Positions 1 to 64,000 of a stretch of 64,000 bases of DNA are shown here, in pieces. The position numbers were made by a program, and so were the translations under genes. The notes beneath the pieces are model-generated. The model did not search any database. It saw nothing but the letters and a program-made list of their open reading frames with translations, and was not told the DNA's origin. This DNA comes from a virus: positions 181,523 through 245,522 of IMG/VR virus record IMGVR_UViG_3300025770_001492. One strand, 5' to 3'. Within the stretch, counting starts at the first letter, position 1, and the number at the start of each line of letters is the position of its first letter.

Positions 1-263
1 CTGTGGGAGCAGAATTTGTGCTGTTCTTCAGGAAACTCCCAAGCCTTATCATTTGCTTCTTTTATTTCTATTTTTGGATTTTCACTTTTCATTTGATGAA
101 TATAATCGACATCTTCTGGGTTATCGGTATTAAGCCAGATTTGCCACTCATCAATGATGTCGCACTTTTCTACATATTTTCTTAATAGTTTTAAGTTTTT
201 CTTTCGTCCTGCCGGTGTTACGGCAACAACTTTGTATATTTTACTTTTTCCTGAAATAGGCAT
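1..263 (-). CDS. Glycosyltransferase-like protein, 3' end cut off by window edge
   Basis: An open frame starts at an ATG at 263 on the minus strand and runs off the window without a stop. It begins MPISGKSKIYKVVAVTPAGR and continues with RKYVEKCDIIDEWQIWLNT. The early hydrophobic strand, the R-K-Y-V segment and the phrase about W-x-I-W-x-N-T look like the start of a GT-A type glycosyltransferase of the kind phages carry, but only 87 codons are visible. It overlaps the end of the upstream methyltransferase gene by 23 bp, so the two are probably co-translated in one glycan-modification operon. The plus-strand 60-codon frame over this stretch is a shadow. Confidence 0.6.
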   Translation of the reverse strand, partial: MPISGKSKIYKVVAVTPAGRKKNLKLLRKYVEKCDIIDEWQIWLNTDNPEDVDYIHQMKSENPKIEIKEANDKAWEFPEEQHKFCSH

Positions 264-903
264 GTACTGATCCTTGAAGTGTTTTTACATTTAAATCATT
301 TATTGTTTCTGGTTTGTCGTTTAAAAATTCATCCACGGCTTCTTTTGCTCCAGGAAAATCTATTAAACCATAGTCATCTATCACGCAAACAGAACCCTTT
401 GTCAGTCTAGGATAGACGCCTTCAATGCTTGTCTTAATAGATTCATACAAGTCTCCGTCTAAATGTGCAAAACATATTTGATCGGGAAGATGTTTTGGAA
501 CTGTATTTTCAAACCAGCCTGGAATTACTTTTTTGCATCCTAATAGATCGAATACCGAAAGATTTTTAAGAAGAACGTCTGGTGATGTTGCAAACATGCC
601 GGGTTTTGCCCAAGGATGATTTTCGTATTTCCATGGACCACCTCGGCTAGGCTTGTCTTTTTCGGAAAAATCAGGCAATCCTTGAAATGAATCAAGTAGA
701 TATAGATCTTTGTCAGATTTTTGCCACTCCATTACTGCCGCTATTACTCTTGTGGATAATCCGTCGCATGTCCCCAATTCAGCAACATCGCCTTCCACGC
801 CATATTCCAGCACTTGAGTAACAAGGTGGTAATGGTTCATTAGACGAGAAGAATTCATCCTTGGGTCGTTGATATTTAATAGGGCTTTTATTTTATTGTT
901 CAT
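241..903 (-). CDS. TylF/MycF-family O-methyltransferase
   Basis: The 220-residue protein has the SAM-binding loop VAELGTCDGLSTR near residue 40, then LYLLDSFQGLPDF near 70 and an acidic metal-site segment HLDGDLYESI near 150 followed by VIDDYG near 175. This order (E-x-G-x-x-x-G, D-S-F-x-G-L-P, H-x-D-x-D, I-D-D-Y) is the signature of the TylF/macrocin O-methyltransferase family, which methylates sugar hydroxyls using S-adenosylmethionine and Mg2+. Length is normal for the family. Next to a glycosyltransferase-like gene it probably modifies a sugar on the virion or on host surface glycan. The substrate cannot be read from the sequence. Confidence 0.85.
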   Translation of the reverse strand: MNNKIKALLNINDPRMNSSRLMNHYHLVTQVLEYGVEGDVAELGTCDGLSTRVIAAVMEWQKSDKDLYLLDSFQGLPDFSEKDKPSRGGPWKYENHPWAKPGMFATSPDVLLKNLSVFDLLGCKKVIPGWFENTVPKHLPDQICFAHLDGDLYESIKTSIEGVYPRLTKGSVCVIDDYGLIDFPGAKEAVDEFLNDKPETINDLNVKTLQGSVHAYFRKK

Positions 904-947
904 TTTTAGATCCTTCGATTTTAAATTAGTAGAATTTCGATTTTAAT

Positions 948-955
948 CATAAATA
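948..955 (+). promoter_or_regulatory. T4-late-like promoter element CATAAATA
   Basis: CATAAATA lies 7 bases before the ATG at 963. It differs from the T4 late promoter TATAAATA in the first base. A gp55-like sigma factor is encoded at 19938. If spacing follows T4, transcription would start about 2 bases before the ATG. This is an inference from position and sequence only. Confidence 0.4.
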
Positions 956-962
956 ATGTATC

Positions 963-1391
963 ATGAATTTTAAAGACTTTATTGTATCAGAAGAAGATAT
1001 GGCACCGATGGGAGACCCTATGGGCGGTGGAATGCCGATGGGAGACCCTATGGGCGGTGGAATGCCGATGGACCCTATGGGTGGAGCACCCCCAATGGAC
1101 CCTATGGGAGGGATGGGTGGAGGAGCACCCCCAATGGACCCTATGGGAGGGATGGGTGGAGGAGCACCAGGCGGCGTTCAACCACCAATACAATTTAAAC
1201 CTAATTCTGTTTGGGATGTTTTAGATAAAATATTAAATGGAGAGCCTGTTAACGATAAAGAAGATGAAGAAAAAGAAAAAGAAAAAGAAGTAGATCAATC
1301 TGGACAAGAAAATTTAGATATGTTAAGTTCCCCTCAACAGCAAGAACCGGGAATGGCCCCCACTGGTCAAGTTGAGAATCCTCAGCTTTAA
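963..1391 (+). CDS. Met/Gly/Pro-rich repeat protein with capsid-targeting-like N terminus
   Basis: I do not recognise a family. The 142-residue protein starts MNFKDFIVSEED, one of the clearest copies of the N-terminal tag shared by many proteins here. Residues 13-70 are tandem units of M-G-D-P-M-G-G-G and A-P-P-M-D-P-M-G-G-M-G-G-G, coded by near-exact DNA repeats at about 1005-1165. A short ordered patch follows (NSVWDVLDKILNGEPV, about 80-95), then a Lys/Glu run and a Gln/Pro tail. Composition suggests an unstructured virion or head-core protein. A CATAAATA element sits just upstream. The -1 and +1 frames over the repeats are long only because of the repeats. Confidence 0.75.
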   Translation: MNFKDFIVSEEDMAPMGDPMGGGMPMGDPMGGGMPMDPMGGAPPMDPMGGMGGGAPPMDPMGGMGGGAPGGVQPPIQFKPNSVWDVLDKILNGEPVNDKEDEEKEKEKEVDQSGQENLDMLSSPQQQEPGMAPTGQVENPQL

Positions 1392-1423
1392 ATAAACATA
1401 TTATTTTTTACTAGTGGTGATAT

Positions 1424-2548
1424 ATGGTGGACAAAACCCCCAATGCAGTTGGAAGAGTTTTGCTGTTTTCTGATTTGCATATCCATCCTCACAAGCGAAA
1501 AACAGAACGTCTTGAGGATTGTCTAAAAGTTTTGGAATGGGTTTTCGATACTGCCATCGAACGAGGAATTGAAAACATTCTCTTTGGCGGCGATCTTTTC
1601 CATGACAGGCAAAAAATAGATGTCTTAACTTATCAGCGAACATTCGAGATATTTGACAAAAAGATATCAGAATGGAGAAAGGGCAACGGCGAAGCCAAAA
1701 TTTGGCTTTTGTTGGGCAATCATGATTTGTGGCACCTTAAAAAACATGATGTGTCTAGCGTGTACCCCCTTGCTGCTATAGATGGCGTTGAAATTATTTC
1801 AGAACCCTGTACTCGAACTATTTGCTCGAACTCTGAGGGAGAAGAATTTCAGGTTAGCTTTCTTCCGTACACGCACAATCCGCCTGAAGATCTTGGAAAA
1901 ATAGAAAATAAGTCTGAGAACAAAGTTTTAGTCGGGCATATAGCAATTGATAATGCTGTCTGGAACAGACTCCACGGAACTCGTTCAGAAGTTTCAATTG
2001 AACACGATGGAGACATGATCAAAGTTGACACTAAAATATTTGACGGATGGAATCAGGTATTTCTAGGACACTACCACGCAGAGCAACAGTTGGATTTCAA
2101 TACTGAGTACATAGGAAGCCCTTTGCAGTTGAGTTTTGGAGAGGCTTTTCAACACAAACACATAGTCCAATTCGATTTAAAAAACAACGACAAAGAATAT
2201 ATCAGAAACACATTCAGTCCTCAGCATTTTATAATTCCAGAAGCCGATTTGGAAAAATATGTTTTAGATAATAATTTTATCAGAGTTCTTGTGGAAGATA
2301 TATCTGATTCTAAAACTATAGAGATGAGGCAAAAGCTGACTGAAGACAACGATGTCGGCAGTTTGGAAATTCAGCAATCATCAAAGAAAAAAGAAGAACA
2401 CATAGTCGAGGATGCTAAGGCTATTTTGTTCAAAGAAGAAGAAATGTTAGATCAATACGTTGATGAAGTAGAGAAGGGTTCTGGTTTGGACACACTGGAA
2501 AAAGAACATCTGCTAGAAATTGGTAAGAATATATTACAGTCAGAGTAA
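1424..2548 (+). CDS. 47: Mre11/SbcD-type nuclease (T4 gp47-like)
   Basis: The 374-residue protein has all the calcineurin-type phosphoesterase motifs in order: FSDLHIHPH near 16, FGGDLFHDRQ near 54, LLGNHDLWH near 93, VGHIAID near 168 and FLGHYHAEQ near 213. It is the nuclease half of the Mre11-Rad50 complex, which in T4 (gp47-gp46) resects DNA ends for recombination-dependent replication and host DNA degradation. Its partner gp46 lies one gene downstream, separated by a glycosyltransferase-like gene, an unusual interruption of a normally adjacent pair. The C-terminal third, rich in Lys and Glu, fits the Rad50-binding tail. Confidence 0.92.
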   Translation: MVDKTPNAVGRVLLFSDLHIHPHKRKTERLEDCLKVLEWVFDTAIERGIENILFGGDLFHDRQKIDVLTYQRTFEIFDKKISEWRKGNGEAKIWLLLGNHDLWHLKKHDVSSVYPLAAIDGVEIISEPCTRTICSNSEGEEFQVSFLPYTHNPPEDLGKIENKSENKVLVGHIAIDNAVWNRLHGTRSEVSIEHDGDMIKVDTKIFDGWNQVFLGHYHAEQQLDFNTEYIGSPLQLSFGEAFQHKHIVQFDLKNNDKEYIRNTFSPQHFIIPEADLEKYVLDNNFIRVLVEDISDSKTIEMRQKLTEDNDVGSLEIQQSSKKKEEHIVEDAKAILFKEEEMLDQYVDEVEKGSGLDTLEKEHLLEIGKNILQSE

Positions 2549-2557
2549 GATTTTAAA

Positions 2558-3430
2558 ATGAAAGACGCAATAATTTCTTGGGCTAGTGGTTACGATTTCT
2601 GCCGCTTACCGGAATTCAATATATTTCTAAACTCTATTAGAAGATCTGGCTTCAAGGGCGACGTTGTTCTGTTTAGTCACGATCTCGATGATGAAATCCA
2701 TGACAAATTTTTGTCAATGGACTACAAGATAGTGATGACGGAGAAAGATAGAGTTCATTTGGTTGTAAGAGACAGGTTTTTACTGCTTTATGAATGGCTA
2801 ATAAAGAACGGGGACAATTATGACAACATCATAATGACAGACTCAAAAGACGTACTCTTCCAAAAAAATCCTTCTGACTACTTTTACATGAGGCAACTTT
2901 GTGCAGAAGGTGACAGGCCATTCACGAATCTGGGTGAAGAACAATCAATGAGCCACCAAGAACTTGAGAAATACGTTCTTTTGTGTTGCGAGGGAAGTGT
3001 CCACTACAAAAGCGAATGGAATTCTCAGAATCAAATTCGACTGCAAATGAATGTAGATGAATTCAAAATGCCTTTTATTAAAAGGCCAATAATTAATTCT
3101 GGATTCATCGCAGGAAGTCCAGAAGAATTGAAAAATCTATGTTTATTAATGTGGTCAAATTCTATCAGAACTGTTACAAAATTAAGTGAACAGGCAACTC
3201 TTAATTATCTTTATTTCTTTTTAGAGAAAGACCCCATTTACAAGCTTTATTATCCTCAAGACGATCCGTTTTGCTTGACAGGAGAAGGCGTTAAGCAAGG
3301 GTGGGTTGAATGTACAAAAATGAAAAAAGACGGATTAGTTTACAATTCTGAAACGGATATGCCTTACTTTGCTTTCCACCAATGGGAAAGAACCCAATAT
3401 AGAGATGAAATAATGGAGATGTATTCATGA
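2558..3430 (+). CDS. Putative GT-A glycosyltransferase
   Basis: The 290-residue protein opens with a typical GT-A start (DAIISWASGYDF, then GDVVLFSHDLDD near 38) and has a DxD-like motif in NIIMTDSKDVLFQKNP near 88-103. NSGFIAGSP near 185 and FAFHQWERT near 275 match the acceptor and closing parts of nucleotide-sugar transferases. I infer a glycosyltransferase but cannot name donor or acceptor. It sits between gp47 and gp46 and overlaps gp46 by 4 bp (ATGA), so it is translated in the same operon. It looks like an accessory gene inserted into a recombination module. Confidence 0.65.
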   Translation: MKDAIISWASGYDFCRLPEFNIFLNSIRRSGFKGDVVLFSHDLDDEIHDKFLSMDYKIVMTEKDRVHLVVRDRFLLLYEWLIKNGDNYDNIIMTDSKDVLFQKNPSDYFYMRQLCAEGDRPFTNLGEEQSMSHQELEKYVLLCCEGSVHYKSEWNSQNQIRLQMNVDEFKMPFIKRPIINSGFIAGSPEELKNLCLLMWSNSIRTVTKLSEQATLNYLYFFLEKDPIYKLYYPQDDPFCLTGEGVKQGWVECTKMKKDGLVYNSETDMPYFAFHQWERTQYRDEIMEMYS

Positions 3431-5460
3431 TAGATCTGAAATTTAACTTTGTTGCAGCACAAAACTTTCTTTGTTTTGGGCCTGAAGGTATTGAGGTAGA
3501 CCTTACAGAATACGGAAATATCATTTTGATTCGTGGAGAAAACATGGATGTTTTCGAAGAAGAAGAGAAAGTGTCTTCAAATGGCGTTGGGAAGTCCTCA
3601 ATACCAGAAACGATTGTGTATACCCTTTATGGCAAAACAATAAAGCAACCCAACAAATTAAGTCACAATAATGTGATTAATAATAAGACTGGGAAGAAAT
3701 TAAGAACAGAGGCCAGATGGGATAACTTTAGAGTTATTAGAACTAGAAAGCCTGATTCATTGAGAATTTGGGAGTCTCCAGACGGAGATTGGAGTCAAAT
3801 TGATAATGAAGGATGGGCAGACCAACATGAGATTTCTTTAGGAGGCATGCCCGCTACTCAGAAGTTAATAGAAGAAAAGATTGGTTTAAACTATCAAACA
3901 TTTGTCAATGTGGCTGTCTTTACAGACAATAACTCTGGATCTTTTTTAGAATGCGATACTCCAACTAAACGTCAAATCGTAGAAAACTTATTAAGCTTAG
4001 ACAAATATAGGCATTATTCTGAGACCGCTAAAAAGTCTAGAAATGAATTTAAAGAAAATATAAAATTAATTTCATCTGAGTATGATCGAGTTCTTGGTGA
4101 TAAAACATCGTGCGACAATAGGTTAAAGCAAGCGAAAGAAGAAGAAGTATCTTGGAAAAAAGATAAAGAACAAGAGATAGTCACATTAAAGGCTTTTATA
4201 GAAAAAACAAAGTTAAAATTAGCCGAAACGGATTTGGGCGATGCGATTAATGAATACAGAAGTGCCCAAGAGGAAATAGAGACCATTGATTTGTCAATTA
4301 AAGAAAAAGATTCAGTTCTAGCAAAGGTTAAGACTTTGTTGGACAAGGCTACCGAAAAGTTAAATTCTGAATCTGTTTTAAAAAATGATTCGTTTAATAA
4401 AATAAACTCACTATCAAGCTCTATAGCATCTTTGCAACGAGAAGTTTCTAAAAATGAAAAAACTATAGAAAATTATGAATCTAAGAAGGACACCAAATGC
4501 CCCACATGCTTGGGATTTGTCAAAGAAGAAAATTACATTTCTTTAGTAGATTCATGTAAAGAGATTATATCATCGAAGAATTCAGAGATAAACAATCTCA
4601 CAACGCAAAAGAACACAGAAGATGCGGCTTTTCAAAAACAAGAATCTTCGATATCTAAAATAAACGAAAGCATAAATACTGGACAAAACCATTATCGTTT
4701 ACATTCAAAGCAGATAGACGACTTTAGAAATAGAAGATCTATCTTAGAGAAGATAGAAAAGCCAGAAGGCGATGTTCAAACAGCGGTTTTAACTTCTAAA
4801 ATAGATGAATCAAAAAAACAAATAGTAAATATAGAAGAGCAAATAAAAGGAACGTCTCCCTATGAAGCAATCATCAAGAGATGTAAAGAAGAGTTTTTAA
4901 GCAAAGAAAAGGAATGTTTATCTAAAAGAACAGAATTGAAAAAAGCTGAGAAAGAATTGCCTTACTATGAATTCTGGGTTAAAGCTTTTGGAGATTCTGG
5001 AATTAGGAAGATTGTAGTAGACGGCATAGTGCCAGCACTTAACTCTAGAGTGTCCCATTGGTTACAATTTTTAATTGATGGAAAAATTTCTTTATCTTTC
5101 AACAATCAGTTTGAAGAAACCATTGATAGAAATCCAAAAGATGGCGATCCTTTTGTTTACTACGCAATGAGCGGCGGCGAAAGGAGAAGGCTTAATTTAG
5201 CTGTTTCTCAAGCGTTTGCACACGTCATGATGCTTAACTCTGGGGCTTCACCATCTTTAGTATTTTTGGATGAAGTTACCACAAACATCGACCCAATTGG
5301 TGTCCAAGGCGTCTACAATATGATTGTCGAACTATCGAATCATAAACAAGTCTTTGTTACAACTCATGACCATGATTTATTGGACATGTTATCTGGTTGT
5401 AAAAGTATTAATTTAAAGAAAATTAACGGATTCACAACGCTCTGTGATGACCGTAATTAA
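3427..5460 (+). CDS. 46: Rad50/SbcC-type SMC ATPase (T4 gp46-like)
   Basis: The 677-residue protein has a Walker A in SSNGVGKSSIPETI near 50, long coiled-coil arms, a zinc hook CPTCLG near 358, the ABC signature MSGGERRRLNLA near 580, a Walker B VFLDEVTTNID near 612 and the switch histidine in VFVTTHDHD near 640. These define Rad50/SbcC, the ATPase that bridges DNA ends and controls the Mre11 nuclease. Length is close to T4 gp46 and shorter than cellular Rad50 because the arms are short. The start overlaps the preceding gene by 4 bp. Confidence 0.93.
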   Translation: MIDLKFNFVAAQNFLCFGPEGIEVDLTEYGNIILIRGENMDVFEEEEKVSSNGVGKSSIPETIVYTLYGKTIKQPNKLSHNNVINNKTGKKLRTEARWDNFRVIRTRKPDSLRIWESPDGDWSQIDNEGWADQHEISLGGMPATQKLIEEKIGLNYQTFVNVAVFTDNNSGSFLECDTPTKRQIVENLLSLDKYRHYSETAKKSRNEFKENIKLISSEYDRVLGDKTSCDNRLKQAKEEEVSWKKDKEQEIVTLKAFIEKTKLKLAETDLGDAINEYRSAQEEIETIDLSIKEKDSVLAKVKTLLDKATEKLNSESVLKNDSFNKINSLSSSIASLQREVSKNEKTIENYESKKDTKCPTCLGFVKEENYISLVDSCKEIISSKNSEINNLTTQKNTEDAAFQKQESSISKINESINTGQNHYRLHSKQIDDFRNRRSILEKIEKPEGDVQTAVLTSKIDESKKQIVNIEEQIKGTSPYEAIIKRCKEEFLSKEKECLSKRTELKKAEKELPYYEFWVKAFGDSGIRKIVVDGIVPALNSRVSHWLQFLIDGKISLSFNNQFEETIDRNPKDGDPFVYYAMSGGERRRLNLAVSQAFAHVMMLNSGASPSLVFLDEVTTNIDPIGVQGVYNMIVELSNHKQVFVTTHDHDLLDMLSGCKSINLKKINGFTTLCDDRN

Positions 5461-5569
5461 TAATGATTTTTTTTTATAAAAAAACAAATCATAAGCTTTA
5501 GATAATGTTCCCCATACACTCAAATATAAAACTTAAATAATTTTTAAAAGAAAAAAAAGAGGACAAAAT

Positions 5570-8500
5570 ATGTCAATTCGTGCATTGCAAGATTATACGT
5601 ATTATTCAAAATACGCACGTTACAACAAAAAAGAAATAAGAAGAGAAACATGGAATGAAGCGAGCGGTAGAGTCGAAGACATGCACATTAGGAAGTACCC
5701 AGAAGTTGAAGAAGACATTAGGTGGGCGTTTAAGATTTCTAAAGATAAAAGAGTATTAGGATCACAAAGAGCATTGCAGTTCGGAGGCACTCCCATAGAA
5801 AAGAAAAATGCAAGAATGTATAATTGCACTGTTTCTTTTTGTGATCGGATGAGATTTTTTCAAGAGTGCTTTTGGCTTTTGCTTTGTGGATGTGGAACAG
5901 GATTTTCTGTTCAAAAACACCACATTGGAAAACTACCCGACTTTGTGGAAAATTTAAATGGTGAACGTGGACTCAGTTCCCGTAAAGAAAGAATATTCAC
6001 AGTCCCAGATACAATTGAAGGCTGGGCAGATTCACTAGGAATTTTGCTGGCCACTTATATGCCTCATCCTGACTACCTCGACTGGAAAGGATGCAATGTT
6101 AAATTTGACTTTTCTCAAATCAGACCCAAAGGAGCACATTTGGCATCAGGAGTTGGAAAAGCTCCTGGTCCAGAACCTCTGATACAAGCTTTGAAAACGA
6201 TTAGGGAAATGCTTGATGAGCGTGTAAAGCAAGGCCACACACGTCTGAGGACAATCGATGCATATGATGTAATTATGCACGCTAGTGATGCGGTTTTGTC
6301 TGGTGGCGTTCGTAGATCTGCAACCATTTGCATTTTCGCACCAGACGATGAAGACATGATTAATGCAAAAACGGGGAATTGGTTTGTCGATAACCCTCAA
6401 CGAGCACGATCTAACAACTCTGCACTGTTGCTAAGAAACGAAACTTCAAAAGATGAATTTGAAAAAATTATGACTGCTGTGAAGCAGTTTGGAGAGCCAG
6501 GTTTTTACTTTAGCGACAGCACGGAACAGCTTCCAAATCCGTGCTTTCATAAAGATACACGTATTGCCACCAAAGATGGACTCGTTGGGATTGAGAGCCT
6601 TTATAAATCTGGCCAGCTTAACGAAGTGGTTGCAGATAATCGGGCTGGTGCCGGTGATGAATTAAACTTAGAAAACACTGGTGTTTCATTACTTCCTGCG
6701 TCAAGAGTCAAGCTGACTCAAAAGAATGCAGATATTTATGAGGTTCGCACCAAGCATGGGCACTCTGTCAAAGTGACATTAAATCATGAATTTCCAACAA
6801 CAAGAGGCAGGCTTCAACTAAAAGATATGGTTGAAGGAGATGAAATTCTCCTTCAATCAGAAGAAGGTTCGTGGGGAGATCGTGGATCTTATTCTCAAGG
6901 GCTTATTCTTGGAATGATCACTGGTGATGGTACTTTTTCCACGAAAGAAAAAAACAACAAACCTTTCAACGAAGCATTTATTGATGTTTGGGAAGATGAC
7001 TTTGGTCAATTAGGGCTTATTCAAAGCGTTGTAAATGACGAGATTATGGAATTGCCCAGCCTAAGCAATGGCGGTAGAAAATACGGCTGCTTAGAGTGGG
7101 TTAATCAAACAACAAACGAAACAACAGACAAAAATAGAATTGGCGGAAGCCGACTTTATAGATTTCTTGTTGAAGTTCTTGGAATTGAAAACCCACGATC
7201 TATAAAAAACAAACTGCCAGAATGTGTTTGGCAAGGCTCTAGAGAGTTTGTTCAAGGATACTTGCAAGGGTTGTTTTTTGCAGATGGCAGTACACAAATG
7301 TCAGGCCATGGAACAAAGGCCACTCTTTCTTATAGGCTGAACCAAAGCAATGAAAAATTGCTTCAGGAAGTGCAGAATATTCTTTCTAATTTTGGAATAG
7401 TTTCAAACATCTGCCTTAGACGTGAGGAAGGACATCGACTTCTTCCCGATGGAAGCGGTGGAAAGAAAGATTATTTTTGCAAAGCAAATTATGACTTGAT
7501 CATGAACCGACCAAATGCAATTGTTTTTGATGAAAAAGTTGATTGGATTGGTCGCAAAAAAGTAATCTGTGAAAGTTTTTGGGAAATCCGAGGTAAGGAT
7601 TGCAGAAAGCCAGAGAGATTTAAAACAAAAATAGAATCAATCGAGTATGATTCTACCGATGATGTTTTTTGTTTGAAACAACCAAAAACCAATACTGTTA
7701 TTGCAAATGGCTGTGTAGTTGGACAGTGCGTTGAAATCGGAATGTGGCCTGTAGATGAAAAAACAGGAGAAAGCGGGTGGCAGTTCTGCAATCTTTGCGA
7801 AATCAATGGTAAAAAAATAAAGTCAAAAGAAGACTTTGAAATAGCAGCGAAAGCAGCGGCTATAATCGGAACGTTGCAGGCAGGATATGCTAGTTTTGAT
7901 TATCTCGGAAAAACTACAGAAAACATTGTCAAAAGAGAAGCTTTGCTTGGGGTCTCTATAACTGGAATGCAAGACAATCCTGACATTATCTTTGATCCTA
8001 AGACTCAAAGAGAAATGGCAAAGTTGGTTGTTAAAGTCAATAAAGAAATGGCTGCTAAAATTGGAATCAATCCAGCCGCAAGATGCACATGTGTAAAACC
8101 AGCAGGAACAACTAGCTGTATGCTTGGGAGTGCAAGCGGAGTCCATCCGCATCATGCCAGAAGATACTTCAGACGAGTTCAAGCAAATTCTTTAGAGCCT
8201 GTTTATCAATATTTCAAGGAAAACAATCCTTGTGCTGTAGAAAAGAGTGCATACAAAAGCACTGATGGTGTGATAACTTTTTGCATAGAGGTTCCAGACG
8301 GTGCAAAAACTAAAAATGACATGCCTGCGTTGAGCTTGTTGGAGTGCGTTAAGTCAACCTATAACAATTGGGTAGAAAGCGGAAAGCAAAAAGAACTTTG
8401 CACTCAAGATTGGTTGACACACAATGTTTCCAATACGATAAATGTTCGCCCTGAAGAGTGGGATGAAGTTTCTGGTTACATATACAAAAACAGAAACTAT

Positions 8501-9037
8501 TTTTCAGGAATCGCTTTACTTCCTCAATCTGGAGATTTAGATTACACTCAGGCACCTATGTTAAATGTTCACACCCCAAGAGAAATTCTTAAAATGTATG
8601 GAGAAGGGTCTTTGATGGCAAGTGGGTTGATTGTAGGTGGTTTGCATGCGTTTGAAGATGATTTATGGAAAGCCTGCAACACTGTTTTAGGATTTGAAAC
8701 TCTTGAAGAGCCTTTGTTCCCAGAGAACTCACAACTAGAAAAAAACACAACTGAGGAATACACCATCGCTGCACTTCAGGCGTGGAAGGAAGAAACTGAA
8801 ATTTATGAGAAGAAAATCGATTGGGTCAGAAGAGTCGAGCAATTTGCAAAGAGATATTGTGAAGACGATGTTCGAAAATGCACTTACCTTTTGAAAGAAG
8901 TAAACAACTGGAAGAAGTGGCTAGACCTTCAGAGAGAGTATAAGGATATTGATTATACTCAACTAATTGAGAAAGAAGATACGACCAAGCCAATGGAAAC
9001 AATTGCCTGTGCTGGTGGTAAATGTGACATTATTTAG
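5570..9037 (+). CDS. nrdJ: Adenosylcobalamin-dependent (class II) ribonucleotide reductase with intein
   Basis: The 1155-codon gene encodes a reductase of about 760 residues split by a 395-residue intein. Extein landmarks are RMYNCTVSF near 83, the NPC|VEI thiyl-cysteine motif at the splice junction, KPAGTTSCMLGSASGVHPHH after the intein, RRYFRRVQ, and the C-terminal cysteine pair CAGGKC that accepts electrons. The pattern matches monomeric B12-dependent ribonucleotide reductases, which make deoxynucleotides without a second subunit and without oxygen dependence. An AGAGG ribosome site precedes the ATG. No B12 riboswitch is visible in the 109-bp leader, and a 13-bp terminator hairpin follows. 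Together with CTP synthase next door it supplies precursors for phage DNA. Confidence 0.92.
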   Translation: MSIRALQDYTYYSKYARYNKKEIRRETWNEASGRVEDMHIRKYPEVEEDIRWAFKISKDKRVLGSQRALQFGGTPIEKKNARMYNCTVSFCDRMRFFQECFWLLLCGCGTGFSVQKHHIGKLPDFVENLNGERGLSSRKERIFTVPDTIEGWADSLGILLATYMPHPDYLDWKGCNVKFDFSQIRPKGAHLASGVGKAPGPEPLIQALKTIREMLDERVKQGHTRLRTIDAYDVIMHASDAVLSGGVRRSATICIFAPDDEDMINAKTGNWFVDNPQRARSNNSALLLRNETSKDEFEKIMTAVKQFGEPGFYFSDSTEQLPNPCFHKDTRIATKDGLVGIESLYKSGQLNEVVADNRAGAGDELNLENTGVSLLPASRVKLTQKNADIYEVRTKHGHSVKVTLNHEFPTTRGRLQLKDMVEGDEILLQSEEGSWGDRGSYSQGLILGMITGDGTFSTKEKNNKPFNEAFIDVWEDDFGQLGLIQSVVNDEIMELPSLSNGGRKYGCLEWVNQTTNETTDKNRIGGSRLYRFLVEVLGIENPRSIKNKLPECVWQGSREFVQGYLQGLFFADGSTQMSGHGTKATLSYRLNQSNEKLLQEVQNILSNFGIVSNICLRREEGHRLLPDGSGGKKDYFCKANYDLIMNRPNAIVFDEKVDWIGRKKVICESFWEIRGKDCRKPERFKTKIESIEYDSTDDVFCLKQPKTNTVIANGCVVGQCVEIGMWPVDEKTGESGWQFCNLCEINGKKIKSKEDFEIAAKAAAIIGTLQAGYASFDYLGKTTENIVKREALLGVSITGMQDNPDIIFDPKTQREMAKLVVKVNKEMAAKIGINPAARCTCVKPAGTTSCMLGSASGVHPHHARRYFRRVQANSLEPVYQYFKENNPCAVEKSAYKSTDGVITFCIEVPDGAKTKNDMPALSLLECVKSTYNNWVESGKQKELCTQDWLTHNVSNTINVRPEEWDEVSGYIYKNRNYFSGIALLPQSGDLDYTQAPMLNVHTPREILKMYGEGSLMASGLIVGGLHAFEDDLWKACNTVLGFETLEEPLFPENSQLEKNTTEEYTIAALQAWKEETEIYEKKIDWVRRVEQFAKRYCEDDVRKCTYLLKEVNNWKKWLDLQREYKDIDYTQLIEKEDTTKPMETIACAGGKCDII
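6542..7726 (+). other. In-frame intein with LAGLIDADG endonuclease, inside nrdJ
   Basis: The 395-residue insertion begins CFHKDTRIATKDG (splicing block A), has VKVTLNHEF (block B, T-x-x-H), two LAGLIDADG-type motifs (GLILGMITGDGTF and YLQGLFFADGS), and ends FCLKQPKTNTVIANGCVVGQ before the +1 Cys. The exteins rejoin as NPC-VEI, so the +1 nucleophile is the residue expected to form the reductase thiyl radical. The last two intein residues are Gly-Gln instead of the usual His-Asn. Gln-ending inteins are known, but a Gly in the penultimate position is uncommon. The two motifs suggest an active homing endonuclease; activity is not proven. Confidence 0.9.
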
Positions 9038-9061
9038 CTTTATTTAATTTTTCAAAAAGCA

Positions 9062-9097
9062 AAAAGCCCTTCAAAAATTGAAGGGCTTTTTTATTTT
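9062..9097 (+). terminator. Rho-independent terminator after nrdJ
   Basis: A perfect 13-bp stem (AAAAGCCCTTCAA with TTGAAGGGCTTTT) closes a 3-base loop and is followed by a T-rich run. It lies 25 bases after the nrdJ stop and separates it from the CTP synthase gene. Confidence 0.9.
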
Positions 9098-9163
9098 AAG
9101 CTTGCATAAAACTATAATATTGGCAATAATTTGAAAAATCTAATCAAATAGGAGCGTGATCTT

Positions 9164-10762
9164 TTGAGTAAGTATATCATCGTAGCAGGCGGAGTAATTA
9201 GCGGAACTGGAAAAGGCGTATCCGCAGCATCAATTGGATTACTTCTCAAGCAAAGAGGACACACGGTTGAACTGATAAAGTTTGATCCTTATTTGAACAT
9301 TAATGCTGGAATTTTAGCTCCTCGTGAGCATGGCGAATGTTTTCTGTGCGACGACGGAACAGAAACAGATCTCGATTTGGGGCACTATGAAAGGATCGCA
9401 GGAGTCACAGTAGGGGCTGAAAACATATGCACAGCAGGAACGATATACAAAGAGTTAGTAGAAGAACAAGAGGATGGAAAATGGCTTGGACATACGATTC
9501 AAGTCATGCCTCATGTTACAGATAAGATATCTGAAAGACTTTTGAACTTGGGAAAAAAAGCGGATATCGTAATTGCCGAGATCGGCGGAACTGTTGGAGA
9601 TGTTGAATCTGATCCCTTCTTCAAGGCTGTAGCCAGATTCAAACAAAAGTATGAAAATGACTGCATGGTTGTCATGGTGTCTCCAATTTTGTGGGTTCCC
9701 ACAATCAAGGAGTTTAAAACAAAGCCTCTGCAAAGGTCTCTCATCGACCTCAAGTCTCACGGACTCAACCCAGACATGCTTTTGTGCAGAGTTGATAGGG
9801 ATGTGCCATCAGACATAATAAGAAAGGTATCTGACACCACCGGCGTGCCAATCCAAGCTGTTTTCGACGCACCAGATGTAAAAACAATATATCAGGTTCC
9901 AATTGAGTTTTATAATCGTGAAGTGGACGACATGATTGTAGATAAACTTCGTTTAAAACGAAAAGGTTGTAGAATAGGCCAGTATAGGAAGCTAGTTGAG
10001 AAAGCCAATAATCCAACTAATCGAAATATAACAATTGGAATATTTGGTAAATATGAGAATTGCGATGAGGCTTATATTTCTTTAAAAGAAGCGTTAATGC
10101 ATGCTGGCTTGGCACAAGATGTGAATGTCAACATCGAATGGATCAATTCTTCAGACTTAGAGGCGTGTAAAAATGTTAAAAAATATTTTAAGGATTTAGA
10201 TGGAATCATTGTGCCTGGCGGTTTCGATAAAAGAGGAGTAGAAGGAAAAATAAAAGCAATCAAGTATGCTCGTGAAAACAATGTTCCATTTCTTGGAATA
10301 TGTTTAGGTCTTCAATGTGCTGTAATTGAATATGCTAGAAATGTGATGGGGCTAAAGGGAGCAAGTAGTCTAGAATTTGATAAAAAGTGCGAGCACCCAG
10401 TTATCAACTATGTTGAAGGACAAGAAGATCTTAAGAAAAAGTCTGGAACCATGCGATTGGGAGCATATGATTGCGTTGTGACCGAAAATTCTGTTGCTCA
10501 TTCTCTGTATGGCAAGCAAACAATTAGCGAACGACACAGGCACAGATACGAAGTAAACAATGATTATATTAATGACTTGGAAAAACATGGGATGTTAGTA
10601 TCTGGAGTAAATCCAAAGAGTGGACTGGTTGAAATTGTTGAAATAACAGATCATAAATATTTTATAGCAACCCAAGCCCACCCAGAGTTTAAGAGTTCAA
10701 TTGTGAATCCTGCACCTTTGTTCAAAGGTCTTATTGATAACTGTTTAGCTTTTCGAGTATGA
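9164..10762 (+). CDS. pyrG: CTP synthase
   Basis: The enzyme converts UTP to CTP using ATP and glutamine. The 532-residue protein has the N-terminal synthase domain (GGVISGTGKGVSAAS, then DDGTETDLDLGHYER near 70) and a C-terminal glutamine amidotransferase domain with the nucleophile in FLGICLGLQCAV near 385 and the closing His-Glu in ATQAHPEF near 508. It starts at TTG 9164, chosen because AGGAG lies 9 bases upstream and the protein then begins MSKYIIVAGG as in the family. Usual length is about 535-550. It follows the reductase and points to phage-directed pyrimidine supply. The next gene overlaps its stop by 4 bp. Confidence 0.95.
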   Translation: MSKYIIVAGGVISGTGKGVSAASIGLLLKQRGHTVELIKFDPYLNINAGILAPREHGECFLCDDGTETDLDLGHYERIAGVTVGAENICTAGTIYKELVEEQEDGKWLGHTIQVMPHVTDKISERLLNLGKKADIVIAEIGGTVGDVESDPFFKAVARFKQKYENDCMVVMVSPILWVPTIKEFKTKPLQRSLIDLKSHGLNPDMLLCRVDRDVPSDIIRKVSDTTGVPIQAVFDAPDVKTIYQVPIEFYNREVDDMIVDKLRLKRKGCRIGQYRKLVEKANNPTNRNITIGIFGKYENCDEAYISLKEALMHAGLAQDVNVNIEWINSSDLEACKNVKKYFKDLDGIIVPGGFDKRGVEGKIKAIKYARENNVPFLGICLGLQCAVIEYARNVMGLKGASSLEFDKKCEHPVINYVEGQEDLKKKSGTMRLGAYDCVVTENSVAHSLYGKQTISERHRHRYEVNNDYINDLEKHGMLVSGVNPKSGLVEIVEITDHKYFIATQAHPEFKSSIVNPAPLFKGLIDNCLAFRV

Positions 10763-11118
10763 AAAATAAATTGAAGAAATCCGACCTTTGCCCAATCTGT
10801 GAAGACTTTATGGATTTAGCAATTGTAAGTTGTAAAAAAACTCCATTCGTAGATGGTAGAAATTACTCTAAAATATGCTTTACATGTTGGCACGTTCCAA
10901 AGGAAGAAGTTCAGAATTATAACGAAGATGGAACTATTGAAAGCATAGATGGACCATTTTACGATCATATCCATCTTAATTCTGCTCAAGAATTAGTAGA
11001 CCAAGGAACTGCCGACTCTTTGAAACAAGCAAGGAAATCTGTAAGGTGTGTAAAAAAGAAATGCAAAGGCTTGAAACAACCAATAAAACACAATAGGCCG
11101 AAGCAAGAGCTTGGGTAA
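10759..11118 (+). CDS. Small zinc-finger-like protein, unknown
   Basis: No family recognised. The 119-residue protein has CPIC at about 11, C-F-T-C-W-H at 43-47 and a C-terminal VRCVKKKCKG, so two or three metal-binding cysteine pairs are likely. The middle is acidic and the C terminus strongly basic. The ATG overlaps the CTP synthase stop by 4 bp, implying coupled translation. Nucleic-acid binding is possible but not shown. Confidence 0.65.
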   Translation: MKNKLKKSDLCPICEDFMDLAIVSCKKTPFVDGRNYSKICFTCWHVPKEEVQNYNEDGTIESIDGPFYDHIHLNSAQELVDQGTADSLKQARKSVRCVKKKCKGLKQPIKHNRPKQELG

Positions 11119-11164
11119 AATTGCATTTAAAATGTATATAAGTAAAGCATAAAAGAGATATATC

Positions 11165-11734
11165 ATGAAATTTAGAGAATTTTTACTAAACGAAGACAGC
11201 AAATATTTAAGTGAAAAAATAGGCGGTATTTTGAGCATATTGCACGCTACCCAAGAAGATAAAGACGGACTTGGGAGCAGAGACATTGAAACTTATGCAC
11301 AAAAAGTTATCAATCAAATAAAGCCAATTTTAAACATTTCAAAAGGATCGAAGGATGTGCAACGATCCCTTCAGAAAGTCGCAGTAGCAATATCAATTGC
11401 AATGGAAGAAAAAAAAGGAGACGAACTCTTGGACATTATGTCAAAATCTTCCCAAATTATAGAAAAATTGTTATCTGATATGGGAAGCCCGATTCAAGAT
11501 TTGGGAACCCCTCCTGAGGCCGGAAAGCCACAAGACCAAGATTCGGCACTTCAGCCTCCGATTGAACCAGAAACGCCAGAGCAGCCTCCTGTCGATCCCT
11601 CACAGCCTCAGCAACCTGCTCCTGTCGATCCCTCACAGCCTCAGCAACCTGCTCCTGTCGATCCCTCACAGCCTCAGCAACCTGCTCCTGTCGATCCAAG
11701 ACAAGCACAGCGGCTTTCTTTGCCACAAGGATAG
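11165..11734 (+). CDS. Capsid-targeting-like N terminus, helical domain and PQQPAPVDPSQ repeats
   Basis: Unrecognised 189-residue protein. It starts MKFREFLLNEDSKYLSEK, a strong copy of the shared N-terminal tag. Residues 20-100 look like a compact helical domain, and the C-terminal third has a tandem 11-residue unit V-D-P-S-Q-P-Q-Q-P-A-P repeated about three times, coded by 33-bp DNA repeats near 11594-11694. The layout (tag, small domain, Pro/Gln tail) parallels the protein at 963. I infer a virion-internal protein. Confidence 0.72.
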   Translation: MKFREFLLNEDSKYLSEKIGGILSILHATQEDKDGLGSRDIETYAQKVINQIKPILNISKGSKDVQRSLQKVAVAISIAMEEKKGDELLDIMSKSSQIIEKLLSDMGSPIQDLGTPPEAGKPQDQDSALQPPIEPETPEQPPVDPSQPQQPAPVDPSQPQQPAPVDPSQPQQPAPVDPRQAQRLSLPQG

Positions 11735-11745
11735 AAATTCATAAC

Positions 11746-12177
11746 ATGATAAGTCACAAGCACCTAATGATAAGGGCAGAAGTCCAGAATCCCATAAAAA
11801 CCACTGAATCTGCATTTACTTGGATGGAGAAACTGGTTGATTCGATTGGGATGGTCATTTGCCCAAATGGAGGGCCTCATGTCCACTATGTAAATAAAGA
11901 AAACAACTGCGGCATTGCCGCAGTTGTTATGATTGAAACGAGCCATTGCAGTTTGCATGTTTGGGACAAGGCAGATCCGCCATTGGTTCAGTTTGATGTG
12001 TATTCTTGTTCAGATTATGAAGTTTCAAAGGTACTGGAGCTTTTGAATGAAATGAAACCTACGAAAGTGTGGTGGAAATTATTCAATAGAGAAAGTATAA
12101 TAAAAGAAGAAGATAATAGTTTTAAAGACTATGCCATCACACTCAAGTCAGATGACTGTTTGCGTGAATTATTTTAA
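11746..12177 (+). CDS. speD: S-adenosylmethionine decarboxylase-like proenzyme
   Basis: The 143-residue protein resembles small prokaryotic AdoMet decarboxylases, which self-cleave to make a pyruvoyl cofactor and supply aminopropyl groups for spermidine. The core ETSHCSLHVWDK near 66 aligns with the S-E-S-H-x-T-I-H-x-W cleavage segment of bacterial SpeD, and DVYSCSD near 84 aligns with the D-V-F-x-C-G-D active-site cysteine segment. The motif match is partial, so function is probable, not certain. Similar genes occur in cyanophages, where polyamine supply may help pack DNA. It is followed closely by an amidotransferase gene. Confidence 0.72.
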   Translation: MISHKHLMIRAEVQNPIKTTESAFTWMEKLVDSIGMVICPNGGPHVHYVNKENNCGIAAVVMIETSHCSLHVWDKADPPLVQFDVYSCSDYEVSKVLELLNEMKPTKVWWKLFNRESIIKEEDNSFKDYAITLKSDDCLRELF

Positions 12178-12180
12178 CTT

Positions 12181-12194
12181 GGAGGTGCATCATT
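12181..12194 (+). promoter_or_regulatory. Ribosome site GGAGG before an apparent AUU start
   Basis: GGAGG at 12181-12185 is followed after 6 bases by ATT at 12192 and then TGC. The in-frame codons upstream contain no ATG, GTG or TTG before the preceding stop region. The next codon must be the catalytic Cys of a class II amidotransferase, so ATT is the best start. Confidence 0.65.
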
Positions 12195-13397
12195 TGCGGC
12201 ATAAGCGGTTATATAGGACAAAGTAAGCATCCTGATATAACATATTCTCTAATTACAAATTTATTTAGTTGTATAGAATCCAGAGGTCGAGATGCTTCTG
12301 GCTTTTGGGGGGTTTCAAAAGATAGCGGAAAAATTCTATATCACAAAGAGCCAATTACTTCTAGCACGTTTATAAAAGGAGAAACTTGGAAAAAAATATC
12401 CAAGATGAATCCTGACATTCTTTTAACTCATGCGAGGGGTGCTTCAAAAGGTGTCGGTGCTCCATTTGTGAACTCCAACAATCATCCCTTCGTAAATAGC
12501 GACAAATCAATAGGTCTGATTCACAACGGCAGGGTGTCAGATTGCCAGTACAGAACTTTAAAAAAGAGGTATGAAGTATCCTCTGGTTGCGATTCAGAAA
12601 TATTGTTAAGAATATTTGAGCACGCACATTTGAATTCAAACAAGAATGATACTTCTGGGTTTATGAACATATGGTCACAAGTTCTTGAGGCCCACATGGC
12701 AATAGCAGTTGGAGAAAAGACGAGCAAGCACGAAAGAAGGTTGTGGATCTCAAGAAACGAGCATCGCCCTAATTGGGTTGTAGATTTAAGAAAGCAATTG
12801 GGGCAATTGTTTTTCGTATCTACCCCAGAAATATGGGCTGAAGCTGTAGACAATTGTTCTTTGTTGAAGAATTTTATAAAAAAATTTAAAATGGTAGAAC
12901 TCCCAACAGAAGAGATTTGGAGATTTAAATTATCAGAAAATAACAAGATAGATTTAAGTAAGTTTAAGGTTCATTTTGAAGGAACCGAAGAATGGGACCA
13001 CACAGAATCCCTTATTCCGATAGTTAAAAATACTGTTAATGATGAAATTTATTCAAACTTAGATGAATCAGAAAATGTTATAAAAAAATACAAACCCAAT
13101 CCAGTCAAATTAAACACAGAGTTAGACAGAAAAGTTGATCCTGTATTTTCCAGTCCTGAAAAGTGCGAAGAAATCGATTGTTTTTACAGTAATGGCATAT
13201 GCACGGACAAAGACGGTTTAGAAAGAATCTGCGACAGTATAAAATCAATTAAGTTTATGCTAGAAGATATAGAAACCCTTGCAGAAAACAAACTTATCGA
13301 GGGATCAATGGAAGAAAGTGAAATGCTTGAATTATTGTACGCACTGGAGTCAACTGGAGTCGATTTAAATGGGACTTTAAGAATTCTTAAGCAATAA
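12192..13397 (+). CDS. Class II glutamine amidotransferase, apparent AUU start
   Basis: The 401-residue protein begins (M)CGISGYIGQ, so after Met removal the N-terminal Cys is the nucleophile of an Ntn-type amidotransferase that releases ammonia from glutamine. Other conserved parts are ESRGRDASGFWG near 35, LTHARGASKG near 75, an N-x-H-P-F segment near 98 and LIHNGRVSD near 110. The C-terminal third has no synthetase domain that I recognise, so the ammonia acceptor must be elsewhere; the COOH-NH2 ligase at 52201 is a candidate partner by precedent in phages. The first in-frame ATG (12405) would delete the active site, so the gene must start upstream, most likely at ATT 12192. Confidence 0.85.
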   Translation: MCGISGYIGQSKHPDITYSLITNLFSCIESRGRDASGFWGVSKDSGKILYHKEPITSSTFIKGETWKKISKMNPDILLTHARGASKGVGAPFVNSNNHPFVNSDKSIGLIHNGRVSDCQYRTLKKRYEVSSGCDSEILLRIFEHAHLNSNKNDTSGFMNIWSQVLEAHMAIAVGEKTSKHERRLWISRNEHRPNWVVDLRKQLGQLFFVSTPEIWAEAVDNCSLLKNFIKKFKMVELPTEEIWRFKLSENNKIDLSKFKVHFEGTEEWDHTESLIPIVKNTVNDEIYSNLDESENVIKKYKPNPVKLNTELDRKVDPVFSSPEKCEEIDCFYSNGICTDKDGLERICDSIKSIKFMLEDIETLAENKLIEGSMEESEMLELLYALESTGVDLNGTLRILKQ

Positions 13398-13409
13398 CTC
13401 TATTATTTT

Positions 13410-13982
13410 ATGGACGACTATGAAATTGAACCAATTTGGGAAAATACAAAGCCTAAGAAAATAAAAACAGGGCAAAAAGGGAAAAGGGTTGAAAGAGAGC
13501 TTTGCAAGGCTTTGAATAAGAGATTTGCAAAACTAATTTCCGAAAATCCATCTTGGGGTCAGTTTTCTCGATCTATTGGATCAGGGAATCGATGGGGTCA
13601 AGTGTCCAATCTTCCAAAGCATGCTAAAGATACTTTTTCTGGTGACATAACCTGTCCAGAGAATTTCAAGTTCACAATAGAATCTAAAGGCGGCTATAAC
13701 GATATTGACCTCAATTCCGCTTTTGACAAAGGTCACAAAGAACTAGACACCTTCTTGCAGCAGGCATTGGATGATTCGGAGAGATCTGGAAGGCATCCTA
13801 TGCTTGTGTGGAAAAAAGATAGAAAGCCAAGACTTGTCTTTGTTGAGAGAGACGTAGTAGAATCAGAGTTGACATCTAAACAGATAGTTGCTTCTGATTA
13901 CGTTTTGATTTATAGAGATTGGGTGGCTTTTAATTTAGATAAACTCTTAGGCTTTGATGACAAATTCTTTTTTGATTTTTAA
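13410..13982 (+). CDS. Putative PD-(D/E)xK nuclease, Holliday-resolvase-like
   Basis: The 190-residue protein has a basic start, then GKRVERELCKALN near 24, FSRSIGSGNRWGQ near 50, and FSGDITCPENF...FTIESKGGY near 73-95. The order E in the first helix, then G-D-I, then E-S-K is the layout of archaeal Hjc-type resolvases and other PD-(D/E)xK enzymes. I infer a structure-specific DNA nuclease acting in recombination or packaging. Its stop overlaps the stop of the convergent gene at 13979 by 4 bp. Confidence 0.6.
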   Translation: MDDYEIEPIWENTKPKKIKTGQKGKRVERELCKALNKRFAKLISENPSWGQFSRSIGSGNRWGQVSNLPKHAKDTFSGDITCPENFKFTIESKGGYNDIDLNSAFDKGHKELDTFLQQALDDSERSGRHPMLVWKKDRKPRLVFVERDVVESELTSKQIVASDYVLIYRDWVAFNLDKLLGFDDKFFFDF

Positions 13983-14221
13983 CTGTTCGCTTTTTTCATC
14001 AATTTCAAGAAAGATTCTCTAGCTTCTTTGTTGTATCCTGCAATAGGATTTGCGGAGTATTTCTTGAATTCTGAAATAGTTGCTTTTTCCCTTTTAGGCT
14101 TTTGCCCATCAATGTACTCTACGAGCATGTAGTTCTTCCATCTTCTCACATTCCCGTGCATGTAAGGGGAAGATTTTTTAGACGCCCAACAAAGTCTTTT
14201 TTTGAATATGTATCTTTTCAT
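13979..14221 (-). CDS. Small basic protein, unknown
   Basis: An 80-residue lysine- and arginine-rich protein beginning MKRYIFKKRLCWASKK. The frame continues upstream to 14341, but that extension lies over a terminator hairpin and has poor coding character, so I start at 14221. The C-terminal part (KREKATISEFKKYSANPIAGYNKEA) suggests a helical nucleic-acid-binding protein, but no family is recognised. It shares a TTAA stop overlap with the convergent nuclease-like gene. Confidence 0.55.
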   Translation of the reverse strand: MKRYIFKKRLCWASKKSSPYMHGNVRRWKNYMLVEYIDGQKPKREKATISEFKKYSANPIAGYNKEARESFLKLMKKANS

Positions 14222-14325
14222 GGTTGTGCCATGATACCATGAAATTTTTGGTTGTAAAGCAAAAAACAGGCTCATAAGTATAAATAATATTGGAGTGCGC
14301 TTGCCATGGAAGGATAACAAGCAGC

Positions 14326-14370
14326 AAAAAGCCCCGTTCAACCTTTGTTGCTCTGAACGGGGCTATTTTT
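14326..14370. terminator. Bidirectional terminator hairpin
   Basis: An 11-bp stem (AGCCCCGTTCA at 14330-14340 with TGAACGGGGCT at 14354-14364) has A-rich and T-rich flanks on both sides, so it can end transcripts in either direction. The 14222-14429 gap otherwise shows no gene. Confidence 0.85.
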
Positions 14371-14372
14371 AT

Positions 14373-14402
14373 AAAAAAACCCCAACAATGCAATTGTCGG
14401 GG
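14373..14402 (-). terminator. Terminator for the minus-strand tail operon
   Basis: Reading the minus strand, CCCCG and TTGT halves pair across a TTGCA loop and are followed by TTTTTTTAT. It lies just after the stop of the gene at 14430. One mismatch interrupts the stem. Confidence 0.7.
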
Positions 14403-14429
14403 CCGGTCGGGCTAAGGAAGAAACCGTCA

Positions 14430-15161
14430 CTAGTATATCTGTACCTGCTGCTTGTCTGAAATATGTACAGTGTCACCAAAATCCATCTGAAACCAAACGT
14501 TATAAATCCCACAATCCATCTCAGTCGTGTCAAGGTAATAGTACCCAACACATTTCTCTCTAAGCTCTACAAGTTCGCAATCTACTACTAATCTGAGGTC
14601 CTGTTCAGCAGGCATACATTCTCCACACTCTTGTTCGATAGACACTTTAAGAGGAGACACTATAGCTAAGTTTTGATAATACCTATTCAGATCGCTAGTC
14701 TTAGGGACATTTGGAGTAATGTCTATTATTAAATAATTTTTTGAACCTTGTCTAATTTTATTTGGTCTAAAAGAAAAATCAAATCCATACACAACAGGAA
14801 CAGGAGAAGTGAACCAAAGGTCAGGAAAGATTTCAAAGCTGTTCTCAATCTGAGCCTCAGTTTCGCCAGATTCAACCTCAACAGTCCAGACATCTGAATA
14901 CCTTCCTATTGTGTAGACTGCTTGCTCCAATTCAACAGATGTTGAATATTGTCCAGTAGAATCAAGGCTAACATCTGCCGACTCTATAGTTTGAACTAAC
15001 CTTTTGCCATCTGGATTCGCTGCTGTTTTTTCGTCATCAAAAGCGTATATTTCCACCTTAGTGACAGAATTAAAATTACGATAGTTATTTGAATTATATG
15101 CAAATACTCGTAATTTTAATTCATCACCGACAACGGGGTTTTGAAATCTTTCTTTAGACAT
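14430..15161 (-). CDS. Virion structural protein, Ig-like/beta-sandwich type
   Basis: The 243-residue protein has repeated beta-rich segments with phrases such as GDELKLRVFAYNSN, VEIYAFDDE, STGQYSTSVEL and CVGYYYLDTT, and a cysteine-rich stretch EQECGECMPAEQD. The Y-Y-L-D-x-T phrase and the overall strand pattern resemble the N-terminal domains of the fibre-like proteins at 58361 and 59981. It follows the gp26-like baseplate gene in the same direction and is probably a tail or baseplate accessory. Function is inferred from context. Confidence 0.6.
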   Translation of the reverse strand: MSKERFQNPVVGDELKLRVFAYNSNNYRNFNSVTKVEIYAFDDEKTAANPDGKRLVQTIESADVSLDSTGQYSTSVELEQAVYTIGRYSDVWTVEVESGETEAQIENSFEIFPDLWFTSPVPVVYGFDFSFRPNKIRQGSKNYLIIDITPNVPKTSDLNRYYQNLAIVSPLKVSIEQECGECMPAEQDLRLVVDCELVELREKCVGYYYLDTTEMDCGIYNVWFQMDFGDTVHISDKQQVQIY

Positions 15162-15171
15162 TTAACTAACC

Positions 15172-15426
15172 TTATTTTTTAGCTTTTCTTCTAGCTGCTT
15201 CCATCGCTTCGTTTTCACGATTTTTTTGTTTTATAAATCGCTCAATTATCCACTTCCGTTCATTGACAGGTATTTGCAAACATTGTGCCCTGCCCATCCG
15301 AAGATGATACTGGAAGAAAAATATTTCTTCCATTAAGTTTTCCCAAAGAATAATCGACGGATCAGTTGCTAGTTCACCTACTGGGTCGTTCGGGTTTTCT
15401 TCTTTGCCCTTGGGAAGAAAAAATTT
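15172..15426 (-). CDS. -1 frame extension of the gp26-like gene (tail assembly chaperone-like)
   Basis: This open frame overlaps the end of the gp26-like gene in the -1 frame and has no suitable start codon of its own except an internal ATG. It reads on as FFLPKGKEENPNDPVGEL, then LWENLMEEIFFFQYHLRMG and PVNERKWIIERFIKQ, ending RRKAKK. The W...F-x-Y-H...E-R-x-W pattern resembles short C-terminal parts of tail assembly chaperones. At 15426-15420 the minus strand has the slippery heptamer A_AAT_TTT in the zero frame, directly followed by T_TTT_TTC. Slippage would give a 436-residue product beside the 367-residue one. I see no strong stimulatory hairpin. Confidence 0.7.
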   Translation of the reverse strand, partial: KFFLPKGKEENPNDPVGELATDPSIILWENLMEEIFFFQYHLRMGRAQCLQIPVNERKWIIERFIKQKNRENEAMEAARRKAKK

Positions 15427-16481
15427 GATTCCAAAGGCAGTTCTACCTCAAATTCCTCCATTGTGAATGGGCTTGTAATTTCAACCGTTGTGTCTACACC
15501 AAAAGGCGGCTCATTCACAGAATTTCTAAGGTAGGAAACATCATTGACTGAAAGTCTCTTGAGCAATTCTAGAATTTCATGCTGATTAGTCAGACCTTCT
15601 AGGTCTGTAATTAAAAGCGAAGTCCTATAGAGAAGAGTATCGTCAGCTTGTTCTACGCCTCCAAATTCCTTGTTCTTTCTTTCTCTGTATTCTTGAACTT
15701 TGATGTCATCCGTTCCAGTTGCCAATCTGTAAGAGAAGTTAAGGCCACTAGTTGGAAGCGTGTCTCCTAAGCTGTTCAAATCAAAGTCATAAGGGCATTC
15801 ATCTACAAACAAGCTGTTTAAATCAATCACGGTGGAAAACTTTTTATTTGTAAAAGGACACGTAAGCTGTACGTCGTATTCTGGCGTATAGGATATGCCT
15901 CTTAGAAACAACAATAGATATGTTCTATCAGAACTGAGCCACTTGGATGTATCGAAATCATCCTGCATGCACTTTCTGAATATCATGTCAATAGCTTTTC
16001 CCTGCTTGACGAATCTCGGAGTGGCTAGAATTTGCTCTTCTGCACCTGTCATCGGACGGACCTTAACAACCCCATCAGTAGGACCATCTGTGCCATCATA
16101 GAATTTTCCCTTTGATGGCAAATTGATTTCTTCATAGTTGAAAGTTGCCCCTGATACAGCACTAATCAACTCTTCCAGCCGATTGCTTCCGGTAGTTCTC
16201 AGATTAGGAGAATCAGAATACTGTTGCTCTGGCCTTGGTTGAGGACCGTTTTTAGAGGGTCCTTGTTCGCCTTTTACGTTTTGCTGCGCTTGTAAAAACT
16301 GCTGAGGGACGCTCCCGGAAATAGAAACTCCTTTATCTCCAGCAGGTTGTTGCGGAGTTTCTCCCGTTTCGGCAGCAACAGCTTCACGAACAGCTTGCCC
16401 TGCATTCATTGGGTTATCACCAGATTCTACGTCTGATGGATTAACTGGTTGTCTGTCTTGACGGAATGTATCTTCTGCCAT
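15378..16481 (-). CDS. 26: Baseplate hub protein, T4 gp26-like
   Basis: The first ~110 residues are disordered (Gln, Pro, Gly rich). The domain after that has NLPSKGKFYDG near 122, VKVRPMTGAEEQILATPR near 138 and KQGKAIDMIFRKCM near 160, the hallmark of the T4 gp26 hub family, then FLRGISYTPEY near 193 and TCPFTNKKF near 210. It acts in assembling the central baseplate hub. A GGGGAGA ribosome site precedes the ATG. Its 3' end carries tandem slippery sequences and overlaps a -1 frame extension. It is longer than T4 gp26 because of the disordered N terminus. Confidence 0.82.
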   Translation of the reverse strand: MAEDTFRQDRQPVNPSDVESGDNPMNAGQAVREAVAAETGETPQQPAGDKGVSISGSVPQQFLQAQQNVKGEQGPSKNGPQPRPEQQYSDSPNLRTTGSNRLEELISAVSGATFNYEEINLPSKGKFYDGTDGPTDGVVKVRPMTGAEEQILATPRFVKQGKAIDMIFRKCMQDDFDTSKWLSSDRTYLLLFLRGISYTPEYDVQLTCPFTNKKFSTVIDLNSLFVDECPYDFDLNSLGDTLPTSGLNFSYRLATGTDDIKVQEYRERKNKEFGGVEQADDTLLYRTSLLITDLEGLTNQHEILELLKRLSVNDVSYLRNSVNEPPFGVDTTVEITSPFTMEEFEVELPLESNFFFPRAKKKTRTTQ

Positions 16482-16534
16482 AATTTTATATCTCCCCTAG
16501 AAATTTCTAGAAATTTATTTTATACTATCATAGT
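16482..16534. promoter_or_regulatory. Divergent promoter/operator region with two palindromes
   Basis: Between the divergent genes at 16481 and 16535 lie a perfect 16-bp palindrome AAATTTCTAGAAATTT (16501-16516), which is also part of a tandem CTAGAAATTT repeat, and a second palindrome ATACTAT-C-ATAGTAT (16522-16536) that overlaps the ATG of the plus-strand gene. Both look like protein-binding sites. No factor is identified. Confidence 0.5.
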
Positions 16535-16897
16535 ATGCTTAATTTAAATTTGAATAATATTGAAAAATTAGTCTTTGAGAGTGGCGTTATTAAGAAGTTT
16601 CCAGAGTTCAAACACCAATATGATCAATGGAAGCTCTCAAAAATGAGTCCCTCTTTAAGGCAACTTGGGAAACGGACGTTAATTGACTTTGTTAATTGCC
16701 TGCAAAATGAACACATCTCTGCTTTAGAGAACTATTTTAAAACTTCAATTACTATTGATAAATTAGATTATCACACAGCTAAAAACTATAATTTTTCTAC
16801 GTCTAGGTTGGAAATCGATTTGAATGACATTCAAGGACTCGAAAACTTTACGACGTATACGGATGGTTGTCAAACTTATATATCCTTTTGGCGTTAA
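16535..16897 (+). CDS. Hypothetical protein
   Basis: 120 residues, no recognised family. It starts MLNLNLNNIEKLVFESG and is mostly helical and polar, with FPEFKHQYDQWKLSKMSPSLRQLGKR near 22-48 and an acidic end (LEIDLNDIQGLEN). It is the first gene of a plus-strand operon of small proteins running to 17951. A palindrome overlaps the start codon, so expression may be regulated there. Confidence 0.6.
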   Translation: MLNLNLNNIEKLVFESGVIKKFPEFKHQYDQWKLSKMSPSLRQLGKRTLIDFVNCLQNEHISALENYFKTSITIDKLDYHTAKNYNFSTSRLEIDLNDIQGLENFTTYTDGCQTYISFWR

Positions 16898-16919
16898 TTT
16901 TTAATAAGGAGCACTCGCT

Positions 16920-17240
16920 ATGAATTTGTTTTTGTTTTCACTATCGGTGATTGGGATGACTCACATCATTGTTGACTCTAGTATATTTGCCCCTATAAGG
17001 TGGTTATTTGAGAAAATATTACCAAAATATCTTTACAAGATTTTGGAATGTTACCAATGCTCAGGAACTTGGTGCGGATTCGCACTGGGTTGGGCGATAG
17101 TGGACAAAGATCCATTTGTCGTGTTCGCTTGTGGGTGTGCAGGAAGCTTTTTGTCAACGCTTGCGGCCACATTCCTTAACTATCTTGAAGCAAGGTCTGT
17201 TGTTGATATTGATCTTAATGACGATGAAGGCGAAGTTTGA
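16920..17240 (+). CDS. Small membrane protein with C-x-x-C motif (DUF1360-like)
   Basis: The 106-residue protein has a hydrophobic start, SSIFAPIRWLFEKILPKYLYK near 21, then CYQCSGTWCGFALGW near 43-57 and another membrane segment. The order T-H-I-I-V-D-S-S-x-x-F-x-P-x-R followed by C-x-x-C-x-x-x-W matches my memory of the DUF1360 family common in phages. Role unknown. AAGGAG lies 9 bases before the ATG, and the next gene overlaps the stop by 4 bp. Confidence 0.7.
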   Translation: MNLFLFSLSVIGMTHIIVDSSIFAPIRWLFEKILPKYLYKILECYQCSGTWCGFALGWAIVDKDPFVVFACGCAGSFLSTLAATFLNYLEARSVVDIDLNDDEGEV

Positions 17241-17608
17241 TGTATCAATTATATTGTCAAATTTGTAATTGGAAGAAGATAACAGATGGGGGAGATATAA
17301 AAAATTTAACGGAAGTTAAAACCTCGAACATACAAAGAGAAATACCAAAGTTTGACAAAAAAGAGAAAAAAACAATTTTATCAAAAGATAAAATTAGAAA
17401 AAAAAGATTTAAATGCCCCAATTGTGGCAGGGTAGTTTTTCCCAAAAAGATAGATGATCCACAGGCGGATATAGATGCCATTAGAGAAAAAGCTATTTAT
17501 GAAAAAGAAACTCTTGAAGTGAATTTGGAAATTTTAGAACAACAGGAAAACAGAAGAAGAAAATATGAAGAAGATAGGACTGATGGATGTAAAGGCGGCT
17601 CTGAATGA
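17237..17608 (+). CDS. Zinc-ribbon protein, unknown
   Basis: The 123-residue protein has YCQICNWKK near 6 and FKCPNCGRVVFPKK near 57, two C-x-x-C pairs that together would bind one zinc, separated by a lysine-rich linker. The C-terminal half is a charged coiled coil (EKETLEVNLEILEQQENRRRK). Nucleic-acid binding is plausible. It overlaps its upstream neighbour by 4 bp and the downstream gene by about 40 bp. Confidence 0.65.
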   Translation: MMYQLYCQICNWKKITDGGDIKNLTEVKTSNIQREIPKFDKKEKKTILSKDKIRKKRFKCPNCGRVVFPKKIDDPQADIDAIREKAIYEKETLEVNLEILEQQENRRRKYEEDRTDGCKGGSE

Positions 17609-17951
17609 TCACAGGTTCAGAGATGCACTGCCAATAGAGCTTCAAGACGATGTTGTCAAATATCTGTCGAATCCCGGCTGTCCATGCAATGTACCGATTT
17701 ACAAAAAAATAATTAAAAAATGCAAAAAGGAATTGAAAGAGTACTATCCAAATTTATCAATTTCCAAAGTGGATGAAGAAGAAAAGGAAGTTGAGATTCT
17801 TTCCAAAAACAACTTTTCTGTTATAAATTGTCATATAGATGAGCTTGAAGAAAAGCTGAGAACGCTACCGCCTGGAAGAAAACAAATAGCGGTTTGCAGA
17901 TTCGAAGATCAAGCGACTGTTGTCTTAAATGAATTAGATGTTATATACTAA
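17565..17951 (+). CDS. Hypothetical protein
   Basis: 128 residues, no recognised family. DVKAALNDHRFRDALP near the start reads like a helical DNA-contact or recognition segment; NPGCPCNVPIYKKIIKKC near 36 has three cysteines. The annotated ATG overlaps the previous gene by 44 bp; an ATG at 17583 with AGGA just upstream is an equally good start. It ends the operon that begins at 16535. Confidence 0.6.
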   Translation: MKKIGLMDVKAALNDHRFRDALPIELQDDVVKYLSNPGCPCNVPIYKKIIKKCKKELKEYYPNLSISKVDEEEKEVEILSKNNFSVINCHIDELEEKLRTLPPGRKQIAVCRFEDQATVVLNELDVIY

Positions 17952-17974
17952 AAAGTAGTTAACGACCTGATTTT

Positions 17975-18472
17975 TCATGCTACTTTCGAGAGCATTTCTT
18001 TTGCTTTATTCTCTATGTTTTTTAAACTCTCTGTTTCTTTTTGTTTTATAGACTCTAGCTCTTCTTCTATTCTTTTTCTCTCTGTGATGCACATCATGGT
18101 TCCATGGAGAGTGTTGTCACAGTTCAGGGATGCGGTGATTGCCACCCATATACGGTCTCCAGCCTTGGCACTAGGGATGCATCCCATTTTGCCTCTTTTG
18201 TTTGATAGCTTAAATTGTACTTCATAATTTTCTAAAGTATTATTATTGTCGCACAAATCAACAAGAAGCTTTTCTCTTGTTGGGCAACCGCAGTATATAT
18301 CTTTTATGTTTGTGCCAATTAATTCTTTTGCACTATTGTAACCAAACATTCTAGCACAGAAATCATTAGCTTTCAAAAAGGTTCCATCAATGGAAGTTTT
18401 ATAAATTCCAATAGGAATACTTTGCATCATTTTTTTACATTCTTGTAATTCTTTAATTTGTTGTACATCCAT
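17975..18472 (-). CDS. PAS-domain protein
   Basis: The 165-residue protein is a single PAS/PAC domain: IPIGIYKTSIDGTFLKAND near 20, ARMFGYNSAKELIG near 42, the PAC phrase GTMMCITERKRIEEELE near 124, then a coiled coil to the end. PAS domains sense small ligands, redox or light and usually sit in front of kinases or regulators; here there is no output domain. A stand-alone PAS protein in a phage might compete with or rewire a host sensor dimer through the coiled coil. That is inference. Confidence 0.85.
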   Translation of the reverse strand: MDVQQIKELQECKKMMQSIPIGIYKTSIDGTFLKANDFCARMFGYNSAKELIGTNIKDIYCGCPTREKLLVDLCDNNNTLENYEVQFKLSNKRGKMGCIPSAKAGDRIWVAITASLNCDNTLHGTMMCITERKRIEEELESIKQKETESLKNIENKAKEMLSKVA

Positions 18473-18546
18473 GTGCGGTTCCTTCCAAAATTACTAGTAC
18501 TGTATCTATAACAAGCTTTGAACTTTTATGGTTCGTTTGGAAAAAT

Positions 18547-19500
18547 TTAATATACAACTTTAGTTTCTTCTAAGATTTTATTACAACTTGAAATCATTTT
18601 TTTAGGATATTCTTTGTATTTTGTGATGTCCACTGGCCAGTCATCGTTCGATAGTCTTTTTTCCCCCATTAGAATTCCATTTAAGTATAAGCTTTTGGCT
18701 TTTTTATAATTTTTCATTTGATAGTAAATATCAGCCAGTAGACACCAAAACTCTGCCATTAACGGCCTTACCGCCAAGCACGGTAAAATTTGTTGAATTG
18801 ATTTTTTATAATCTTTTTCATGAGTTAAAAAAACAATTGCCATATAGTATTTCATCATGACGACTGATTTTCCTTGACCTTCTTGGAAAAGGTATCGGTT
18901 TGCTTCATTTATAAAATGTTCATACTCTCCCATTCGCAACAAGTTGCATGCTTTGTAGTAAATGGGACCTGATAGTGTGGGACTGTCTTTCATCCAATTT
19001 TCTACAATTTCAAGTTTCTCTTTAGGATTTTGAATTTCCTGCGAGAACACTACAACAGGTATCAGGTTCGAGCATTGTATGTCAACATGTTCGTGAACAG
19101 GGTTTTTGTACTTCAAGGATTTATCTTCATTCCATATTCGAACTTCTTTGGTTATGTTTTTATTTTGCATAACTTGAATTAAATACGCAGTAGAAGCGGC
19201 ATCTTCTTCGTTTAGCAACTGAATTTTGTCATGCCCTTTAACCAAGAACTCCCAAGGCTCTAGAAAAAATATCCATTTTGATTTTGTTTTTTCTATTAAT
19301 TTGTTTTTAGCCTTGCTGAAATCTTTTTCCCACTTAATTTTGTATATGTCGCAATTAAATTTTTTGCATATTTTTAAAGTGTCATCTGTGCTTCCCAAAT
19401 CTCCTATTACTATTTGGCAATCAATTGAAAATATAGATGTTAAGCATTTTTCTATAGTTTTACTATTGTTTTTTGTCAGCAGGCAGATCGACAACGACAT
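18547..19500 (-). CDS. Family 2 glycosyltransferase with TPR-like tail
   Basis: The 317-residue protein starts SICLLTKNNSKTIEKCLTSI and has IGDLGSTDDTLKIC near 34 and WIFFLEPWEFL near 76, a GT2 pattern (the last corresponds to the DxD region but with E-P-W-E). This resembles the SunS-like/GT2 proteins that carry C-terminal TPR repeats; residues about 180-280 include LADIYYQMKNYKKAKSLYLNG, a TPR-like helix pair. It probably transfers a sugar to a protein or glycan. The donor is unknown. Its start overlaps the upstream small gene by 38 bp. Confidence 0.75.
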   Translation of the reverse strand: MSLSICLLTKNNSKTIEKCLTSIFSIDCQIVIGDLGSTDDTLKICKKFNCDIYKIKWEKDFSKAKNKLIEKTKSKWIFFLEPWEFLVKGHDKIQLLNEEDAASTAYLIQVMQNKNITKEVRIWNEDKSLKYKNPVHEHVDIQCSNLIPVVVFSQEIQNPKEKLEIVENWMKDSPTLSGPIYYKACNLLRMGEYEHFINEANRYLFQEGQGKSVVMMKYYMAIVFLTHEKDYKKSIQQILPCLAVRPLMAEFWCLLADIYYQMKNYKKAKSLYLNGILMGEKRLSNDDWPVDITKYKEYPKKMISSCNKILEETKVVY

Positions 19501-19648
19501 TGAACCTCTCCTTTAACAAGTGAGACAGACCAATAGACTCTGGGGACATTTCCATAGAATCATAGTGTTTCTTCAAGTCTATATAACATTTTTCAGCGTC
19601 TGGACTCTCTAATAATCTTAGGTAATGTTGAATTATTTCATCTTTCAT
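19463..19648 (-). CDS. Small helical protein, unknown
   Basis: 61 residues, MKDEIIQHYLRLLESPDAEK at the start, predicted helical, no recognised family. It precedes and overlaps the GT2 gene by 38 bp, which suggests translational coupling. The reading frame is clean and codon use resembles neighbours. Confidence 0.55.
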   Translation of the reverse strand: MKDEIIQHYLRLLESPDAEKCYIDLKKHYDSMEMSPESIGLSHLLKERFNVVVDLPADKKQ

Positions 19649-19794
19649 AAAATTATTATAGAAAGTTGCATCACTTTAAGAAAGGTGTAGAAATTATATC
19701 TGATAAAAAAACAAAGTTTCTCCCTATCTTATAGGATCAGAACAGGAATGTACAATAAGCAACAATTAACCAACCAACTAACAAAGGGTTGAAA

Positions 19795-19931
19795 ATGTTT
19801 TAGATCTTGCAAGGGATTCTGGAATTGATCTTTATAATTATAAAGATCAAGGAGGTCTAATTGACGCTGTAACAGGTAAGCGGATGTTTCAAGAACAACG
19901 TCTACAAATTGCAAGATACGAATTAATATGA
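19795..19931 (+). pseudogene. Short gene with a frame break after the start, or homopolymer error
   Basis: A coding-looking frame reads LDLARDSGIDLYNYKDQGG...LIDAVTGKRMFQEQRLQ and ends ARYELI at TGA 19931, but it has no in-frame start. In a neighbouring frame, AAAGGG followed six bases later by ATG TTT TAG at 19795 looks like a true start. One extra T in the TTTT run would join them into a 45-residue protein. Either a 1-base deletion inactivated it, or the run slips, or there is a sequence error. The rest of the 19649-19937 gap shows nothing else clear. Confidence 0.4.
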
Positions 19932-19937
19932 GGTAAA

Positions 19938-20483
19938 ATGTCCACAGAATATTTAAACAATAAAACTTTTGAAGTAATGATATGTAAATTTCAAGGGTCT
20001 AAAAGAAATAAAGCAAGATATGAATTAATTTTAGAAGATTTAAAAGACAAAAGAAAAAGAAAAAATAAAAGAAAAGCAAACACAAAAGAAGACAACAAGT
20101 CATTAAATCAGAATGTGAAATTATACGACCAAGCAAGTCAAGACTATAGCGACTCACAAGTAGACTTGGCAAATGCTTTTTACAAGCTTTCTGAGAACAT
20201 TGTGAGATATGCCAAATTCAATCTAATTGATGTAGACGATGCTGTTCAAGAAGGCGTAATGATTTGTTTTGACAAAATAGATCGTTTTGACCCCCAAAAA
20301 GGAAAAGCTTTCAACTACATGACGACGTGTATATTAAATCACTTCCGACAGCTTTATAGGACTGCTAGAAATTATAATGAATTAAAGAAAAAATATCATG
20401 ATTTTCTAAATATTCAACTGTATTCCCCCGCCTTTAGAAACGGGAAAGATCTCAGGACAAACTCGTGGAATGATAGAAGATAG
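19938..20483 (+). CDS. 55: Late-transcription sigma factor, T4 gp55-like
   Basis: The 181-residue protein has a sigma-70 region 2 core: LANAFYKLSENIVRYAKFN near 75, DVDDAVQEGVMICFDKIDRFD near 98 and AFNYMTTCILNHFRQLYR near 125, followed by NYNELKKKYHDFL. This is the arrangement of T4 gp55, the small sigma that directs host RNA polymerase to TATAAATA late promoters and has no region 4. The N-terminal 60 residues are lysine rich. GAGGT lies 6 bases before the ATG. The hydrophobic/acidic clamp-binding tail of T4 gp55 is not obvious at this C terminus. TATAAATA-like elements elsewhere in the window support the role. Confidence 0.75.
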   Translation: MSTEYLNNKTFEVMICKFQGSKRNKARYELILEDLKDKRKRKNKRKANTKEDNKSLNQNVKLYDQASQDYSDSQVDLANAFYKLSENIVRYAKFNLIDVDDAVQEGVMICFDKIDRFDPQKGKAFNYMTTCILNHFRQLYRTARNYNELKKKYHDFLNIQLYSPAFRNGKDLRTNSWNDRR

Positions 20484-20552
20484 ATTTATTTTTAAAACAT
20501 GCATTGAAATGAGTGAATGGTTTTTATATATTTGATGTTGTAAGGATAAACT

Positions 20553-20810
20553 ATGCAAAACACAGACATGATAGACATTCTTGAAAGACAAGAAGTTATA
20601 GACAAGCTTGTTGATAAAGGATATGGAGAACTGGTTGAGGCATTTCTTTTAAATGAGTCAACAGTGTATACAAAAAAAGGTAGACTTAACAAGTGTGGAG
20701 CTTGCAGGGTTCTCGGGTGGAAAACCAAGAAATTAGAGGATGCCCTAGCAGAGTGCAGAGAAATACTTGCTTCTGAATTTGACGACTTAGTCGAAGAAGA
20801 TGAAGATTAA
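20553..20810 (+). CDS. Hypothetical small acidic protein
   Basis: 85 residues with a helical N terminus (DILERQEVIDKLVDKGYGEL), a central basic patch TKKGRLNKCGACRVLGWKTK near 42-60, and an acidic tail. No family recognised. The basic patch with C-G-A-C could contact nucleic acid. It lies directly downstream of the gp55-like gene in the same direction. The following 94 bases (20811-20904) show no clear feature. Confidence 0.55.
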   Translation: MQNTDMIDILERQEVIDKLVDKGYGELVEAFLLNESTVYTKKGRLNKCGACRVLGWKTKKLEDALAECREILASEFDDLVEEDED

Positions 20811-20904
20811 GATCATCCGCCGTTGCATCTTAGCAAGCCCTTTGCCGCTTAGAGCGAGTTTCTCGATTGAGGACTGGACTGAAGGTTATTGGAAGGTGAT
20901 TGTG

Positions 20905-21417
20905 TTATTGTGTTATTATGTAAGCTCTGTCGTATCTTAAGGTTAATTCGCAAACCACATGTTCGGAATCACCATAATCTAAATCTCCAAAGTCTACGCT
21001 TTGAGGATATAGGTTTTCGTATCGCCATATTTCTATAGGGTCGCCACAGCCACTTAGCATTGAAAGGTCCCCATTCTTTTTGAATCCTTCATTTGGCACG
21101 TCCCATTCCCCATTGTTGTTTCCGCCAGGGTTGTATATCTCCTGAATCCAGCCAAATATTGGATGATATTGTTTTGCCAAATCATATAACACTAGTGTTA
21201 TAGGTTTCCAATCGGGTTTCACGGGGTAATATATTGTTTCATTTAGATGTTGAGCTTCCTGTTCTTTGAAGTCTATAGAGGGCCTAGCAGATTTACTTGG
21301 AGGCAATGAGTTAACGCCTGATTGAGATATTCCTGGTATAGAAAACTCCCATCTAAACTTTTGCTTCCAGCATAAGCTTTTTCTTTCAAGTCCAAAATCA
21401 AGTCCCATATTAGCCAT
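20905..21417 (-). CDS. 19: Tail tube protein, T4 gp19-like, copy 1
   Basis: The 170-residue protein begins MANMGLDFGLERKSLCWKQK and has the gp19 pattern: K-x-K-F-R-W-E-F near 20, a P-V-K-P-D-W-x-P-I-T-L-V-L-Y-D segment near 68, and DFGDLDYGDSEHVVCELTLR near the end. It forms the inner tube of the contractile tail through which DNA passes. It shares its first residues and C-terminal motif with the second copy at 22284 but is shorter. Between the copies lies a sulfotransferase gene, which overlaps this one by 8 bp. Confidence 0.85.
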   Translation of the reverse strand: MANMGLDFGLERKSLCWKQKFRWEFSIPGISQSGVNSLPPSKSARPSIDFKEQEAQHLNETIYYPVKPDWKPITLVLYDLAKQYHPIFGWIQEIYNPGGNNNGEWDVPNEGFKKNGDLSMLSGCGDPIEIWRYENLYPQSVDFGDLDYGDSEHVVCELTLRYDRAYIITQ

Positions 21418-22201
21418 TTTTGTATCCCAATTCTTGCATGTAAGTTTTTAATTTTGAGTATTTTTCAAACATCTCGTTTTTTCTTTTGTCGCCAAGTTTA
21501 AAATCTCTTTCATCATCTGGAGAAGCTTTATGGATAACTTTCCATTCTGAGATAAATTTATCTGTTTCAGTCGTTTTTAGTTCTCCTAAAAATCTTAAAA
21601 GATCGCAAATTATTTCTTCTTTTTCTTCATTGCTTTTTTGCGACAACTTATCTATTTGAAACAAAAAAGATTCATTATTGCTTTTGTAAAATTCATAAGA
21701 TTTTATCCAAAGATCTATCCATTCTTCTAGATTTTGTTTTTTTACAAAAGTATTTTTTTGAGATTCAAAGGATAAAAAAGGATCTCTAATGCAAACTATC
21801 CACTTTGCGTTGTTCCAAACTCTTTTAAGAGTCTCAACTTCTTTTTTTCTTGCGCATAGCCATAATGCTTTGTGCCCCCATTTTGTTTGTCCTGGTTTTT
21901 GATTTCCGTATCCTGAAATAAATTCATAAATCATTTTTCTCCAAATTGATTCACACCTTTGCGGATTACTACCGGAGTAGTGTGGAATTGCATAGTCTTT
22001 AACCGTTTTGCTCTTGTTTGATTTTTCCCCCCACTCTCCAGCTTGTATCATTTTATCAAGCCATTGTGTACTTTCTTTCCAAGATAACTTAGGCTCTTGC
22101 CCGTGTATGTATATGTTGGGGTGAGAGCATAAAAAAAATTGCATCCATGTGGTTCCACTTCGAGGCGGTCCAGTTATGACTATAGGGTTATCGTATTGCA
22201 T
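21410..22201 (-). CDS. Sulfotransferase
   Basis: The 263-residue protein starts with the PAPS-binding loop VITGPPRSGTTWMQFFL near 9, and CIRDPFLSFESQKNTF near 137 matches the 3'-phosphate-binding segment (R-D-P...S) of the sulfotransferase family. It would move sulfate from PAPS to a hydroxyl or amine, probably on a glycan. It sits between two tail tube genes, an odd place that suggests a late insertion. A second, unrelated-looking sulfotransferase lies at 61761. Confidence 0.85.
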   Translation of the reverse strand: MQYDNPIVITGPPRSGTTWMQFFLCSHPNIYIHGQEPKLSWKESTQWLDKMIQAGEWGEKSNKSKTVKDYAIPHYSGSNPQRCESIWRKMIYEFISGYGNQKPGQTKWGHKALWLCARKKEVETLKRVWNNAKWIVCIRDPFLSFESQKNTFVKKQNLEEWIDLWIKSYEFYKSNNESFLFQIDKLSQKSNEEKEEIICDLLRFLGELKTTETDKFISEWKVIHKASPDDERDFKLGDKRKNEMFEKYSKLKTYMQELGYKNG

Positions 22202-22214
22202 GTGTTTATATAGT

Positions 22215-22247
22215 AAAAAAAGCCTGTGTTTGAAAAAACACAGGCTT
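22215..22247. terminator. Bidirectional terminator
   Basis: AAAAGCCTGTGTTT and AAACACAGGCTTTT form a 14-bp stem with a short loop, flanked by A and T runs on both sides. It separates the sulfotransferase/tube pair from the second tube gene. Confidence 0.88.
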
Positions 22248-22283
22248 TTCTTATGGCCGGAAGTAAAACATGTTGTAGGAGTT

Positions 22284-22877
22284 CTAGCTAACTGTTCCTA
22301 GTACAGTTCCTCCAGATGTACCAGTACAAGGACCACAACAGCTTTGTGGCGTGTAACCAGGACAAACTGATCTATAATCAACCGAAGCATATCTCAACGT
22401 TAGCTCGATTGTTGACTCTTCGGAACTAGAATAGTCTAGTTCTCCAAAGTTCATGGCTGTTGGCCACATATCGTTCAATACCCAAGTTTCGAGAACGTTT
22501 CCACAACCGTCAAACAGGTTGAGCGTTCCACGACCAGAGTAGTGAATTCTTTGAGATCCCTGCTTAAGGGCGACAGGATCTGTAAATTCATAGACACTGG
22601 CAAGCCAGTTCCATAAAGGTGCGTTATCTATAGTAGCAACGTCATAGTATGTTACTGTAATTGTTTCCCAAGTCGCTTTGCCTGGAATAAAGGTCTTAGC
22701 GTTTTGGAAATTAATTTCCGTTTCTTCAATTGATAGGTTTGGTCTCGAAGCGATTTTAACAAAGTGTTCTTCAACGGATTGTCCACCGCAAATTTCATCT
22801 ACACGAAAAGTCCAACGGAACTTTCTCTTGAAGATCAATTGAGAACCACCTAATTTTCCAATTCCCATGTTTGCCAT
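22284..22877 (-). CDS. 19: Tail tube protein, T4 gp19-like, copy 2
   Basis: The 197-residue protein begins MANMGIGKLGGSQLIFKRKF and has F-R-W-T-F-R-V, then KATWETITVTYYD near 68 and NFGELDYSSSEESTIELTLR near 145, the same framework as the copy at 20905. It carries an extra cysteine-rich tail (CPGYTPQSCCGPC). It is next to the sheath gene as in other T4-like phages, so it may be the main tube; the other may be a tip or minor tube. AGGAG precedes the ATG. Confidence 0.87.
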   Translation of the reverse strand: MANMGIGKLGGSQLIFKRKFRWTFRVDEICGGQSVEEHFVKIASRPNLSIEETEINFQNAKTFIPGKATWETITVTYYDVATIDNAPLWNWLASVYEFTDPVALKQGSQRIHYSGRGTLNLFDGCGNVLETWVLNDMWPTAMNFGELDYSSSEESTIELTLRYASVDYRSVCPGYTPQSCCGPCTGTSGGTVLGTVS

Positions 22878-22924
22878 AATGTTAATTCTCCTAAATATTT
22901 AGATGATTTTTATTTCAACAAATA

Positions 22925-22949
22925 CCCCCTGCTCAGGACGAGCAGGGGG
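22925..22949. terminator. Hairpin after the sheath gene
   Basis: A 10-bp GC-rich stem (CCCCCTGCTC with GAGCAGGGGG) and 5-base loop lie 15 bases after the sheath stop on the minus strand. The following T-run on the minus strand is weak (TATTTGTT). Confidence 0.65.
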
Positions 22950-22963
22950 GATCTATCTATTTT

Positions 22964-25321
22964 TTAGAACGTGTCAGCATTCTCTGCGAAGCTGCCAGTT
23001 CTGTGAACGCTGAATTCTATAAACATAAATTCAACGGCTCTTGTTGGTTGAACACCGATTCTCGCTCGGAACTCATTTCGATCTATTACATCTGGTGTGT
23101 TAAGCTCTTCATCGGCTTGGATGATGAAGTCGGTTAAACCACGACCAATTTGAACTTCTCTAAGAATTTCAGTTGAAATGTCAACAAATCTTTGTCTAAA
23201 GACTTCGTCATGTGGATCGAAAAGTAAACCTCTCGAAGCTTGTCTAATTCTCTTTTCAAGAACAAAGAGAAGCCTTCTGACATTAACACGATCCAGTGCT
23301 GTAGGTCTTCTTTGAAGAGTCTTTTGACCCCATACAAGGAAACCATCAAAATCGCTAAAGTTCACGATAGGATTAACAGCGTTTCTATTTCCGTACATTA
23401 AGTCTCTTTCTTCAAGAGTTGGACGGGAATAAACATCTGAAATTCCAGGAACGATACCACGATTTGCACCAGCGGGAGCAAACCAAGGTTCTGCTAATTG
23501 ATCACTTCTTGCATAAACTGCCATCACTGACCCAGATGGTGGAACCCAAACATCTACTCTATTGAAGTTGTCTCTTACCTTGACCCAAGGCCAGTAAAGA
23601 GCACCAAAGTCACTATCAAATCTAGTAGTGTTTAGAGGGTGAGCACCGTTCTGCCATTGAACTATTTCATCAACAGTTAGACCGAATGGTGGGTCTATCA
23701 ACGCCAGACAATCCTGTCTAAAGTTTTCACAAACGTCCAGCATAGCAAGAACGATTGATGTAGATGGATGACCTGGAACAGCAATCAAATCAATGTCGAT
23801 TTGCTCTGGCTCAGATAAGGCATAAAGCCCACTGTATGACAGAGAGTTTCCAATGATTAGAGCATCTTGATCGTCTGGATCTGATGGAATTCCATCACTA
23901 CCGCCTGCAAGGCTGTATGTTCCATCCAGTGGCGGTGCAAGAGTGGCTGTGTTGTCTTGAACACGAACCCAATCTGATACCAATGTCAGGAATGTTTCTA
24001 CGTAGAACCTACTAGAGGAATCTTTAACAAGGTTGCCCCAAGATTCTACTTGATTGGAATCATTGTAGACATCCATAGTGAAAACGCCTTCTCTAGTATC
24101 GTTTTTAATAACGACTTGAGTTGCGTTTCCATCAACACCAGCACTATCTGCTGTAAGGGTGAAACTGTTAGTACTGGCAACAGAGTTTCCAGTTACAATT
24201 CCGTATGTTTCAACAGCAGCATCTCCGCTTACACCAGATGGGCTTGCACCCTCTGCTGTGACACCATCAAAATCAAACAATGAAGCAGCGGTGCTTTCTG
24301 TTTTGATTAAGAGTCGTGCGTCTCGTCCGTGATGCAGAGTTTGAAGCGTTAGGTTGTCACCAGTTGCAACAGCTTCAAATCCGCCAGGAATATCTCCATT
24401 AGTAATTTGAAGATTGATTTCCGTTAGAACTTCAAGAGTTGTTTTTTCTGCACCTTCTAGAACGGCCAAGTCAACAACTTGAACCACATTGTCGATAAGA
24501 ACATTGTCTGTTCCGTCAACAACAATTAAAAGCTGAAGATTAGAAAGACCAGTGAAGTCCCATTCTCCTGGTCCTTGATATCCATCTACTGGATATCTGT
24601 CTTCGCCAGAAGTAGAAGCAGCAATAGTCATTCCTGTTCCTAGTCCTGTTACAGAACTAGAACCACCATAGATAGCATCTTGAACAGATACCAGTTCTAA
24701 AGAAGCGTCTGGTCCATATGCGAATGTGCTTTCGACTGCAATTCTATTTGATCCGTCGCATGTGAACTGAATTCCGTCAACTGTTGAATCGAGTTGATCA
24801 TTTAAAGCTTCTGCCAGATCTTCACATGTGTATGGGCCTGGTGTTGTTCTGTTGGCGTCTGCCAACACAACCAAAGTTTTAGATGCTAAAACTCCATTCA
24901 GTTTCCAGCGGAAAAATGAATCGTCGCCAAACGAATATGTTTCTGCTGTGTCTGATTGAATTATGATTTGACCACCTGCAACAGGTACGTCAAATTCAGC
25001 AGTAGTGGCACGTTCGTCACTGACTGCGTCTTGGTCGCCAACTCTAACTACGTATAGTTCGTTAGCAACTAATAAATATTGCTCGGCAGCGTAAATCAAG
25101 TAGGGATCACCACTCTCAGGATGTGGATATCCAAATACTGTGTGTAGTTCTCTACTTGTTCTCACAACAGTAGGAATATTAATTGGGCCTTTACTTGCAA
25201 ACCCAACTAATCCTGCTCTGTGAAAAGACTGCTCAGGAGCAATAAAAGATAAATCTTTTTCAGCAATTCGAACGCTTGGTGAAATTGTGTTCGAAGGCGG
25301 AAATCCCCTTAATATCGCCAT
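22964..25321 (-). CDS. 18: Contractile tail sheath protein, T4 gp18-like
   Basis: The 785-residue protein has the classic sheath start (PSVRIAEKDLSF near 15, GLVGFASKGPINIPT near 37, LYVVRVGDQDA near 88) and the conserved C terminus (NRVDVWVPPSGSVMAVYARS, GFLVWGQKTLQ, RVNVRRLLFVLEKRIRQAS, EFMFIEFSV). The sheath surrounds the tube and contracts on infection. It is longer than T4 gp18 (659) because of an enlarged, beta-rich middle region. GGGAG lies upstream of the ATG. This is the most confidently assigned structural gene in the window. Confidence 0.95.
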   Translation of the reverse strand: MAILRGFPPSNTISPSVRIAEKDLSFIAPEQSFHRAGLVGFASKGPINIPTVVRTSRELHTVFGYPHPESGDPYLIYAAEQYLLVANELYVVRVGDQDAVSDERATTAEFDVPVAGGQIIIQSDTAETYSFGDDSFFRWKLNGVLASKTLVVLADANRTTPGPYTCEDLAEALNDQLDSTVDGIQFTCDGSNRIAVESTFAYGPDASLELVSVQDAIYGGSSSVTGLGTGMTIAASTSGEDRYPVDGYQGPGEWDFTGLSNLQLLIVVDGTDNVLIDNVVQVVDLAVLEGAEKTTLEVLTEINLQITNGDIPGGFEAVATGDNLTLQTLHHGRDARLLIKTESTAASLFDFDGVTAEGASPSGVSGDAAVETYGIVTGNSVASTNSFTLTADSAGVDGNATQVVIKNDTREGVFTMDVYNDSNQVESWGNLVKDSSSRFYVETFLTLVSDWVRVQDNTATLAPPLDGTYSLAGGSDGIPSDPDDQDALIIGNSLSYSGLYALSEPEQIDIDLIAVPGHPSTSIVLAMLDVCENFRQDCLALIDPPFGLTVDEIVQWQNGAHPLNTTRFDSDFGALYWPWVKVRDNFNRVDVWVPPSGSVMAVYARSDQLAEPWFAPAGANRGIVPGISDVYSRPTLEERDLMYGNRNAVNPIVNFSDFDGFLVWGQKTLQRRPTALDRVNVRRLLFVLEKRIRQASRGLLFDPHDEVFRQRFVDISTEILREVQIGRGLTDFIIQADEELNTPDVIDRNEFRARIGVQPTRAVEFMFIEFSVHRTGSFAENADTF

Positions 25322-25325
25322 AGTG

Positions 25326-25547
25326 TTATTCTCCCTTACTCAATTTGTCTGATATTTTTCGTGTTGAAATCAAGCCATCTTGTTCTGCTTTGTCAACATA
25401 ATCTGTTTTTCTTTCGTCTGCTAAGAATCTAACATTTTGATTTTTACCAATTCCAGGAATGTTAAGGCATGTGAAAGAGTTAGTTTTTTTCGTAGAACGA
25501 ACTACTAACTGTACCGGCCATCTTTTCTTATTGGTTATTTCAATCAT
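25326..25547 (-). CDS. Small protein between sheath and gp15
   Basis: 73 residues, MIEITNKKRWPVQLVVRSTK at the start, ending with basic and acidic helix segments. No family recognised, but small proteins of this style (W-P-V-Q-L-V-V-R...G-K-N-Q) occur next to sheath genes in phages. It overlaps the upstream gp15-like gene by 4 bp and lies 4 bp before the sheath, so it belongs to the tail operon. Confidence 0.6.
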   Translation of the reverse strand: MIEITNKKRWPVQLVVRSTKKTNSFTCLNIPGIGKNQNVRFLADERKTDYVDKAEQDGLISTRKISDKLSKGE

Positions 25548-26536
25548 GATAATTCCTCAACAGCATCTTCTAGCCTATTGAATACCTCAGTAATTTCTTC
25601 TTGCTTGGTGCTGTTGAAAATATTTGTTTTAGTTTTCAACACTGCCTTGCGTCTAGTAATAGGCTGAGGTATATATGTTTCAGCCGTCAGATTAAATTGA
25701 TATTTTACAACTCTAATGTTTTGATCTCCTGGTTCAACGTCTAAATTGTTAGCTATTGAATCTAGTTTTACCCCCGTTTCCCACGGGACTCCTCGTACTT
25801 TTATATATGCAATTGGACTAAATTTCAAAAGTAATTGCTCTATAATTTGATTCATGTCCTCAATGTATAGGGTCCACGCATACAGGGTGAAGCCAACATC
25901 AATCGGAATCCCCCTTGCAGTCCCAAACACAGTATCTCTCTCATGCTTTTCATTCGTTGTAAATCCAGGCTTTCTGTCTGGTCTGTATCTTCTCATCCAA
26001 TCTAGGGCTTTGTGATATGTGTATCTGTCTTGATTGAATTGCAAATCTGATGAGTATATTGCGAGCATAGGGAGCTTGATTCTGTCTACGACTAGACTGT
26101 TGTCTTTTCTAACATTGTCCTGCATCATTGCTGCAACAGCCCTTTCTTGCGATGCCCAAATGATTGGAACGGGATGAGACTTTCCATCCTCATCGATTAC
26201 GACTATATCTTCAAAGAGTTGCTTGACCGCTTCGTCTGCACCTCTTAGCCCTTTTGCATATCTAACTATTGTGTTTCTATCTGGGTTGTCTAAGTCATTT
26301 ACAATATTCCCGCTTTGCATCGGGTCGCAGTTTGCCGATTCTCCAATGCCGGTTTTCTTGTTGCTTGCATCTTCTAGCCAACTCACATCAGTTCTGTCAT
26401 TGATCGATCTATCGTGTTCATCTGCACAATATTCTGGTGGTACATCATTCAAAATGCTTGCCTGTTTAATTGGCTTCTCATTGCATTCGTTTAATGATTT
26501 TTGATTTTGATTTCCTGAGTTGATTATTTTTGCCAT
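25544..26536 (-). CDS. 15: Proximal tail sheath stabiliser, T4 gp15-like
   Basis: The 330-residue protein has a disordered first 80 residues, then HPVPIIWASQERAVAAM near 120, RIKLPMLAIYSSDL near 150, IPIDVGFTLYAWTLYIEDMN near 210 and QIIEQLLLKFSP near 232. T4 gp15 shows the same order (V-P-I-T-Y-A-S-x-E; a R-I-x-L-x-L segment; P-I-x-M-x-Y-E-L-x-I-F-T-x-Y-x-E-D-M; Q-I-V-E-Q-I-L-P). It caps the sheath/tube at the head end and joins tail to neck. Position directly upstream of the sheath gene agrees. Confidence 0.75.
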   Translation of the reverse strand: MAKIINSGNQNQKSLNECNEKPIKQASILNDVPPEYCADEHDRSINDRTDVSWLEDASNKKTGIGESANCDPMQSGNIVNDLDNPDRNTIVRYAKGLRGADEAVKQLFEDIVVIDEDGKSHPVPIIWASQERAVAAMMQDNVRKDNSLVVDRIKLPMLAIYSSDLQFNQDRYTYHKALDWMRRYRPDRKPGFTTNEKHERDTVFGTARGIPIDVGFTLYAWTLYIEDMNQIIEQLLLKFSPIAYIKVRGVPWETGVKLDSIANNLDVEPGDQNIRVVKYQFNLTAETYIPQPITRRKAVLKTKTNIFNSTKQEEITEVFNRLEDAVEELS

Positions 26537-26577
26537 ACCTGATAACCTTTTAGTTAGTTATGCTTTCATTTACATAA

Positions 26578-27423
26578 ATGAGAATCCAAATGGATAAATT
26601 AGAAATTAAATATAGAACATATTTCAAAGGAGTTCCTCCCAAGAAGATTAAACTCAAGATACCAGGCTGGTCTGGGAGCAAGGAACATGGCGATGGGTCA
26701 AAACCTCAGCCTTGGCACTGTGTTCCATTTGTCGAAGGGTCTACTTATGGTTTGGAATTGATTTATCCATTTGAGACGGAATGTGTAGTTACAAAAAAAG
26801 ATGGAAAAATTAAATTTTTAGGAGACTTTTCCAATGAGTCTCCTTGGAGCGAAAGCGGAGATCCTCCATTTTCATCCTTTGCGCAGGACCACTATGGGTT
26901 CACGTCCTCTTTAAATTTAAAACCTCCCGAAGGGTTCTCAATTAGAATCGAACCACACCCTAGATTTTTCACAGATACTTCTGGCACAGTTCCTATTGCT
27001 GTGCCAGGGCATATACAGAGGTGGTGGCCAAGAATATTTTTTGTAGTTTTTAAATCTCCAAAAGAAGGAGAAAAGCATATATTTAAATGTGGAGAGCCTT
27101 ATGCAAGTTTGTTAGTTGTTCCAAGCAAGATTGATTACGATCTTAAGAAGATGAGCGAAAAAGAAGTTAATTCTATGAATTTGCGTGATAGTAGAATTGT
27201 AAATTCAAAAAAAAGTATTTGCAAACATAATTGGCATGACCATGTTGGAAACAATTTTGATGACAAGTATAAACAGTTGAATAAAATATGCGGCATTCAC
27301 GGGGAAGAACATTTAGACGAATACTTAAGAAGCATCCAGTGCCCTAAAAGAAATACTAAGTTAATAGGAAATTTTGTAAAAGTAAAAAATGAGACACTTC
27401 AAAATAAAAAAAAGAAAAAATAG
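26578..27423 (+). CDS. Hypothetical protein (DUF6065-like)
   Basis: The 281-residue protein has KPQPWHCVPFVEGSTYGLEL near 42, IEPHPRFFTDTSG near 122, RWWPRIFFVVFKSP near 147 and HIFKCGEPYASLLVVP near 163. I associate this arrangement with the DUF6065 family, widespread in phages and of unknown function, but I am not sure. ATG 26590 is an alternative start. The C-terminal 40 residues are basic. A second short frame overlaps its end. Confidence 0.6.
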   Translation: MRIQMDKLEIKYRTYFKGVPPKKIKLKIPGWSGSKEHGDGSKPQPWHCVPFVEGSTYGLELIYPFETECVVTKKDGKIKFLGDFSNESPWSESGDPPFSSFAQDHYGFTSSLNLKPPEGFSIRIEPHPRFFTDTSGTVPIAVPGHIQRWWPRIFFVVFKSPKEGEKHIFKCGEPYASLLVVPSKIDYDLKKMSEKEVNSMNLRDSRIVNSKKSICKHNWHDHVGNNFDDKYKQLNKICGIHGEEHLDEYLRSIQCPKRNTKLIGNFVKVKNETLQNKKKKK

Positions 27424-27541
27424 GAAACCAGTTTTTATATGGGGAAATAGAGGAAGTCTGGCCAATCCAAAATTTCCTAGAATAATTTTTTGGAAGATTA
27501 ACAAGCCAGAATTTTTTGTTGAATTTACATTTAAAAATTAA
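27389..27541 (+). CDS. Short overlapping protein
   Basis: 50 residues starting MRHFKIKKRKNRKPVFIWGN and containing LANPKFPRIIFWKINKPEFF. It starts inside the previous gene in another frame and ends at a TTAA shared with the convergent gene at 27538. The aromatic, strand-like sequence is more protein-like than random, and resembles in style the PRIFFVVF part of the upstream protein. Evidence is otherwise thin. Confidence 0.4.
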   Translation: MRHFKIKKRKNRKPVFIWGNRGSLANPKFPRIIFWKINKPEFFVEFTFKN

Positions 27542-28170
27542 GCAGCTTGTTTCATTGCTTGAGCATATGAAATAATTGTTTCTGCATCCGTGTCTTCGGG
27601 TAAATGTTTCTCTAAGTTCATGACATGCTTTTTAAGACTCTCAATATCTACTACTGAAAACAAACCAAATGCATCTTCCATGTCTTTTGGTCTGCCTGTT
27701 GTGAGTTTCATAATCGCAAGCACAGACGGATCTGCTACTTTAAATTTTACTCCTCCAATGCTTGCCGTTTGAGATGTGTCCATTAAATATTTATTCAAAC
27801 CTGCGTTGCCAACATTTGCGTCTAAAAAGTCAGCATCTAACTCTGGTGCCTGTATTCCTCCAAAATCGTTTCCCGTAAGTGGAGCGTGAATCATGTTGTT
27901 TCTTCCAAGGGCTTCTTTGACTTTTTCTATATTATCTGTTAAAAAATCAACGTCAGTTTTATTTGGTCGATCTATATGATGATGGCTGTATGCCATACCT
28001 CCAATCAATACCCCAGATAGTTGGTTGTCTACTATAAATTGCATTGCACTTTGTGTTTTCTTCAAAGCGTCTGGATTTTGAATTGCCATCTCTTTGTATA
28101 AACTTTTTGAATCAAACAAAAAAGAAGTTGACAAATCTACTTGAGATTCTATAAAATTTCTAAAACTCAT
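27538..28170 (-). CDS. Nucleotidyltransferase-fold protein with capsid-targeting-like start
   Basis: The 210-residue protein begins MSFRNFIESQVDLS, a copy of the shared N-terminal tag. The next domain has LIGGMAYSHHHIDRPNKTDV near 57 followed by D-F-L, the G-G-x-A...R-x-T-x-D-x-D-F pattern of the Pol-beta-like nucleotidyltransferase fold (as in AbiEii-type toxins and antibiotic nucleotidyltransferases), and VADPSVLAIMKLTTGRPKD near 148, a typical AbiEii-like partner segment. If packaged, it could be injected and modify host RNA or protein. That step is inference. Its start overlaps the neck gene by 4 bp. Confidence 0.68.
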   Translation of the reverse strand: MSFRNFIESQVDLSTSFLFDSKSLYKEMAIQNPDALKKTQSAMQFIVDNQLSGVLIGGMAYSHHHIDRPNKTDVDFLTDNIEKVKEALGRNNMIHAPLTGNDFGGIQAPELDADFLDANVGNAGLNKYLMDTSQTASIGGVKFKVADPSVLAIMKLTTGRPKDMEDAFGLFSVVDIESLKKHVMNLEKHLPEDTDAETIISYAQAMKQAA

Positions 28171-28712
28171 TGTCCAAACTCATTTATCTTAAAATCGGGT
28201 TTCTTTTGAGTAACCTTGCCTTCTCCTGTTGTCGTAGATTCTTGGAATCTTTGACATAAGATTTGCAGACGAAGCGAACCCCATAGCTTGTATTCGCCTG
28301 TCATTCTTTGAACGATAACCCAGTCCTCACGCAAGTGGGGGGTATGTAATCTGGACCCTATTTTTGGAGGATGTCCGATCTGTCTGAGTACGGATTTATA
28401 ATTAAATTCAAACATCATCTCGTCGGGAGAGTCAAAACCAAACGCACTCATGTAATTCTGTGAAGGAATGGGTTCATATATCCCGTAAAGTTGTATAGGG
28501 TTGTTAGAGAAAATCTTTCCTCTATCTTCCCAATACAAAGGGTCAACAGTTCCAGACTGGATAAACACTTCATGATAAAGGATGGGAGATCCGCCCATGC
28601 GTATAATTTCCTCGTCCCACATGTTGAAAAGATCATGTTCTGGGTTTTCTGGGTCAAATTGTTGAATGTCTCCAACAGGCTTGTAAGGCGTTCCGTCTTG
28701 ATTTCTTAACAT
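28167..28712 (-). CDS. 14: Neck protein, T4 gp14-like
   Basis: The 181-residue protein starts MLRNQDGTPYKPVGDIQQFD. YWEDRGKIFSNNPIQLYGIYE near 65, FGFDSPDEMMFEFN near 96, and HPPKIGSRLHTPHL near 118 followed by the D-W-V-I-V-Q strand match the order of T4 gp14 (F-G-E-D...; F-G-M-Q-x-x-D-E-V; P-K-E-G-D-L-I-Y-F-P; F-E-I-T-W-V). gp14 forms the neck ring with gp13. I start at 28712 because upstream codons are hydrophobic filler and overlap the divergent gene. Assignment is by pattern, not by strong identity. Confidence 0.6.
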   Translation of the reverse strand: MLRNQDGTPYKPVGDIQQFDPENPEHDLFNMWDEEIIRMGGSPILYHEVFIQSGTVDPLYWEDRGKIFSNNPIQLYGIYEPIPSQNYMSAFGFDSPDEMMFEFNYKSVLRQIGHPPKIGSRLHTPHLREDWVIVQRMTGEYKLWGSLRLQILCQRFQESTTTGEGKVTQKKPDFKINEFGQ

Positions 28713-28728
28713 GAAAGTATATATGATT

Positions 28729-28950
28729 ATGAGTAGCAAAACAGTTCAAAGAAGAAGACACTTGGCAAAAGCTGTGACTTGGAGAATTATAGCCACGTCC
28801 ACAACGTTTGTAGTTAGCTGGATTTTTACCAACGATGTAAAATTTAGTGCAGGAATCGCAACTATAGATTCTTTTCTAAAGTTTTTCTTTTACTACTTTC
28901 ATGAAAGAACTTGGCTTAAGTCCAAGTGGGGCATTATAGAAAGGAAATGA
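28729..28950 (+). CDS. DUF2061 membrane protein
   Basis: The 73-residue protein has RRRHLAKAVTWRIIATSTTF at the start, WIFTNDVKFSAGIATIDSF in the middle and FFFYYFHERTWLK near the end, a close match to the DUF2061 family: two membrane spans and a conserved Y-x-H-E-R-x-W. Function unknown; in bacteria some neighbours concern sulfate/CysQ metabolism. ATG 28729 (MSSKT) is chosen over the upstream 28711 because it gives the family start. The next gene overlaps by 4 bp. Confidence 0.85.
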   Translation: MSSKTVQRRRHLAKAVTWRIIATSTTFVVSWIFTNDVKFSAGIATIDSFLKFFFYYFHERTWLKSKWGIIERK

Positions 28951-29336
28951 TCATGTTGACCCTTGGGTACTTTGCAATAGCTATACTTGCAATTAGTCAT
29001 TGGCTACAGGTCTGGAAAATTCACAAACACAAGGAAGTCAGAGATATATCTGTTTGGACTTATGTGTTTTTGCTTTGTGGATATTTCATACTGGCTACAA
29101 AAGCTTATTTAGACTATTCTCAAGGTAATGGCGACATTCTTTGGTTTTTTAGACAAATGGCCACCATTGCACCTGTTTCAATTGTGATATTCCAGATTCG
29201 GTTCCACAGGAAAGATCGCTGGCATGACGATCTAGACCCATATTGTGCTGGTTGCGGGCAAGAAATGGAACTAGATTGGGAACATTGCCCTTGGTGCTCT
29301 TGTAGCGACAGGCATCGCATCAAGATTAAGTCTTAG
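28947..29336 (+). CDS. PQ-loop-type membrane protein with C-terminal zinc ribbon
   Basis: The 129-residue protein has three membrane segments; WKIHKHKEVRDISVWTYVF near 25 resembles the signature of PQ-loop/SemiSWEET-like proteins (K-x-x-x-x-I-S-x-x-x-Y). The C-terminal tail has CAGCGQEMELDWEHCPWCSC, a zinc ribbon, so the protein joins a membrane part to a cytoplasmic metal site. Translation is coupled to the DUF2061 gene by an ATGA overlap. A transport or membrane-anchoring role is possible; nothing proves it. Confidence 0.6.
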   Translation: MIMLTLGYFAIAILAISHWLQVWKIHKHKEVRDISVWTYVFLLCGYFILATKAYLDYSQGNGDILWFFRQMATIAPVSIVIFQIRFHRKDRWHDDLDPYCAGCGQEMELDWEHCPWCSCSDRHRIKIKS

Positions 29337-29338
29337 GC

Positions 29339-30478
29339 TTACATGTAGCGATAGTCTGGCAACTTATCCGACATGCTCAATGCTTGTGCAATTACTTGGT
29401 GCATGTCATAATACATATAGCTCCCAAGGCGACCCCCAAGAATAATGTTGCTTTCTTTAGCTTGCTTTTTGTATTTTTCATATATTTTAACATTCTTAGA
29501 ATCCCTCACAGGATAATATGGAGTTTTACTTTTGTCATATGTGTCTGGGTATTCATGAGTGATTACACTTTTTTTACTTTCTTTAAATTCGAAATGTTTG
29601 TGTTCAACAATTCTTGTATAAGGGATGTCCTCATCTGTGTAATTCATAACAGAGCACCCTTGAAAGTTTCCGTTCTTTGCAAATTGGTTGTTATTTCCGA
29701 ATTCCGAAACAATTTCATGAGAAAACTTTAAAGATCTGTATTCCAACTCTCCATGTCTATAGTCAAAAAGTTTATCAGGCATTCCTGTGAATATTATTTT
29801 CTTTGCAGCAGAATCTAATTCTTTTCTGTTCTCAAAGTAATCTACATTTGTTTGAATTTCAATTTTTTCATGATCAATCATGTTTTCAAACATGGCAGTA
29901 TATCCATTGGATGGTATGCCTTGATACTTGTCGTTGAAATACCTGTCGTCATAGTTTAAACGAATTGGTAGTCTTTTTATTATGAAACTAGGAAGTTCTG
30001 AAGGTGGTCTTCCCCACTGTTTGGTTGTATATCCCTTTACAAATTTTTCGTATAATTCTTCCCCCACCTGAGAAAGAATCCAATCTTCTAAGTTTGGATT
30101 AGATTTGCTGCAAGGGATTTTAACCTCTTCCAACCGTTCAGCCGCTGCTCCAGGAGTTTGAACTCCCCAAAGCTGATTTAAAGTTAGAAGGTTAATTGGA
30201 AATGAAAAGACTTGTCCATTTGACTTAACTCTTCCGTGATGTTGATATCCGTTAAATTCAGAGAATCTATTTACAAATTTCCAAACCTTATTGTTGTTGG
30301 TGTGGAATATATGAGGGCCATATTTGTGAACATTAATTCCTTCAATGTTTTCAGTGTAGCAATTACCGCCAATATGATTTCTTTTGTCTATTACTAAAGA
30401 TGAATGCCCCCTCTCCGCAGCATTTCTTGCGAACACACTTCCAAATAAACCAGATCCTATAATTAAAAAGTCATACAT
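29339..30478 (-). CDS. glf: UDP-galactopyranose mutase
   Basis: The 379-residue protein has the FAD-binding start LIIGSGLFGSVFARNAAERG, then HIGGNCYTE near 40, KYGPHIFHTNN near 53, YTTKQWGRPPSELP near 150 and LGGRLGSYMYYDMHQVI near 348, all diagnostic of Glf. It converts UDP-galactopyranose to UDP-galactofuranose, used in O-antigen and other surface glycans. Length is normal. Active-site Arg/Tyr residues look intact. In this phage it joins RmlA, epimerase and several glycosyltransferases as part of a sugar-nucleotide set. Confidence 0.95.
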   Translation of the reverse strand: MYDFLIIGSGLFGSVFARNAAERGHSSLVIDKRNHIGGNCYTENIEGINVHKYGPHIFHTNNNKVWKFVNRFSEFNGYQHHGRVKSNGQVFSFPINLLTLNQLWGVQTPGAAAERLEEVKIPCSKSNPNLEDWILSQVGEELYEKFVKGYTTKQWGRPPSELPSFIIKRLPIRLNYDDRYFNDKYQGIPSNGYTAMFENMIDHEKIEIQTNVDYFENRKELDSAAKKIIFTGMPDKLFDYRHGELEYRSLKFSHEIVSEFGNNNQFAKNGNFQGCSVMNYTDEDIPYTRIVEHKHFEFKESKKSVITHEYPDTYDKSKTPYYPVRDSKNVKIYEKYKKQAKESNIILGGRLGSYMYYDMHQVIAQALSMSDKLPDYRYM

Positions 30479-30503
30479 ATTTTTATTTTAGCCAAATTAA
30501 AAA

Positions 30504-30534
30504 AAAAGACAACAGCTTTTGGCTGTTGTCTTTT
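30504..30534. terminator. Bidirectional terminator
   Basis: AAAAGACAACAGC and GCTGTTGTCTTTT form a perfect 13-bp stem with a TTTTG loop, between two minus-strand genes (structural at 30564 and glf at 29339). Confidence 0.85.
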
Positions 30535-30563
30535 GTGTCAATATCCTTTGCAATTTTTCTTAA

Positions 30564-30962
30564 TCAATCTAATGTGATTTTTGATGTGATTGCAATTGTT
30601 CCTCCACCGGAAGGTAGAGTAAACGGTGCTCCTGAAAACTCCTCAAGCCAAAGCAAGTTGTCCGATGTATCAGTTACATAATAACCATACAATGATGCTC
30701 CGGTAGTGAATGCAAATGTCTGCTCTGAATACTCAGCAGTTGTGACTCCGCCAGACTGAACAGTTGTCCAACTTCCCCCTGTCAGAGTGATGGCAGCATA
30801 TCCTGCTGCGGAGGCTTCAGTAATATCAGCAATCGTGACTGAATCAGTAATTGTCAAGTCAGTATTGTTATACAAGTGTAAAACAGGATCAGTTGCTGGA
30901 GTCATGTTTACGATATATTGAAGCAATAGGATTTCACCTTCGTCTGGTGCTACTAGTGGCAT
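30564..30962 (-). CDS. Virion structural protein
   Basis: The 132-residue protein begins MPLVAPDEGEILLLQYIVN and is a beta-rich chain of Thr, Ser, Gly and Asn (LHLYNNTDLTITDSVT, ITLTGGSWTTV, GASLYGYYVTDT) ending TIAITSKITLD. This pattern is common in phage decoration or fibre-associated proteins that begin with the same E-G-E-x-x-L-L phrase. AGG precedes the ATG. Exact place in the virion is unknown. Confidence 0.6.
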   Translation of the reverse strand: MPLVAPDEGEILLLQYIVNMTPATDPVLHLYNNTDLTITDSVTIADITEASAAGYAAITLTGGSWTTVQSGGVTTAEYSEQTFAFTTGASLYGYYVTDTSDNLLWLEEFSGAPFTLPSGGGTIAITSKITLD

Positions 30963-31030
30963 AATTTTTACCTCATTAAAAAAGATTTATACAAAGGTAT
31001 CTAAGCAACAAAAATTATTTTTTTAACACT

Positions 31031-31063
31031 ATAATACTTTGACAAAAATAATACTTTGACAAA
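31031..31063 (+). repeat. Tandem 16-bp repeat, possible operator
   Basis: ATAATACTTTGACAAA occurs at 31031-31046 and again at 31048-31063, perfect copies with a 17-base period, ending 4 bases before the ATG of a helix-turn-helix protein gene. It also contains a TTGACA -35-like hexamer. I infer an autoregulatory operator. Confidence 0.6.
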
Positions 31064-31067
31064 TTAT

Positions 31068-31406
31068 ATGAGAAAATCAAAACCACATCGAGAAGAGCTT
31101 GATAAATATGCCGATGACATAAAAGGAGCGGCGTTGAAATGGGGCGTAAGTGAACGCACCATTAGAAGGTGGCTTCAGAGTTATGGTTCATATCGTCCTC
31201 GAAAAGGTTATGGACCTGGAAAGTTAGATAAATTTGAGGTTGTTAAAATTAGAGATCTAATTAAAACCCATACCCAAACTGAAATAGCAGGCATGTTTGG
31301 GGTATCACAAGCTACCGTTGGAAGAGTGGTGAACAACATTTCCCATTCAACAGACATGAGGCTAAAAGGAAAAGCAGACGTTAAATTTTTCATTAAACCA
31401 ACTTAA
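31068..31406 (+). CDS. Helix-turn-helix DNA-binding protein
   Basis: The 112-residue protein has two DNA-binding helix pairs: GAALKWGVSERTIRRWLQSYG near 25 and HTQTEIAGMFGVSQATVGRV near 71, joined by a Pro/Gly/Arg/Lys linker (YRPRKGYGPGK). This resembles the double HTH of transposase- or resolvase-type DNA-binding regions, but there is no catalytic domain. A tandem repeat immediately upstream may be its own operator. ATG 31068 is preferred over a TTG at 31056. Confidence 0.75.
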   Translation: MRKSKPHREELDKYADDIKGAALKWGVSERTIRRWLQSYGSYRPRKGYGPGKLDKFEVVKIRDLIKTHTQTEIAGMFGVSQATVGRVVNNISHSTDMRLKGKADVKFFIKPT

Positions 31407-31413
31407 ATACATC

Positions 31414-32064
31414 ATGGCAATTAAAAACAAAGACGGAACAGTATACAAGCTTCAAGAACCAAATCCTTTGACTAAAGATCAAGAGTGGGATTTGTTGGAG
31501 TCCGATTTTGTCTTTCACAATTTCGACTGGGCTAGTAAGACGATAGCAAACGACTCATTGTCTTCTGGATTAAATAGTGATTTCAACGTGAAGGATTCAG
31601 TTATATCAGATTTTCCTGAAATAAAAGTTGAACCCAAGCCAGAGGTTGTACTAAAAGAGCCAGAGCCAGAGGTTGTACTAAAAGATCCAGAGCCTCTGAA
31701 TCCTGAGCCGAAGATTGAAAGTAATCCAAAAACAAAAGCTAAATTAAAAAACGTAGTATTAATGCATTGCTCCCCAGCAGAGATCAGAGAAAGACAAGAC
31801 GAATTGTATGGCGATACTTATAAGAGCATACAATATGGTGAGAAATTCACTTTTGAGGCTGTTATTGTAGAAAGGAATGATTTGTATATGAGATTTTGGA
31901 CTAATATTAAACTCTCTGAAGGATCTGTTGTCTTTCCTTCAAAATATAGAGATGGAGTCAAGTTTGGTGAGCACCGTTGGTGGAGGGTGAACCAACTTGT
32001 CGAAAAATCTGGCGGACACCTAACACAAGCGGTAGTGTCTGACTATCATCCTGATTTTACTTAG
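31414..32064 (+). CDS. Hypothetical phage protein with PEPEVVLK repeats
   Basis: The 216-residue protein starts MAIKNKDGTVYKLQEPNPLT, resembling the N-x-D-G-T-x-Y-K start of the neck protein at 28167. The middle (KPEVVLKEPEPEVVLKDPEP) is a proline/glutamate linker with a short tandem repeat; the C-terminal domain has VLMHCSPAEIRERQDELYG and later TFEAVIVERNDLYMRFWT and EHRWWRVNQL. I cannot name the family, but a head-tail junction or virion role is likely. Its TAG stop overlaps the next convergent stop by 4 bp. Confidence 0.6.
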   Translation: MAIKNKDGTVYKLQEPNPLTKDQEWDLLESDFVFHNFDWASKTIANDSLSSGLNSDFNVKDSVISDFPEIKVEPKPEVVLKEPEPEVVLKDPEPLNPEPKIESNPKTKAKLKNVVLMHCSPAEIRERQDELYGDTYKSIQYGEKFTFEAVIVERNDLYMRFWTNIKLSEGSVVFPSKYRDGVKFGEHRWWRVNQLVEKSGGHLTQAVVSDYHPDFT

Positions 32065-32375
32065 TCTGGGAATATTTTAGGCGAGTTATCTTTCTTTTCT
32101 GGAGATATGGGTGAAGTAATATTCACGTCTAGTCCCATTTTCTCGAATTGTTCTTTTTGTTGCTCTAAGGCTGTGCTGAATCCTTTTTCATAAACATCAA
32201 CAATTAACTGCCCAAACGCTTGATAGTCTTTTTCCGACATTATAGTGTCAGACACTCTGGTTATAATGTCTTCATTTCTAGAATATCTTTCCTGAAGCAT
32301 TTCGAACATATATTTTTTAATCCCCCAGCTTAGTGGGTTGCTTAAATTTCTTAACCAGTTTGCTCCAAGTGACAT
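32061..32375 (-). CDS. Hypothetical helical protein
   Basis: 104 residues, MSLGANWLRNLSNPLSWGIK at the start, then helical charged segments (EKDYQAFGQLIVDVYEKGFS) and a Pro/Ser/Lys tail. No recognised family. The ATG overlaps the stop of the preceding gene (TAATG), so it is translated after the two tagged proteins at 32375 and 32545. A virion or chaperone role fits its position. Confidence 0.55.
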   Translation of the reverse strand: MSLGANWLRNLSNPLSWGIKKYMFEMLQERYSRNEDIITRVSDTIMSEKDYQAFGQLIVDVYEKGFSTALEQQKEQFEKMGLDVNITSPISPEKKDNSPKIFPD

Positions 32376-32544
32376 TATTTTTTATTCCTCTTTTTCTTTT
32401 TCTTTTTCTTACCAAATACAAGCTTGCCGCTGCCGCCTAATCCAGAAGTGTCTCCTGGAGCACCCCAGTAATTAAAAGTATCTGTCTTTTTTCTTTTAGG
32501 ATTTGTACCTGCAACTATTTCGCCTTCTATCCACTTTCTAAAGT

Positions 32545-32548
<4 letters not shown>
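32375..32548 (-). CDS. Short tagged protein, GTG start
   Basis: 57 residues beginning MNFRKWIEGEIVAG, a strong copy of the shared N-terminal tag, followed by a Gly/Ser-rich middle and a run of lysines (FGKKKKKKKRNKK). The GTG start overlaps the TGA stop of the 995-residue gene (GTGA), and its stop overlaps the next start (TAATG), so the three are tightly coupled. It looks like a small DNA-neutralising head protein. A short gene with a GTG start like this is easy to overlook. Confidence 0.6.
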
Positions 32549-35532
<2,984 letters not shown>

Positions 35533-35583
35533 TTTGATTCCTTAATTTCATTTTAATTAGGCATTAATCTATATACCAACGTT

Positions 35584-36477
35584 ATGAGTAATTGTAGTAA
35601 TAATACTTTAGTTATTGGTCGTCCAACCAAAAATGCTATGGCGTCAACCCAGTGTTCTTCTGCTTGTTCCGATTTAGGACATGTAGACCCTTTGAATAAG
35701 AACGAATTGGGTCCACGTAAAAATAGGGACAAAGTCAGAGAACAAATTAGGGATTACATCCTCCACATGATGGGTGCGCCTGCTATTAAGCTTGAGTGTG
35801 ACGAGCAAAATGTAGATTTTGCTATAGATCAAGCTTTAAAAATAGTAGAGGATTACGCTCCAAGAGAGTTTTTTAGTTATTATGTGTTTTTAACTACGCC
35901 CGGAAAAAGTGTTTATGAGATGCCGCCTGATGTAGGGTATGTCAGAAATGTATTTTACAAAGAGCAAGGAACATTCGGGTTTCAGGCATCTGATTTAGAC
36001 GGCGCAATACCTATTGAATACTTTTATCCTGGCGGTAGCTACGCATCTATCCAAGGCGGACTAATTGATCCCATCCAGCCAATTTGGGGACGAATGGGAG
36101 AGTGGGTTTTATACAAACAGTACGAACAGATGTACTCAAGAACAAGTTCGAATTTAGGAGGCTGGGAGTGGGTTGGAGGATATAGAAATATTAAACTTTA
36201 CCCAATTCCTTACAAATCCTCGCAAGTTATTGTTCATTACATGGAAAAGTGTAAAGACTGGCAAGAGGTTACTCAAGCAATGCAAGAAGGTGCTTTAACC
36301 TATCTTAAAGAAATAGTAGGCAGAATAAGGTCTAAATATCCAGCACCTCCTGGACCTGGTGGCGGTATGCAATTGGATGGACAGTCTCTCATTCAAGAGG
36401 CAAGAGAAGATCGCCAAAAATGGTTTGAAGATTTAATTTACAAATTTGGAGACATACTCCCAATTAATTTGGATTGA
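35584..36477 (+). CDS. 13: Neck/head-completion protein, T4 gp13-like
   Basis: The 297-residue protein has a polar start, then REQIRDYILHMMGAPAIKLE near 55, DEQNVDFAIDQALKIVEDYA near 78, PREFFSYYVFLTTPGKSVY near 100 and GYVRNVFYKEQGTFG near 125, ending FEDLIYKFGDILPINLD. The pattern L-G-x-P-x-x-x-x-E-x-x-D-x-x-x-x-x-A-I-x-x-A followed by a Y-x-M-P-x-x-V strand is that of T4 gp13-type neck proteins. It likely forms the ring sealing the filled head. Identity is not strong, so confidence is moderate. Confidence 0.55.
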   Translation: MSNCSNNTLVIGRPTKNAMASTQCSSACSDLGHVDPLNKNELGPRKNRDKVREQIRDYILHMMGAPAIKLECDEQNVDFAIDQALKIVEDYAPREFFSYYVFLTTPGKSVYEMPPDVGYVRNVFYKEQGTFGFQASDLDGAIPIEYFYPGGSYASIQGGLIDPIQPIWGRMGEWVLYKQYEQMYSRTSSNLGGWEWVGGYRNIKLYPIPYKSSQVIVHYMEKCKDWQEVTQAMQEGALTYLKEIVGRIRSKYPAPPGPGGGMQLDGQSLIQEAREDRQKWFEDLIYKFGDILPINLD

Positions 36478-36482
36478 TAAAT

Positions 36483-36992
36483 ATGGATTTTAAAAATTGG
36501 TTAAAACTGGAAAGTATTGACGAGAACACTTCCTTATCTGAGTGGTTTGAGAGCAACCTGTCGGAAGCAAAAGGAACCAGATATAGTGTAGAAGTCAACT
36601 ACAGGAGCAAAGCATCAGAAGCTTTGGACGCCTTTGCTAAGATTGCACTAGGTTATGTGAGTGCAGCTATGAAGAAAAACGATTACCACGTTAAGCATGT
36701 GTTTGATGAAAATCCAATGAGAATATTGGTGTCAAGTAGAAACTGGGACGATGGTGAATGGGTAGGTGTAGTTCACTTTAACCCAGATCACGGGTGTTTT
36801 GTTATATCTAAGAGCTTTTACAATAAATTAAGAAAGACAGTTTCCTTAAAAGGAAGTAAAAAATGCAGCGGAGACTCTGCGTCTGAAATAGCAAAAGATT
36901 TAAAGAATCTAATGCATTCTTTAAAAGATAAACCCGATAGACATAAAGAAAAGCTAAAGAGCGTTCCTTTGAAGCGTGGGCCTAAAAGATAA
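36483..36992 (+). CDS. Tagged protein of unknown function
   Basis: 169 residues beginning MDFKNWLKLESIDENTS. The start is ATG 36483, six bases after the previous stop. The body has RYSVEVNYRSKASEALDAF and WVGVVHFNPDHGCFVISKSF, and a basic C-terminal tail (KEKLKSVPLKRGPKR). No family recognised. The gene overlaps the Nudix gene by TAATG and forms a tagged pair with it. A head-internal nucleic-acid-binding protein is a reasonable guess. Confidence 0.6.
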   Translation: MDFKNWLKLESIDENTSLSEWFESNLSEAKGTRYSVEVNYRSKASEALDAFAKIALGYVSAAMKKNDYHVKHVFDENPMRILVSSRNWDDGEWVGVVHFNPDHGCFVISKSFYNKLRKTVSLKGSKKCSGDSASEIAKDLKNLMHSLKDKPDRHKEKLKSVPLKRGPKR

Positions 36993-37417
36993 TGCATATT
37001 TCGTTTATCAATTGGCTAGAGAACAGAAAATTGGATAACAGGGACACAGAGAAAACTGCTGGAATATTTTTTACTAATGGCAAAAAGGTTTTATTGCTTC
37101 AAAAACCAAACAAGAAGTGGCAATTGCCTGGGGGTCATGGAAAAAAAGGAGAAACCGCTCATGAAACCGCAAAAAGAGAATGTCTAGAAGAATGCGGAAG
37201 TGTAGAGGGTAAAAGTTTAGGATCAATAAAAAACGACAACTGGACTGCCTTCTTCTATAAAGTTGAAAAACTTTTTGACTGCAATTTAAGCGATGAGCAC
37301 ATAGACTGGGAATGGACTGACTTGGACAAGATCAAAGATATCAATTTGACAAAAAAGTTTAAAATCAATTTAGAAGAACATTTGAAATTTTTAAAATCCT
37401 TGAGAGAACGCTTTTGA
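36992..37417 (+). CDS. Nudix hydrolase with tag-like start
   Basis: The 141-residue protein has a complete Nudix box GGHGKKGETAHETAKRECLE followed by E-C-G near 46-68 (G-x5-E-x7-R-E-x-x-E-E-x-G), preceded by LLLQKPNKKWQLPGG. Nudix enzymes hydrolyse nucleoside diphosphates linked to other groups (capped RNA, dinucleotides, oxidised dNTPs). The first residues MHISFINWLENRK look like the shared tag, which a free Nudix enzyme would not need, so it may be packaged and delivered into the host. The convergent peptidase gene overlaps its end by 27 bp. Confidence 0.82.
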   Translation: MHISFINWLENRKLDNRDTEKTAGIFFTNGKKVLLLQKPNKKWQLPGGHGKKGETAHETAKRECLEECGSVEGKSLGSIKNDNWTAFFYKVEKLFDCNLSDEHIDWEWTDLDKIKDINLTKKFKINLEEHLKFLKSLRERF

Positions 37418-38008
37418 TGGAACCTGCTTTAGCTCAGGTATTCGAACAGCAATGTTATTCCAGTTTGTTTTGACCCAATTCATAAACTTGGCCTCAGCTT
37501 GTCTTGGTCCTGTTTCGTCTGTTCTTCCGAGAGTTTGTCTCTCTAATTCGTGTGTTGCTTCATGAACTATTGTGCTTGCTATTTCTAAAATAGCTTCAAG
37601 ACTATCTCCATGTTCCTGAACATGCCTTCTTATGTTGACCCGAATAGTGTCAGACGGATTGATTTGATTTAGATCTATGTCTGGAACATATTGCTTAATT
37701 ACCACATTGGGAATGCTATTTATTTTATTTGAATTCATCACATCGTCTCCAAATCTCATTCTTAATTTGTTTAGGACGGAAGATCCAATTTGTTTTTTAT
37801 CTTCAGAAGATGTATAAAGCCCATAAGCTCCAGAGTTCAGCGTTGCTATTGTGCTTATGTTTGCCAGCAAAGACTGATTAGTCATTGAATCGTACATCCT
37901 GACCAGTTTTACAGCATATTTAGCTTTGTCATAGGCTGCATCTATCTGAGATTCGTCAACATCTTCGGTGCCTATTGTGTTTAATTCGAGCCAATTTTTA
38001 AAATTCAT
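37391..38008 (-). CDS. Putative zincin metallopeptidase with tag-like start
   Basis: The 205-residue protein begins MNFKNWLELNTIGTEDVD, one of the clearest tags. ASTIVHEATHELERQTLGR near 148 contains H-E-x-x-H followed by E, the zinc site of metallopeptidases, and the nearby TDETGPRQAEAKFMNWVK could carry a third ligand. Before it is a domain of helix-rich sequence. I infer a packaged protease acting on a host or virion protein. A CATAAATA element lies 5 bases upstream of the ATG. Confidence 0.65.
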   Translation of the reverse strand: MNFKNWLELNTIGTEDVDESQIDAAYDKAKYAVKLVRMYDSMTNQSLLANISTIATLNSGAYGLYTSSEDKKQIGSSVLNKLRMRFGDDVMNSNKINSIPNVVIKQYVPDIDLNQINPSDTIRVNIRRHVQEHGDSLEAILEIASTIVHEATHELERQTLGRTDETGPRQAEAKFMNWVKTNWNNIAVRIPELKQVPSKAFSQGF

Positions 38009-38013
38009 ATAAT

Positions 38014-38021
38014 TATTTATG
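38014..38021 (-). promoter_or_regulatory. T4-late-like promoter element CATAAATA
   Basis: On the minus strand CATAAATA is followed by ATTAT and the ATG at 38008, a 5-base gap. With T4 spacing the RNA would begin at the ATG itself. The element overlaps the stop of the gene at 38017. Confidence 0.4.
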
Positions 38022-38511
38022 AATCAAGCCACAAATTTATAGAATTTATAGTTCGAGTATTTAAGCCTGCTTTTTTAAAATCATCTTCACTCGTGAAGCG
38101 ATCACTTTCTAAAAAAGACAACAAGATGTCACAGGTTTTTCTTCCTACGCCTTTAATTGACAATATCTCTTCTTCTGTGGCTTCGTTTATCTTGGCAAAT
38201 CTGTAAGAAGTTTTCCCACATCTATCCACTTGGACATCCGGTTCCAAATCAAAATCGTGAGCCTCTTCAGTTCTGCACTTAATACAAGTTGCGTTTCTTT
38301 CGCCATTTGGATCATTATCGACGTGTGGCATATACGGTTCGTTACAGCCTATGCATCGATCCTTAATCATTGGGTTTTCGCAATTTTCATAAAGCCCAAG
38401 TTCCTGAGCTTGCTTGACTAGCTCATCCAACGCCTTCGATGCTTCGGGATTGCTTACAATCTTGTCTGCTCTTTTTCCCGCTCTAAAATCCTTCCAATTC
38501 AACAAAGCCAT
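38017..38511 (-). CDS. Zinc-finger and helix-hairpin-helix protein
   Basis: The 164-residue protein starts MALLNWKDFRAGKRADK (weak tag). It has CENPMIKDRCIGC and CIKCRT, four cysteines spaced as a zinc finger near 44-80, and near its end EEILSIKGVGRKTCDILLSF, a helix-hairpin-helix of the type that binds DNA backbone. A DNA-binding or repair accessory role is likely. It ends 2 bp after the RmlA start region and precedes the metallopeptidase gene. Confidence 0.6.
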   Translation of the reverse strand: MALLNWKDFRAGKRADKIVSNPEASKALDELVKQAQELGLYENCENPMIKDRCIGCNEPYMPHVDNDPNGERNATCIKCRTEEAHDFDLEPDVQVDRCGKTSYRFAKINEATEEEILSIKGVGRKTCDILLSFLESDRFTSEDDFKKAGLNTRTINSINLWLDS

Positions 38512-38512
38512 A

Positions 38513-39244
38513 TTATTCTCCCTTTTGAAGTGATGCTATCTTGTTCGCAGCATTCAAATAGCCTTCAAAACATTCACCACAGTCGGCCCACCATCCGTCA
38601 ATTTTGTAGGCTTTCAATTGATCTCTTTTTAAGTAATAATTATTGACATCTGTGATCTCTAGCTCTCCACGATTACTGGGCTTTAGTCTGTCTATTAAAG
38701 ACCAAACCTCAGAGTCGTACATGTAGAGACCTGTGGCGATTAAATTTGACTTTGGTTGACTTGGTTTCTCTTCGATGGTTGCAACTTTACCATTTTCGCC
38801 CATCTCCACAACGCCGTAATGTTGTGGATTCTCAACCTCGGTCAAAAATACTCTGGCTCCTGATGGATCATTCGAAAACTCAGAGACTTGCTTTGAAAAG
38901 TCATTTTCGAATACGTTGTCGGCTAGTATCACACACATAGGGTCGTTGCCAACAAATTCACGAGCAAGCCCAAGTGCGTGAGCAATTCCATTGGCTTCTT
39001 GTTGGTATGTGTAGTGAAGTCGTTTTAGGCCGAATTCTTCTCCATTGCCCAATATTCGAAGAAATTCACCCGCAGAATTACCACCACATACTAACAGGAT
39101 GTCATCAATTCCCGAATCAACCAATGATTGTATTGGATAATATATCATTGGTTTGTTATAAACTGGGAGCAAGCACTTGTTCGTTACATGGGTCAAAGGC
39201 CACAATCTCGTTCCTAAGCCGCCAGCTAGAATTACACCCTTCAT
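38513..39244 (-). CDS. rmlA: Glucose-1-phosphate thymidylyltransferase
   Basis: The 243-residue protein has the nucleotide-binding loop MKGVILAGGLGTRLWPLT, KCLLPVYNKPMIYYPIQ near 25, YTYQQEANGIAHALGLA near 77 and EKPSQPKSNLIATGLYMYD near 160. It makes dTDP-glucose, the first step to dTDP-rhamnose and related sugars. GGAGA lies 5 bases before ATG 39244, so that start is preferred over the upstream 39256. It is shorter than bacterial RmlA (about 290), consistent with the short RfbA-type phage versions. RmlB-D are not in the window. Confidence 0.9.
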   Translation of the reverse strand: MKGVILAGGLGTRLWPLTHVTNKCLLPVYNKPMIYYPIQSLVDSGIDDILLVCGGNSAGEFLRILGNGEEFGLKRLHYTYQQEANGIAHALGLAREFVGNDPMCVILADNVFENDFSKQVSEFSNDPSGARVFLTEVENPQHYGVVEMGENGKVATIEEKPSQPKSNLIATGLYMYDSEVWSLIDRLKPSNRGELEITDVNNYYLKRDQLKAYKIDGWWADCGECFEGYLNAANKIASLQKGE

Positions 39245-39266
39245 ATTTTTCTCCATTGTAGATATA

Positions 39267-39443
39267 TCAACTAATAGAGTGTACTGAAATTAAGAATTTA
39301 AATATTTTATCGCTTACCACTTCAACTAGTCGGCGGATTAAGGCTGGGTTCATGTAGTTCCCAGTTATTGATTCGAAGTCCTTTGTGCAATTTAAAACTC
39401 CATCTACGTCTAGAAATATAACTTTCACCGTTTTATCTCGCAT
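39267..39443 (-). pseudogene. Truncated HAD-superfamily protein
   Basis: 58 codons beginning MRDKTVKVIFLDVDGVLNC, the D-x-D-G-V-L-N motif of HAD hydrolases, then PALIRRLVEVVSDK and an abrupt end. The usual motifs II-IV are missing, so this is a remnant or an unusually short protein. It overlaps the previous gene by 11 bp. Position before rmlA suggests it once belonged to the sugar or RNA-repair gene set. Confidence 0.5.
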
Positions 39444-39780
39444 GAACAGAAGGATTTTCTGCCAACTCAACCACTTCAACCCTAAAGTCTACATAATCTT
39501 TTACTTTATTCTGCCATTCGAAAAAACGGATGTTCCAGCCTCTTTCTTCAACAAATTCCACATCTTGTTCTGTTAAGAAACAACATCCGTTTGGCATCCA
39601 CTCTTTTGAAAGATTCCTTTTCATCCATTTTTGACACACTTCTTCAGTTTTGAACAAAGGAACAACAGTTCGTCCTTCGAACTCATACACTACCAGCGGC
39701 ACCCAAGCCTCTTTGCCACATTCATTTTGTATATCCAGATAAGACATATCTCCAGCGGTTGTTACTGCGGCTATAAACAT
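39433..39780 (-). CDS. Hypothetical protein
   Basis: 115 residues starting MFIAAVTTAGDMSYLDIQNE, chosen because GGAG lies 7 bases before ATG 39780. It has ECGKEAWVPLVVYEFEGRTV, a helix WMKRNLSKEW and repeated aromatic residues near the end. The sequence is compact and strand-rich. No family recognised. Its end overlaps the truncated HAD gene. Confidence 0.55.
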   Translation of the reverse strand: MFIAAVTTAGDMSYLDIQNECGKEAWVPLVVYEFEGRTVVPLFKTEEVCQKWMKRNLSKEWMPNGCCFLTEQDVEFVEERGWNIRFFEWQNKVKDYVDFRVEVVELAENPSVHAR

Positions 39781-39793
39781 AATCAAACTCCAT

Positions 39794-40906
39794 TTACGAT
39801 TTTGGTGGTAGAACTGCATTCAGGGACTTTTGGTACTCGCCAGTCAAAAGCTTTTCTCGACCACATAGGCAGATTGGAATGACTTTTCTGGGGTCATCCA
39901 ATCCTTTGTCGTCGATACAGTAAGACAAAGTTGGTTCAATCCAGTTTGTGTCACCGTTGATTCTTTCAACTTCTCGAAGAAGAATTTTTTCCATAACTGC
40001 TCTGGATGGGCGAGGACAGTAAATTTCATGAGCAAACCGAGAAGCTAAGGCACCGCTCATGCTATTCTTGAATAAATTCAGATCATTCACTGTGGCCAAG
40101 CAAAGCATTTTCACATTTCTAGCCTTGTTTCCAATCCTGAAGTTCGTTCTTCGAATTTCTGCCCTATGATCCAAGATACCCAGTAGCCACCTGAGGTGAT
40201 TCTCTGGGGCTTTTTCTATTTCTTCCACAATCAATACTGGCGGAATAAACTCCGATTCTAAGAGCAATTTAGAAACACCTGCCTCAGTCATGCTGGTTGC
40301 GTCAAACTTGATAAACGCTTCATTTTCTGGCCCAAGCATTTTGCTTACTGAAATCAGAATGTCAGATTTTCCGCAACCAGGCGGGCCGTGTAAAACACAG
40401 TGAAATCTATTCTTCATGTTGGAGTCTTTAAATGCTTCCAATGCTGAATAAACTATATTTACATGGTGCTTTCTTTCGTAGATGTGATCAAAAAACCCAT
40501 TTTTTTCAAGCTCTATTTGACCATAGTCTTTTGGCTGGTTGTTTTTTTTGGACTCTTTGTCCTTTTTCGTCGCAATGCCTAAAAGATCACTAGCAGACTT
40601 AATTTTCCACGGAAACTTACCATAGGCAGAAGATTTAGACTTTTCATCTATCGCAGAAACAATTTTAGCCCACTGTGAATCTTTGGTGCTTGCGAAGCCC
40701 CTGCTTCGATCAAACTTTATTGTTTTGGACCACTTCCACACGCCATCGAAGATTTGAGGACCTTTGCTAGAAGCTACAGAATAGGACCAATTCCTTCCAC
40801 GATTTCCAGACAAGGATCTCTCAATCAGTTTTTTGACAGATTCTTCAATTTTTTGACTATTCGTTCTCTGTGTGCAAGATCTCTCAAGCACGATTTTGTA
40901 CGACAT
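39794..40906 (-). CDS. AAA-type ATPase
   Basis: The 370-residue protein has Walker A in CVLHGPPGCGKSDILIS near 180, Walker B in PPVLIVEEIEKAPENH near 228, a sensor-1 like LCLATVNDLN near 270 and the arginine phrase LASRFAHEI near 290. The motif order is that of RuvB-, Rubisco-activase- or MoxR-like AAA proteins. The first 150 residues are lysine-rich and could bind a partner. GGAG precedes ATG 40906. A role in protein remodelling or genome packaging is possible; nothing here assigns it. Confidence 0.8.
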   Translation of the reverse strand: MSYKIVLERSCTQRTNSQKIEESVKKLIERSLSGNRGRNWSYSVASSKGPQIFDGVWKWSKTIKFDRSRGFASTKDSQWAKIVSAIDEKSKSSAYGKFPWKIKSASDLLGIATKKDKESKKNNQPKDYGQIELEKNGFFDHIYERKHHVNIVYSALEAFKDSNMKNRFHCVLHGPPGCGKSDILISVSKMLGPENEAFIKFDATSMTEAGVSKLLLESEFIPPVLIVEEIEKAPENHLRWLLGILDHRAEIRRTNFRIGNKARNVKMLCLATVNDLNLFKNSMSGALASRFAHEIYCPRPSRAVMEKILLREVERINGDTNWIEPTLSYCIDDKGLDDPRKVIPICLCGREKLLTGEYQKSLNAVLPPKS

Positions 40907-40986
40907 GTTCCACTCCAAGTCTCAATAGTTGAAAGATTTCACTTACATCATACTGAAAATTTTGGAGGTGTAAATCAAAAATCTTG

Positions 40987-41427
40987 CTAATCGATAATGA
41001 TTTCTACGCCATCCATCGGATCTTCATTTAAGAGAACATCTTCTTGAGAATCTTGGACAGGCTGTCCTTCATTGAGTTTTTTTTCGGTTTCGTCCACCAC
41101 AACCTGCTCTACAGTTCCTTCGGTAGTCACCACATCTGGTTGGTCCATGATTAATTTGTCGGTCATTTTATCTTTCCTTTCTGGATGCGAAATTGTTTTA
41201 ACCAAGCGAGCTTCATTCTTTTTTACCAACAGCATGAAGTAATTGTCGCCTCGCCATTCTCCGTTTACAGGAACACGTCTTGCTCCATCAAAGGATGCTT
41301 TTGGGAGATCAAGTGTCCCTTTTGTGTTATTTCTATATAGATACTCGCCGTCACCTCTTAAGGCGTGTTCTAGCTTTTTTTTTCTAGCGGCTTTAGCCTC
41401 ATATTGATTTTTAAGTTTTCTTTTCAT
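40987..41427 (-). CDS. Hypothetical protein with basic N terminus and acidic tail
   Basis: 146 residues. The start MKRKLKNQYEAKAARKKKLE is strongly basic; the middle has YRNNTKGTLDLPKASFDGARR and FMLLVKKNEARLVK; the C-terminal 50 residues are acidic and disordered (EDVLLNEDPMDGVEIIID). No family recognised. It lies directly upstream of the AAA ATPase on the same strand. Divergent from the gene at 41536. Confidence 0.55.
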   Translation of the reverse strand: MKRKLKNQYEAKAARKKKLEHALRGDGEYLYRNNTKGTLDLPKASFDGARRVPVNGEWRGDNYFMLLVKKNEARLVKTISHPERKDKMTDKLIMDQPDVVTTEGTVEQVVVDETEKKLNEGQPVQDSQEDVLLNEDPMDGVEIIID

Positions 41428-41535
41428 TCTTCATTCTCTCTTTCTGTGAATTCTTGTTCAAAAATTCTATTTACTTATTCTTTTAATGTAGTTAGAATTC
41501 AAACTTATTTAGAAGATTTCAAGGATAATGGAAAA

Positions 41536-41931
41536 ATGAGCAAAAAAAATCATCCGCATAAATGGGTAAATATCTATCCTCAAGGCACGAAAGAGGGAGA
41601 CGAGGAACAAAAGTTCTTTATCGCACTGGCTCGTCATCCTAAGTATGTGTGGAGAAGCACTTCTGCTCTTGCAAAGGAGTCGGGTCTCTCGTCGGAAAGA
41701 GTTGATGAGATCATAGTCAAATATTATAACAAGGGAATGATATTTCAAAATCCGAAGAATGAAGACCAGTGGGGATATTGGGAGCGTTGTCCATCATCTT
41801 TTTACGACAATAAGAAAAATTCTATAGCAAAAGTAGATCAGGAATCTAGAATAGACAGTGTTTCGTCAGCAATTTGGGACTGGTCCACGGTTTCTAAGAT
41901 TACTGCCGAACATCACCGTGGTCTTATCTAA
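41536..41931 (+). CDS. Winged-helix-like DNA-binding protein
   Basis: 131 residues from ATG 41536 (the open frame upstream to 41404 lacks coding style). FIALARHPKYVWRSTSALAK near 32, then ESGLSSERVDEIIVKYYNKG and MIFQNPKNEDQWGYWERC, read as a winged helix-turn-helix with a C-terminal wing. A regulator or replication accessory is possible. A strong hairpin terminator follows 55 bp downstream. Confidence 0.62.
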   Translation: MSKKNHPHKWVNIYPQGTKEGDEEQKFFIALARHPKYVWRSTSALAKESGLSSERVDEIIVKYYNKGMIFQNPKNEDQWGYWERCPSSFYDNKKNSIAKVDQESRIDSVSSAIWDWSTVSKITAEHHRGLI

Positions 41932-41985
41932 CAGACGAGCACCCGATGCGATCAGCACGGCTAATCACTCAACATCTCATAAAAA

Positions 41986-42013
41986 GAAAAAGCCCGCTAT
42001 AGCGGGCTTTTTC
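41986..42013. terminator. Bidirectional terminator, perfect palindrome
   Basis: GAAAAAGCCCGCTA joined directly to TAGCGGGCTTTTTC makes a 28-base perfect palindrome with A and T runs on its flanks. It lies between convergent genes ending at 41931 and 42039 and would stop both. Confidence 0.9.
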
Positions 42014-42038
42014 AATATAAAAACAAATGAACTTATGA

Positions 42039-42281
42039 TTATTTTTTTGTTCTTCCCATTTGTGCTGCGTCGAGATCGTGAGTTGATTTTTTAGGAGCAA
42101 CCCAGAGATTCGGGTATTGTGCAGAGAAGTATGCAGGAGGATAATTTGCACTCCATCCTGTTCTTGCACGATTTTCGTCCGTGGTCTTTTCAGACGTTGG
42201 CTCTTCTACAACAAAGTTAGTTTCGAACGGTACAGGTAAAGAATTATCGTCTGCCCACTGTGTGAATGTCTTTAAACTCAT
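42039..42281 (-). CDS. Tagged small protein
   Basis: 80 residues beginning MSLKTFTQWADDNSLPVPFE, a variant of the shared tag (L-K-x-F-x-x-W). The rest is polar with proline, tyrosine and tryptophan (GWSANYPPAYFSAQYPNLW). GAGG lies 9 bases before the ATG. Function unknown; a head-associated role is suggested by the tag only. Confidence 0.5.
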   Translation of the reverse strand: MSLKTFTQWADDNSLPVPFETNFVVEEPTSEKTTDENRARTGWSANYPPAYFSAQYPNLWVAPKKSTHDLDAAQMGRTKK

Positions 42282-42391
42282 AATATTTTCCTCTGCAAAT
42301 AGTATTGCTGACTTATCTTATATAGTTTCCTCCATTGATTTTTTTATTTTTCTTATTTAAAATCAATGTCGTATTTCAAGGTATTTATGAT

Positions 42392-43069
42392 ATGAGTGAC
42401 AAAAATATTAAACAAAATATTCGTTTGATACCAATTGATCCAGAAGATAAGCATTCTGGAGCATTGGCCAAAAACGTCCATTGTAAGTGCGAGTTTTGCA
42501 ATAAGACATCATTGTTTGACTCCTTTTCTATTGAAATCTGTGAAAGGATGTCGGGAAACTCCTTCTATTGCCCGTTTTGCTTGAGGAATGGATACGATAA
42601 AAAAAACAACAAACACATTTTAATTTTAAGCTTTAAAGCTATATCTGCACATTGGTTCTACAAACTGCACAAGGGAAGAAATGAAATATGGCTTTCTGAA
42701 ATTAAGGATCAATTAAAAAAACATGAAGCCGTTGGTCTCATGAATCCGGCGTTCAATTATGACCCAGAAACCTTTCTTTGGTTTATCGATTTCTCCAAAG
42801 TTGGAAAAGGAAAAAGAGTAAAGCTGTCCGAGGTGCTTTTTACCGTTGATTCAATGATGCCTTGTTTCGGTTTAGAGAAACATGTTTCTCTAAATTCGAT
42901 CAAGTTACTCAGAGACAAATATAGAGACGCCATTGAAAAGTTTCATTCCAAACGATACAGGCCGAAAAATAGGCCACAATTAATTCCAACTCTGTCCTTG
43001 GCAGGCCAGTCAAAGAGCAGTTCTAGCTTGAGAAACTTTTCTATGGATAATTTGAAAATTAAATTGTAA
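42392..43069 (+). CDS. Zinc-binding protein, unknown
   Basis: 225 residues from ATG 42392. HCKCEFCNKTSLFDSF near 32 and YCPFCLRNGYDKKN near 60 supply two C-x-x-C pairs, a treble-clef or ribbon. After that comes a longer domain (ISAHWFYKLHKGRNEIWLSE, then LLRDKYRDAIEKFHSKRYRP) and a basic tail. No family recognised. AAGG precedes the ATG. Confidence 0.58.
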   Translation: MSDKNIKQNIRLIPIDPEDKHSGALAKNVHCKCEFCNKTSLFDSFSIEICERMSGNSFYCPFCLRNGYDKKNNKHILILSFKAISAHWFYKLHKGRNEIWLSEIKDQLKKHEAVGLMNPAFNYDPETFLWFIDFSKVGKGKRVKLSEVLFTVDSMMPCFGLEKHVSLNSIKLLRDKYRDAIEKFHSKRYRPKNRPQLIPTLSLAGQSKSSSSLRNFSMDNLKIKL

Positions 43070-43147
43070 ATCACGTTGACTAATCTTAATTTAATCACTA
43101 AAGTAAAAAACATACAAACTAAGGACTCTTTTTTAGGAGAAAACCAC

Positions 43148-43387
43148 ATGAGTCAAATGCCAGTAAAAGTTTCTACACGTACCGTGGAAGGAGCTTCTGT
43201 TTATGAAGCAACTGTACAAATTCCAGAAATTCGACCAACTAAGTTAGTTCGAAAAGCAGATGGCTCAACGAGATTCCCATCTCGCAGTGCCGCTCTAACT
43301 TCTGCCCGAAGCCTTGCTAAAAAGCTTGGATATGTTGATGGAGTTGAAGACACTGGTAATACTGCCAAGAACAGAAAAACCAAGTAA
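43148..43387 (+). CDS. Small basic protein, unknown
   Basis: 79 residues from ATG 43148 with AGGAG 7 bases upstream. The sequence MSQMPVKVSTRTVEGASVYE, then IRPTKLVRKADGSTRFPSRS and SARSLAKKLGYVDGV looks like a compact alpha/beta domain with basic surfaces, typical of small phage nucleic-acid-binding proteins. No family recognised. A terminator hairpin follows. Confidence 0.6.
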   Translation: MSQMPVKVSTRTVEGASVYEATVQIPEIRPTKLVRKADGSTRFPSRSAALTSARSLAKKLGYVDGVEDTGNTAKNRKTK

Positions 43388-43447
43388 TTAATATGCCTCC
43401 TATCATGTTGGACTCGATGGCATCATGCACTCGGATTCAAATATGAG

Positions 43448-43482
43448 AAAAAGACAAGCTCTTTGAGCTTGTCTTTTTTTTT
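43448..43482 (+). terminator. Rho-independent terminator
   Basis: AAAAAGACAAGCTC and GAGCTTGTCTTTTT form a 14-bp stem with a 3-base loop and a run of T. The 43388-43541 gap otherwise shows only a short non-convincing frame. Confidence 0.9.
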
Positions 43483-43541
43483 GCTAAAATCTCACTACAG
43501 TTTTATTATTTTTTGCACTCATGGTGCATAGGTTATTTTGT

Positions 43542-43772
43542 CTACGGCCTGCCTAACGCTTTCAACACGGCTTGTCTTCTTTTTCTTTCTACTTCTCTTC
43601 TCTTTTTAGAAAGTCCGCTAACGCTTAAAGATTGAGACGACACATTGTTTTGAAGGGCTTGTTGTCGTATTTGAGCAGGCGAGGAACCATTGCTCAAAAC
43701 CCCCCTTTTTGCAGGACCAGCTATTGGCCTTCTTCCTACTCCTCTTTTCCCTTTTCCGCAACCACATCCCAT
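43542..43772 (-). CDS. Small arginine-rich protein starting MGCGCGKGKR
   Basis: 76 residues, MGCGCGKGKRGVGRRPIAGP at the start, a Ser/Gln-rich middle and a basic helix KKRREVERKRRQAVLKALGR at the end. The C-G-C-G tip plus basic helix recalls small phage DNA-binding or virion proteins. GGAGG lies 6 bases before the ATG. No family recognised. Confidence 0.55.
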   Translation of the reverse strand: MGCGCGKGKRGVGRRPIAGPAKRGVLSNGSSPAQIRQQALQNNVSSQSLSVSGLSKKRREVERKRRQAVLKALGRP

Positions 43773-43782
43773 TTTTCACCTC

Positions 43783-43908
43783 CTAAAGAAAGACTTTTTT
43801 AATTGCTGGCTTGATTTTTTGCTTGATTCGCAACTTTTTTTTTCTACATCCGCAAGGTTTGCGTTTTTTTTGAGTTGGTCTTACTTTTTTAACTTTGACA
43901 ATACTCAT
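43783..43908 (-). CDS. Very small lysine/arginine-rich protein
   Basis: 41 residues, MSIVKVKKVRPTQKKRKPCG then CRKKKLRIKQKIKPAIKKVF. About half the residues are basic, with a C-G-C pair as in the protein just downstream. Probably neutralises DNA or RNA. There is no clear ribosome site; TATATAATTTTATG precedes the start, again consistent with a near-leaderless late message. Confidence 0.45.
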   Translation of the reverse strand: MSIVKVKKVRPTQKKRKPCGCRKKKLRIKQKIKPAIKKVFL

Positions 43909-43952
43909 AAAATTATATAGAATTTATTAGTTATTATTCTAAGGAGCCAAAG

Positions 43953-45449
43953 ATGCAAAAAGAAGAATTAGAAGAACTTTTAAAAGATAGTCTTCATAAA
44001 TCTGAATGTTTATTTAACCACAAAAGGTTTAAGGAATCTGAAATAGTTCTGAGTCAACTTTTGAAGGTCGATCCTGAAAACTTCAAAGCTATGCAGCTTC
44101 TCGGATTGTGCCACTATAGAAAGGGCGAAAACGAAGAAGCTATAGAAAAATTTTCTGAATCTTTAAAAATAGATCCATCTAATTCAGAAAATCACAACAA
44201 CTTATCGTTGTGTTACGGCAAAACTGGCAAGGTAGAAAAAGCTATCAAACACATGGAAAAAGCTATAGAATTAAATCCCAATAAGGAGAATTACTATAGC
44301 AACTTAGGCATGCTGTGCAGGCAGGGTGGAGATACTGGAAAAGCTATAGAGCTTTATAAAAAGTCCATAAAAATAAATCCTAATTCTCAACATTCTTGGA
44401 TCAACTTAGGTTCTGCTTATGGGATCTTAAAGGAATTAGATAAAGCAATCGAATGTTTCGAGAAGGCTATAGAGATAGATGACAAGCCTCAGTATCACGT
44501 TGACCTTGCATACGCCTACCATCTTAAAGGCGAAATGAAGAAGGGATGGAAAGAATACGAACACAGACTGAGCTACTTCCCGCAATTGAGAAAAGTAAGA
44601 AAGGCATATGATGAAGAAAAAAGATGGACAGGGCAAGACATAGAGGGCAAGAAAATAGTTGTATATGGCGAGCAGGGCAAAGGAGACTTAATTCAATTTT
44701 CTAGATTTATACCAAAACTATGCGAACTAAGTCCAAGTTCAATCGTTTTTGTAGTACCAGAAGGTACAGAAAGTCTATTTGAATTTGGATGTTCTTTTGT
44801 CACCATCACATGCGAAGATGTAAAAGATTATGATCATCATTGCTCCGTCGTCAGTTTGCCAAGTTTACTCGAAATTAAAGATCTCAGCTTACCACCAAGT
44901 GAATCTTTCAGAATAAATCAGAATAAAAAAATTGATTTGAGTGTAGATAATGAACTCTTCAAAGTCGGAATAGTTTGGGCAGGCAACCCTCAGCATCCTA
45001 ACGACCTAAACAGATCTTTTCCTTTGAGGTTTTTCAAGCCTATCGAAGAAGTTCCAAATGTAAAATTGTTTTCTATGCAAAAAGACTTAAGAAAGAGGGC
45101 GTACCCACATCACCCAGATCCTATCGATCTAACTCAAGGTGCTGATGATATGAAAATTATAGACATGTCTAAAACTATGGAAACTTTTGAAGACACAGCT
45201 TCAATTATTAGAGAGTTAGACTTAGTTATAACAGCAGATACTTCTGTGGCACATCTCGCCGGAACAATTGGCAAAGAAACCTGGACATTGCTTCCTTTTA
45301 ATCCTGATTGGAGATGGAAGCTGGAAGGTGAGCAGACTGAGTGGTATCCAAACATGAGGCTTTTCAGACAGCAAGCATTTGGTGACTGGGATGGTTTGTT
45401 TAAAGATGTTCAAAAAGAATTAATTGAAAAAGTAAAGGAATCGAAATGA
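43953..45449 (+). CDS. TPR repeats fused to a glycosyltransferase-like domain
   Basis: The 498-residue protein has about five tetratricopeptide repeats in its first half (phrases such as AMQLLGLCHYRKGENEEAIE, NNLSLCYGKTGKVEKAIKH, WINLGSAYGILKELDKAIEC) and a C-terminal domain with IVVYGEQGKGDLIQFSRFIP near 230, GIVWAGNPQHPNDLNRSFPL near 345 and ELDLVITADTSVAHLAGTIG near 430, the pattern of GT9/heptosyltransferase-like and SPINDLY-type TPR-glycosyltransferases. It probably glycosylates a protein or LPS core. AAGGAG lies before the ATG. Confidence 0.8.
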   Translation: MQKEELEELLKDSLHKSECLFNHKRFKESEIVLSQLLKVDPENFKAMQLLGLCHYRKGENEEAIEKFSESLKIDPSNSENHNNLSLCYGKTGKVEKAIKHMEKAIELNPNKENYYSNLGMLCRQGGDTGKAIELYKKSIKINPNSQHSWINLGSAYGILKELDKAIECFEKAIEIDDKPQYHVDLAYAYHLKGEMKKGWKEYEHRLSYFPQLRKVRKAYDEEKRWTGQDIEGKKIVVYGEQGKGDLIQFSRFIPKLCELSPSSIVFVVPEGTESLFEFGCSFVTITCEDVKDYDHHCSVVSLPSLLEIKDLSLPPSESFRINQNKKIDLSVDNELFKVGIVWAGNPQHPNDLNRSFPLRFFKPIEEVPNVKLFSMQKDLRKRAYPHHPDPIDLTQGADDMKIIDMSKTMETFEDTASIIRELDLVITADTSVAHLAGTIGKETWTLLPFNPDWRWKLEGEQTEWYPNMRLFRQQAFGDWDGLFKDVQKELIEKVKESK

Positions 45450-46159
45450 TTGGAATATTAGGGTTTTATAAAGAAATAAATGATCTTCGCTACAACGCTC
45501 CGTTAATCTACGGATTAGATAGAGTTGCGGAAACAGTTAAAGAGAGAAAAGAAGATTGTACCAACATGTATGATCCAGAAGTTACTTTTGACTATGCAAA
45601 GTCTAGAGTTTCCGAAGAGGCTTTAAAAGAGGCTCAAAAAGGCGACGTAGAAGTCGCTACAAAAGATTCTAATCTCTTTACATTTGACAATTTTTCATTT
45701 AATACTGTTAGTGAGGAAGTGGGAAAAGTTTTCAAAGGGTACAAGGGCGGAATTGGCCTAAGCGGAAGGATATGGTATCCACCAGCAGGGTACATGGGCT
45801 GGCACACCAACAGTAACAGCACAGGATATAGATTGTATTGTTCACATTCAGCCGTTGGAGGAGCTTCCTTCTTCAGATTTTTTGACCCCATAAACAAAGA
45901 AATTGTTACTAGCTGGGACGAGCCAGGATGGAACTTCAGGATGTTTCACGTAAATGAAGATGTTAATTTTTGGCACTGCGTATACTCAGAAACCGATAGA
46001 ATAAGTATAGGATATAATTTAAATCTGGGAGATGTTTCGCCATCCAGCGATAAAGAGCAAGAGCAAGAGCAAGAGCAAGAGCAAGAGCAAGAGCAAGAGC
46101 AAGAGCAAGAGCAAGAGCAAGAGCAAGAGCAAGAGCAAGAGCAAGAGCAAAGTTCGTAG
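45446..46159 (+). CDS. 2OG-Fe(II) oxygenase-like protein with (Glu-Gln)16 tail
   Basis: The 237-residue protein has YPPAGYMGWHTNSNSTGYRL near 110, GGASFFRFFDP near 138 and FWHCVYSETDRISIGYNL near 172, a double-stranded beta-helix with H-x-(D/N)...H...R-x-S-x-G spacing typical of 2-oxoglutarate dioxygenases; the second iron ligand would be Asn, so activity is uncertain. Residues 204-235 are 16 Glu-Gln pairs coded by 16 exact GAGCAA copies. It overlaps the TPR-glycosyltransferase by 4 bp, so it may hydroxylate the glycosylation target. Confidence 0.65.
   Translation: MIGILGFYKEINDLRYNAPLIYGLDRVAETVKERKEDCTNMYDPEVTFDYAKSRVSEEALKEAQKGDVEVATKDSNLFTFDNFSFNTVSEEVGKVFKGYKGGIGLSGRIWYPPAGYMGWHTNSNSTGYRLYCSHSAVGGASFFRFFDPINKEIVTSWDEPGWNFRMFHVNEDVNFWHCVYSETDRISIGYNLNLGDVSPSSDKEQEQEQEQEQEQEQEQEQEQEQEQEQEQEQEQSS
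46055..46150 (+). repeat. GAGCAA hexanucleotide repeat, 16 copies
   Basis: Sixteen perfect tandem copies (96 bp) inside the oxygenase-like gene encode (Glu-Gln)16. Exact repetition with no substitutions implies recent expansion by polymerase slippage. Confidence 0.95.
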
Positions 46160-46177
46160 GATCAGTCTGGCGTTTAA

Positions 46178-46840
46178 ATGAAAAAGTCTAAAAACAAAAT
46201 CATGAAACCAACGAAAGTTTTGCCGCCTTTGATTTTTGGATTTTTGTTTTCATTGTTTATAATATCTCTAATTCTAAAAACGACCAATGATTACAGTTAT
46301 CCAGAGAGTTATCTTGTCAAAGACTTCCCTCTACTGGAGCAACCAGATCAAATAACATGCGGCCCAACCAGTTGCGCCATGCTGATAAATCATTATGGTC
46401 ACGAAGTCACAATACAAAGTGTAAGCAAAGAAACTAAAACAAAGTGGATTTCTTACAAGAACGAAAACATAGGAATGACATCGCCAGACTATATCCAAAT
46501 AGCCTTGAAAAAATTTGGCATTAGATCAAAAGTTAAAACAGGAAACTTAGACCAACTTGAACACTACGTGAGCCAAGATAGGTTGCCAATTGTTTTACTT
46601 AGGAGCGGAGAGAAAACGTGGCACTATGTAGTCGCCATGGGATACAATGATAAAGAAGTATTTCTCGCAGATCCTGGTTGGGGAGAAGTGAGAAAAATCA
46701 AAAATGAAGTTTTCCTAAGATCTTGGGAATTCGCAGGGGACATGCGAGGAAACACCCTCCCGACTGACGATGTAATTTCTTTTTTGGTGCTAATGGCAGA
46801 CGTTCAGAAGAAAACTATGATAGTACCGGATAAGCAATGA
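46178..46840 (+). CDS. Membrane-anchored C39-like cysteine peptidase
   Basis: The 220-residue protein has a basic start and one membrane span (PPLIFGFLFSLFIISLIL, 16-33), then the C39 motif EQPDQITCGPTSCAMLINHY near 54 with Cys nucleophile, WHYVVAMGYNDKEVFLADPG near 147 with His and Asp. C39-type peptidases cleave after double-glycine leaders or act as periplasmic proteases. The catalytic domain would face outside the cytoplasm. It lies between an oxygenase-like and a glycosyltransferase-like gene, suggesting joint handling of a surface or secreted polypeptide. Confidence 0.75.
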   Translation: MKKSKNKIMKPTKVLPPLIFGFLFSLFIISLILKTTNDYSYPESYLVKDFPLLEQPDQITCGPTSCAMLINHYGHEVTIQSVSKETKTKWISYKNENIGMTSPDYIQIALKKFGIRSKVKTGNLDQLEHYVSQDRLPIVLLRSGEKTWHYVVAMGYNDKEVFLADPGWGEVRKIKNEVFLRSWEFAGDMRGNTLPTDDVISFLVLMADVQKKTMIVPDKQ

Positions 46841-47769
46841 TTAATATTTACTATAGAATAAGCAGCAATAGTTACAAAAAGGGAAAACTTCCTGGTTGTA
46901 CCAAGGAACTTTGTCTTAAAAATTTTCTAGAGAATGTATATGAGCCTTCTCTGTCCTATTGTGGTGTGGGTCTGCCCTATGTAAATTCTGACATAAATAT
47001 GAGGATCATAGCTGACAACTGTTCTAGCGAACTAATTGGTTGCATCAATGCCGCATGCTCCCCTTATGAAAAGGTTGAAGTTAGAGAGACGAGCAATGGT
47101 AATGCTGGATCTTTTATTTATTGTGTAGAAGATGCAATATCACATGTGGCCACAATAGATACTGCATCGAACGTTCGGTTTGGGGATAAAGAAGACATAG
47201 TTTATTTTGTCGAGGATGATTATCTTCATAAATGCCATGACTATGAAAACCCAAATCATCCAAAACTCTTAGACACTCTGAAAGAAGGTTTGAGCATTGC
47301 CGACTACTCCACTCTGTACGATCACCCAGATAAATATATGGCACAATATGAGTTTGGGGAATTTTCGAAAGTTTTAAAGACAACTTCATCTCATTGGAAG
47401 CACAGCATTAGTACAACTATGACATTTGCTTCTAAAGTTAAAACTCTCACAGAAGATTTGGAAATATGGAAAAAATGGACGGATGGAAATCACCCTCGTG
47501 ATCATTCGGCCTTTGAAGAGCTTGCTTCGAAGGGCAGGAATCTATCAGTAGCCATTCCTGGACTCGCTGTCCATACCGACCTCACTCACTCAGAGCACAC
47601 CTACAACGAACATAGTGGCTCTATTTTGATCGACACATGGGCGATCAATCTTGTTGAGAGGGAAATTTTAAAGGATGTGAAAGATCCTCCTTGGCATGTA
47701 TTTGAAAAAGCAGAAACGCCTCTCAATAGACTTATGATGATTGAAGCCTTTGCTTTTTTGAATAAGTAA
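46837..47769 (+). CDS. Glycosyltransferase-like protein
   Basis: The 310-residue protein begins MINIYYRISSNSYKKGKLPG and has MRIIADNCSSELIGCINA near 52, DIVYFVEDDYLHKCHDY near 128 with an E-D-D metal motif, and SVAIPGLAVHTDLTHSEHTY near 245. This resembles GT-A transferases. The gene overlaps the C39-like peptidase by 4 bp. Donor and acceptor are unknown. Confidence 0.68.
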   Translation: MINIYYRISSNSYKKGKLPGCTKELCLKNFLENVYEPSLSYCGVGLPYVNSDINMRIIADNCSSELIGCINAACSPYEKVEVRETSNGNAGSFIYCVEDAISHVATIDTASNVRFGDKEDIVYFVEDDYLHKCHDYENPNHPKLLDTLKEGLSIADYSTLYDHPDKYMAQYEFGEFSKVLKTTSSHWKHSISTTMTFASKVKTLTEDLEIWKKWTDGNHPRDHSAFEELASKGRNLSVAIPGLAVHTDLTHSEHTYNEHSGSILIDTWAINLVEREILKDVKDPPWHVFEKAETPLNRLMMIEAFAFLNK

Positions 47770-47786
47770 GATGAATTTTAGAACAA

Positions 47787-48611
47787 TTACATTTCTGCCA
47801 TATTGATTCTATCAATATTTTTTGGCATGGTAAAATTGCTCTCGTGAATGTGTGAATTTACTTTAATTTTTTTAATTGACCACTCCATTACAAAATTCTC
47901 TTCATGCCATATTGTTTTTATTTTAGAAGGTATCAGTGACCCTCCTACTTCTTTAAATTTCAGTATTTCTGTGCTGATTATTATGTTCCCGTTCATTCTG
48001 TGAAGATAGTTCCCTATAACTCTTTCAGTTTCAGGATCTATTAGGGTGGTTCTTTTTACTATGCCCTCACTAGTTTGGATAATTTTTCTTATGTAGACAA
48101 ACTTTTCATGATATCCAGTTTGCACTGCTTCTTTATTTATTTCGCTTACCCCTATGCAGGATTTTAGCCATATTGGATTGAGTGGAGATTTTAATCTTGT
48201 TTTTCCCACATCCTCATTTTTGGCATAGTACAAAGATGACGGCTTCATTCTCTTCGACCAAAACCAGAAATTCTCCTGATTCATACCTATATCAAGCTCT
48301 TTTCCGGCGATTGAATTGCTTATCATTCTGAAGTTGTTTTCTTTTTCATAGTTTAAGTTGGCTCTAGCGTCAAAAGGGCTTCCTTTTATATCTATTTTGA
48401 AATTTTCGTATGTTATGCTTTTTATTTTGGAGTTATCGATGTTAATTGAGTCAATTAATTTGCTTATTTCTTGATCGATTTCAGGATCGTTCTTGATTTC
48501 TTTTTCTTCAATAATTGGGGGAATGTATATTGGATCTGGCACCTTTTGTCTATTTGACAAGAGCACCACGGTCAAGCAGCTTAGAATGCCTATTGCAAGT
48601 ATTTTTTTCAT
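47787..48611 (-). CDS. Secreted LolA-like protein
   Basis: The 274-residue protein has a signal peptide (MKKILAIGILSCLTVVLLSN) with a possible lipobox cysteine at 12 that is too early for typical lipoproteins. The body is a beta-rich barrel: SITYENFKIDIKGSPF near 68, NENFWFWSKR-like segment near 112, YYAKNEDVGK near 128 and TIWHEENFVMEW near 238. F-W-F-W-x-K-R followed by Y-Y-x-x-x-E-D is a phrase I associate with planctomycete proteins. A LolA/outer-membrane lipid-binding fold is likely. It may alter the host envelope. Confidence 0.55.
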   Translation of the reverse strand: MKKILAIGILSCLTVVLLSNRQKVPDPIYIPPIIEEKEIKNDPEIDQEISKLIDSINIDNSKIKSITYENFKIDIKGSPFDARANLNYEKENNFRMISNSIAGKELDIGMNQENFWFWSKRMKPSSLYYAKNEDVGKTRLKSPLNPIWLKSCIGVSEINKEAVQTGYHEKFVYIRKIIQTSEGIVKRTTLIDPETERVIGNYLHRMNGNIIISTEILKFKEVGGSLIPSKIKTIWHEENFVMEWSIKKIKVNSHIHESNFTMPKNIDRINMAEM

Positions 48612-48699
48612 TTTATAATCTATTGAAAAAATGTAGATTTATAACGTATATAGTTTAAATGGGCTATTAATGGCCATGCTATTGAAATGGAGAATAAAA

Positions 48700-49551
48700 A
48701 TGCAAAACTATAAAGAGTGGAAGAAAATTAATGATTTGATGAATGAATCTTTTTCAACAAATCTAGGGGTTTCTTCACGTTCCACCGTTGGCGGTATCGT
48801 CAGCCAATTCCAGACATTTTCAGACCTCAGCGATGAGGATGTACTTGAGGAAATGAAAAAAAGAATGAAGAAGAAGAAGAAGAAGAAGGAAGATGAAGAA
48901 GATGAAGAAGATGCCGAAACTGGAGATGGAGAAATCGTAGATGGCGATGATGCTCCTCCAAAGGACAAACCTAAAGACGACGATAAAGACGACGATAAAG
49001 ACGACGATAAAGACCTTTCTTTCTATGAAAAAATGAAAAAAGCTAAATTGAAAAAAATGAAAGGCATGAAGAGAAAAATGTCAAAGAAGATGAAGGAGCA
49101 TGTTGAACTGGAAAACATGATCGAAGAAATGGAAGACATTTTATCCGAAGTCAAAAAAATGAAGAAGTCCATGGATGACGAAATGGACACAGAAGAAGAA
49201 GAAATCGAAATCGAAGTTGACGACGATGACGATGACGACAAGTGTATAAAAGATTCAAAAGATTCAAAAGATTCAGAAGAAGATTCAGAAGAAGATTCAG
49301 AAGAAGAAATGAAGATGATGAAAAAGAAATCCGGCAAAAAGATGAAAAAGGGTATGAAAGAATCTTCTGAGGAAGAATCTTGGTTGAATAGCGTCGAAAC
49401 AATGACTACCTTTACCAATACTAAAAATTGGGACGGCATGCCTATCGAAGAAGACATGCTCATCCAGACTCAACGAGACGAGTCAGGTGCTACTGAAGAG
49501 CCAGGCCCTGGAGAGGTAGGACACGCTCCACAGCAAAGATTTGGATTTTAA
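48700..49551 (+). CDS. Highly charged low-complexity tagged protein
   Basis: 283 residues from ATG 48700, preceded by GGAG. The start MQNYKEWKKINDLMNESF resembles the T4 tag MKTYQEF more than the others. The rest alternates lysine-rich, methionine/lysine and aspartate/glutamate runs with DNA-level repeats (KDDDKDDDKDDD, SKDSKDSEEDSEED). A short ordered tail has LNSVETMTTFTNTKNWDGMP. A scaffold-core or internal head protein is the best guess. Convergent with the epimerase gene by a 4-bp TTAA overlap. Confidence 0.6.
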   Translation: MQNYKEWKKINDLMNESFSTNLGVSSRSTVGGIVSQFQTFSDLSDEDVLEEMKKRMKKKKKKKEDEEDEEDAETGDGEIVDGDDAPPKDKPKDDDKDDDKDDDKDLSFYEKMKKAKLKKMKGMKRKMSKKMKEHVELENMIEEMEDILSEVKKMKKSMDDEMDTEEEEIEIEVDDDDDDDKCIKDSKDSKDSEEDSEEDSEEEMKMMKKKSGKKMKKGMKESSEEESWLNSVETMTTFTNTKNWDGMPIEEDMLIQTQRDESGATEEPGPGEVGHAPQQRFGF

Positions 49552-50471
49552 ACGTAGTTTATAAAATCCTTTATTCCATTTTTTATATTCCATTTAGAGC
49601 GGAAACCCAATTGGGTTTCCGCTTTTTTCATATCACACTCAGTGTGTCCTTGAAACGAGTCCATAAACGGACAGTCAATGTATTCTGGCTTGAATCCCTC
49701 TTTTAACTTCCCTTCTTGCACAAGAGCATCGCTTATCAATTTTATGATTTCATTAAAAGTAGTGGCAACTCCAGTGCCCATGTTGAAAATTCCACTGTTT
49801 CCCTTTGAGACATAGTCCAAAGCCATCATATTGGCTTCAACTACATCTTTAACATATATCCAGTCTCTTTTTTGTTCTCCATCTTTAAATATTTTTGGAT
49901 TACTTCCTTCTTTCATCTGTTTGATTAATTGATAAATCATGCTTGCCCTTTTGCCTTTGTGGTACTCTCCTGGGCCGTAAACATTGCAATATCTAAGACC
50001 TGCTACACTTGCCTCATTTTGAGAAGCCCATTCAAGAACCCATTTTTCAAATTCTAATTTTGATTCCGCATAAAATGTTAAAGGGTTTGGCTTTATTGGA
50101 GAGTCCTCCAAATAAGGAGCAGGATTGTCTCCGTAGATTGCAGTAGAAGACGCAAACACAAACTTGCGGCATCCTTGCTCGTACATTCTTTCAAACAACT
50201 CTATAGCAGACCAGACGTTTGCTTTAAACATTTCTCTGTAGTCTTTGCTTTGTGTGTCATTATCAGCAGCTTGATGAAATACAACATCTATTCCATTCAA
50301 GAAAGGCCAATCCAATCCGTTTAAATGAGTGGTCAAAACTTTTACATTGCCACTGGGGTTCGATTCTGTTTTGTTCCCAGTTACTACAACGCAATTACTT
50401 GAATCTTGAACCAATGCGTTTGTCAAATTTGATCCTACAAATCCAGTTCCGCCAGTAACTAATATTTTCAT
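49548..50471 (-). CDS. NAD-dependent sugar epimerase, HldD-like
   Basis: The 307-residue protein has the NAD loop VTGGTGFVGSNLTNALVQ, the catalytic Ser-Tyr-Lys (FASSTAIYG near 108 and FYAESKLEFEKW near 133), and NVYGPGEYHKGKRASMIYQL near 163, DWIYVKDVVEANM near 207 and GIFNMGTGVATTFNEI near 226. The G-x-x-x-K-G-x-x-A-S-x-x-x-x-L and F-N-x-G-T-G-x-x-x-x-F segments fit ADP-L-glycero-D-manno-heptose-6-epimerase, though a UDP-glucose/galactose epimerase is possible. Supports LPS-heptose chemistry together with GT9-like enzymes. Confidence 0.82.
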   Translation of the reverse strand: MKILVTGGTGFVGSNLTNALVQDSSNCVVVTGNKTESNPSGNVKVLTTHLNGLDWPFLNGIDVVFHQAADNDTQSKDYREMFKANVWSAIELFERMYEQGCRKFVFASSTAIYGDNPAPYLEDSPIKPNPLTFYAESKLEFEKWVLEWASQNEASVAGLRYCNVYGPGEYHKGKRASMIYQLIKQMKEGSNPKIFKDGEQKRDWIYVKDVVEANMMALDYVSKGNSGIFNMGTGVATTFNEIIKLISDALVQEGKLKEGFKPEYIDCPFMDSFQGHTECDMKKAETQLGFRSKWNIKNGIKDFINYV

Positions 50472-50545
50472 TTTTAACCTTTTATTTCTATTGTGTATTT
50501 TTTATTCTTTGATAAAATTACTAGAATCATTTAAGAGGATTCATT

Positions 50546-50686
50546 ATGGATGTTTTTGTAAATTACTGGAAAAAAGAAAAAGAACATATAATAATAAAAA
50601 TAGTAGATTGGGCACATAGAAACAATATAAAAGTAGAAGATTTGAAAAAAAATGAAATCAGGCAGGCAATCAAAGGAAGGCCGTGA
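50546..50686 (+). CDS. Small protein, unknown
   Basis: 46 residues, MDVFVNYWKKEKEHIIIKIV then DWAHRNNIKVEDLKKNEIRQ and AIKGRP. AAGAGGA lies 6 bases before the ATG. The helical charged sequence resembles small replication accessory proteins; no family recognised. Its stop is 2 bases from the stop of the convergent small gene. Confidence 0.5.
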   Translation: MDVFVNYWKKEKEHIIIKIVDWAHRNNIKVEDLKKNEIRQAIKGRP

Positions 50687-50688
50687 CA

Positions 50689-50829
50689 TCAAGTATATGT
50701 CCTAGAGGGTCTTACTACAGGCTTTAGTCGCTTTTTTAAGGCAATTCTTTTCTTCTTTGACTTGTCAAACTTGATATCATATTTTAGACTGTTATCTTCA
50801 AGCCATTTTTTAAAACTTGTTTTTTCCAT
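50689..50829 (-). CDS. Tagged basic microprotein
   Basis: 46 residues, MEKTSFKKWLEDNSLKYDIK then KSKKKRIALKKRLKPVVRPS. The start is a clear tag (S-F-K-K-W-L-E) and the rest strongly basic. It lies only 10 bases from the divergent PrimPol start. A CATAAATA element overlaps that start codon on the opposite strand. Likely a head-internal DNA-binding peptide. Confidence 0.5.
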   Translation of the reverse strand: MEKTSFKKWLEDNSLKYDIKFDKSKKKRIALKKRLKPVVRPSRTYT

Positions 50830-50834
50830 AGTAC

Positions 50835-50842
50835 TATTTATG
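50835..50842 (-). promoter_or_regulatory. T4-late-like promoter element CATAAATA
   Basis: On the minus strand CATAAATA is followed by GTACT and the ATG at 50829, again a 5-base gap. It overlaps the PrimPol start codon, so the two genes are packed as tightly as possible. Confidence 0.4.
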
Positions 50843-51610
50843 TTTTCAAGCAGAGATTTTGTAAATGCATATTTGAAGCATGGTCTTAAGCCAATACCGC
50901 TTTATTGGGGAACTAAGAAACCAATAGGGAAACAGTGGAATGTTGGGTGGTCTAGGAAAAGGTGCCAAGAATCGTTCAAAAAGTATCCTGGAGCAAATAT
51001 TGGAGTGCTTCTGGGAGAGGTAATGGACGTAGAAGGCGACTCTCCTGAAGCAAATAAGCTATTAAACGAAGTTTGCAGCGGGATAGATCACCCCAAATAT
51101 AAAAGCCTAAAGTCAGTTCACCACTTGTTTCGGAGTCCAGATCCTAAGATAACGATTGCCCATTTTAAGAAGATAGAATTTAGAGGATCAAATCACCAGT
51201 CTGTATTCCCTCCAAGTCAGCACGAAAGTGGAAAGAGATACGAATGGATTGAGTGGTGTGAAGAAATCCCTGAAATGCCGAAAGAGCTTAGGGATGTATT
51301 GAAAATATCAAAGATAAAAAAGAAAAAGTCAACTAAAGAAAAAGTAAAGTTCAACGTAAATCATGTCTCTAAAATCATTCCTACGGCTCAATACCTAAAA
51401 AACAATTTAAAATTTAACTACGACGTGAAGCCAGGACACTCGAAACTTTGGTGTCCTGTTTGTGAAAATATACAATTTTTACACTCTAAAAGATTGCATT
51501 TTGAATTCATTGCCTTTAAGACTCTAGGCTTTGATTGGTCATGTTCAAGTTGTAGAGATGTTGACGTTAGAGGGCTTGTGAGAAATCTCAGAAAAGAAAC
51601 AATAGTCTAA
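50840..51610 (+). CDS. Primase-polymerase (PrimPol) N-terminal-type domain protein
   Basis: The 256-residue protein has GLKPIPLYWGTKKPIGKQWN near 15, NIGVLLGEVMDVEGDSPEAN near 52 with the D-x-x-G-D metal motif, and FRGSNHQSVFPPSQHESGKR near 112, the S-V-F-P-P-S-x-H-x-S-G-x-x-Y-x-W signature of archaeo-eukaryotic primase PF09250. A C-terminal zinc site (CPVCENIQF...CSSCRDVD) follows. It likely primes phage DNA synthesis. ATG 50840 is preferred; the open frame further upstream overlaps the divergent tag gene. Its 3' end overlaps an esterase by 66 bp. Confidence 0.82.
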   Translation: MFSSRDFVNAYLKHGLKPIPLYWGTKKPIGKQWNVGWSRKRCQESFKKYPGANIGVLLGEVMDVEGDSPEANKLLNEVCSGIDHPKYKSLKSVHHLFRSPDPKITIAHFKKIEFRGSNHQSVFPPSQHESGKRYEWIEWCEEIPEMPKELRDVLKISKIKKKKSTKEKVKFNVNHVSKIIPTAQYLKNNLKFNYDVKPGHSKLWCPVCENIQFLHSKRLHFEFIAFKTLGFDWSCSSCRDVDVRGLVRNLRKETIV

Positions 51611-52219
51611 AACTTGTTTTACATGATTTCCATGTTGTTCGAGAATTGTGTGGTTCCCAAAAGTTGACTCATAGGAATTTGTGTTGTATCTTTTTGTAAT
51701 TAAAGTATTTTTCATGGGAACATATCTTTCATCCCACGAGAACACTTCGTCATCTTTTTGGTGATATAACCAAATCGGCATATTTTTCTTTTCTTCACTG
51801 CATTCTTTAACGCCTTCTGTGTCCAAAATCGCTCCTGCATGACAAATAACACCAGCAAATGGACTTTCTGTTCTAGAAGCAAGCTCTAGAGCCATAACAC
51901 CACCAGCAGAAAATCCAGATAAAACAATTCTGTTTCTTGGAACATCTTGCAGATCGTTATCGAGTAGACGTTCAAGCCATTCAGCAGCCTTTTGTATCCC
52001 TTGAACAGATCTTCTCTGATCTTTTAAACCGTTTGGTAAAGGATACCACTCAAAATCTTTTGGAGTGGGAGCAACTATTGCAGTATTTTTTGTTACTTTA
52101 GATGAATAATAATCTGCAATTATCCGCCCATGCTGCCCCCTGCCCGGAATGCAAAGAACACAAGAATCACAATTTGTAGACAAGCCGCTGCGGTAAATGT
52201 TTAACACGTAATTCCCCAT
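51545..52219 (-). CDS. Phospholipase/carboxylesterase-like alpha/beta hydrolase
   Basis: The 224-residue protein has the oxyanion region CVLCIPGRGQHGRIIADYYS near 20, a serine nucleophile in RIVLSGFSAGGVMALELAS near 97, an Asp in YHQKDDEVFSWDERYV near 153 and His in ESTFGNHTILEQHG near 183. This matches the small carboxylesterase/phospholipase family. It overlaps the PrimPol 3' end by 66 bp on the other strand and the amidoligase gene by 19 bp. The substrate could be an acyl ester on lipid or glycan. Confidence 0.75.
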   Translation of the reverse strand: MGNYVLNIYRSGLSTNCDSCVLCIPGRGQHGRIIADYYSSKVTKNTAIVAPTPKDFEWYPLPNGLKDQRRSVQGIQKAAEWLERLLDNDLQDVPRNRIVLSGFSAGGVMALELASRTESPFAGVICHAGAILDTEGVKECSEEKKNMPIWLYHQKDDEVFSWDERYVPMKNTLITKRYNTNSYESTFGNHTILEQHGNHVKQVLDYCFFSEISHKPSNVNISTT

Positions 52220-53151
52220 TCAAACAAGTTTTCAGAAACCTTACTATAGCCAATATGTTTCGATATTCTTTCGTAAAGGTGTTTAGGAAGTTCATTTTCT
52301 AAAATCTTCAAAAAACCGCCTTCTATCGCCGTTGATTTATTGGATTTTTTTATAGCATCCCGAAGTCTTTTAGAACTGTATCCAGTACAAGAGTGGCAAT
52401 TTACTGGATCGCCGTCTTCATTCCAAAACTCATCACTCTCTAGTTTTTTATAATCTATATTCCAGTATTTTTCGTCCCTGTTGTCTTTCACAAATTCAAC
52501 TGTAAAATTTGAAAGATCATACATTAAGCCAACAAGCTCTGGAGTCGCTAACCAAAAATTACTTAAGGTTCTATATTCTAATCCGTGCAAAGGCTCACGA
52601 AACCTTCCAGCTTCTCCGTATATTTTTTTTCTTTCTTTGCTTGCTTTGTCACCATCTAAGAAAATAGATGGAATTCCCAAGAACAAATCCATCATCCTGA
52701 CAGTTCTTATTCTTACCAATTGATTTTTTAGAATTTCATGACCCAGATGAATATGTCCCCCTGCCGTCCTTAAGTTGCTTCTGTGGAAAAAAGTCTCATC
52801 TGGCTCAACCCAATCAAGCTCGTATGCACATGCTTCTCTTTTGCATCCCATTTCAAGAGCTTCTGGGTGCTTTAATGCTTCGCTTGGAAATCGAGCACTT
52901 GATTTACACCAAAGCTCATATGGTTTCACAAGTTCGGAATACAATTGAAAGCATTCTCTAAAGTTTTCAATTGCTTCTTCCTTGCTATAGGCTGGCTTTA
53001 TCGAGCACTCTGCGAGTACGTTGTCATGAAAAAAAGAATGACCTTCTGCTTTGTGCCTTTTTTCTTTGCTGCCTGGCACAATCCCAATTGCACTCTGAAT
53101 GCCTGCATTACTTTTGAGGATAAACTCAGGATCACTTCCAAACGAAATCAT
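52201..53151 (-). CDS. Phage COOH-NH2 ligase (amidoligase)
   Basis: The 316-residue protein starts MISFGSDPEFILKSNAGIQS and has a G-S-D-P-E-F and a RTAGGHIHLGHEIL segment near 138, typical of phage amidoligases related to glutamine synthetase/glutamate-cysteine ligase folds, which join carboxylates to amines with ATP. EYRTLSNFWLATPELVGLM near 210 is another conserved part. AGGA lies 6 bases before ATG 53151. In other phages such genes pair with class II amidotransferases (one lies at 12192) to modify cell-wall peptides or proteins. That partnership is inferred. Confidence 0.78.
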   Translation of the reverse strand: MISFGSDPEFILKSNAGIQSAIGIVPGSKEKRHKAEGHSFFHDNVLAECSIKPAYSKEEAIENFRECFQLYSELVKPYELWCKSSARFPSEALKHPEALEMGCKREACAYELDWVEPDETFFHRSNLRTAGGHIHLGHEILKNQLVRIRTVRMMDLFLGIPSIFLDGDKASKERKKIYGEAGRFREPLHGLEYRTLSNFWLATPELVGLMYDLSNFTVEFVKDNRDEKYWNIDYKKLESDEFWNEDGDPVNCHSCTGYSSKRLRDAIKKSNKSTAIEGGFLKILENELPKHLYERISKHIGYSKVSENLFEWGITC

Positions 53152-53161
53152 ATTTTTCCTA

Positions 53162-53926
53162 TCATTTAAAAAGCCTATACCAGTGTGGCATTTTCTCACA
53201 CGCAACATTCGAAGAAAAAGCACTTATTCCCATTTTATTATGCATGGTGTGAATGTCTATATCACTTGGATAATTATCTTCTATTTTTCTGTGAAATATC
53301 TTTTTGTCTCCATGCACTAGAATTCTGTAAAACCCTTTCTTGGCGGTTCTGAGTCTAAACTTATCAACGGATTGGTATGTTGGCCTTTCGTTTTCGCATA
53401 TGTCGTGAATCGTGGCCATGAAACTTTCGTCGGGCTTATGTGAAAATCCAACTCTAATAAGCAAAGCGTAAAGAGAAATCATTGGAGGGCTTTTTAGCCA
53501 CCTTTTGCTTCCTGTAAAAACCCAAGCCTTTTCATTTAGATACTTCTTTTCTGGATTTGATACGCATCGAGCGACTGTCTTTTTTATCCCTAGTCGGTCT
53601 TCGATTTGATTCAAGAACATCAAGCATTTGGGCACGTTGTCTTTAAAGTTTTTGTCTTTATCATGTGCTACTAGCAATTTGCATTTTTCTATGCAAATTT
53701 TAGGATGCACTTCTGGGTCGTAAACGAAACCATATTTCTTCTTTTTCTTGTTTAAAAGATGTGCCTGTATTGCGTCTTGTAAGTAATCTTTACAATACGC
53801 AAGGGGCATGCATTGCTCATTTTTTTGAGAAACAAATGCAAATTGAAGCCCTTTTTTAACGCCTTGCAACAATCTTTGCTTCTCGGAAAACCACTTTATT
53901 TTAACTTTATTTTTCATAATTTTCAT
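53162..53926 (-). CDS. Hypothetical protein upstream of amidoligase
   Basis: 254 residues from ATG 53926, with GAGGA 7 bases upstream. The protein is basic and helical, with PEVHPKICIEKCKLLVAHDK near 75, NEKAWVFTGSKRWLKSPPM near 130 and DKFRLRTAKKGFYRILVHGD near 195. No family recognised. It precedes the amidoligase on the same strand with a 10-bp gap and may be its substrate or partner. Confidence 0.55.
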   Translation of the reverse strand: MKIMKNKVKIKWFSEKQRLLQGVKKGLQFAFVSQKNEQCMPLAYCKDYLQDAIQAHLLNKKKKKYGFVYDPEVHPKICIEKCKLLVAHDKDKNFKDNVPKCLMFLNQIEDRLGIKKTVARCVSNPEKKYLNEKAWVFTGSKRWLKSPPMISLYALLIRVGFSHKPDESFMATIHDICENERPTYQSVDKFRLRTAKKGFYRILVHGDKKIFHRKIEDNYPSDIDIHTMHNKMGISAFSSNVACEKMPHWYRLFK

Positions 53927-54005
53927 TATTGGGTCCTCATGCATAATCTAAATTTAAATCATTATGATGAATAGAAAATATTATGAAAACCCTAAATAAA
54001 GTGTT

Positions 54006-54305
54006 ATGTTGAATTTTAGAGAATTTATTTTAAACGAAAACTACCAATTTCATGATGTAGAGATTGCAAATATGTACATGCATCAACCAAGCTTAAAGGT
54101 TAAAGAAATATCTGAAAAAACTGGGAAATCTGTAGCTGAAATATATAGAGTACTTCAGAGAAGCGGCATGCCTGCGAACAGAATGCCTATCAACCACGAA
54201 TCTGTCTTTTCTCTCTCTGACGCTGGGTTTAATGTAAGACATATTGCAGAACTAACTGGATATACACCTAGAAACATTAGGTACATATTGAAAAAAGGAA
54301 ACTAA
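54006..54305 (+). CDS. Tagged helix-turn-helix protein
   Basis: The 99-residue protein begins MLNFREFILNENYQFHD. If translation starts at the TTG 54009 the first residues are MNFREF, the shared tag exactly. Two helix-turn-helix units follow: VKEISEKTGKSVAEIYRVLQ near 35 and VRHIAELTGYTPRNIRYILK near 77. A DNA-binding protein with a capsid tag would be injected with the genome and could act before phage transcription begins. CCTAAATA lies 13 bases upstream of the ATG. Confidence 0.65.
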   Translation: MLNFREFILNENYQFHDVEIANMYMHQPSLKVKEISEKTGKSVAEIYRVLQRSGMPANRMPINHESVFSLSDAGFNVRHIAELTGYTPRNIRYILKKGN

Positions 54306-54306
54306 T

Positions 54307-55134
54307 ATGGCAATTGTGTCAGGAGACATCGTATACTTTATGTCTGGTGGGTCGGGCAATTCGAACCCGAGCAATTCCATTGGAGGAGACCCTTCTAGTT
54401 CTCCTATTTCGGGATTAGTGAACAATTTGTTCGATAACATCTCACCAGAAGAAACTGTTGCTGGAAAAACCGACTATAGGTGCTTTTACATATTTAATCA
54501 GAATGGAATAGACTCTCTTTATAATACAATCTTTTACTTAAACTCTCAAATATCTGGTGGATCTGGAATAACCATTGGAGTCAAAGAAGCTACTGATGTT
54601 CAACAGATAAATATATCGGGAATCGATGGCTTGCCTGGCACTTTTACTATAGCTTATGAAGGAGACCCAGTAACTGTAGCCTATGACTCCGATTTGGCAG
54701 TGTGGAGTGCAAACTTACAAGATGGGATAAATAACAATACTTCCTTAAGTGGAGTTGTATCAAACGCATCATCTAGTGCTTCTGGGAGTGCGTCTTTTTC
54801 TTTAAGCTTTGAAGGGGAAGACAATAATCGATACCATGAATTGATAACTTTAGTTAGCAATGACATGTCTGGTGCCACAACTTTTTCCATTTCTAAAATA
54901 ACGAACGGATCGCCAGTAAATTCAATTGCTGACTTGTTAGACTTTGACACAAATGCTCCAAATGATGTTGTTTTTGTGAATCCAACATTTGAGTCTCCAA
55001 TCGTTGCAAACACTTTCTATGCTTCTGATGGCATTCCAATTTGGGTCAGGAGAGTCACAGCAGCGGGCGCAACGCCTATTGAACCTGACGGGTTTCAGTT
55101 TGCAGTTTATGGAAACCCTACTCCTACTATATGA
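54307..55134 (+). CDS. Virion structural protein
   Basis: The 275-residue protein begins MAIVSGDIVYFMSGGSGNSN; the first 40 residues are Gly/Ser/Asn rich, then comes a beta-rich fold with CFYIFNQNGIDSLYNTIFYL near 58, GLPGTFTIAYEGDPVTVAYD near 102, SASGSASFSLSFEGEDNNRY near 160 and PIWVRRVTAAGATPIEPDGF near 240. The start resembles phage tail or baseplate proteins that begin with a V-x-G-D-I-x-x-Y phrase. Exact location unknown. It starts one base after the tagged HTH gene stops. Confidence 0.6.
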   Translation: MAIVSGDIVYFMSGGSGNSNPSNSIGGDPSSSPISGLVNNLFDNISPEETVAGKTDYRCFYIFNQNGIDSLYNTIFYLNSQISGGSGITIGVKEATDVQQINISGIDGLPGTFTIAYEGDPVTVAYDSDLAVWSANLQDGINNNTSLSGVVSNASSSASGSASFSLSFEGEDNNRYHELITLVSNDMSGATTFSISKITNGSPVNSIADLLDFDTNAPNDVVFVNPTFESPIVANTFYASDGIPIWVRRVTAAGATPIEPDGFQFAVYGNPTPTI

Positions 55135-55146
55135 TAAAGGATTTTT

Positions 55147-55770
55147 ATGTTTATGCTTAGATTTACACTTTTTTTATTCATGTTCTTTGTGTCTACGAAC
55201 GCAAGCGGGCAGATTATAATTATAAACCCAAATGAATCCGTTAATAAAGTCATTCAAGAGGCACCAAAACCTTTAGTTAAGCACTTTGGCGAAGCTTTAA
55301 AGCAGTACGAAAATTGGGTAAACAATGTCTCGAATGAAGAAGTTTATAAGAGTTTAAAAATCAGGGACAGAACCACTGGAGAAATAGTAGATTTTAAGGA
55401 CCTATCTGATCTTAAAAAGGACTTATTCTACCTTTGGCAATCTGAGCTTTGTGGAAATAAAATGTCCTCTTTAGAATCAAAGTGGTTTAACTCTTATAAT
55501 AACGCAGAGGATTTGTCAGAAGAAGGAGAAGGAGAAGGAGAAGGAGAAGGAGAAGATCTGAATCGTCTTGCAAACAAAAAAGATATATCAAAGTATGGAA
55601 AATCTCTTAGGACATTAAGAGAAAAGCATGCAAAAAATTATGAAAATCTAATTAAGAAAATTTTTGAAAAACATAAAGATGTAATTCCTGAAAAAGATCA
55701 AGAAGCTTATTTGAAAAGAATACAAGATTGGAATTCTAAAGAAAAATTAATCAAAGAGGAAAATAGATGA
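55147..55770 (+). CDS. Secreted helical protein with Gly-Glu repeat
   Basis: The 207-residue protein has a signal peptide (MFMLRFTLFLFMFFVSTNAS) followed by a helical, charged body (APKPLVKHFGEALKQYENWV; LKKDLFYLWQSELCGNKMSS). Residues 125-135 are Gly-Glu pairs coded by GGAGAA repeats near 55525-55553. It would act in the host periplasm or membrane. No family recognised. AAGGA precedes the ATG. The next gene overlaps its stop by 4 bp. Confidence 0.55.
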   Translation: MFMLRFTLFLFMFFVSTNASGQIIIINPNESVNKVIQEAPKPLVKHFGEALKQYENWVNNVSNEEVYKSLKIRDRTTGEIVDFKDLSDLKKDLFYLWQSELCGNKMSSLESKWFNSYNNAEDLSEEGEGEGEGEGEDLNRLANKKDISKYGKSLRTLREKHAKNYENLIKKIFEKHKDVIPEKDQEAYLKRIQDWNSKEKLIKEENR

Positions 55771-56531
55771 AGTCTGACAAATTTATTTGTCCTATTTCTG
55801 GAAAAATCTGCTTTCAAAAGAAAGAAATATTTGTCACATGTATAGATGGAAAATTCGGAAATTTTCCCCTATGTTCTGACTGTTCTTCAAAAATTAGACA
55901 AGACAGTGTGGCACAAGAAGATATGTCAAAAATAAAAAATTTTATAAACGCTTTGTCAAAAATTTTAGGCAATTCTAAGTCTGTAGAAAGCATAGACGGG
56001 GACTCTAAAAAAAACAAAGCTAAAATTTGCCCTGAATGTGAGTGCTCATTTGCAGAAATTGCAAAAGAATCAAAGATGGGATGCTCCAATTGTTTGTCTT
56101 TCTTCAAAGAAGAAATTGAAATTGCACTTGATATAATTGAATCCAACAAGGAGCATTTAGGAAAATTACCTACTCAATGTTTTGAATCAAACAATGTAAA
56201 TTATTTTAATGAGATTAAAAGAGCATTCAACGACAGTCATTTTTACCTAAACGATTTAATGGATGAGGCTGTTAGTATCGAAAATTATGAATTAGCTGCT
56301 AAAATTAGAGACTCTATCAGGATGTTAAGAGGCTGTCTTGAAAAAGCGGCATTCTTAAAAGAAGACATGCAAAAAATAGAACAAGAATTGAATAAAGAAG
56401 ACATCTCTAGAGATTTAAAATTAGTAAAACAGCATATAAACAGTTTAGAGAATAATTTCTTAGAGCTTAAAGATATATTCAGGATATCTCAAGAGATTAT
56501 AAAAGAATATAAAAACAAAGGACGACAGTAG
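55767..56531 (+). CDS. McsA-like UVR-motif zinc protein
   Basis: The 254-residue protein has N-terminal C-x(n)-C sites (KFICPISGKICFQ; LCSDCSSK), then a McsA-like core CPECECSFAEIAKESKMGCS followed by NCLSFF near 88-112, and the UVR helix MDEAVSIENYELAAKIRDSI near 168, followed by a coiled coil. In Firmicutes McsA activates the arginine kinase McsB and works with ClpC; related UVR proteins bind UvrA/UvrB partners. No kinase is visible nearby, so it may capture or activate a host kinase or protease. The end lies in a terminator hairpin. Confidence 0.7.
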   Translation: MKSDKFICPISGKICFQKKEIFVTCIDGKFGNFPLCSDCSSKIRQDSVAQEDMSKIKNFINALSKILGNSKSVESIDGDSKKNKAKICPECECSFAEIAKESKMGCSNCLSFFKEEIEIALDIIESNKEHLGKLPTQCFESNNVNYFNEIKRAFNDSHFYLNDLMDEAVSIENYELAAKIRDSIRMLRGCLEKAAFLKEDMQKIEQELNKEDISRDLKLVKQHINSLENNFLELKDIFRISQEIIKEYKNKGRQ

Positions 56532-56546
56532 TCGCCCTTTGTTTTT
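56511..56546. terminator. Bidirectional terminator
   Basis: AACAAAGG/CCTTTGTT and CGAC/GTCG arms form a two-part stem with one mismatch and an AGTA loop, flanked by A and T runs. It separates the convergent McsA-like and subtilase genes. Confidence 0.75.
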
Positions 56547-56554
56547 GTTCGTTT

Positions 56555-57499
56555 TTAATGAGTGTTGGCCCATTCCGTAAATTTTCTTGGATCTATAATT
56601 CCAAATCCCTCAAAAAACTTTTTACCTGCATAGTTTTTATTCTTTATAGGAATTGTTCCTTGTTTCAACAATTCTCTATAATCATTTACACTTTTAATTT
56701 CTATTTTTGAATTGCTCTTTCTTGAACAAGACAAAAGCAGTGCAGCGACCCCTACAGCAAATGGACAAGCCATTGATGTACCAGATAGGAAGGCGTACCA
56801 ATTGTCGGGAACAGTAGAAAATATTTTTCCACCAGGCGACATGAAGTCCAAATTCTTTCCAGTATTGCTGAAGTCTGATCTTTTAAAGTTTGAATCTATA
56901 GATCCAATTGCTATAGTTTCTGGATAGGCAGCGGGATAGAAAACCTCTTTCGTTTTCCCTGCGTTCCCAGCAGCCACGAAGCAAGGCACGCCTTTTTTGT
57001 AGGCGTATTGAATAGACTTTCTAACGGATTGAAGAGGTCTTGGTGCGCCTAAAGACATAGTTATTATATCTGCCCCATTGTCCACTGCCCATCGAATCCC
57101 TTTTGATACATTCGATAAACTTCCATTCCCGTTCTTGTCCAGCACTTTGACTGGGATTATCTTAGACTTTGGAGCTACTCCAACCATCCCAATATCATTA
57201 TTCACAGCCGAAATTATGCCAGAAACATGTGTCCCGTGCTGGTTGTCATCATGGGCAGTCAACTTAGGGTTTATCATATTCATACCCGGCAACAGGTTTG
57301 CAGCTAAATCTGGGTGATCTAGATCGCAACCGCTATCGAGAACGGCAATTTTAACTCCTTCTCCCTGTGTTGTTTCCCAAGCCTTGGGAAGATCAAATGC
57401 GGTGATTCCCCATCCAATCTTCTGTTCAGCCGACTGAAGAGATACTACCTCTTCAACGTCGTAAGGCAAAAGACTACACTTTCCATCCTGTTTTGTCAT
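56555..57499 (-). CDS. Subtilisin-like serine protease (S8)
   Basis: The 314-residue protein has the complete triad: Asp in KIAVLDSGCDLDHPDLA near 50, His in NQHGTHVSGIISAV near 86 and Ser in FLSGTSMACPFAVGVAALLL near 235, plus the oxyanion Asn in PCFVAAGNAGKT near 172. There is no signal peptide and only a short N-terminal extension, so it may act inside the host or be released on lysis or packaged. GGAGG precedes the ATG. Subtilases are uncommon in phages; transfer from a bacterium is likely. Confidence 0.9.
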   Translation of the reverse strand: MTKQDGKCSLLPYDVEEVVSLQSAEQKIGWGITAFDLPKAWETTQGEGVKIAVLDSGCDLDHPDLAANLLPGMNMINPKLTAHDDNQHGTHVSGIISAVNNDIGMVGVAPKSKIIPVKVLDKNGNGSLSNVSKGIRWAVDNGADIITMSLGAPRPLQSVRKSIQYAYKKGVPCFVAAGNAGKTKEVFYPAAYPETIAIGSIDSNFKRSDFSNTGKNLDFMSPGGKIFSTVPDNWYAFLSGTSMACPFAVGVAALLLSCSRKSNSKIEIKSVNDYRELLKQGTIPIKNKNYAGKKFFEGFGIIDPRKFTEWANTH

Positions 57500-57525
57500 T
57501 TTACACCTCCTTGTGTTTTTGTTTT

Positions 57526-58005
57526 TTATTCTGCCTTTACTTCTACCTCGATCTCTTCAATTGCTCCATCTAAGTCGCTTCTCCAATTTCCGTTTCGATA
57601 TTTATCGACTATAAAATCAATTGATGAAGATAATACAACATTGATTATTAGATTTTTTATTGAAGGAGATAAAGGCTTTAACCAGATAGGCATTGCTTCC
57701 TTAATGACATGATCATAAAGCTTCTCTACAGATGCTAAAACAGTTGCTTTTTTATCTGGTCCACTTTCCAACTTGTCATCTATGTAATTGACAAGATTGT
57801 CTAGAGCCACAAGTAGGAAATTAGTAACGGCTACAAGTCCTAATTTAGAACTCTTCCAAAACATCCACCATGATTTCTTTTCAGTACTTTCTTTTTTTTC
57901 GTCCCAAGTTATAGCTAACGCATTAACCAAGTTGTCAATTTCTTTGATTTCTTGAGCTTCGCCAACCGGATTCGGTTCTGCTGATAACATTTTAATTAAA
58001 CTCAT
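57526..58005 (-). CDS. Hypothetical protein with hydrophobic helix
   Basis: 159 residues. WWMFWKSSKLGLVAVTNFLL near 47 and LSPSIKNLIINVVLSSSIDF near 110 look membrane-associated, and the ends are acidic. AGGAGG precedes the ATG with good spacing. No family recognised. It belongs to the minus-strand operon between the fibre-like protein and the subtilase. Confidence 0.55.
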   Translation of the reverse strand: MSLIKMLSAEPNPVGEAQEIKEIDNLVNALAITWDEKKESTEKKSWWMFWKSSKLGLVAVTNFLLVALDNLVNYIDDKLESGPDKKATVLASVEKLYDHVIKEAMPIWLKPLSPSIKNLIINVVLSSSIDFIVDKYRNGNWRSDLDGAIEEIEVEVKAE

Positions 58006-58020
58006 AATATGGCCTCCTAA

Positions 58021-58359
58021 CTAACCGCATAATTTTCTTAATTCTTCTAACGCTAAATCTGCTTGTAATTGATAGTAATCCTCTGCTAATTGAAGAGCCG
58101 TTGCCTCGTCCACTAGTTCTTCTTCAAGATATACTGCATTAAAGGTATCAGCGTAGTTAATTACATACACACCTCCTGTGCTTAAATTATTTACTACGTT
58201 GATCTTTTTTATAACAAGTTTTTCCAACTTGCCCTTTCGTGCCAATCTTTCTTCATATGCAACATCTCCTTCTTTAAATTTAGTGCGTAAAAATATTGTC
58301 TTTGTTGTAATTGAACAACCTACGGCATTTAAGCCGCCAGTAGCAACATGTGCAAACAT
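58021..58359 (-). CDS. Hypothetical protein
   Basis: 112 residues, beginning MFAHVATGGLNAVGCSITTK. The body is strand-rich with KLEKLVIKKINVVNNLSTGG and YVINYADTFNAVYLEEELVD, then an acidic helix. GAGG lies upstream of the ATG. It sits directly after the fibre-like protein and may be its attachment or folding partner. No family recognised. Confidence 0.5.
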   Translation of the reverse strand: MFAHVATGGLNAVGCSITTKTIFLRTKFKEGDVAYEERLARKGKLEKLVIKKINVVNNLSTGGVYVINYADTFNAVYLEEELVDEATALQLAEDYYQLQADLALEELRKLCG

Positions 58360-58360
58360 A

Positions 58361-59959
58361 TTAAACCTCTACTTTTCCACCCTCTGGAGATGTTGGACTG
58401 ATTTTTTTTAAATTTTCAATCTGGTCTAAAGCATTCTGTCTTTCTTGCGATAATCCGAATGATGCATCGCCTCCCTTGGACTCAACCTCAAACAAGCCTG
58501 ATTCAACTGGTGTTGGAATTGTTCCAACTATGGTATTTAGTTTTGTTAAGTTTTTATTCAATGCATCGTTGAAATTTAAAAGCCCATTATCCGAGTTTTC
58601 TGTTATGGCAAATAAACTTCCTTCTGATGGTATGGGGCTTATTTCTCTGATTTTTTTAATTTCAGATAATGCTATTTCTGCCGCTTGGTCTAGATCAATT
58701 ATTTCTTCTTCTTCAGATATGGCATATATCGAACCTTGTGCAGGAACAGGAATTATGTTCCTTAAGGCTTCTGCATTTCTTTTAGATATTTCTGCGAATT
58801 GTGCGAGTATGTTTCCAAAATCAGATGAAAGAACTGGAATTTCAAATACATCACCCTCAGAGGTTTGACCCGTTTGGTTTTTGAGTTTGTTGTATATTCT
58901 TAAAGACTCTTTGTATATTTTGTTATACAATGTACGTTGTCTGGCATTGTAGGCAGAAATGTGATATGCCTGATCTTCTCTGTACACAGTTCCAAGAGTG
59001 GAGAGGTCTCCAAAAACAGGTGAAGGACCTGTTACATAATAGTTATCTACTCCATCGTAGTAGATGGCCTTGATTTCTTGGAATGGTATTTTATCTCCTA
59101 TTTCAAATGTGCTTTCCCATATTCTTCCAAGGAATCTAAATGTAGCGTCAACGGATGCAATTCCGCTTAAGATCAATCCTCCGCTAGATTCGTAAGAATA
59201 GAATTGTGCAGAAACCCGAACGTCAGACTCCCCAGAAACATCAATGCCGCCTGTGGCCTCATAGCTATACTCAGAAAGAGCCACTTCTACTTCGGCTTGT
59301 CCTTCAATTAATATTGGAACAGATGCATCGGCTTCATAGATGAATTCCGGTCCTACTACGAATGTAGCATCGGCTTCTCCGCTAACTATGACCCCGCCTC
59401 CAGCCACAGACTCAAAGTTGAACGTGAGTGCAGTCTGAGACTCACCTCCGAGTATTACTCCGCCCTCTCCTGTGAACGCTAGTGCGGCTATTTCAAACGT
59501 TTGAGAAAGTATGCCGGATTCGAAAAACAGAGCCTCTCCGCTTACTATGGAGCTTACATCTGCGAAGTAAAACCCTCCATTGGACTCAAAAAGGTTTCCA
59601 GATTGTAAAACCGATCCACTTAAAGTGTATATTTCGTATGGCTGGACTATTCTAGTCCTGTATTTGGGGTCTACATAGAATACTTTCTGATCAGGATTTC
59701 CTACCCTCATAACATACGGGGCAGTACTTTCTCCTTCTACAGAGGCTTTTACAAGTAGATAGATGTCTTTATCTGGGGTTGTGATATCAAGATAATAAAT
59801 TCCCTTATCGCCTATCTCCCCGTCAGCAACAATATTAGACTCTAATTGCGCACCAGTATCATCCCATATGTTAAAAATAACATTTCTATCGCTTAGTAGG
59901 TTGTCTGACTTGTAGTAGATTCTGACAACCGTGCTTTTGTTGACTAATTTGATGCTCAC
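58361..59959 (-). CDS. Tail-fibre-like protein with beta and coiled-coil repeats
   Basis: 532 residues from a GTG start. The N-terminal 150 residues are homologous in pattern to the next protein (F-N-I-W-D-D...G-x-Y-Y-L...V-G-N-P...K-V-F-Y-V-D). The middle (about 160-275) has four repeats of about 38 residues with a G-G-x-x-x-S-G-E phrase (YSYEATGGIDVSGESDV; YSYESSGGLILSGIASV). The C-terminal third has three 45-residue units with I-x-P-x-P-x-x-G-S-L-x-A-I. This is typical fibre or baseplate-spike architecture. A TATAAATA element lies 4 bases before the GTG. Confidence 0.68.
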   Translation of the reverse strand: MSIKLVNKSTVVRIYYKSDNLLSDRNVIFNIWDDTGAQLESNIVADGEIGDKGIYYLDITTPDKDIYLLVKASVEGESTAPYVMRVGNPDQKVFYVDPKYRTRIVQPYEIYTLSGSVLQSGNLFESNGGFYFADVSSIVSGEALFFESGILSQTFEIAALAFTGEGGVILGGESQTALTFNFESVAGGGVIVSGEADATFVVGPEFIYEADASVPILIEGQAEVEVALSEYSYEATGGIDVSGESDVRVSAQFYSYESSGGLILSGIASVDATFRFLGRIWESTFEIGDKIPFQEIKAIYYDGVDNYYVTGPSPVFGDLSTLGTVYREDQAYHISAYNARQRTLYNKIYKESLRIYNKLKNQTGQTSEGDVFEIPVLSSDFGNILAQFAEISKRNAEALRNIIPVPAQGSIYAISEEEEIIDLDQAAEIALSEIKKIREISPIPSEGSLFAITENSDNGLLNFNDALNKNLTKLNTIVGTIPTPVESGLFEVESKGGDASFGLSQERQNALDQIENLKKISPTSPEGGKVEV

Positions 59960-59963
59960 ATTG

Positions 59964-59971
59964 TATTTATA
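59964..59971 (-). promoter_or_regulatory. T4 late promoter consensus TATAAATA
   Basis: On the minus strand the exact T4 late -10 sequence TATAAATA is followed by CAAT and the GTG at 59959. It is the only perfect match located just before a gene that I found. Confidence 0.5.
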
Positions 59972-59980
59972 GCTTTTGCA

Positions 59981-60454
59981 TCAAATACATATCTGATCAT
60001 TTGAAACATATGGATATATTTCAAAAAACCAAGGCTTCAGCAGTCCTGTTACATTTGCTGAATAAAAGCCTGCGATGATTGGAGTCATGTCCCCAGACGC
60101 CAGAATGATAGGAACATCGTCATAGACTTCATATTCTAAAACAATATTTGACTTGAATTTTTTATCTATATAAAATACTTTTTCTTGAGCCGGATTTCCA
60201 ACTTTTACTACTGTTCCCCTTGCGCCGGACCCAAAAGTTGTTTCTCCTTTTACCAAAAGGTATCCATCGTAGTCTGGGACATTAAAAGTTAAATAATAGA
60301 CTCCTTGAGAATTTATCTCTGATGTAGCAAGCTGGTCAGACGCTAATTGATTCCCAGAATCATTCCATATGTTAAATTTAACTAGCTCTCCAGAATTTAA
60401 GTCATCTGCTTTATAGTAGAAATTATTTTGTATATTTTTCTCTATGCATTTCAT
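59981..60454 (-). CDS. Paralogue of the fibre-like protein N terminus
   Basis: The 157-residue protein has NFYYKADDLNSGELVKFNIW near 11, QGVYYLTFNVPDYDGYLLVK near 50 and VVKVGNPAQEKVFYIDKKFK near 82, the same order of phrases as the first 150 residues of the protein at 58361. The pair probably arose by tandem duplication. It lacks the repeat region and may be a connector or chaperone. Its start shares one base with the stop of the GT9-like gene. Confidence 0.6.
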   Translation of the reverse strand: MKCIEKNIQNNFYYKADDLNSGELVKFNIWNDSGNQLASDQLATSEINSQGVYYLTFNVPDYDGYLLVKGETTFGSGARGTVVKVGNPAQEKVFYIDKKFKSNIVLEYEVYDDVPIILASGDMTPIIAGFYSANVTGLLKPWFFEIYPYVSNDQICI

Positions 60455-61767
60455 TATACATCCTTGTTTAACAAATTATTATTGACTTTCCCCGAATGCC
60501 CCATCAGTTCTGAAAGATCATTTAAAACATCTTGTATTTTTAAAGACTTAAAAAGGTTTTTACTGTGTTCAATTTTTTCACTAGCGTCTGGGTCGTGTAC
60601 TTCAACCTTATGACAGTCTTTGAGGATTCCATTTTCCTCTAGCAGCACTCCTTTTACAAACGGGTAGTTTTCGCATCTTTTAGAAGGATCTATTGTGCTA
60701 AATATGGCTACCGTAGGGGTTGAAAAAGCATCTGCTAAATGGTAGGCGCAGGTGTCTACTGTAATAGCCGCATCAACCTCAGATATGATGCTTGCAAAGT
60801 CGTCTAGATCGCTGGAATATTGGTTTAGATTTAAAAATCTTTCATGTTCAAAATCCAATCCAGTCGCTGACACTACAAAGAAATTCGAATTTTCTAAAAT
60901 TTCTTCAATATGTTTTTTTGCTAAAGAGTTGGGGATGCTCCTTAATGGCGTGGTTGACAAATTGTGATATAGCAGTATCGGGTTGTCCGGCGACCGGCCT
61001 GATTCATCGACAGGATTGGATTTTTTCCTTACTATATTCATCAATGATCTTATTTTCTTCTTTGATTGATCATTTGGTTTGTAAATAATTCTTTTTTTGT
61101 CTTTGTCTATATTCAAAGATTTGATGGACAAAACTTCTTCGAAAAAGCTCATTAAAGGTTGTTTATCAAAACTTTCATATAATAAAAATCCCCCTAAATC
61201 GAACAAAACATCGTGCGAAAGTAAAACGTCTAAACTGGATGGCATTATAAATACATTTTGCCAAACCCCTTTCCATTGTTCTGTAATCTGCCTCAATTTG
61301 TATGGACTTAGTTGAAATAAATTTATAGTTATTTTGTCATCTGGAATGTGTTTTGACAGTTCTTCTCTGAAGTTTCTTAAAGCAATCATTCCTATCATAT
61401 GATCACCAATTGCATTCGACATTGCGTTTGTTATTGCAATTGATATTTCTCCTTCTTCAATATACTTTTTAAACGTTTCCTCAAATGGTTTTTTGCTAAA
61501 TCCCAATCTTTCGGGGAAGTTGGGTATTCTTTCGATATCCTTGGCAAGTATAGGCTGGAACGACGGGTTTTTACCAGTTTTAATTAAGTTGTTTTTATGA
61601 TTTGTGAAATCATTTGAAGTAGAAAAGTAGGTTTTGTTAAATGAAATCCTACCAGATTTCCGATCCTCTTCGGTAATTGAAGAGAAAGAGTACCTAGTTG
61701 GGTTCGATCCGCTATATCCAATAGGATCAGTTAGGACATCCTCAGTACAATACCAAAATGTTAACAT
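60454..61767 (-). CDS. GT9 (heptosyltransferase-like) glycosyltransferase
   Basis: The 437-residue protein has an N-terminal specific region, SIAITNAMSNAIGDHMIGMI near 108 and the C-terminal nucleotide-sugar site SEVDAAITVDTCAYHLADAF followed by S-T-P-T-V-A-I-F near 340. The D-T-x-x-x-H-L-A phrase is a hallmark of ADP-heptose LPS heptosyltransferases. The sequence is longer than the bacterial enzymes because of the first 100 residues. Likely decorates a virion or LPS glycan. Confidence 0.75.
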   Translation of the reverse strand: MLTFWYCTEDVLTDPIGYSGSNPTRYSFSSITEEDRKSGRISFNKTYFSTSNDFTNHKNNLIKTGKNPSFQPILAKDIERIPNFPERLGFSKKPFEETFKKYIEEGEISIAITNAMSNAIGDHMIGMIALRNFREELSKHIPDDKITINLFQLSPYKLRQITEQWKGVWQNVFIMPSSLDVLLSHDVLFDLGGFLLYESFDKQPLMSFFEEVLSIKSLNIDKDKKRIIYKPNDQSKKKIRSLMNIVRKKSNPVDESGRSPDNPILLYHNLSTTPLRSIPNSLAKKHIEEILENSNFFVVSATGLDFEHERFLNLNQYSSDLDDFASIISEVDAAITVDTCAYHLADAFSTPTVAIFSTIDPSKRCENYPFVKGVLLEENGILKDCHKVEVHDPDASEKIEHSKNLFKSLKIQDVLNDLSELMGHSGKVNNNLLNKDV

Positions 61768-62498
61768 TGCATTTCCTTGGGTTTTAATTCTATTTCATAT
61801 TCAAACTTGCTCATTAATTCAATATCTAAATGAGAGTTTACGTAGCCCAACATTTCTGGGGTGTAGTATTTTAAATACTCTTTATCTGTATAGTATTTCA
61901 ATTTGTCCCATGGGTTGTTAGAGACTTGAACTTCTTCTCCTGATGGCACGAATTCATTTGAACAATTTGAAAATGTTAGATTATTGCTCGAAGGCATAAT
62001 TTCAAATTCATTTGATAGACCTAGCATTACATTTTCAAATTGAGACAATAAAGCTTCATAAGTTAAAAGACAAATTTTCTTATCTTGCGACACTATTGAG
62101 TGATAATGATAGTTCATGTTATTCCAATATTGTATTGGATTTTCTGCTCTGAAAAGGAATGGGACTCCTTTCTGTTTTTCAAATATTGCACGACTTTTTA
62201 TGAAGTCTTCAAAAGACACGTCTTTAAGATTTGGGCCTATATTTTTTTTTCTATTTGGCCCCCAATATTCGTAAACGCTTCTCAGCCACGCATATGGATT
62301 TTTTACCATGCATACGCAATGAACTTCCCGACCTAGGCAAAATGGAACATTGTACGTTCCATGTTTCCACCCACCAGCATTTACTAAAACTTTTATGTTT
62401 TGAAAGTTTGTGTTCAACAGGTGGGTTATGTAGTTTGTGCCTGATCTTTGAAGGCCATATATCTTTATTAACTCAGGACTTTCTTCTTTTATGGTCAT
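61761..62498 (-). CDS. Sulfotransferase-like protein
   Basis: The 245-residue protein has an N-terminal PAPS loop IKIYGLQRSGTNYITHLLNT near 12 and VCMVKNPYAWLRSVYEYWGP near 62, the second binding segment (K-N-P...S). It differs in sequence from the one at 21410, so the two were acquired separately. Adjacent to a GT9-like gene it probably sulfates a sugar. AGGA precedes the ATG. Confidence 0.75.
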   Translation of the reverse strand: MTIKEESPELIKIYGLQRSGTNYITHLLNTNFQNIKVLVNAGGWKHGTYNVPFCLGREVHCVCMVKNPYAWLRSVYEYWGPNRKKNIGPNLKDVSFEDFIKSRAIFEKQKGVPFLFRAENPIQYWNNMNYHYHSIVSQDKKICLLTYEALLSQFENVMLGLSNEFEIMPSSNNLTFSNCSNEFVPSGEEVQVSNNPWDKLKYYTDKEYLKYYTPEMLGYVNSHLDIELMSKFEYEIELKPKEMQC

Positions 62499-62514
62499 AT
62501 TAAGTTCCTGTTTA

Positions 62515-62538
62515 CTAACTAACTAACTAACTAACTAA
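62515..62538. repeat. CTAA tetranucleotide repeat, six copies
   Basis: Six perfect tandem CTAA units (minus strand TTAG) lie in the 47-bp gap between the structural gene ending at 62546 and the sulfotransferase start at 62498. A variable spacer of this kind could change expression of the sulfotransferase by slippage. Confidence 0.9.
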
Positions 62539-62545
62539 CATAGTA

Positions 62546-62968
62546 TTAAACAAATATACTTGCATTGTTTTCGTCAAGATTGGGTTTCTCAACCAGCGTA
62601 GATCTTTGAATAGTAACCAGTTGAGCACCACCTGCTAGTACGAAAGGGCTAGTGCCATCATCGGCAAATAAGTTTCCAACGAAGTTTACCCCATGGTCGA
62701 TGTAGATTTTCCAGTCGTTAATTGTGAAAAAAGTTCTTCCCAGAGCGTCTCCTCCTGGCAAAGGGTCTCCACCAACCGAACGCATAGCGGCAACCCATTT
62801 TAGATAGTCTCTTTGTTGTGACCACTCTTTCCAAGCACTGTAGATGTCTACGGCAACATCTATTTCATCTTCATTGCTATTTATGATAATTAGCTTATTG
62901 TAGCCATCAAAGGTGACTTTATGATAAAGCTGCCAAAGGTCATCGCCCCAGATCTGCCACAACAACAT
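62546..62968 (-). CDS. Virion structural protein
   Basis: 140 residues from ATG 62968, overlapping the upstream stop (TAATG). The sequence LLWQIWGDDLWQLYHKVTFD, DIYSAWKEWSQQRDYLKWVA and AMRSVGGDPLPGGDALGRTF, then FINDWKIYIDHG-like ending, matches a widespread phage structural family with the D-V-Y-S-x-W-K-E-W phrase. Probably a minor tail or fibre-associated protein. The longer upstream start is not needed. Confidence 0.65.
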   Translation of the reverse strand: MLLWQIWGDDLWQLYHKVTFDGYNKLIIINSNEDEIDVAVDIYSAWKEWSQQRDYLKWVAAMRSVGGDPLPGGDALGRTFFTINDWKIYIDHGVNFVGNLFADDGTSPFVLAGGAQLVTIQRSTLVEKPNLDENNASIFV

Positions 62969-64000
62969 TAGATATGTTCCTTCCAACCGATGGTTGAGGC
63001 AATGCTTATAGATTTCTTTTCTGTGTTTTGCAACTGTATGGTTAAAACTTGATTTTGTTGCATGTTTTGAAAATGAGTATTGTTGAAAGCAATATCAACA
63101 TCGTCGGACTGGTCTCCACCAAAGCTCCAGTCTGCCCATTCGCCATAGTGCGACTTCCACCACCATCCATGTCCCCAAGCAACAGAGGCGACAAATACAG
63201 CAGAAGAGCCTGTGGTGCTAGAAAACCCAACACCGTTGGCTTTATGTCCAACTACAGAACTGCTAAACTTGCCATTGTAAGATCCATAGTTAGCATTTGA
63301 CGAACCATCTACCTCTGTACCATGCCCAGCCGATGTGGGTGCTATTCTAACTCTGGTGATCACTCCTGCGTTCACTTCACACACTTCAAGAACGGCCTCT
63401 CTGTGGTTTGCAATCCCTCCATCTAGTTCTAAGATATCACCCACTGTATATCCGGTTCCACCAGAACCAATTGTAATAAGTTCTCCTATTTGGAATCCGG
63501 TCATTCCATCGCTCCACTCTGTGTTACTGACGTTAGCGTTGTGCGGTCTCCAGACAGCATCTGCAACATGAGAACTTTTTCTTATTCTCAACAAAGCAGG
63601 ACCAGCAGCCAGACCAACAATCTTGTGATTGAGAACCCCGGCAGCAATGTTGATTTCTGTTCCTTCAAGTGCATCCATATAGGTTGAAGCAAGTTTTATA
63701 TCATTGTCGTCAACAACAATTGCATAGTAAATTCCATAGTCAGTTAGTCCGCTTAAAGCAGTGTTTCCATTTGCTCGATAAAATACAGGTGTCCCCGTTG
63801 TTAAGCCATGATTGGTAATGGTTATTTGCTCAGTGCCAGCATCAACATCGGCAGAGGCGTCAAAAGTTCTATCAATTCTATCGTCTAAGTTGGAAACCTG
63901 AATAGATTCTAACTGCGTGTAAGATCTGTTGACATCTGCTATCGGACCTCTGGCGGCCATAGCTTTTACTCCCATTATTGGTATCTCACCGGCTGTGGCA
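62968..64000 (-). CDS. Virion structural protein, open at window edge
   Basis: The frame reads from the window edge without a stop; ATG 63975 is only a possible start, and ATAGEIPI upstream of it looks coding, so the protein probably continues beyond the window. Visible parts are a fibre-like beta region (TEQITITNHGLTTGTPVFYR near 45, GTGYTVGDILELDGG near 175) and a C-terminal SVAWGHGWWWKSHYGEWADW followed by aromatic and Asn/Asp-rich residues. Phage tail structural proteins share the T-N-H-G-L-x-T-G-x-P-V phrase. It ends with TAATG coupling to the next gene. Confidence 0.65.
   Translation of the reverse strand, partial: ATAGEIPIMGVKAMAARGPIADVNRSYTQLESIQVSNLDDRIDRTFDASADVDAGTEQITITNHGLTTGTPVFYRANGNTALSGLTDYGIYYAIVVDDNDIKLASTYMDALEGTEINIAAGVLNHKIVGLAAGPALLRIRKSSHVADAVWRPHNANVSNTEWSDGMTGFQIGELITIGSGGTGYTVGDILELDGGIANHREAVLEVCEVNAGVITRVRIAPTSAGHGTEVDGSSNANYGSYNGKFSSSVVGHKANGVGFSSTTGSSAVFVASVAWGHGWWWKSHYGEWADWSFGGDQSDDVDIAFNNTHFQNMQQNQVLTIQLQNTEKKSISIASTIGWKEHI

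What the first reader, a model, noticed from the sequence alone, without database searches (positions are those of the whole stretch)
963..54305. A shared N-terminal tag on about a dozen unrelated proteins, likely a capsid-targeting sequence
Seen: proteins at 963, 11165, 27538, 32375, 32545, 36483, 36992, 37391, 42039, 48700, 50689 and 54006 start with variants of M-x-F-[KR]-x-[FW]-[IL]-x-x-E (for example MNFKDFIVSEED, MKFREFLLNED, MNFRKWIEGE, MNFKNWLEL), then diverge completely: Nudix hydrolase, zincin peptidase, nucleotidyltransferase fold, HTH, Pro/Gln or Lys/Asp low-complexity. Known: T4 internal proteins carry a similar N-terminal capsid-targeting sequence (MKTYQEFIAEA) cut after E by the prohead protease. 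Inference: this phage packages an arsenal of enzymes that are injected with the DNA. This is the best candidate for an undescribed system here.
Basis: partly seen in the sequence, partly recalled or inferred. Interest (0 to 1): 0.85.

Follow-up and report, generated by a model that had tools for sequence, protein, structure and literature searches.

The report
Head-packaging tags in a huge phage
About two dozen otherwise unrelated proteins of this huge bacterial virus start with the same short tag, which closely matches the address label that phage T4 uses to load proteins into its head for injection, so the virus very probably carries a large ready-made protein kit into its host.

Summary
The window is the last 64 kb of a 245.5-kb record (G000) of a T4-type contractile phage. 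All 12 listed starts exist. The core F-x-x-[FW]-[LIVM] occurs at 11 of 86 gene starts in the window (1-2 expected) and 27 of 352 in the record (5-6 expected). Nine related contigs and a 595-kb relative (LR756511) are enriched too; T4, a cyanophage and a Microcystis phage are not clearly so.

The tag fits T4's capsid-targeting sequence: two aromatics three apart (IPIII Y4, F7), then I/L, then Glu. Independent support: (1) relatives carry T4-type prohead protease and capsid genes together; (2) the capsid propeptide ends in invariant [IM]NE, and [LI]xE (the T4 cut rule) is enriched in tags (32% vs 10% in matched controls); (3) orthologues keep the tag while bodies diverge, and a Nudix has it only as a prefix; (4) a T4-late-promoter-like element precedes 39% of tagged versus 9% of untagged genes.

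Cargo includes PAP2+ArdC anti-restriction, Nudix, zincins, nucleotidyltransferase and many small unknowns. Packaging, cutting and injection are inferred, not shown. The principle is known; scale, cargo and clade appear new.

The parts
963..1391 (+). Tagged protein MNFKDFIVSEED..., Met/Gly/Pro-rich low complexity, 142 aa
   Evidence: Tag score 16.7 and CATAAATA 7 nt before the ATG
948..955 (+). CATAAATA, T4-late-promoter-like element of the 963 gene
   Evidence: element enriched before tagged genes
11165..11734 (+). Tagged protein MKFREFLLNEDS..., helical then Pro/Gln repeats, 189 aa
   Evidence: Orthologues in G004, G007, G013 and LR756511 keep the tag, with [LI]xE at the same place (LLNE, ILTE, ILDE, LITE)
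27538..28170 (-). Tagged protein MSFRNFIESQ..., nucleotidyltransferase-like (DUF6036/DUF2204), 210 aa
   Evidence: Pfam E=5e-6; tag
32375..32548 (-). Tagged small basic protein MNFRKWIEGE... (GTG start), 57 aa
32545..35532 (-). Tagged large protein MIDISFSKFIEGVE..., 995 aa, no family match
36483..36992 (+). Tagged protein MDFKNWLKLES..., 169 aa, unknown fold, conserved in the clade
   Evidence: Seven orthologues with variable tag and conserved RYSVEVNYR core; [LI]xE just before the core in six of seven
36992..37417 (+). Tagged Nudix hydrolase MHISFINWLENR..., 141 aa
   Evidence: Pfam NUDIX E=2.7e-15; orthologues in G013 and LR756511 lack the tag
37391..38008 (-). Tagged zincin-like protein MNFKNWLELN... 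with HEATHE motif, 205 aa
   Evidence: Orthologues tagged in five relatives, degenerate in LR756511
38014..38021 (-). CATAAATA, late-promoter-like element of the 37391-38008 gene
42039..42281 (-). Tagged small protein MSLKTFTQWADDN..., 80 aa, degenerate tag
   Evidence: Orthologues carry the canonical tag
48700..49551 (+). Weakly tagged protein MQNYKEWKKINDLMNE..., 283 aa (in-frame ORF begins at 48670)
   Evidence: Y-x-x-W spacing and LMNE; no family match
50689..50829 (-). Tagged small basic protein MEKTSFKKWLEDN..., 46 aa
50835..50842 (-). CATAAATA, late-promoter-like element of the 50689-50829 gene
54006..54305 (+). Tagged HTH-like protein MLNFREFILNEN..., 99 aa
   Evidence: Weak HTH matches; tagged orthologues in G002 and G008
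22964..25321 (-). Tail sheath (context: T4-type contractile phage)
   Evidence: PHROG 23, E=9e-78
35584..36477 (+). T4 gp13 (head-tail adaptor) homologue, untagged (context); its relatives in G013 and G012 have the late-type element
   Evidence: phmmer E=2.9e-6

Best explanation
The shared N-terminus is a T4-type capsid-targeting sequence. Late in infection, tagged proteins are made together with virion proteins from T4-like late promoters. The tag, a short segment F-[KR]-x-[FW]-[LI]-x-x-E, docks each protein onto the prohead core through its two aromatic residues. The T4-type prohead protease then cuts after a Glu, typically in [LI]-x-E, and frees the cargo inside the head. DNA is packaged around it, and the cargo enters the next host cell with the genome. 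There at least part of it (PAP2+ArdC anti-restriction, Nudix, zincins, nucleotidyltransferase) can act before any phage gene is expressed. Shown here: the tag's statistics, its conservation, cut-site enrichment, the late-type element, and the cognate protease and capsid genes in relatives. Inferred: docking, cutting, packaging, injection and cargo functions.
For: N-terminal enrichment in the window and record and in nine related records plus LR756511. Match to T4 IPIII positions 4/7 (targeting) and 8/10 (processing) and to the gp21 rule [LI]xE (PMC9026906). gp21-type protease (E about 1e-28) and gp23-type capsid (E about 1e-89) side by side in G005, G010 and G013, with GEL[DN]HP and SSRG motifs kept. 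Invariant capsid propeptide end RL[IM]NE in 32 loci. [LI]xE in 49/153 tags vs 23/241 internal copies of the same core, p=4e-8, followed mostly by A, S, N or G. Orthologues keep the tag at 26-66% identity; the Nudix has it only as a prefix. Late-type element before 34/87 tagged vs 100/1081 untagged genes, p=2e-12. Tagged PAP2+ArdC anti-restriction protein, in line with the anti-restriction role of T4 IP1-3 (PMC12373910).
Against: No virion proteomics exists for this phage. G000 itself has no match to the protease or capsid gene; I take it to be a fragment. Only about a third to a half of the tags contain a clear [LI]xE, and the zincin family lacks a strict site. The scaffold partner is unidentified. 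Most cargo has no known function, and a relative's ArdC is untagged.
Confidence: 0.87

Rival explanations
1. The tag is a docking peptide for something other than the prohead core, for example a replication compartment, the host membrane or another phage protein; tagged proteins act in the same infection and are not packaged.
For: Docking partner not identified; tagged genes are scattered over the genome and their functions are varied.
Against: Position-by-position match to the T4 CTS, cut-rule enrichment next to the tag, late-type element shared with virion genes, cognate protease in the clade. A docking peptide that is not removed would not need [LI]xE.
Confidence: 0.08
2. Tagged proteins are head-assembly or DNA-condensing structural components that stay in or leave the head; only a few or none are injected effectors.
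For: Many are small, basic or low-complexity (57-aa and 46-aa Lys-rich proteins). T4 core proteins are also targeted to the prohead and then cut (PMC5694885). Compatible with the targeting mechanism.
Against: Recognisable enzymes and an ArdC anti-restriction domain carry the tag; large turnover of cargo between relatives is unlike a structural core.
Confidence: 0.2
3. The shared start is a by-product of a repeated DNA cassette (promoter plus start of gene) or of chance and composition, not a functional peptide.
For: Many tagged genes share a CATAAATA/TATATA element close to the start codon.
Against: Tag codons differ between copies; 53 of 87 tagged genes lack the element; shuffled and internal controls give several-fold fewer matches; orthologues preserve the tag over large divergence.
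Confidence: 0.02

Closest known systems
Phage T4 internal proteins (IPI, IPII, IPIII) and Alt with capsid-targeting sequence, cut by gp21
   Same: N-terminal tag of about 10 residues; two aromatics three apart, I/L, Glu; unrelated bodies behind one tag; T4-type protease and capsid genes in the clade; late-type promoter element; anti-restriction cargo (PMC9026906, PMC12373910).
   Different: Two to three dozen tagged genes per record instead of a few; W common at the second aromatic and F instead of Y at the first; spacing to the Glu often one residue longer; cargo includes larger enzymes, up to 659-995 aa; uncultivated huge-phage clade.
Ejection proteins of phiKZ-like giant phages (SPN3US, phiKZ, 201phi2-1)
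   Same: Many head proteins carried in the virion, cut after Glu by a diverged gp21-like protease (PMC5694885, PMC9026906).
   Different: There the propeptides are mostly over 100 residues and the cut rule is [SA]xE; here the tag is about 10-20 residues, the rule looks like [LI]xE, and the capsid and protease are of the T4 type.
Phage P1 DarB capsid-targeting signal
   Same: An N-terminal signal sends an anti-restriction protein into the head (PMC9024508).

Membership tests
T4-type capsid-targeting sequence system | Short tag at the very N-terminus of otherwise unrelated proteins | tested here: met
   27 of 352 genes vs about 5-6 expected; bodies unrelated
T4-type capsid-targeting sequence system | Two aromatic targeting residues three apart (IPIII Y4, F7) | tested here: met
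   F at column 0 in 84 of 87 and W/F at column 3 in 84 of 87 tags; detection used these columns, so conservation in orthologues is the independent part
T4-type capsid-targeting sequence system | Processing site [LI]xE in the tag | tested here: met
   Enriched, 32% vs 10% in matched controls, p=4e-8, but not present in every tag
T4-type capsid-targeting sequence system | gp21-type prohead protease and gp23-type capsid protein in the phage | tested here: met
   Met in relatives G005, G010, G013 and LR756511; no match in the incomplete-looking record G000 itself
T4-type capsid-targeting sequence system | Late expression with virion genes | tested here: inconclusive
   Late-promoter-like element strongly enriched; transcription not measured
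T4-type capsid-targeting sequence system | Tagged proteins found in the head, trimmed after the Glu | not testable with these tools
   Needs virion proteomics
T4-type capsid-targeting sequence system | Cargo enters the host with the DNA | not testable with these tools
   Needs infection experiments
phiKZ/SPN3US-type long-propeptide ejection proteins | Propeptides mostly over 100 residues, cut at [SA]xE | tested here: not met
   Tag is about 10-20 residues; conserved capsid propeptide end is RL[IM]NE (reference values from PMC5694885 and PMC9026906)

The most novel reading that the evidence does not exclude
A clade of huge phages has turned the T4 capsid-targeting signal into a general loading port: dozens of modular cargo proteins per virion, gained and lost by adding or dropping an N-terminal tag (as with the Nudix), including a packaged PAP2+ArdC anti-restriction protein, so that counter-defence and host take-over are largely delivered as protein before any gene is expressed.
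Probability: 0.5. Interest if true: 0.8.

Novelty: new variant of a known kind. Interest (0 to 1): 0.63.

Why it matters
Most genes of huge phages have no known function. A head-packaging tag that can be read from sequence would put two to three dozen unknown proteins per genome into one testable class: carried in the virion and probably delivered at once. It would extend a mechanism worked out on T4's few internal proteins to a widespread uncultivated clade, point to candidate anti-restriction and host-takeover proteins, and give many natural signals for loading proteins into phage heads.

Tried and rejected
PF03420 and PF07068 searches in G000 gave nothing; phmmer with T4 gp17, gp20-gp24, gp67 and gp68 found no match in G000, whereas gp4, gp13, gp15, gp18 and gp19 did, so the head genes seem to lie outside the record. 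Matches at G000 51063 and 132938 were dropped as false positives; the G010 primase-like match is doubtful too. Search for second, internal tag copies: the hits in tagged proteins were over-extended starts; the one real-looking case is SFTEWMLKLED between PAP2 and ArdC. ArdC in LR756511 is untagged and differently built. A possible ADP-ribosyltransferase cargo (YHGTAFRNLR...) had only a weak PDB match to RNA 2'-phosphotransferases (E=0.075) and a poor model (mean pLDDT 47), so it is not claimed. The fold search for the 36483 family found nothing significant, and the zincin profile found no PDB relative. The first cleavage-site test used my scoring matrix and was partly circular; it was repeated with a regex that ignores Glu.
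Full report
What the window is. The window is positions 181,523-245,522 of a 245,522-base linear virus record, G000. It encodes a T4-type contractile tail (sheath, two tube paralogues, sheath stabiliser, hub), and homologues of T4 gp13 and gp4 are in the record. A tail-sheath search gave 54 related loci: five are identical pieces of the same phage, the rest are 60-80% identical. A 595-kb metagenomic phage, LR756511, has a capsid protein 79% identical to that of relative G005 and an orthologue of the window zincin.

The tag is real. All 12 reader coordinates hold; 42039 and 48700 are weak by themselves. Using only F-x-x-[FW]-[LIVM] close to the start, the window has 11 matches in 86 genes, against 1.7 in shuffled N-termini and 0.8 predicted from internal positions. 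The whole record has 27 of 352, against 5.9 and 4.6. Tagged genes outside the window include G000 39615-39950, 46033-46395, 80123-80551, 84789-85223, 96690-96884, 113938-114258, 124116-124508, 124802-125062, 136881-137279, 158397-159176, 167706-167960 and 171905-173884.

It is shared by the clade. A matrix trained on G000 finds tags in all nine related records (4-14% of genes at score 6 or more, against 0.3-1% of internal positions) and 36 at score 8.5 or more in LR756511. With the regex, LR756511 has 49 against 17.8 shuffled, while T4 (5 vs 3.2), P-SSM4 (7 vs 3.0) and Mel-JY01 (6 vs 4.3) are not clearly above chance. Orthologues of tagged proteins are tagged as well, even at 26-66% identity of the body. 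The exceptions are the Nudix, whose relatives in G013 and LR756511 begin directly at the enzyme domain, and a few degenerate N-termini in LR756511. The tag therefore behaves as a detachable prefix under selection at protein level; its codons vary.

It matches the T4 capsid-targeting sequence. In T4 IPIII (MKTYQEFIAE) residues 4 and 7 matter most for targeting, 8 and 10 for processing, and gp21 cuts after [LI]xE (PMC9026906). The tag here has F at the first and W or F at the second aromatic position with the same spacing, then L or I, then a Glu-rich stretch. T4 IPI, read from the T4 record, begins MKTFKEF.

The cognate machinery is in the clade. G005, G010 and G013 carry gp21-type protease and gp23-type capsid genes close together, and G005 has a T4-type portal upstream. 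The protease keeps the GEL[DN]HP and SSRG motifs. Protease, capsid gene and many tagged genes lie in the same record in G013 and LR756511. G000 has no match; since it is a linear record and relatives have the genes, I treat it as a fragment. That step is inference.

Cut sites. The capsid propeptide ends LLENQRL[IM]NE in 32 loci, in the region that aligns with T4 FLTE65. In tags, [LI]xE close behind the core occurs in 49 of 153, against 23 of 241 internal copies of the same core (p=4e-8). The next residue is most often A, S, N or G. In the 36483 family the tag varies in sequence and length, yet [LI]xE precedes the conserved RYSVEVNYR core in six of seven members. Not every tag has the site, so trimming is probable for many and open for others.

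Expression. TATATA or ATAAATA lies within 36 nt of the start in 34 of 87 tagged and 100 of 1081 untagged genes (p=2e-12), with a peak 10-14 nt upstream. It resembles the T4 late promoter TATAAATA (own knowledge). Untagged carriers include gp13-like and tail-tube-like genes. Of the 34 tagged genes with the element only 5 also have a Shine-Dalgarno-like sequence, which suggests very short leaders.

Cargo. PAP2 plus ArdC anti-restriction (G000 171905-173884), Nudix (36992) and nucleotidyltransferase DUF6036 (27538), zincin-like proteins with an HExxH-type motif (37391; G000 80123 with a weak Peptidase_M78 match), a DnaJ domain in G013, an HTH-like protein (54006), and many small, basic or low-complexity proteins without a match. 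T4 Ip1-3 inhibit GmrSD restriction enzymes (PMC12373910), so ArdC is a fitting cargo; but one clear anti-restriction protein is not an arsenal.

Conclusion. The best explanation is a T4-type capsid-targeting sequence used on an unusually large scale in a huge-phage clade. Statistics, conservation, site enrichment, promoter element and machinery are shown; docking, packaging, trimming and injection are inferred. The principle is known and the extent is new, so I file it as a new variant of a known kind. I found no paper that describes such a tag set in this clade, but the library holds only open-licence papers, so that is weak evidence of novelty.

Noticed in passing
T4 NC_000866 18966-19130 (L223:167-331): T4 gp61.1, annotated as hypothetical, begins MKTFKEFIKEDMVAGDSGG and scores as a capsid-targeting tag; it may be an unrecognised T4 internal protein.
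   Followed up: partly
G000 171905-173884 (L010:11905-13884): Tagged PAP2+ArdC protein has a second tag-like stretch, SFTEWMLKLED, between the two domains, as if two tagged proteins had fused; protease could separate them.
   Followed up: partly
window 5570-9037: Ribonucleotide reductase gene contains an intein with a LAGLIDADG endonuclease domain.
   Followed up: no
L092:2295-4832 (G005): The T4-type portal gene of a relative is split by an intein-like domain; G010 looks alike.
   Followed up: no
G000 117459-122479 (L007:17459 to L008:2479): Phage carries adjacent SpoVR, YeaH-like (by eye) and PrkA kinase genes, a bacterial stress-response trio.
   Followed up: no
window 56555-57499: Subtilase (Peptidase_S8) gene near tail-fibre-like genes.
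   Followed up: no
window 20905-25321: Two tail-tube paralogues with a sulfotransferase-like gene between them, and a 785-aa tail sheath much longer than its 496-position profile.
   Followed up: no
window 948-955, 38014-38021, 50835-50842 and relatives: Late-promoter-like elements end only 5-7 nt before the ATG and these genes mostly lack a Shine-Dalgarno-like sequence, so their transcripts may be nearly leaderless.
   Followed up: partly

Follow-up and report, generated by a model that had tools for sequence, protein, structure and literature searches.

A gp26-like gene in the viral DNA analysed here (64,000 nucleotides, hereafter the window) very probably uses -1 programmed frameshifting to make a short and a long form of the tail assembly chaperone (TAC) of a T4-type contractile-tailed phage. 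The majority of ribosomes would terminate at the zero-frame stop codon (TAG, 15380..15378, minus strand) and release a short form of 367 residues. Some would carry Phe tRNAs in the P and A sites on UUU_UUC, slip by -1 on U_UUU_UUC and re-pair on UUU_UUU. These ribosomes would read 81 more codons and yield a long form of 436 residues with a C-terminal helical domain. An overlapping A_AAU_UUU, present in 11 of 16 relatives, may assist the slippage. Both forms may then act together in tail or hub assembly like lambda gpG and gpGT, the short form coating the tape measure and the extension recruiting tail subunits. We infer both the slippage in vivo and the chaperone role of the two forms from the sequence. 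Two reasons lead us to propose a chaperone pair: lambda gpG/gpGT (PMC5009743) provides an analogy, and gp26 and gp51 are described as hub assembly chaperones, T4 gp51 being required and absent from the final particle (PMC3004832). The predicted short and long forms share the N-terminal domain.

The features of the locus are collected in Table 1. The zero-frame codons around the slip site are TCA AAT TTT TTC TTC CCA. A preliminary description of this DNA had reported two consecutive slippery heptamers near the end of the gene. Both are indeed present in the X_XXY_YYZ phase of the zero frame; however, they are not consecutive, because T_TTT_TTC overlaps A_AAT_TTT by four bases. The same description had named A_AAT_TTT first; of the two, T_TTT_TTC is the conserved heptamer. 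Past the slip, the -1 frame runs from 15417 to 15175 (81 codons; peptide LPKGKEENPND...RRKAKK) and then meets TAA (15174..15172). Reading of the frames therefore predicts a fusion of 355 + 81 = 436 residues, which is the length given originally. In the window, the ORFs of at least 150 aa comprise 17,338 codons with 160 zero-frame heptamers, 18 of them T_TTT_TTN. Among these 160, only the heptamers of the gp26-like gene are associated with a -1 frame that continues for at least 30 codons beyond the stop. The uniqueness of this continuation in the window, together with the invariance of the slip codons in the relatives (see below), upholds the original proposal of a probable programmed -1 frameshift.

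Table 1. Coordinates of the gp26-like locus and of neighbouring tail genes in the window.
Feature	Position	Strand	Remarks
gp26-like gene, short form (TAC-N-like)	15378..16481	-	367 aa; PF12322 and phrog_150 matches
Slippery heptamer T_TTT_TTC, zero frame	15417..15423	-	main conserved slip site (predicted); 16/16 relatives
Slippery heptamer A_AAT_TTT, zero frame, overlapping T_TTT_TTC	15420..15426	-	11/16 relatives
Zero/-1 overlap, slip to zero-frame stop codon	15378..15417	-	40 nt
-1-frame extension (TAC-C-like, three-helix domain)	15172..15417	-	81 codons + stop
Sole start-codon ORF in the -1 frame	15172..15333	-	53 aa; ATG; no Shine-Dalgarno
Gene of unknown function just past the extension stop	14430..15161	-	243 aa; no significant Pfam/PHROG match
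Tail sheath gene, upstream, same strand	22964..25321	-	phrog_23, E 9e-78; PF17482
T4 gp19-like tail tube gene 1	22284..22877	-	PF06841, E 6e-7, just under the curated cut-off
T4 gp19-like tail tube gene 2	20905..21417	-	PF06841, E 1e-8, above the curated cut-off

The gp26-like protein matched PF12322 (T4_baseplate) with an E value of 1e-11 (45.4 bits, as against a curated cut-off of 24.5) and phrog_150 (baseplate hub) with an E value of 7e-16. When the viral library was searched with Foldseek, only proteins of the gp26/gp51 family were returned, the best being the SP-15 baseplate hub subunit (E 1.7e-19). The AF2 model of the extension is a confident three-helix domain (pLDDT 84; helices 20-38, 43-47 and 51-80). 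DUF6760 (PF20546) matched the extension of the window with 18.3 bits, which is under its curated cut-off of 27, and matched the extensions of 10 of 15 relatives with E values below 0.1. Pfam matches of the extension to Tma16 and ApaG were rejected as helix-composition matches.

Judged by its sequence, the extension is without an initiation site of its own, as had been noticed at the outset. The first ATG, GTG or TTG codon of the -1 frame is an internal ATG (15333..15331), which leaves 53 aa and omits the conserved LP...LW part. The sequence 5' of this ATG (TTCTTTGGGAAAACTTAATG) contains no Shine-Dalgarno (SD) sequence. This 53-aa ORF is probably not a standalone gene. Near the heptamer, we found no clear upstream SD-like stimulatory element. 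On its 3' side, no conserved RNA stimulator was found (mean z of -0.9, as compared with -0.3 in control windows). A 10-bp stem directly behind the heptamer (TTCCCAAGGG / TTCTTTGGGAA) was considered as a stimulator and rejected: it leaves no spacer, its z is -0.8 and it is not conserved. Neither a stimulatory structure nor an SD element is obligatory for bacterial -1 frameshifting.

We aligned the codons of 16 distinct genes, namely those of the window, of IMG/VR relatives (43-54% identity) and of the 595-kb phage LR756511. The relatives were found by single-protein scans, because the family-wide alignment was too diverse for scanning the collection. T_TTT_TTC is present in every one of the aligned genes. 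Where A_AAT_TTT is missing, TTT is preceded by GAT, AGT, GGT or C_AAT, and LR756511 has an overlapping G_GGU_UUU. At 102 conserved degenerate positions, the only codons that are invariant in the 16 genes are the Phe codons TTT TTC TTC of the slip site; the other 99 vary. The share of TTT among the Phe codons of the aligned genes is 36%, and the commonest codon has a mean share of 51% over all positions. The TTT of the slip site lies 5' of the dual-coded stretch, so that the overlapping frame does not account for its invariance. Conservation of the FF motif is seen in the protein as well, and T4 gp26 ends with KEFFELL. Therefore, the T-richness of the slip site is partly due to the FF residues; the choice of TTT is not so explained. 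As far as codon comparison can tell, the slip site is kept at the nucleotide level beyond the need of the protein.

The extension peptide is conserved in the 15 aligned relatives. Furthermore, 99 IMG/VR contigs contain a 20-base signature (GARGCAAATTTTTTCTTCCC), and 97 of them are long enough to judge. In all 97 complete contigs (93 scored by an automatic motif test and four by eye), the zero frame encodes the gp26 C-terminus and the -1 frame encodes the extension. The 93 automatically counted contigs contain 68 distinct extension peptides, and 28 of the 93 have no start codon before the FFxYH motif.

The same arrangement, T_TTT_TTY with a -1 extension, was found in the phages Atu_ph07, PA5oct, XacN1 and RAS14, in 121Q, GAP32, Munch, XaC1, Phosso and Vibrio 2.275.O (121Q/GAP32-like jumbo phages included), and in the cyanophage-type genomes S-RIM8 and C48C1. 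The -1 frame of these phages opens merely 0-15 nt 5' of the heptamer, and in PA5oct this frame holds no ATG, GTG or TTG anywhere. Database records mostly show either a truncated ORF with an internal ATG as its start or a "baseplate hub assembly catalyst". A search of homologues for the heptamer and the overlap had been proposed as a check; the overlap is carried by the 16 relatives, the 97 contigs and a dozen isolate genomes.

In Pseudomonas phage Cygsa01 (L065, 4280-4330), the gp26-like gene has no heptamer and the next ORF starts at a TAATG overlap. A switch to reinitiation is possible in this phage. Because Cygsa01 is without any heptamer, the frameshift mechanism is not universal in the family.

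Both gp26 and gp51 of T4 match PF12322 over its full length, and gp51 has about 48 residues more. T4 has two copies of PF12322 over the cut-off and is the only such record among those searched; the frameshift phages have one. With PHROG 634 (phrog_634, "baseplate hub assembly catalyst"), the S-RIM8 extension gave a match of 2e-30, and gp51 gave one of 1e-23 over its residues 147-246. In hhalign, the cyanophage extension and the C-terminus of gp51 gave a probability of 96%, and none of 60 column shuffles reached the score. Comparison of extension profiles gave 96% for the window and Mel-JY01, 97% for the window and SP-15, 96% for Mel-JY01 and SP-15, 95% for Mel-JY01 and the jumbo phages, and 61% for the jumbo phages and gp51. 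None of the column-shuffled profiles reached any of the nine scores tested (0/60 each). The resemblance to tail assembly chaperone tails that had been suggested for the extension is supported. The direct profile match between the window extension and gp51 is weak (0.5%), and therefore the link to the gp51-type C-terminal domain runs by a chain of profile matches. Through this chain, the predicted long form bears a gp51-type C-terminal domain. Thus, T4 seems to have two paralogous genes for the two forms, gp26 being the short and gp51 the long one.

In another group, the relatives of Microcystis phage Mel-JY01, the frame is different. At least 600 IMG/VR stretches matched this group and 80 were fetched (L071-L150). 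Of the 64 Mel-JY01-like loci analysed, 62 encode the homologous extension in the +1 frame, as do 10 of 12 loci of a related set (L151-L168). The zero frame reads TTT TTT TGG CCT, with the extension directly behind (e.g. L071, 3840-3880). At 85 conserved degenerate positions in 59 distinct genes, no codons are invariant other than TTT TTT and CCT; CCT is dual-coded and TTT TTT is not. Nineteen of these 59 genes have no start codon before codon 16 of the extension; in one, an ATG is accompanied by an SD-like 4-mer. Because TTC TTT TGG variants keep only four T, -2 slippage and transcriptional slippage are disfavoured. The simplest reading is that the P-site Phe tRNA would slip by +1, from UUU to UUU, before UGG. 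SP-15, LIS04, GXN1 and LR756508 likewise have the extension in the +1 frame. Contigs related to the Mel-JY01-like group were also found in Flavobacteriales MAGs. The Mel-JY01-like clade is apparently less expected than the -1 case. If the reading is true, a conserved +1 programmed frameshift that produces a tail chaperone would be a new variant.

Two Bacteroidota eCIS-like loci (L288, 965-1729; L289, 762-1526) have a tube gene followed by one open frame of 255 aa. In this frame, PF12322 continues into DUF6760, and the junction (...MQSFFMLRL...) has the same FF. This in-frame fusion is an independent indication that both domains belong in one chain. In a further eCIS-like locus (L182, 580-960, minus strand), a sheath gene, a tube gene and a gene for a 123 aa CPQC protein are followed by DUF6760 in an overlapping -1 frame. 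The overlap is TCG GGG GAA TCA TAG, and the DUF6760 frame has no evident start. A frameshift in this eCIS chaperone gene is possible.

Taking these groups together, we see about an even chance that recoding takes place at the same Phe-Phe end of the N-domain throughout and that its direction depends on the lineage. The direction would be -1 on U_UUU_UUY in the window clade, the jumbo phages and the cyanophages, and +1 on UUU_U (TTT_TTT_TGG_CCT) in the very abundant Mel-JY01-like clade. T4 would have gene duplication instead, and some eCIS-like loci an in-frame fusion.

In the window, the sheath gene and both tube genes lie upstream of the gp26-like gene and share its strand. A tape measure gene was not recognised in this genome when the rest of the contig was searched too; the classic neighbour is thus missing. 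The gene order in SP-15 and LIS04 is sheath, tube, gp26-like gene and tape measure. A plasmid search gave no SP-15-like copies. Other genes of the region were noted in passing. Between the two tube genes, an ORF (21410-22201, minus strand) begins with a sulfotransferase-like P-loop (VITGPPRSGTTW), as judged by eye. A glycosyltransferase-like protein (18547-19500, minus strand; phrog_13126, 7e-21) is encoded within the tail gene region. By eye, we also noticed an ORF with tandem PVDPSQPQQPA repeats (11165-11734, plus strand) and, after it, a SpeD/AdoMet-decarboxylase-like ORF (11746-12177).

It is very unlikely that the extension forms a small gene of its own, comparable to the annotated "gp51" of cyanophages, and is translated after initiation at an internal ATG or reinitiation past the gp26-like stop, with the two domains acting as separate chains. 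Such ORFs are annotated in many phages, and the window itself contains the 53-aa ATG ORF. In addition, the heptamer of 121Q is accompanied by a TAATG start. However, the ATG of the window has no SD sequence, all possible starts in the window lie 3' of the beginning of the conserved region, and the startless frames of PA5oct and of more than a quarter of the scored relatives (28/93) are difficult to reconcile with a gene of its own. A separate gene also leaves the codon-level invariance of the slip site unexplained, and T4 gp51 and the eCIS-like ORFs have both domains fused in frame. The preliminary description had stated that homologues with a separate downstream gene, having its own start and no slippery sequence, would speak against frameshifting. 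Only Cygsa01, with its TAATG overlap, is of this kind, compared with dozens that have the heptamer. Transcriptional slippage on the T6 run, by which one U is added in part of the mRNAs, would give the identical -1 fusion, and a homopolymer run is present at the site. Transcriptional slippage usually requires longer runs. The run here is only six T, the codons TTT TTC TTC for FFF avoid a longer run in all 16 genes, and the conserved element is exactly the heptamer that allows tandem re-pairing. We consider this explanation highly improbable.

A further alternative accepts the frameshift and regards the long form as a minor component of the virion (baseplate hub) instead of a chaperone that is absent from the particle. 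The family is annotated as "baseplate hub", and according to older genetics cited in PMC3004832, gp26 is part of the T4 hub. The same review, however, has gp51 outside the final particle and counts both gp26 and gp51 among the hub assembly chaperones. Moreover, the position of the gene before the tape measure gene in SP-15-like phages and the published TAC assignment, as conveyed by the papers that cite it, favour a chaperone. A virion component is therefore unlikely. Finally, the contig is metagenome-derived, and an assembly error or a decayed frame (pseudogene, sequencing indel) might be suspected. Against this, some 97 other contigs and a dozen isolate genomes share the overlap, and the extension is constrained at the protein level. 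The possibility is practically negligible; we count it as refuted by conservation. Frameshifting that produces both chaperone forms is the reading that we prefer.

Frameshifting is reportedly conserved in several T4-like groups, and T4 is said to use genes 26 and 51. The preliminary description knew of no such case in the T4 gp26 family, and on this point it was mistaken. Vladimirov, Gautam & Davidson (Virology 2022, 566:9-15) identified the tail assembly chaperone genes of T4-like phages (via PMC10885494 and PMC12846349). As cited in PMC10885494, some T4-like phages have separate short and long TAC genes; as cited in PMC12846349, TAC-N genes of T4-like phages have poly-T -1 frameshift signals. 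The frameshift of phage Adele (PMC12846349) concerns another family. Going by these citations, -1 frameshifting in gp26/gp51-type chaperones is already reported, and the locus in the window is a divergent further case. In jumbo phages and cyanophages, the small "baseplate hub assembly catalyst" ORFs probably represent the end of a longer chaperone that is reached by frameshifting, and the view of T4 gp26 and gp51 as a short and long chaperone pair gains support. One family seems to hold -1 frameshift, +1-frame, gene-duplication and in-frame-fusion answers to one stoichiometry problem. With such apparent variety in one family, how and why the direction of recoding changes becomes directly testable.

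The locus resembles lambda gpG/gpGT in having a short form and a predicted low-level -1 extended form, a position in the tail cluster and a startless extension. In contrast, the lambda heptamer is G_GGA_AAG, and the tape measure gene is not adjacent in the genome studied here. In sequence and fold searches for a relation to lambda gpG/T or any solved TAC, neither domain had a PDB match with an E value of 0.001 or less. Bacillus phage 0305phi8-36 has a two-gene TAC (PMC2147016), with short and long paralogues instead of a frameshift, as in T4; its proteins differ in being reported as lambda-G-like helical proteins, with no frameshift. In cyanophages and marine vibriophages, gp51 was found to be without its first approximately 200 residues, and frameshifting was not mentioned (Sullivan et al. 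2010, PMC3037559). The small ORF is the same, lying over the 3' end of gene 26 and equivalent to the C-terminus of gp51. It was called a shortened gene there, whereas S-RIM8 and C48C1 show T_TTT_TTY with a -1 extension here. The frameshift offers an explanation for this "reduced" gp51. The closest systems are the T4-like gp26 (TAC-N) and gp51 (TAC-NC) and their frameshifted orthologues, which share with the window the Pfam family, short and long forms with a common N-terminal domain, a poly-T -1 site and a C-terminal domain related via the profile chain (PHROG 634 for gp51). The window differs from them in that its clade, of metagenomic jumbo phages, is divergent and has a disordered region at the N-terminus and an extension of distinct sequence; where T4 has two genes, the window has one gene that is predicted to be frameshifted.
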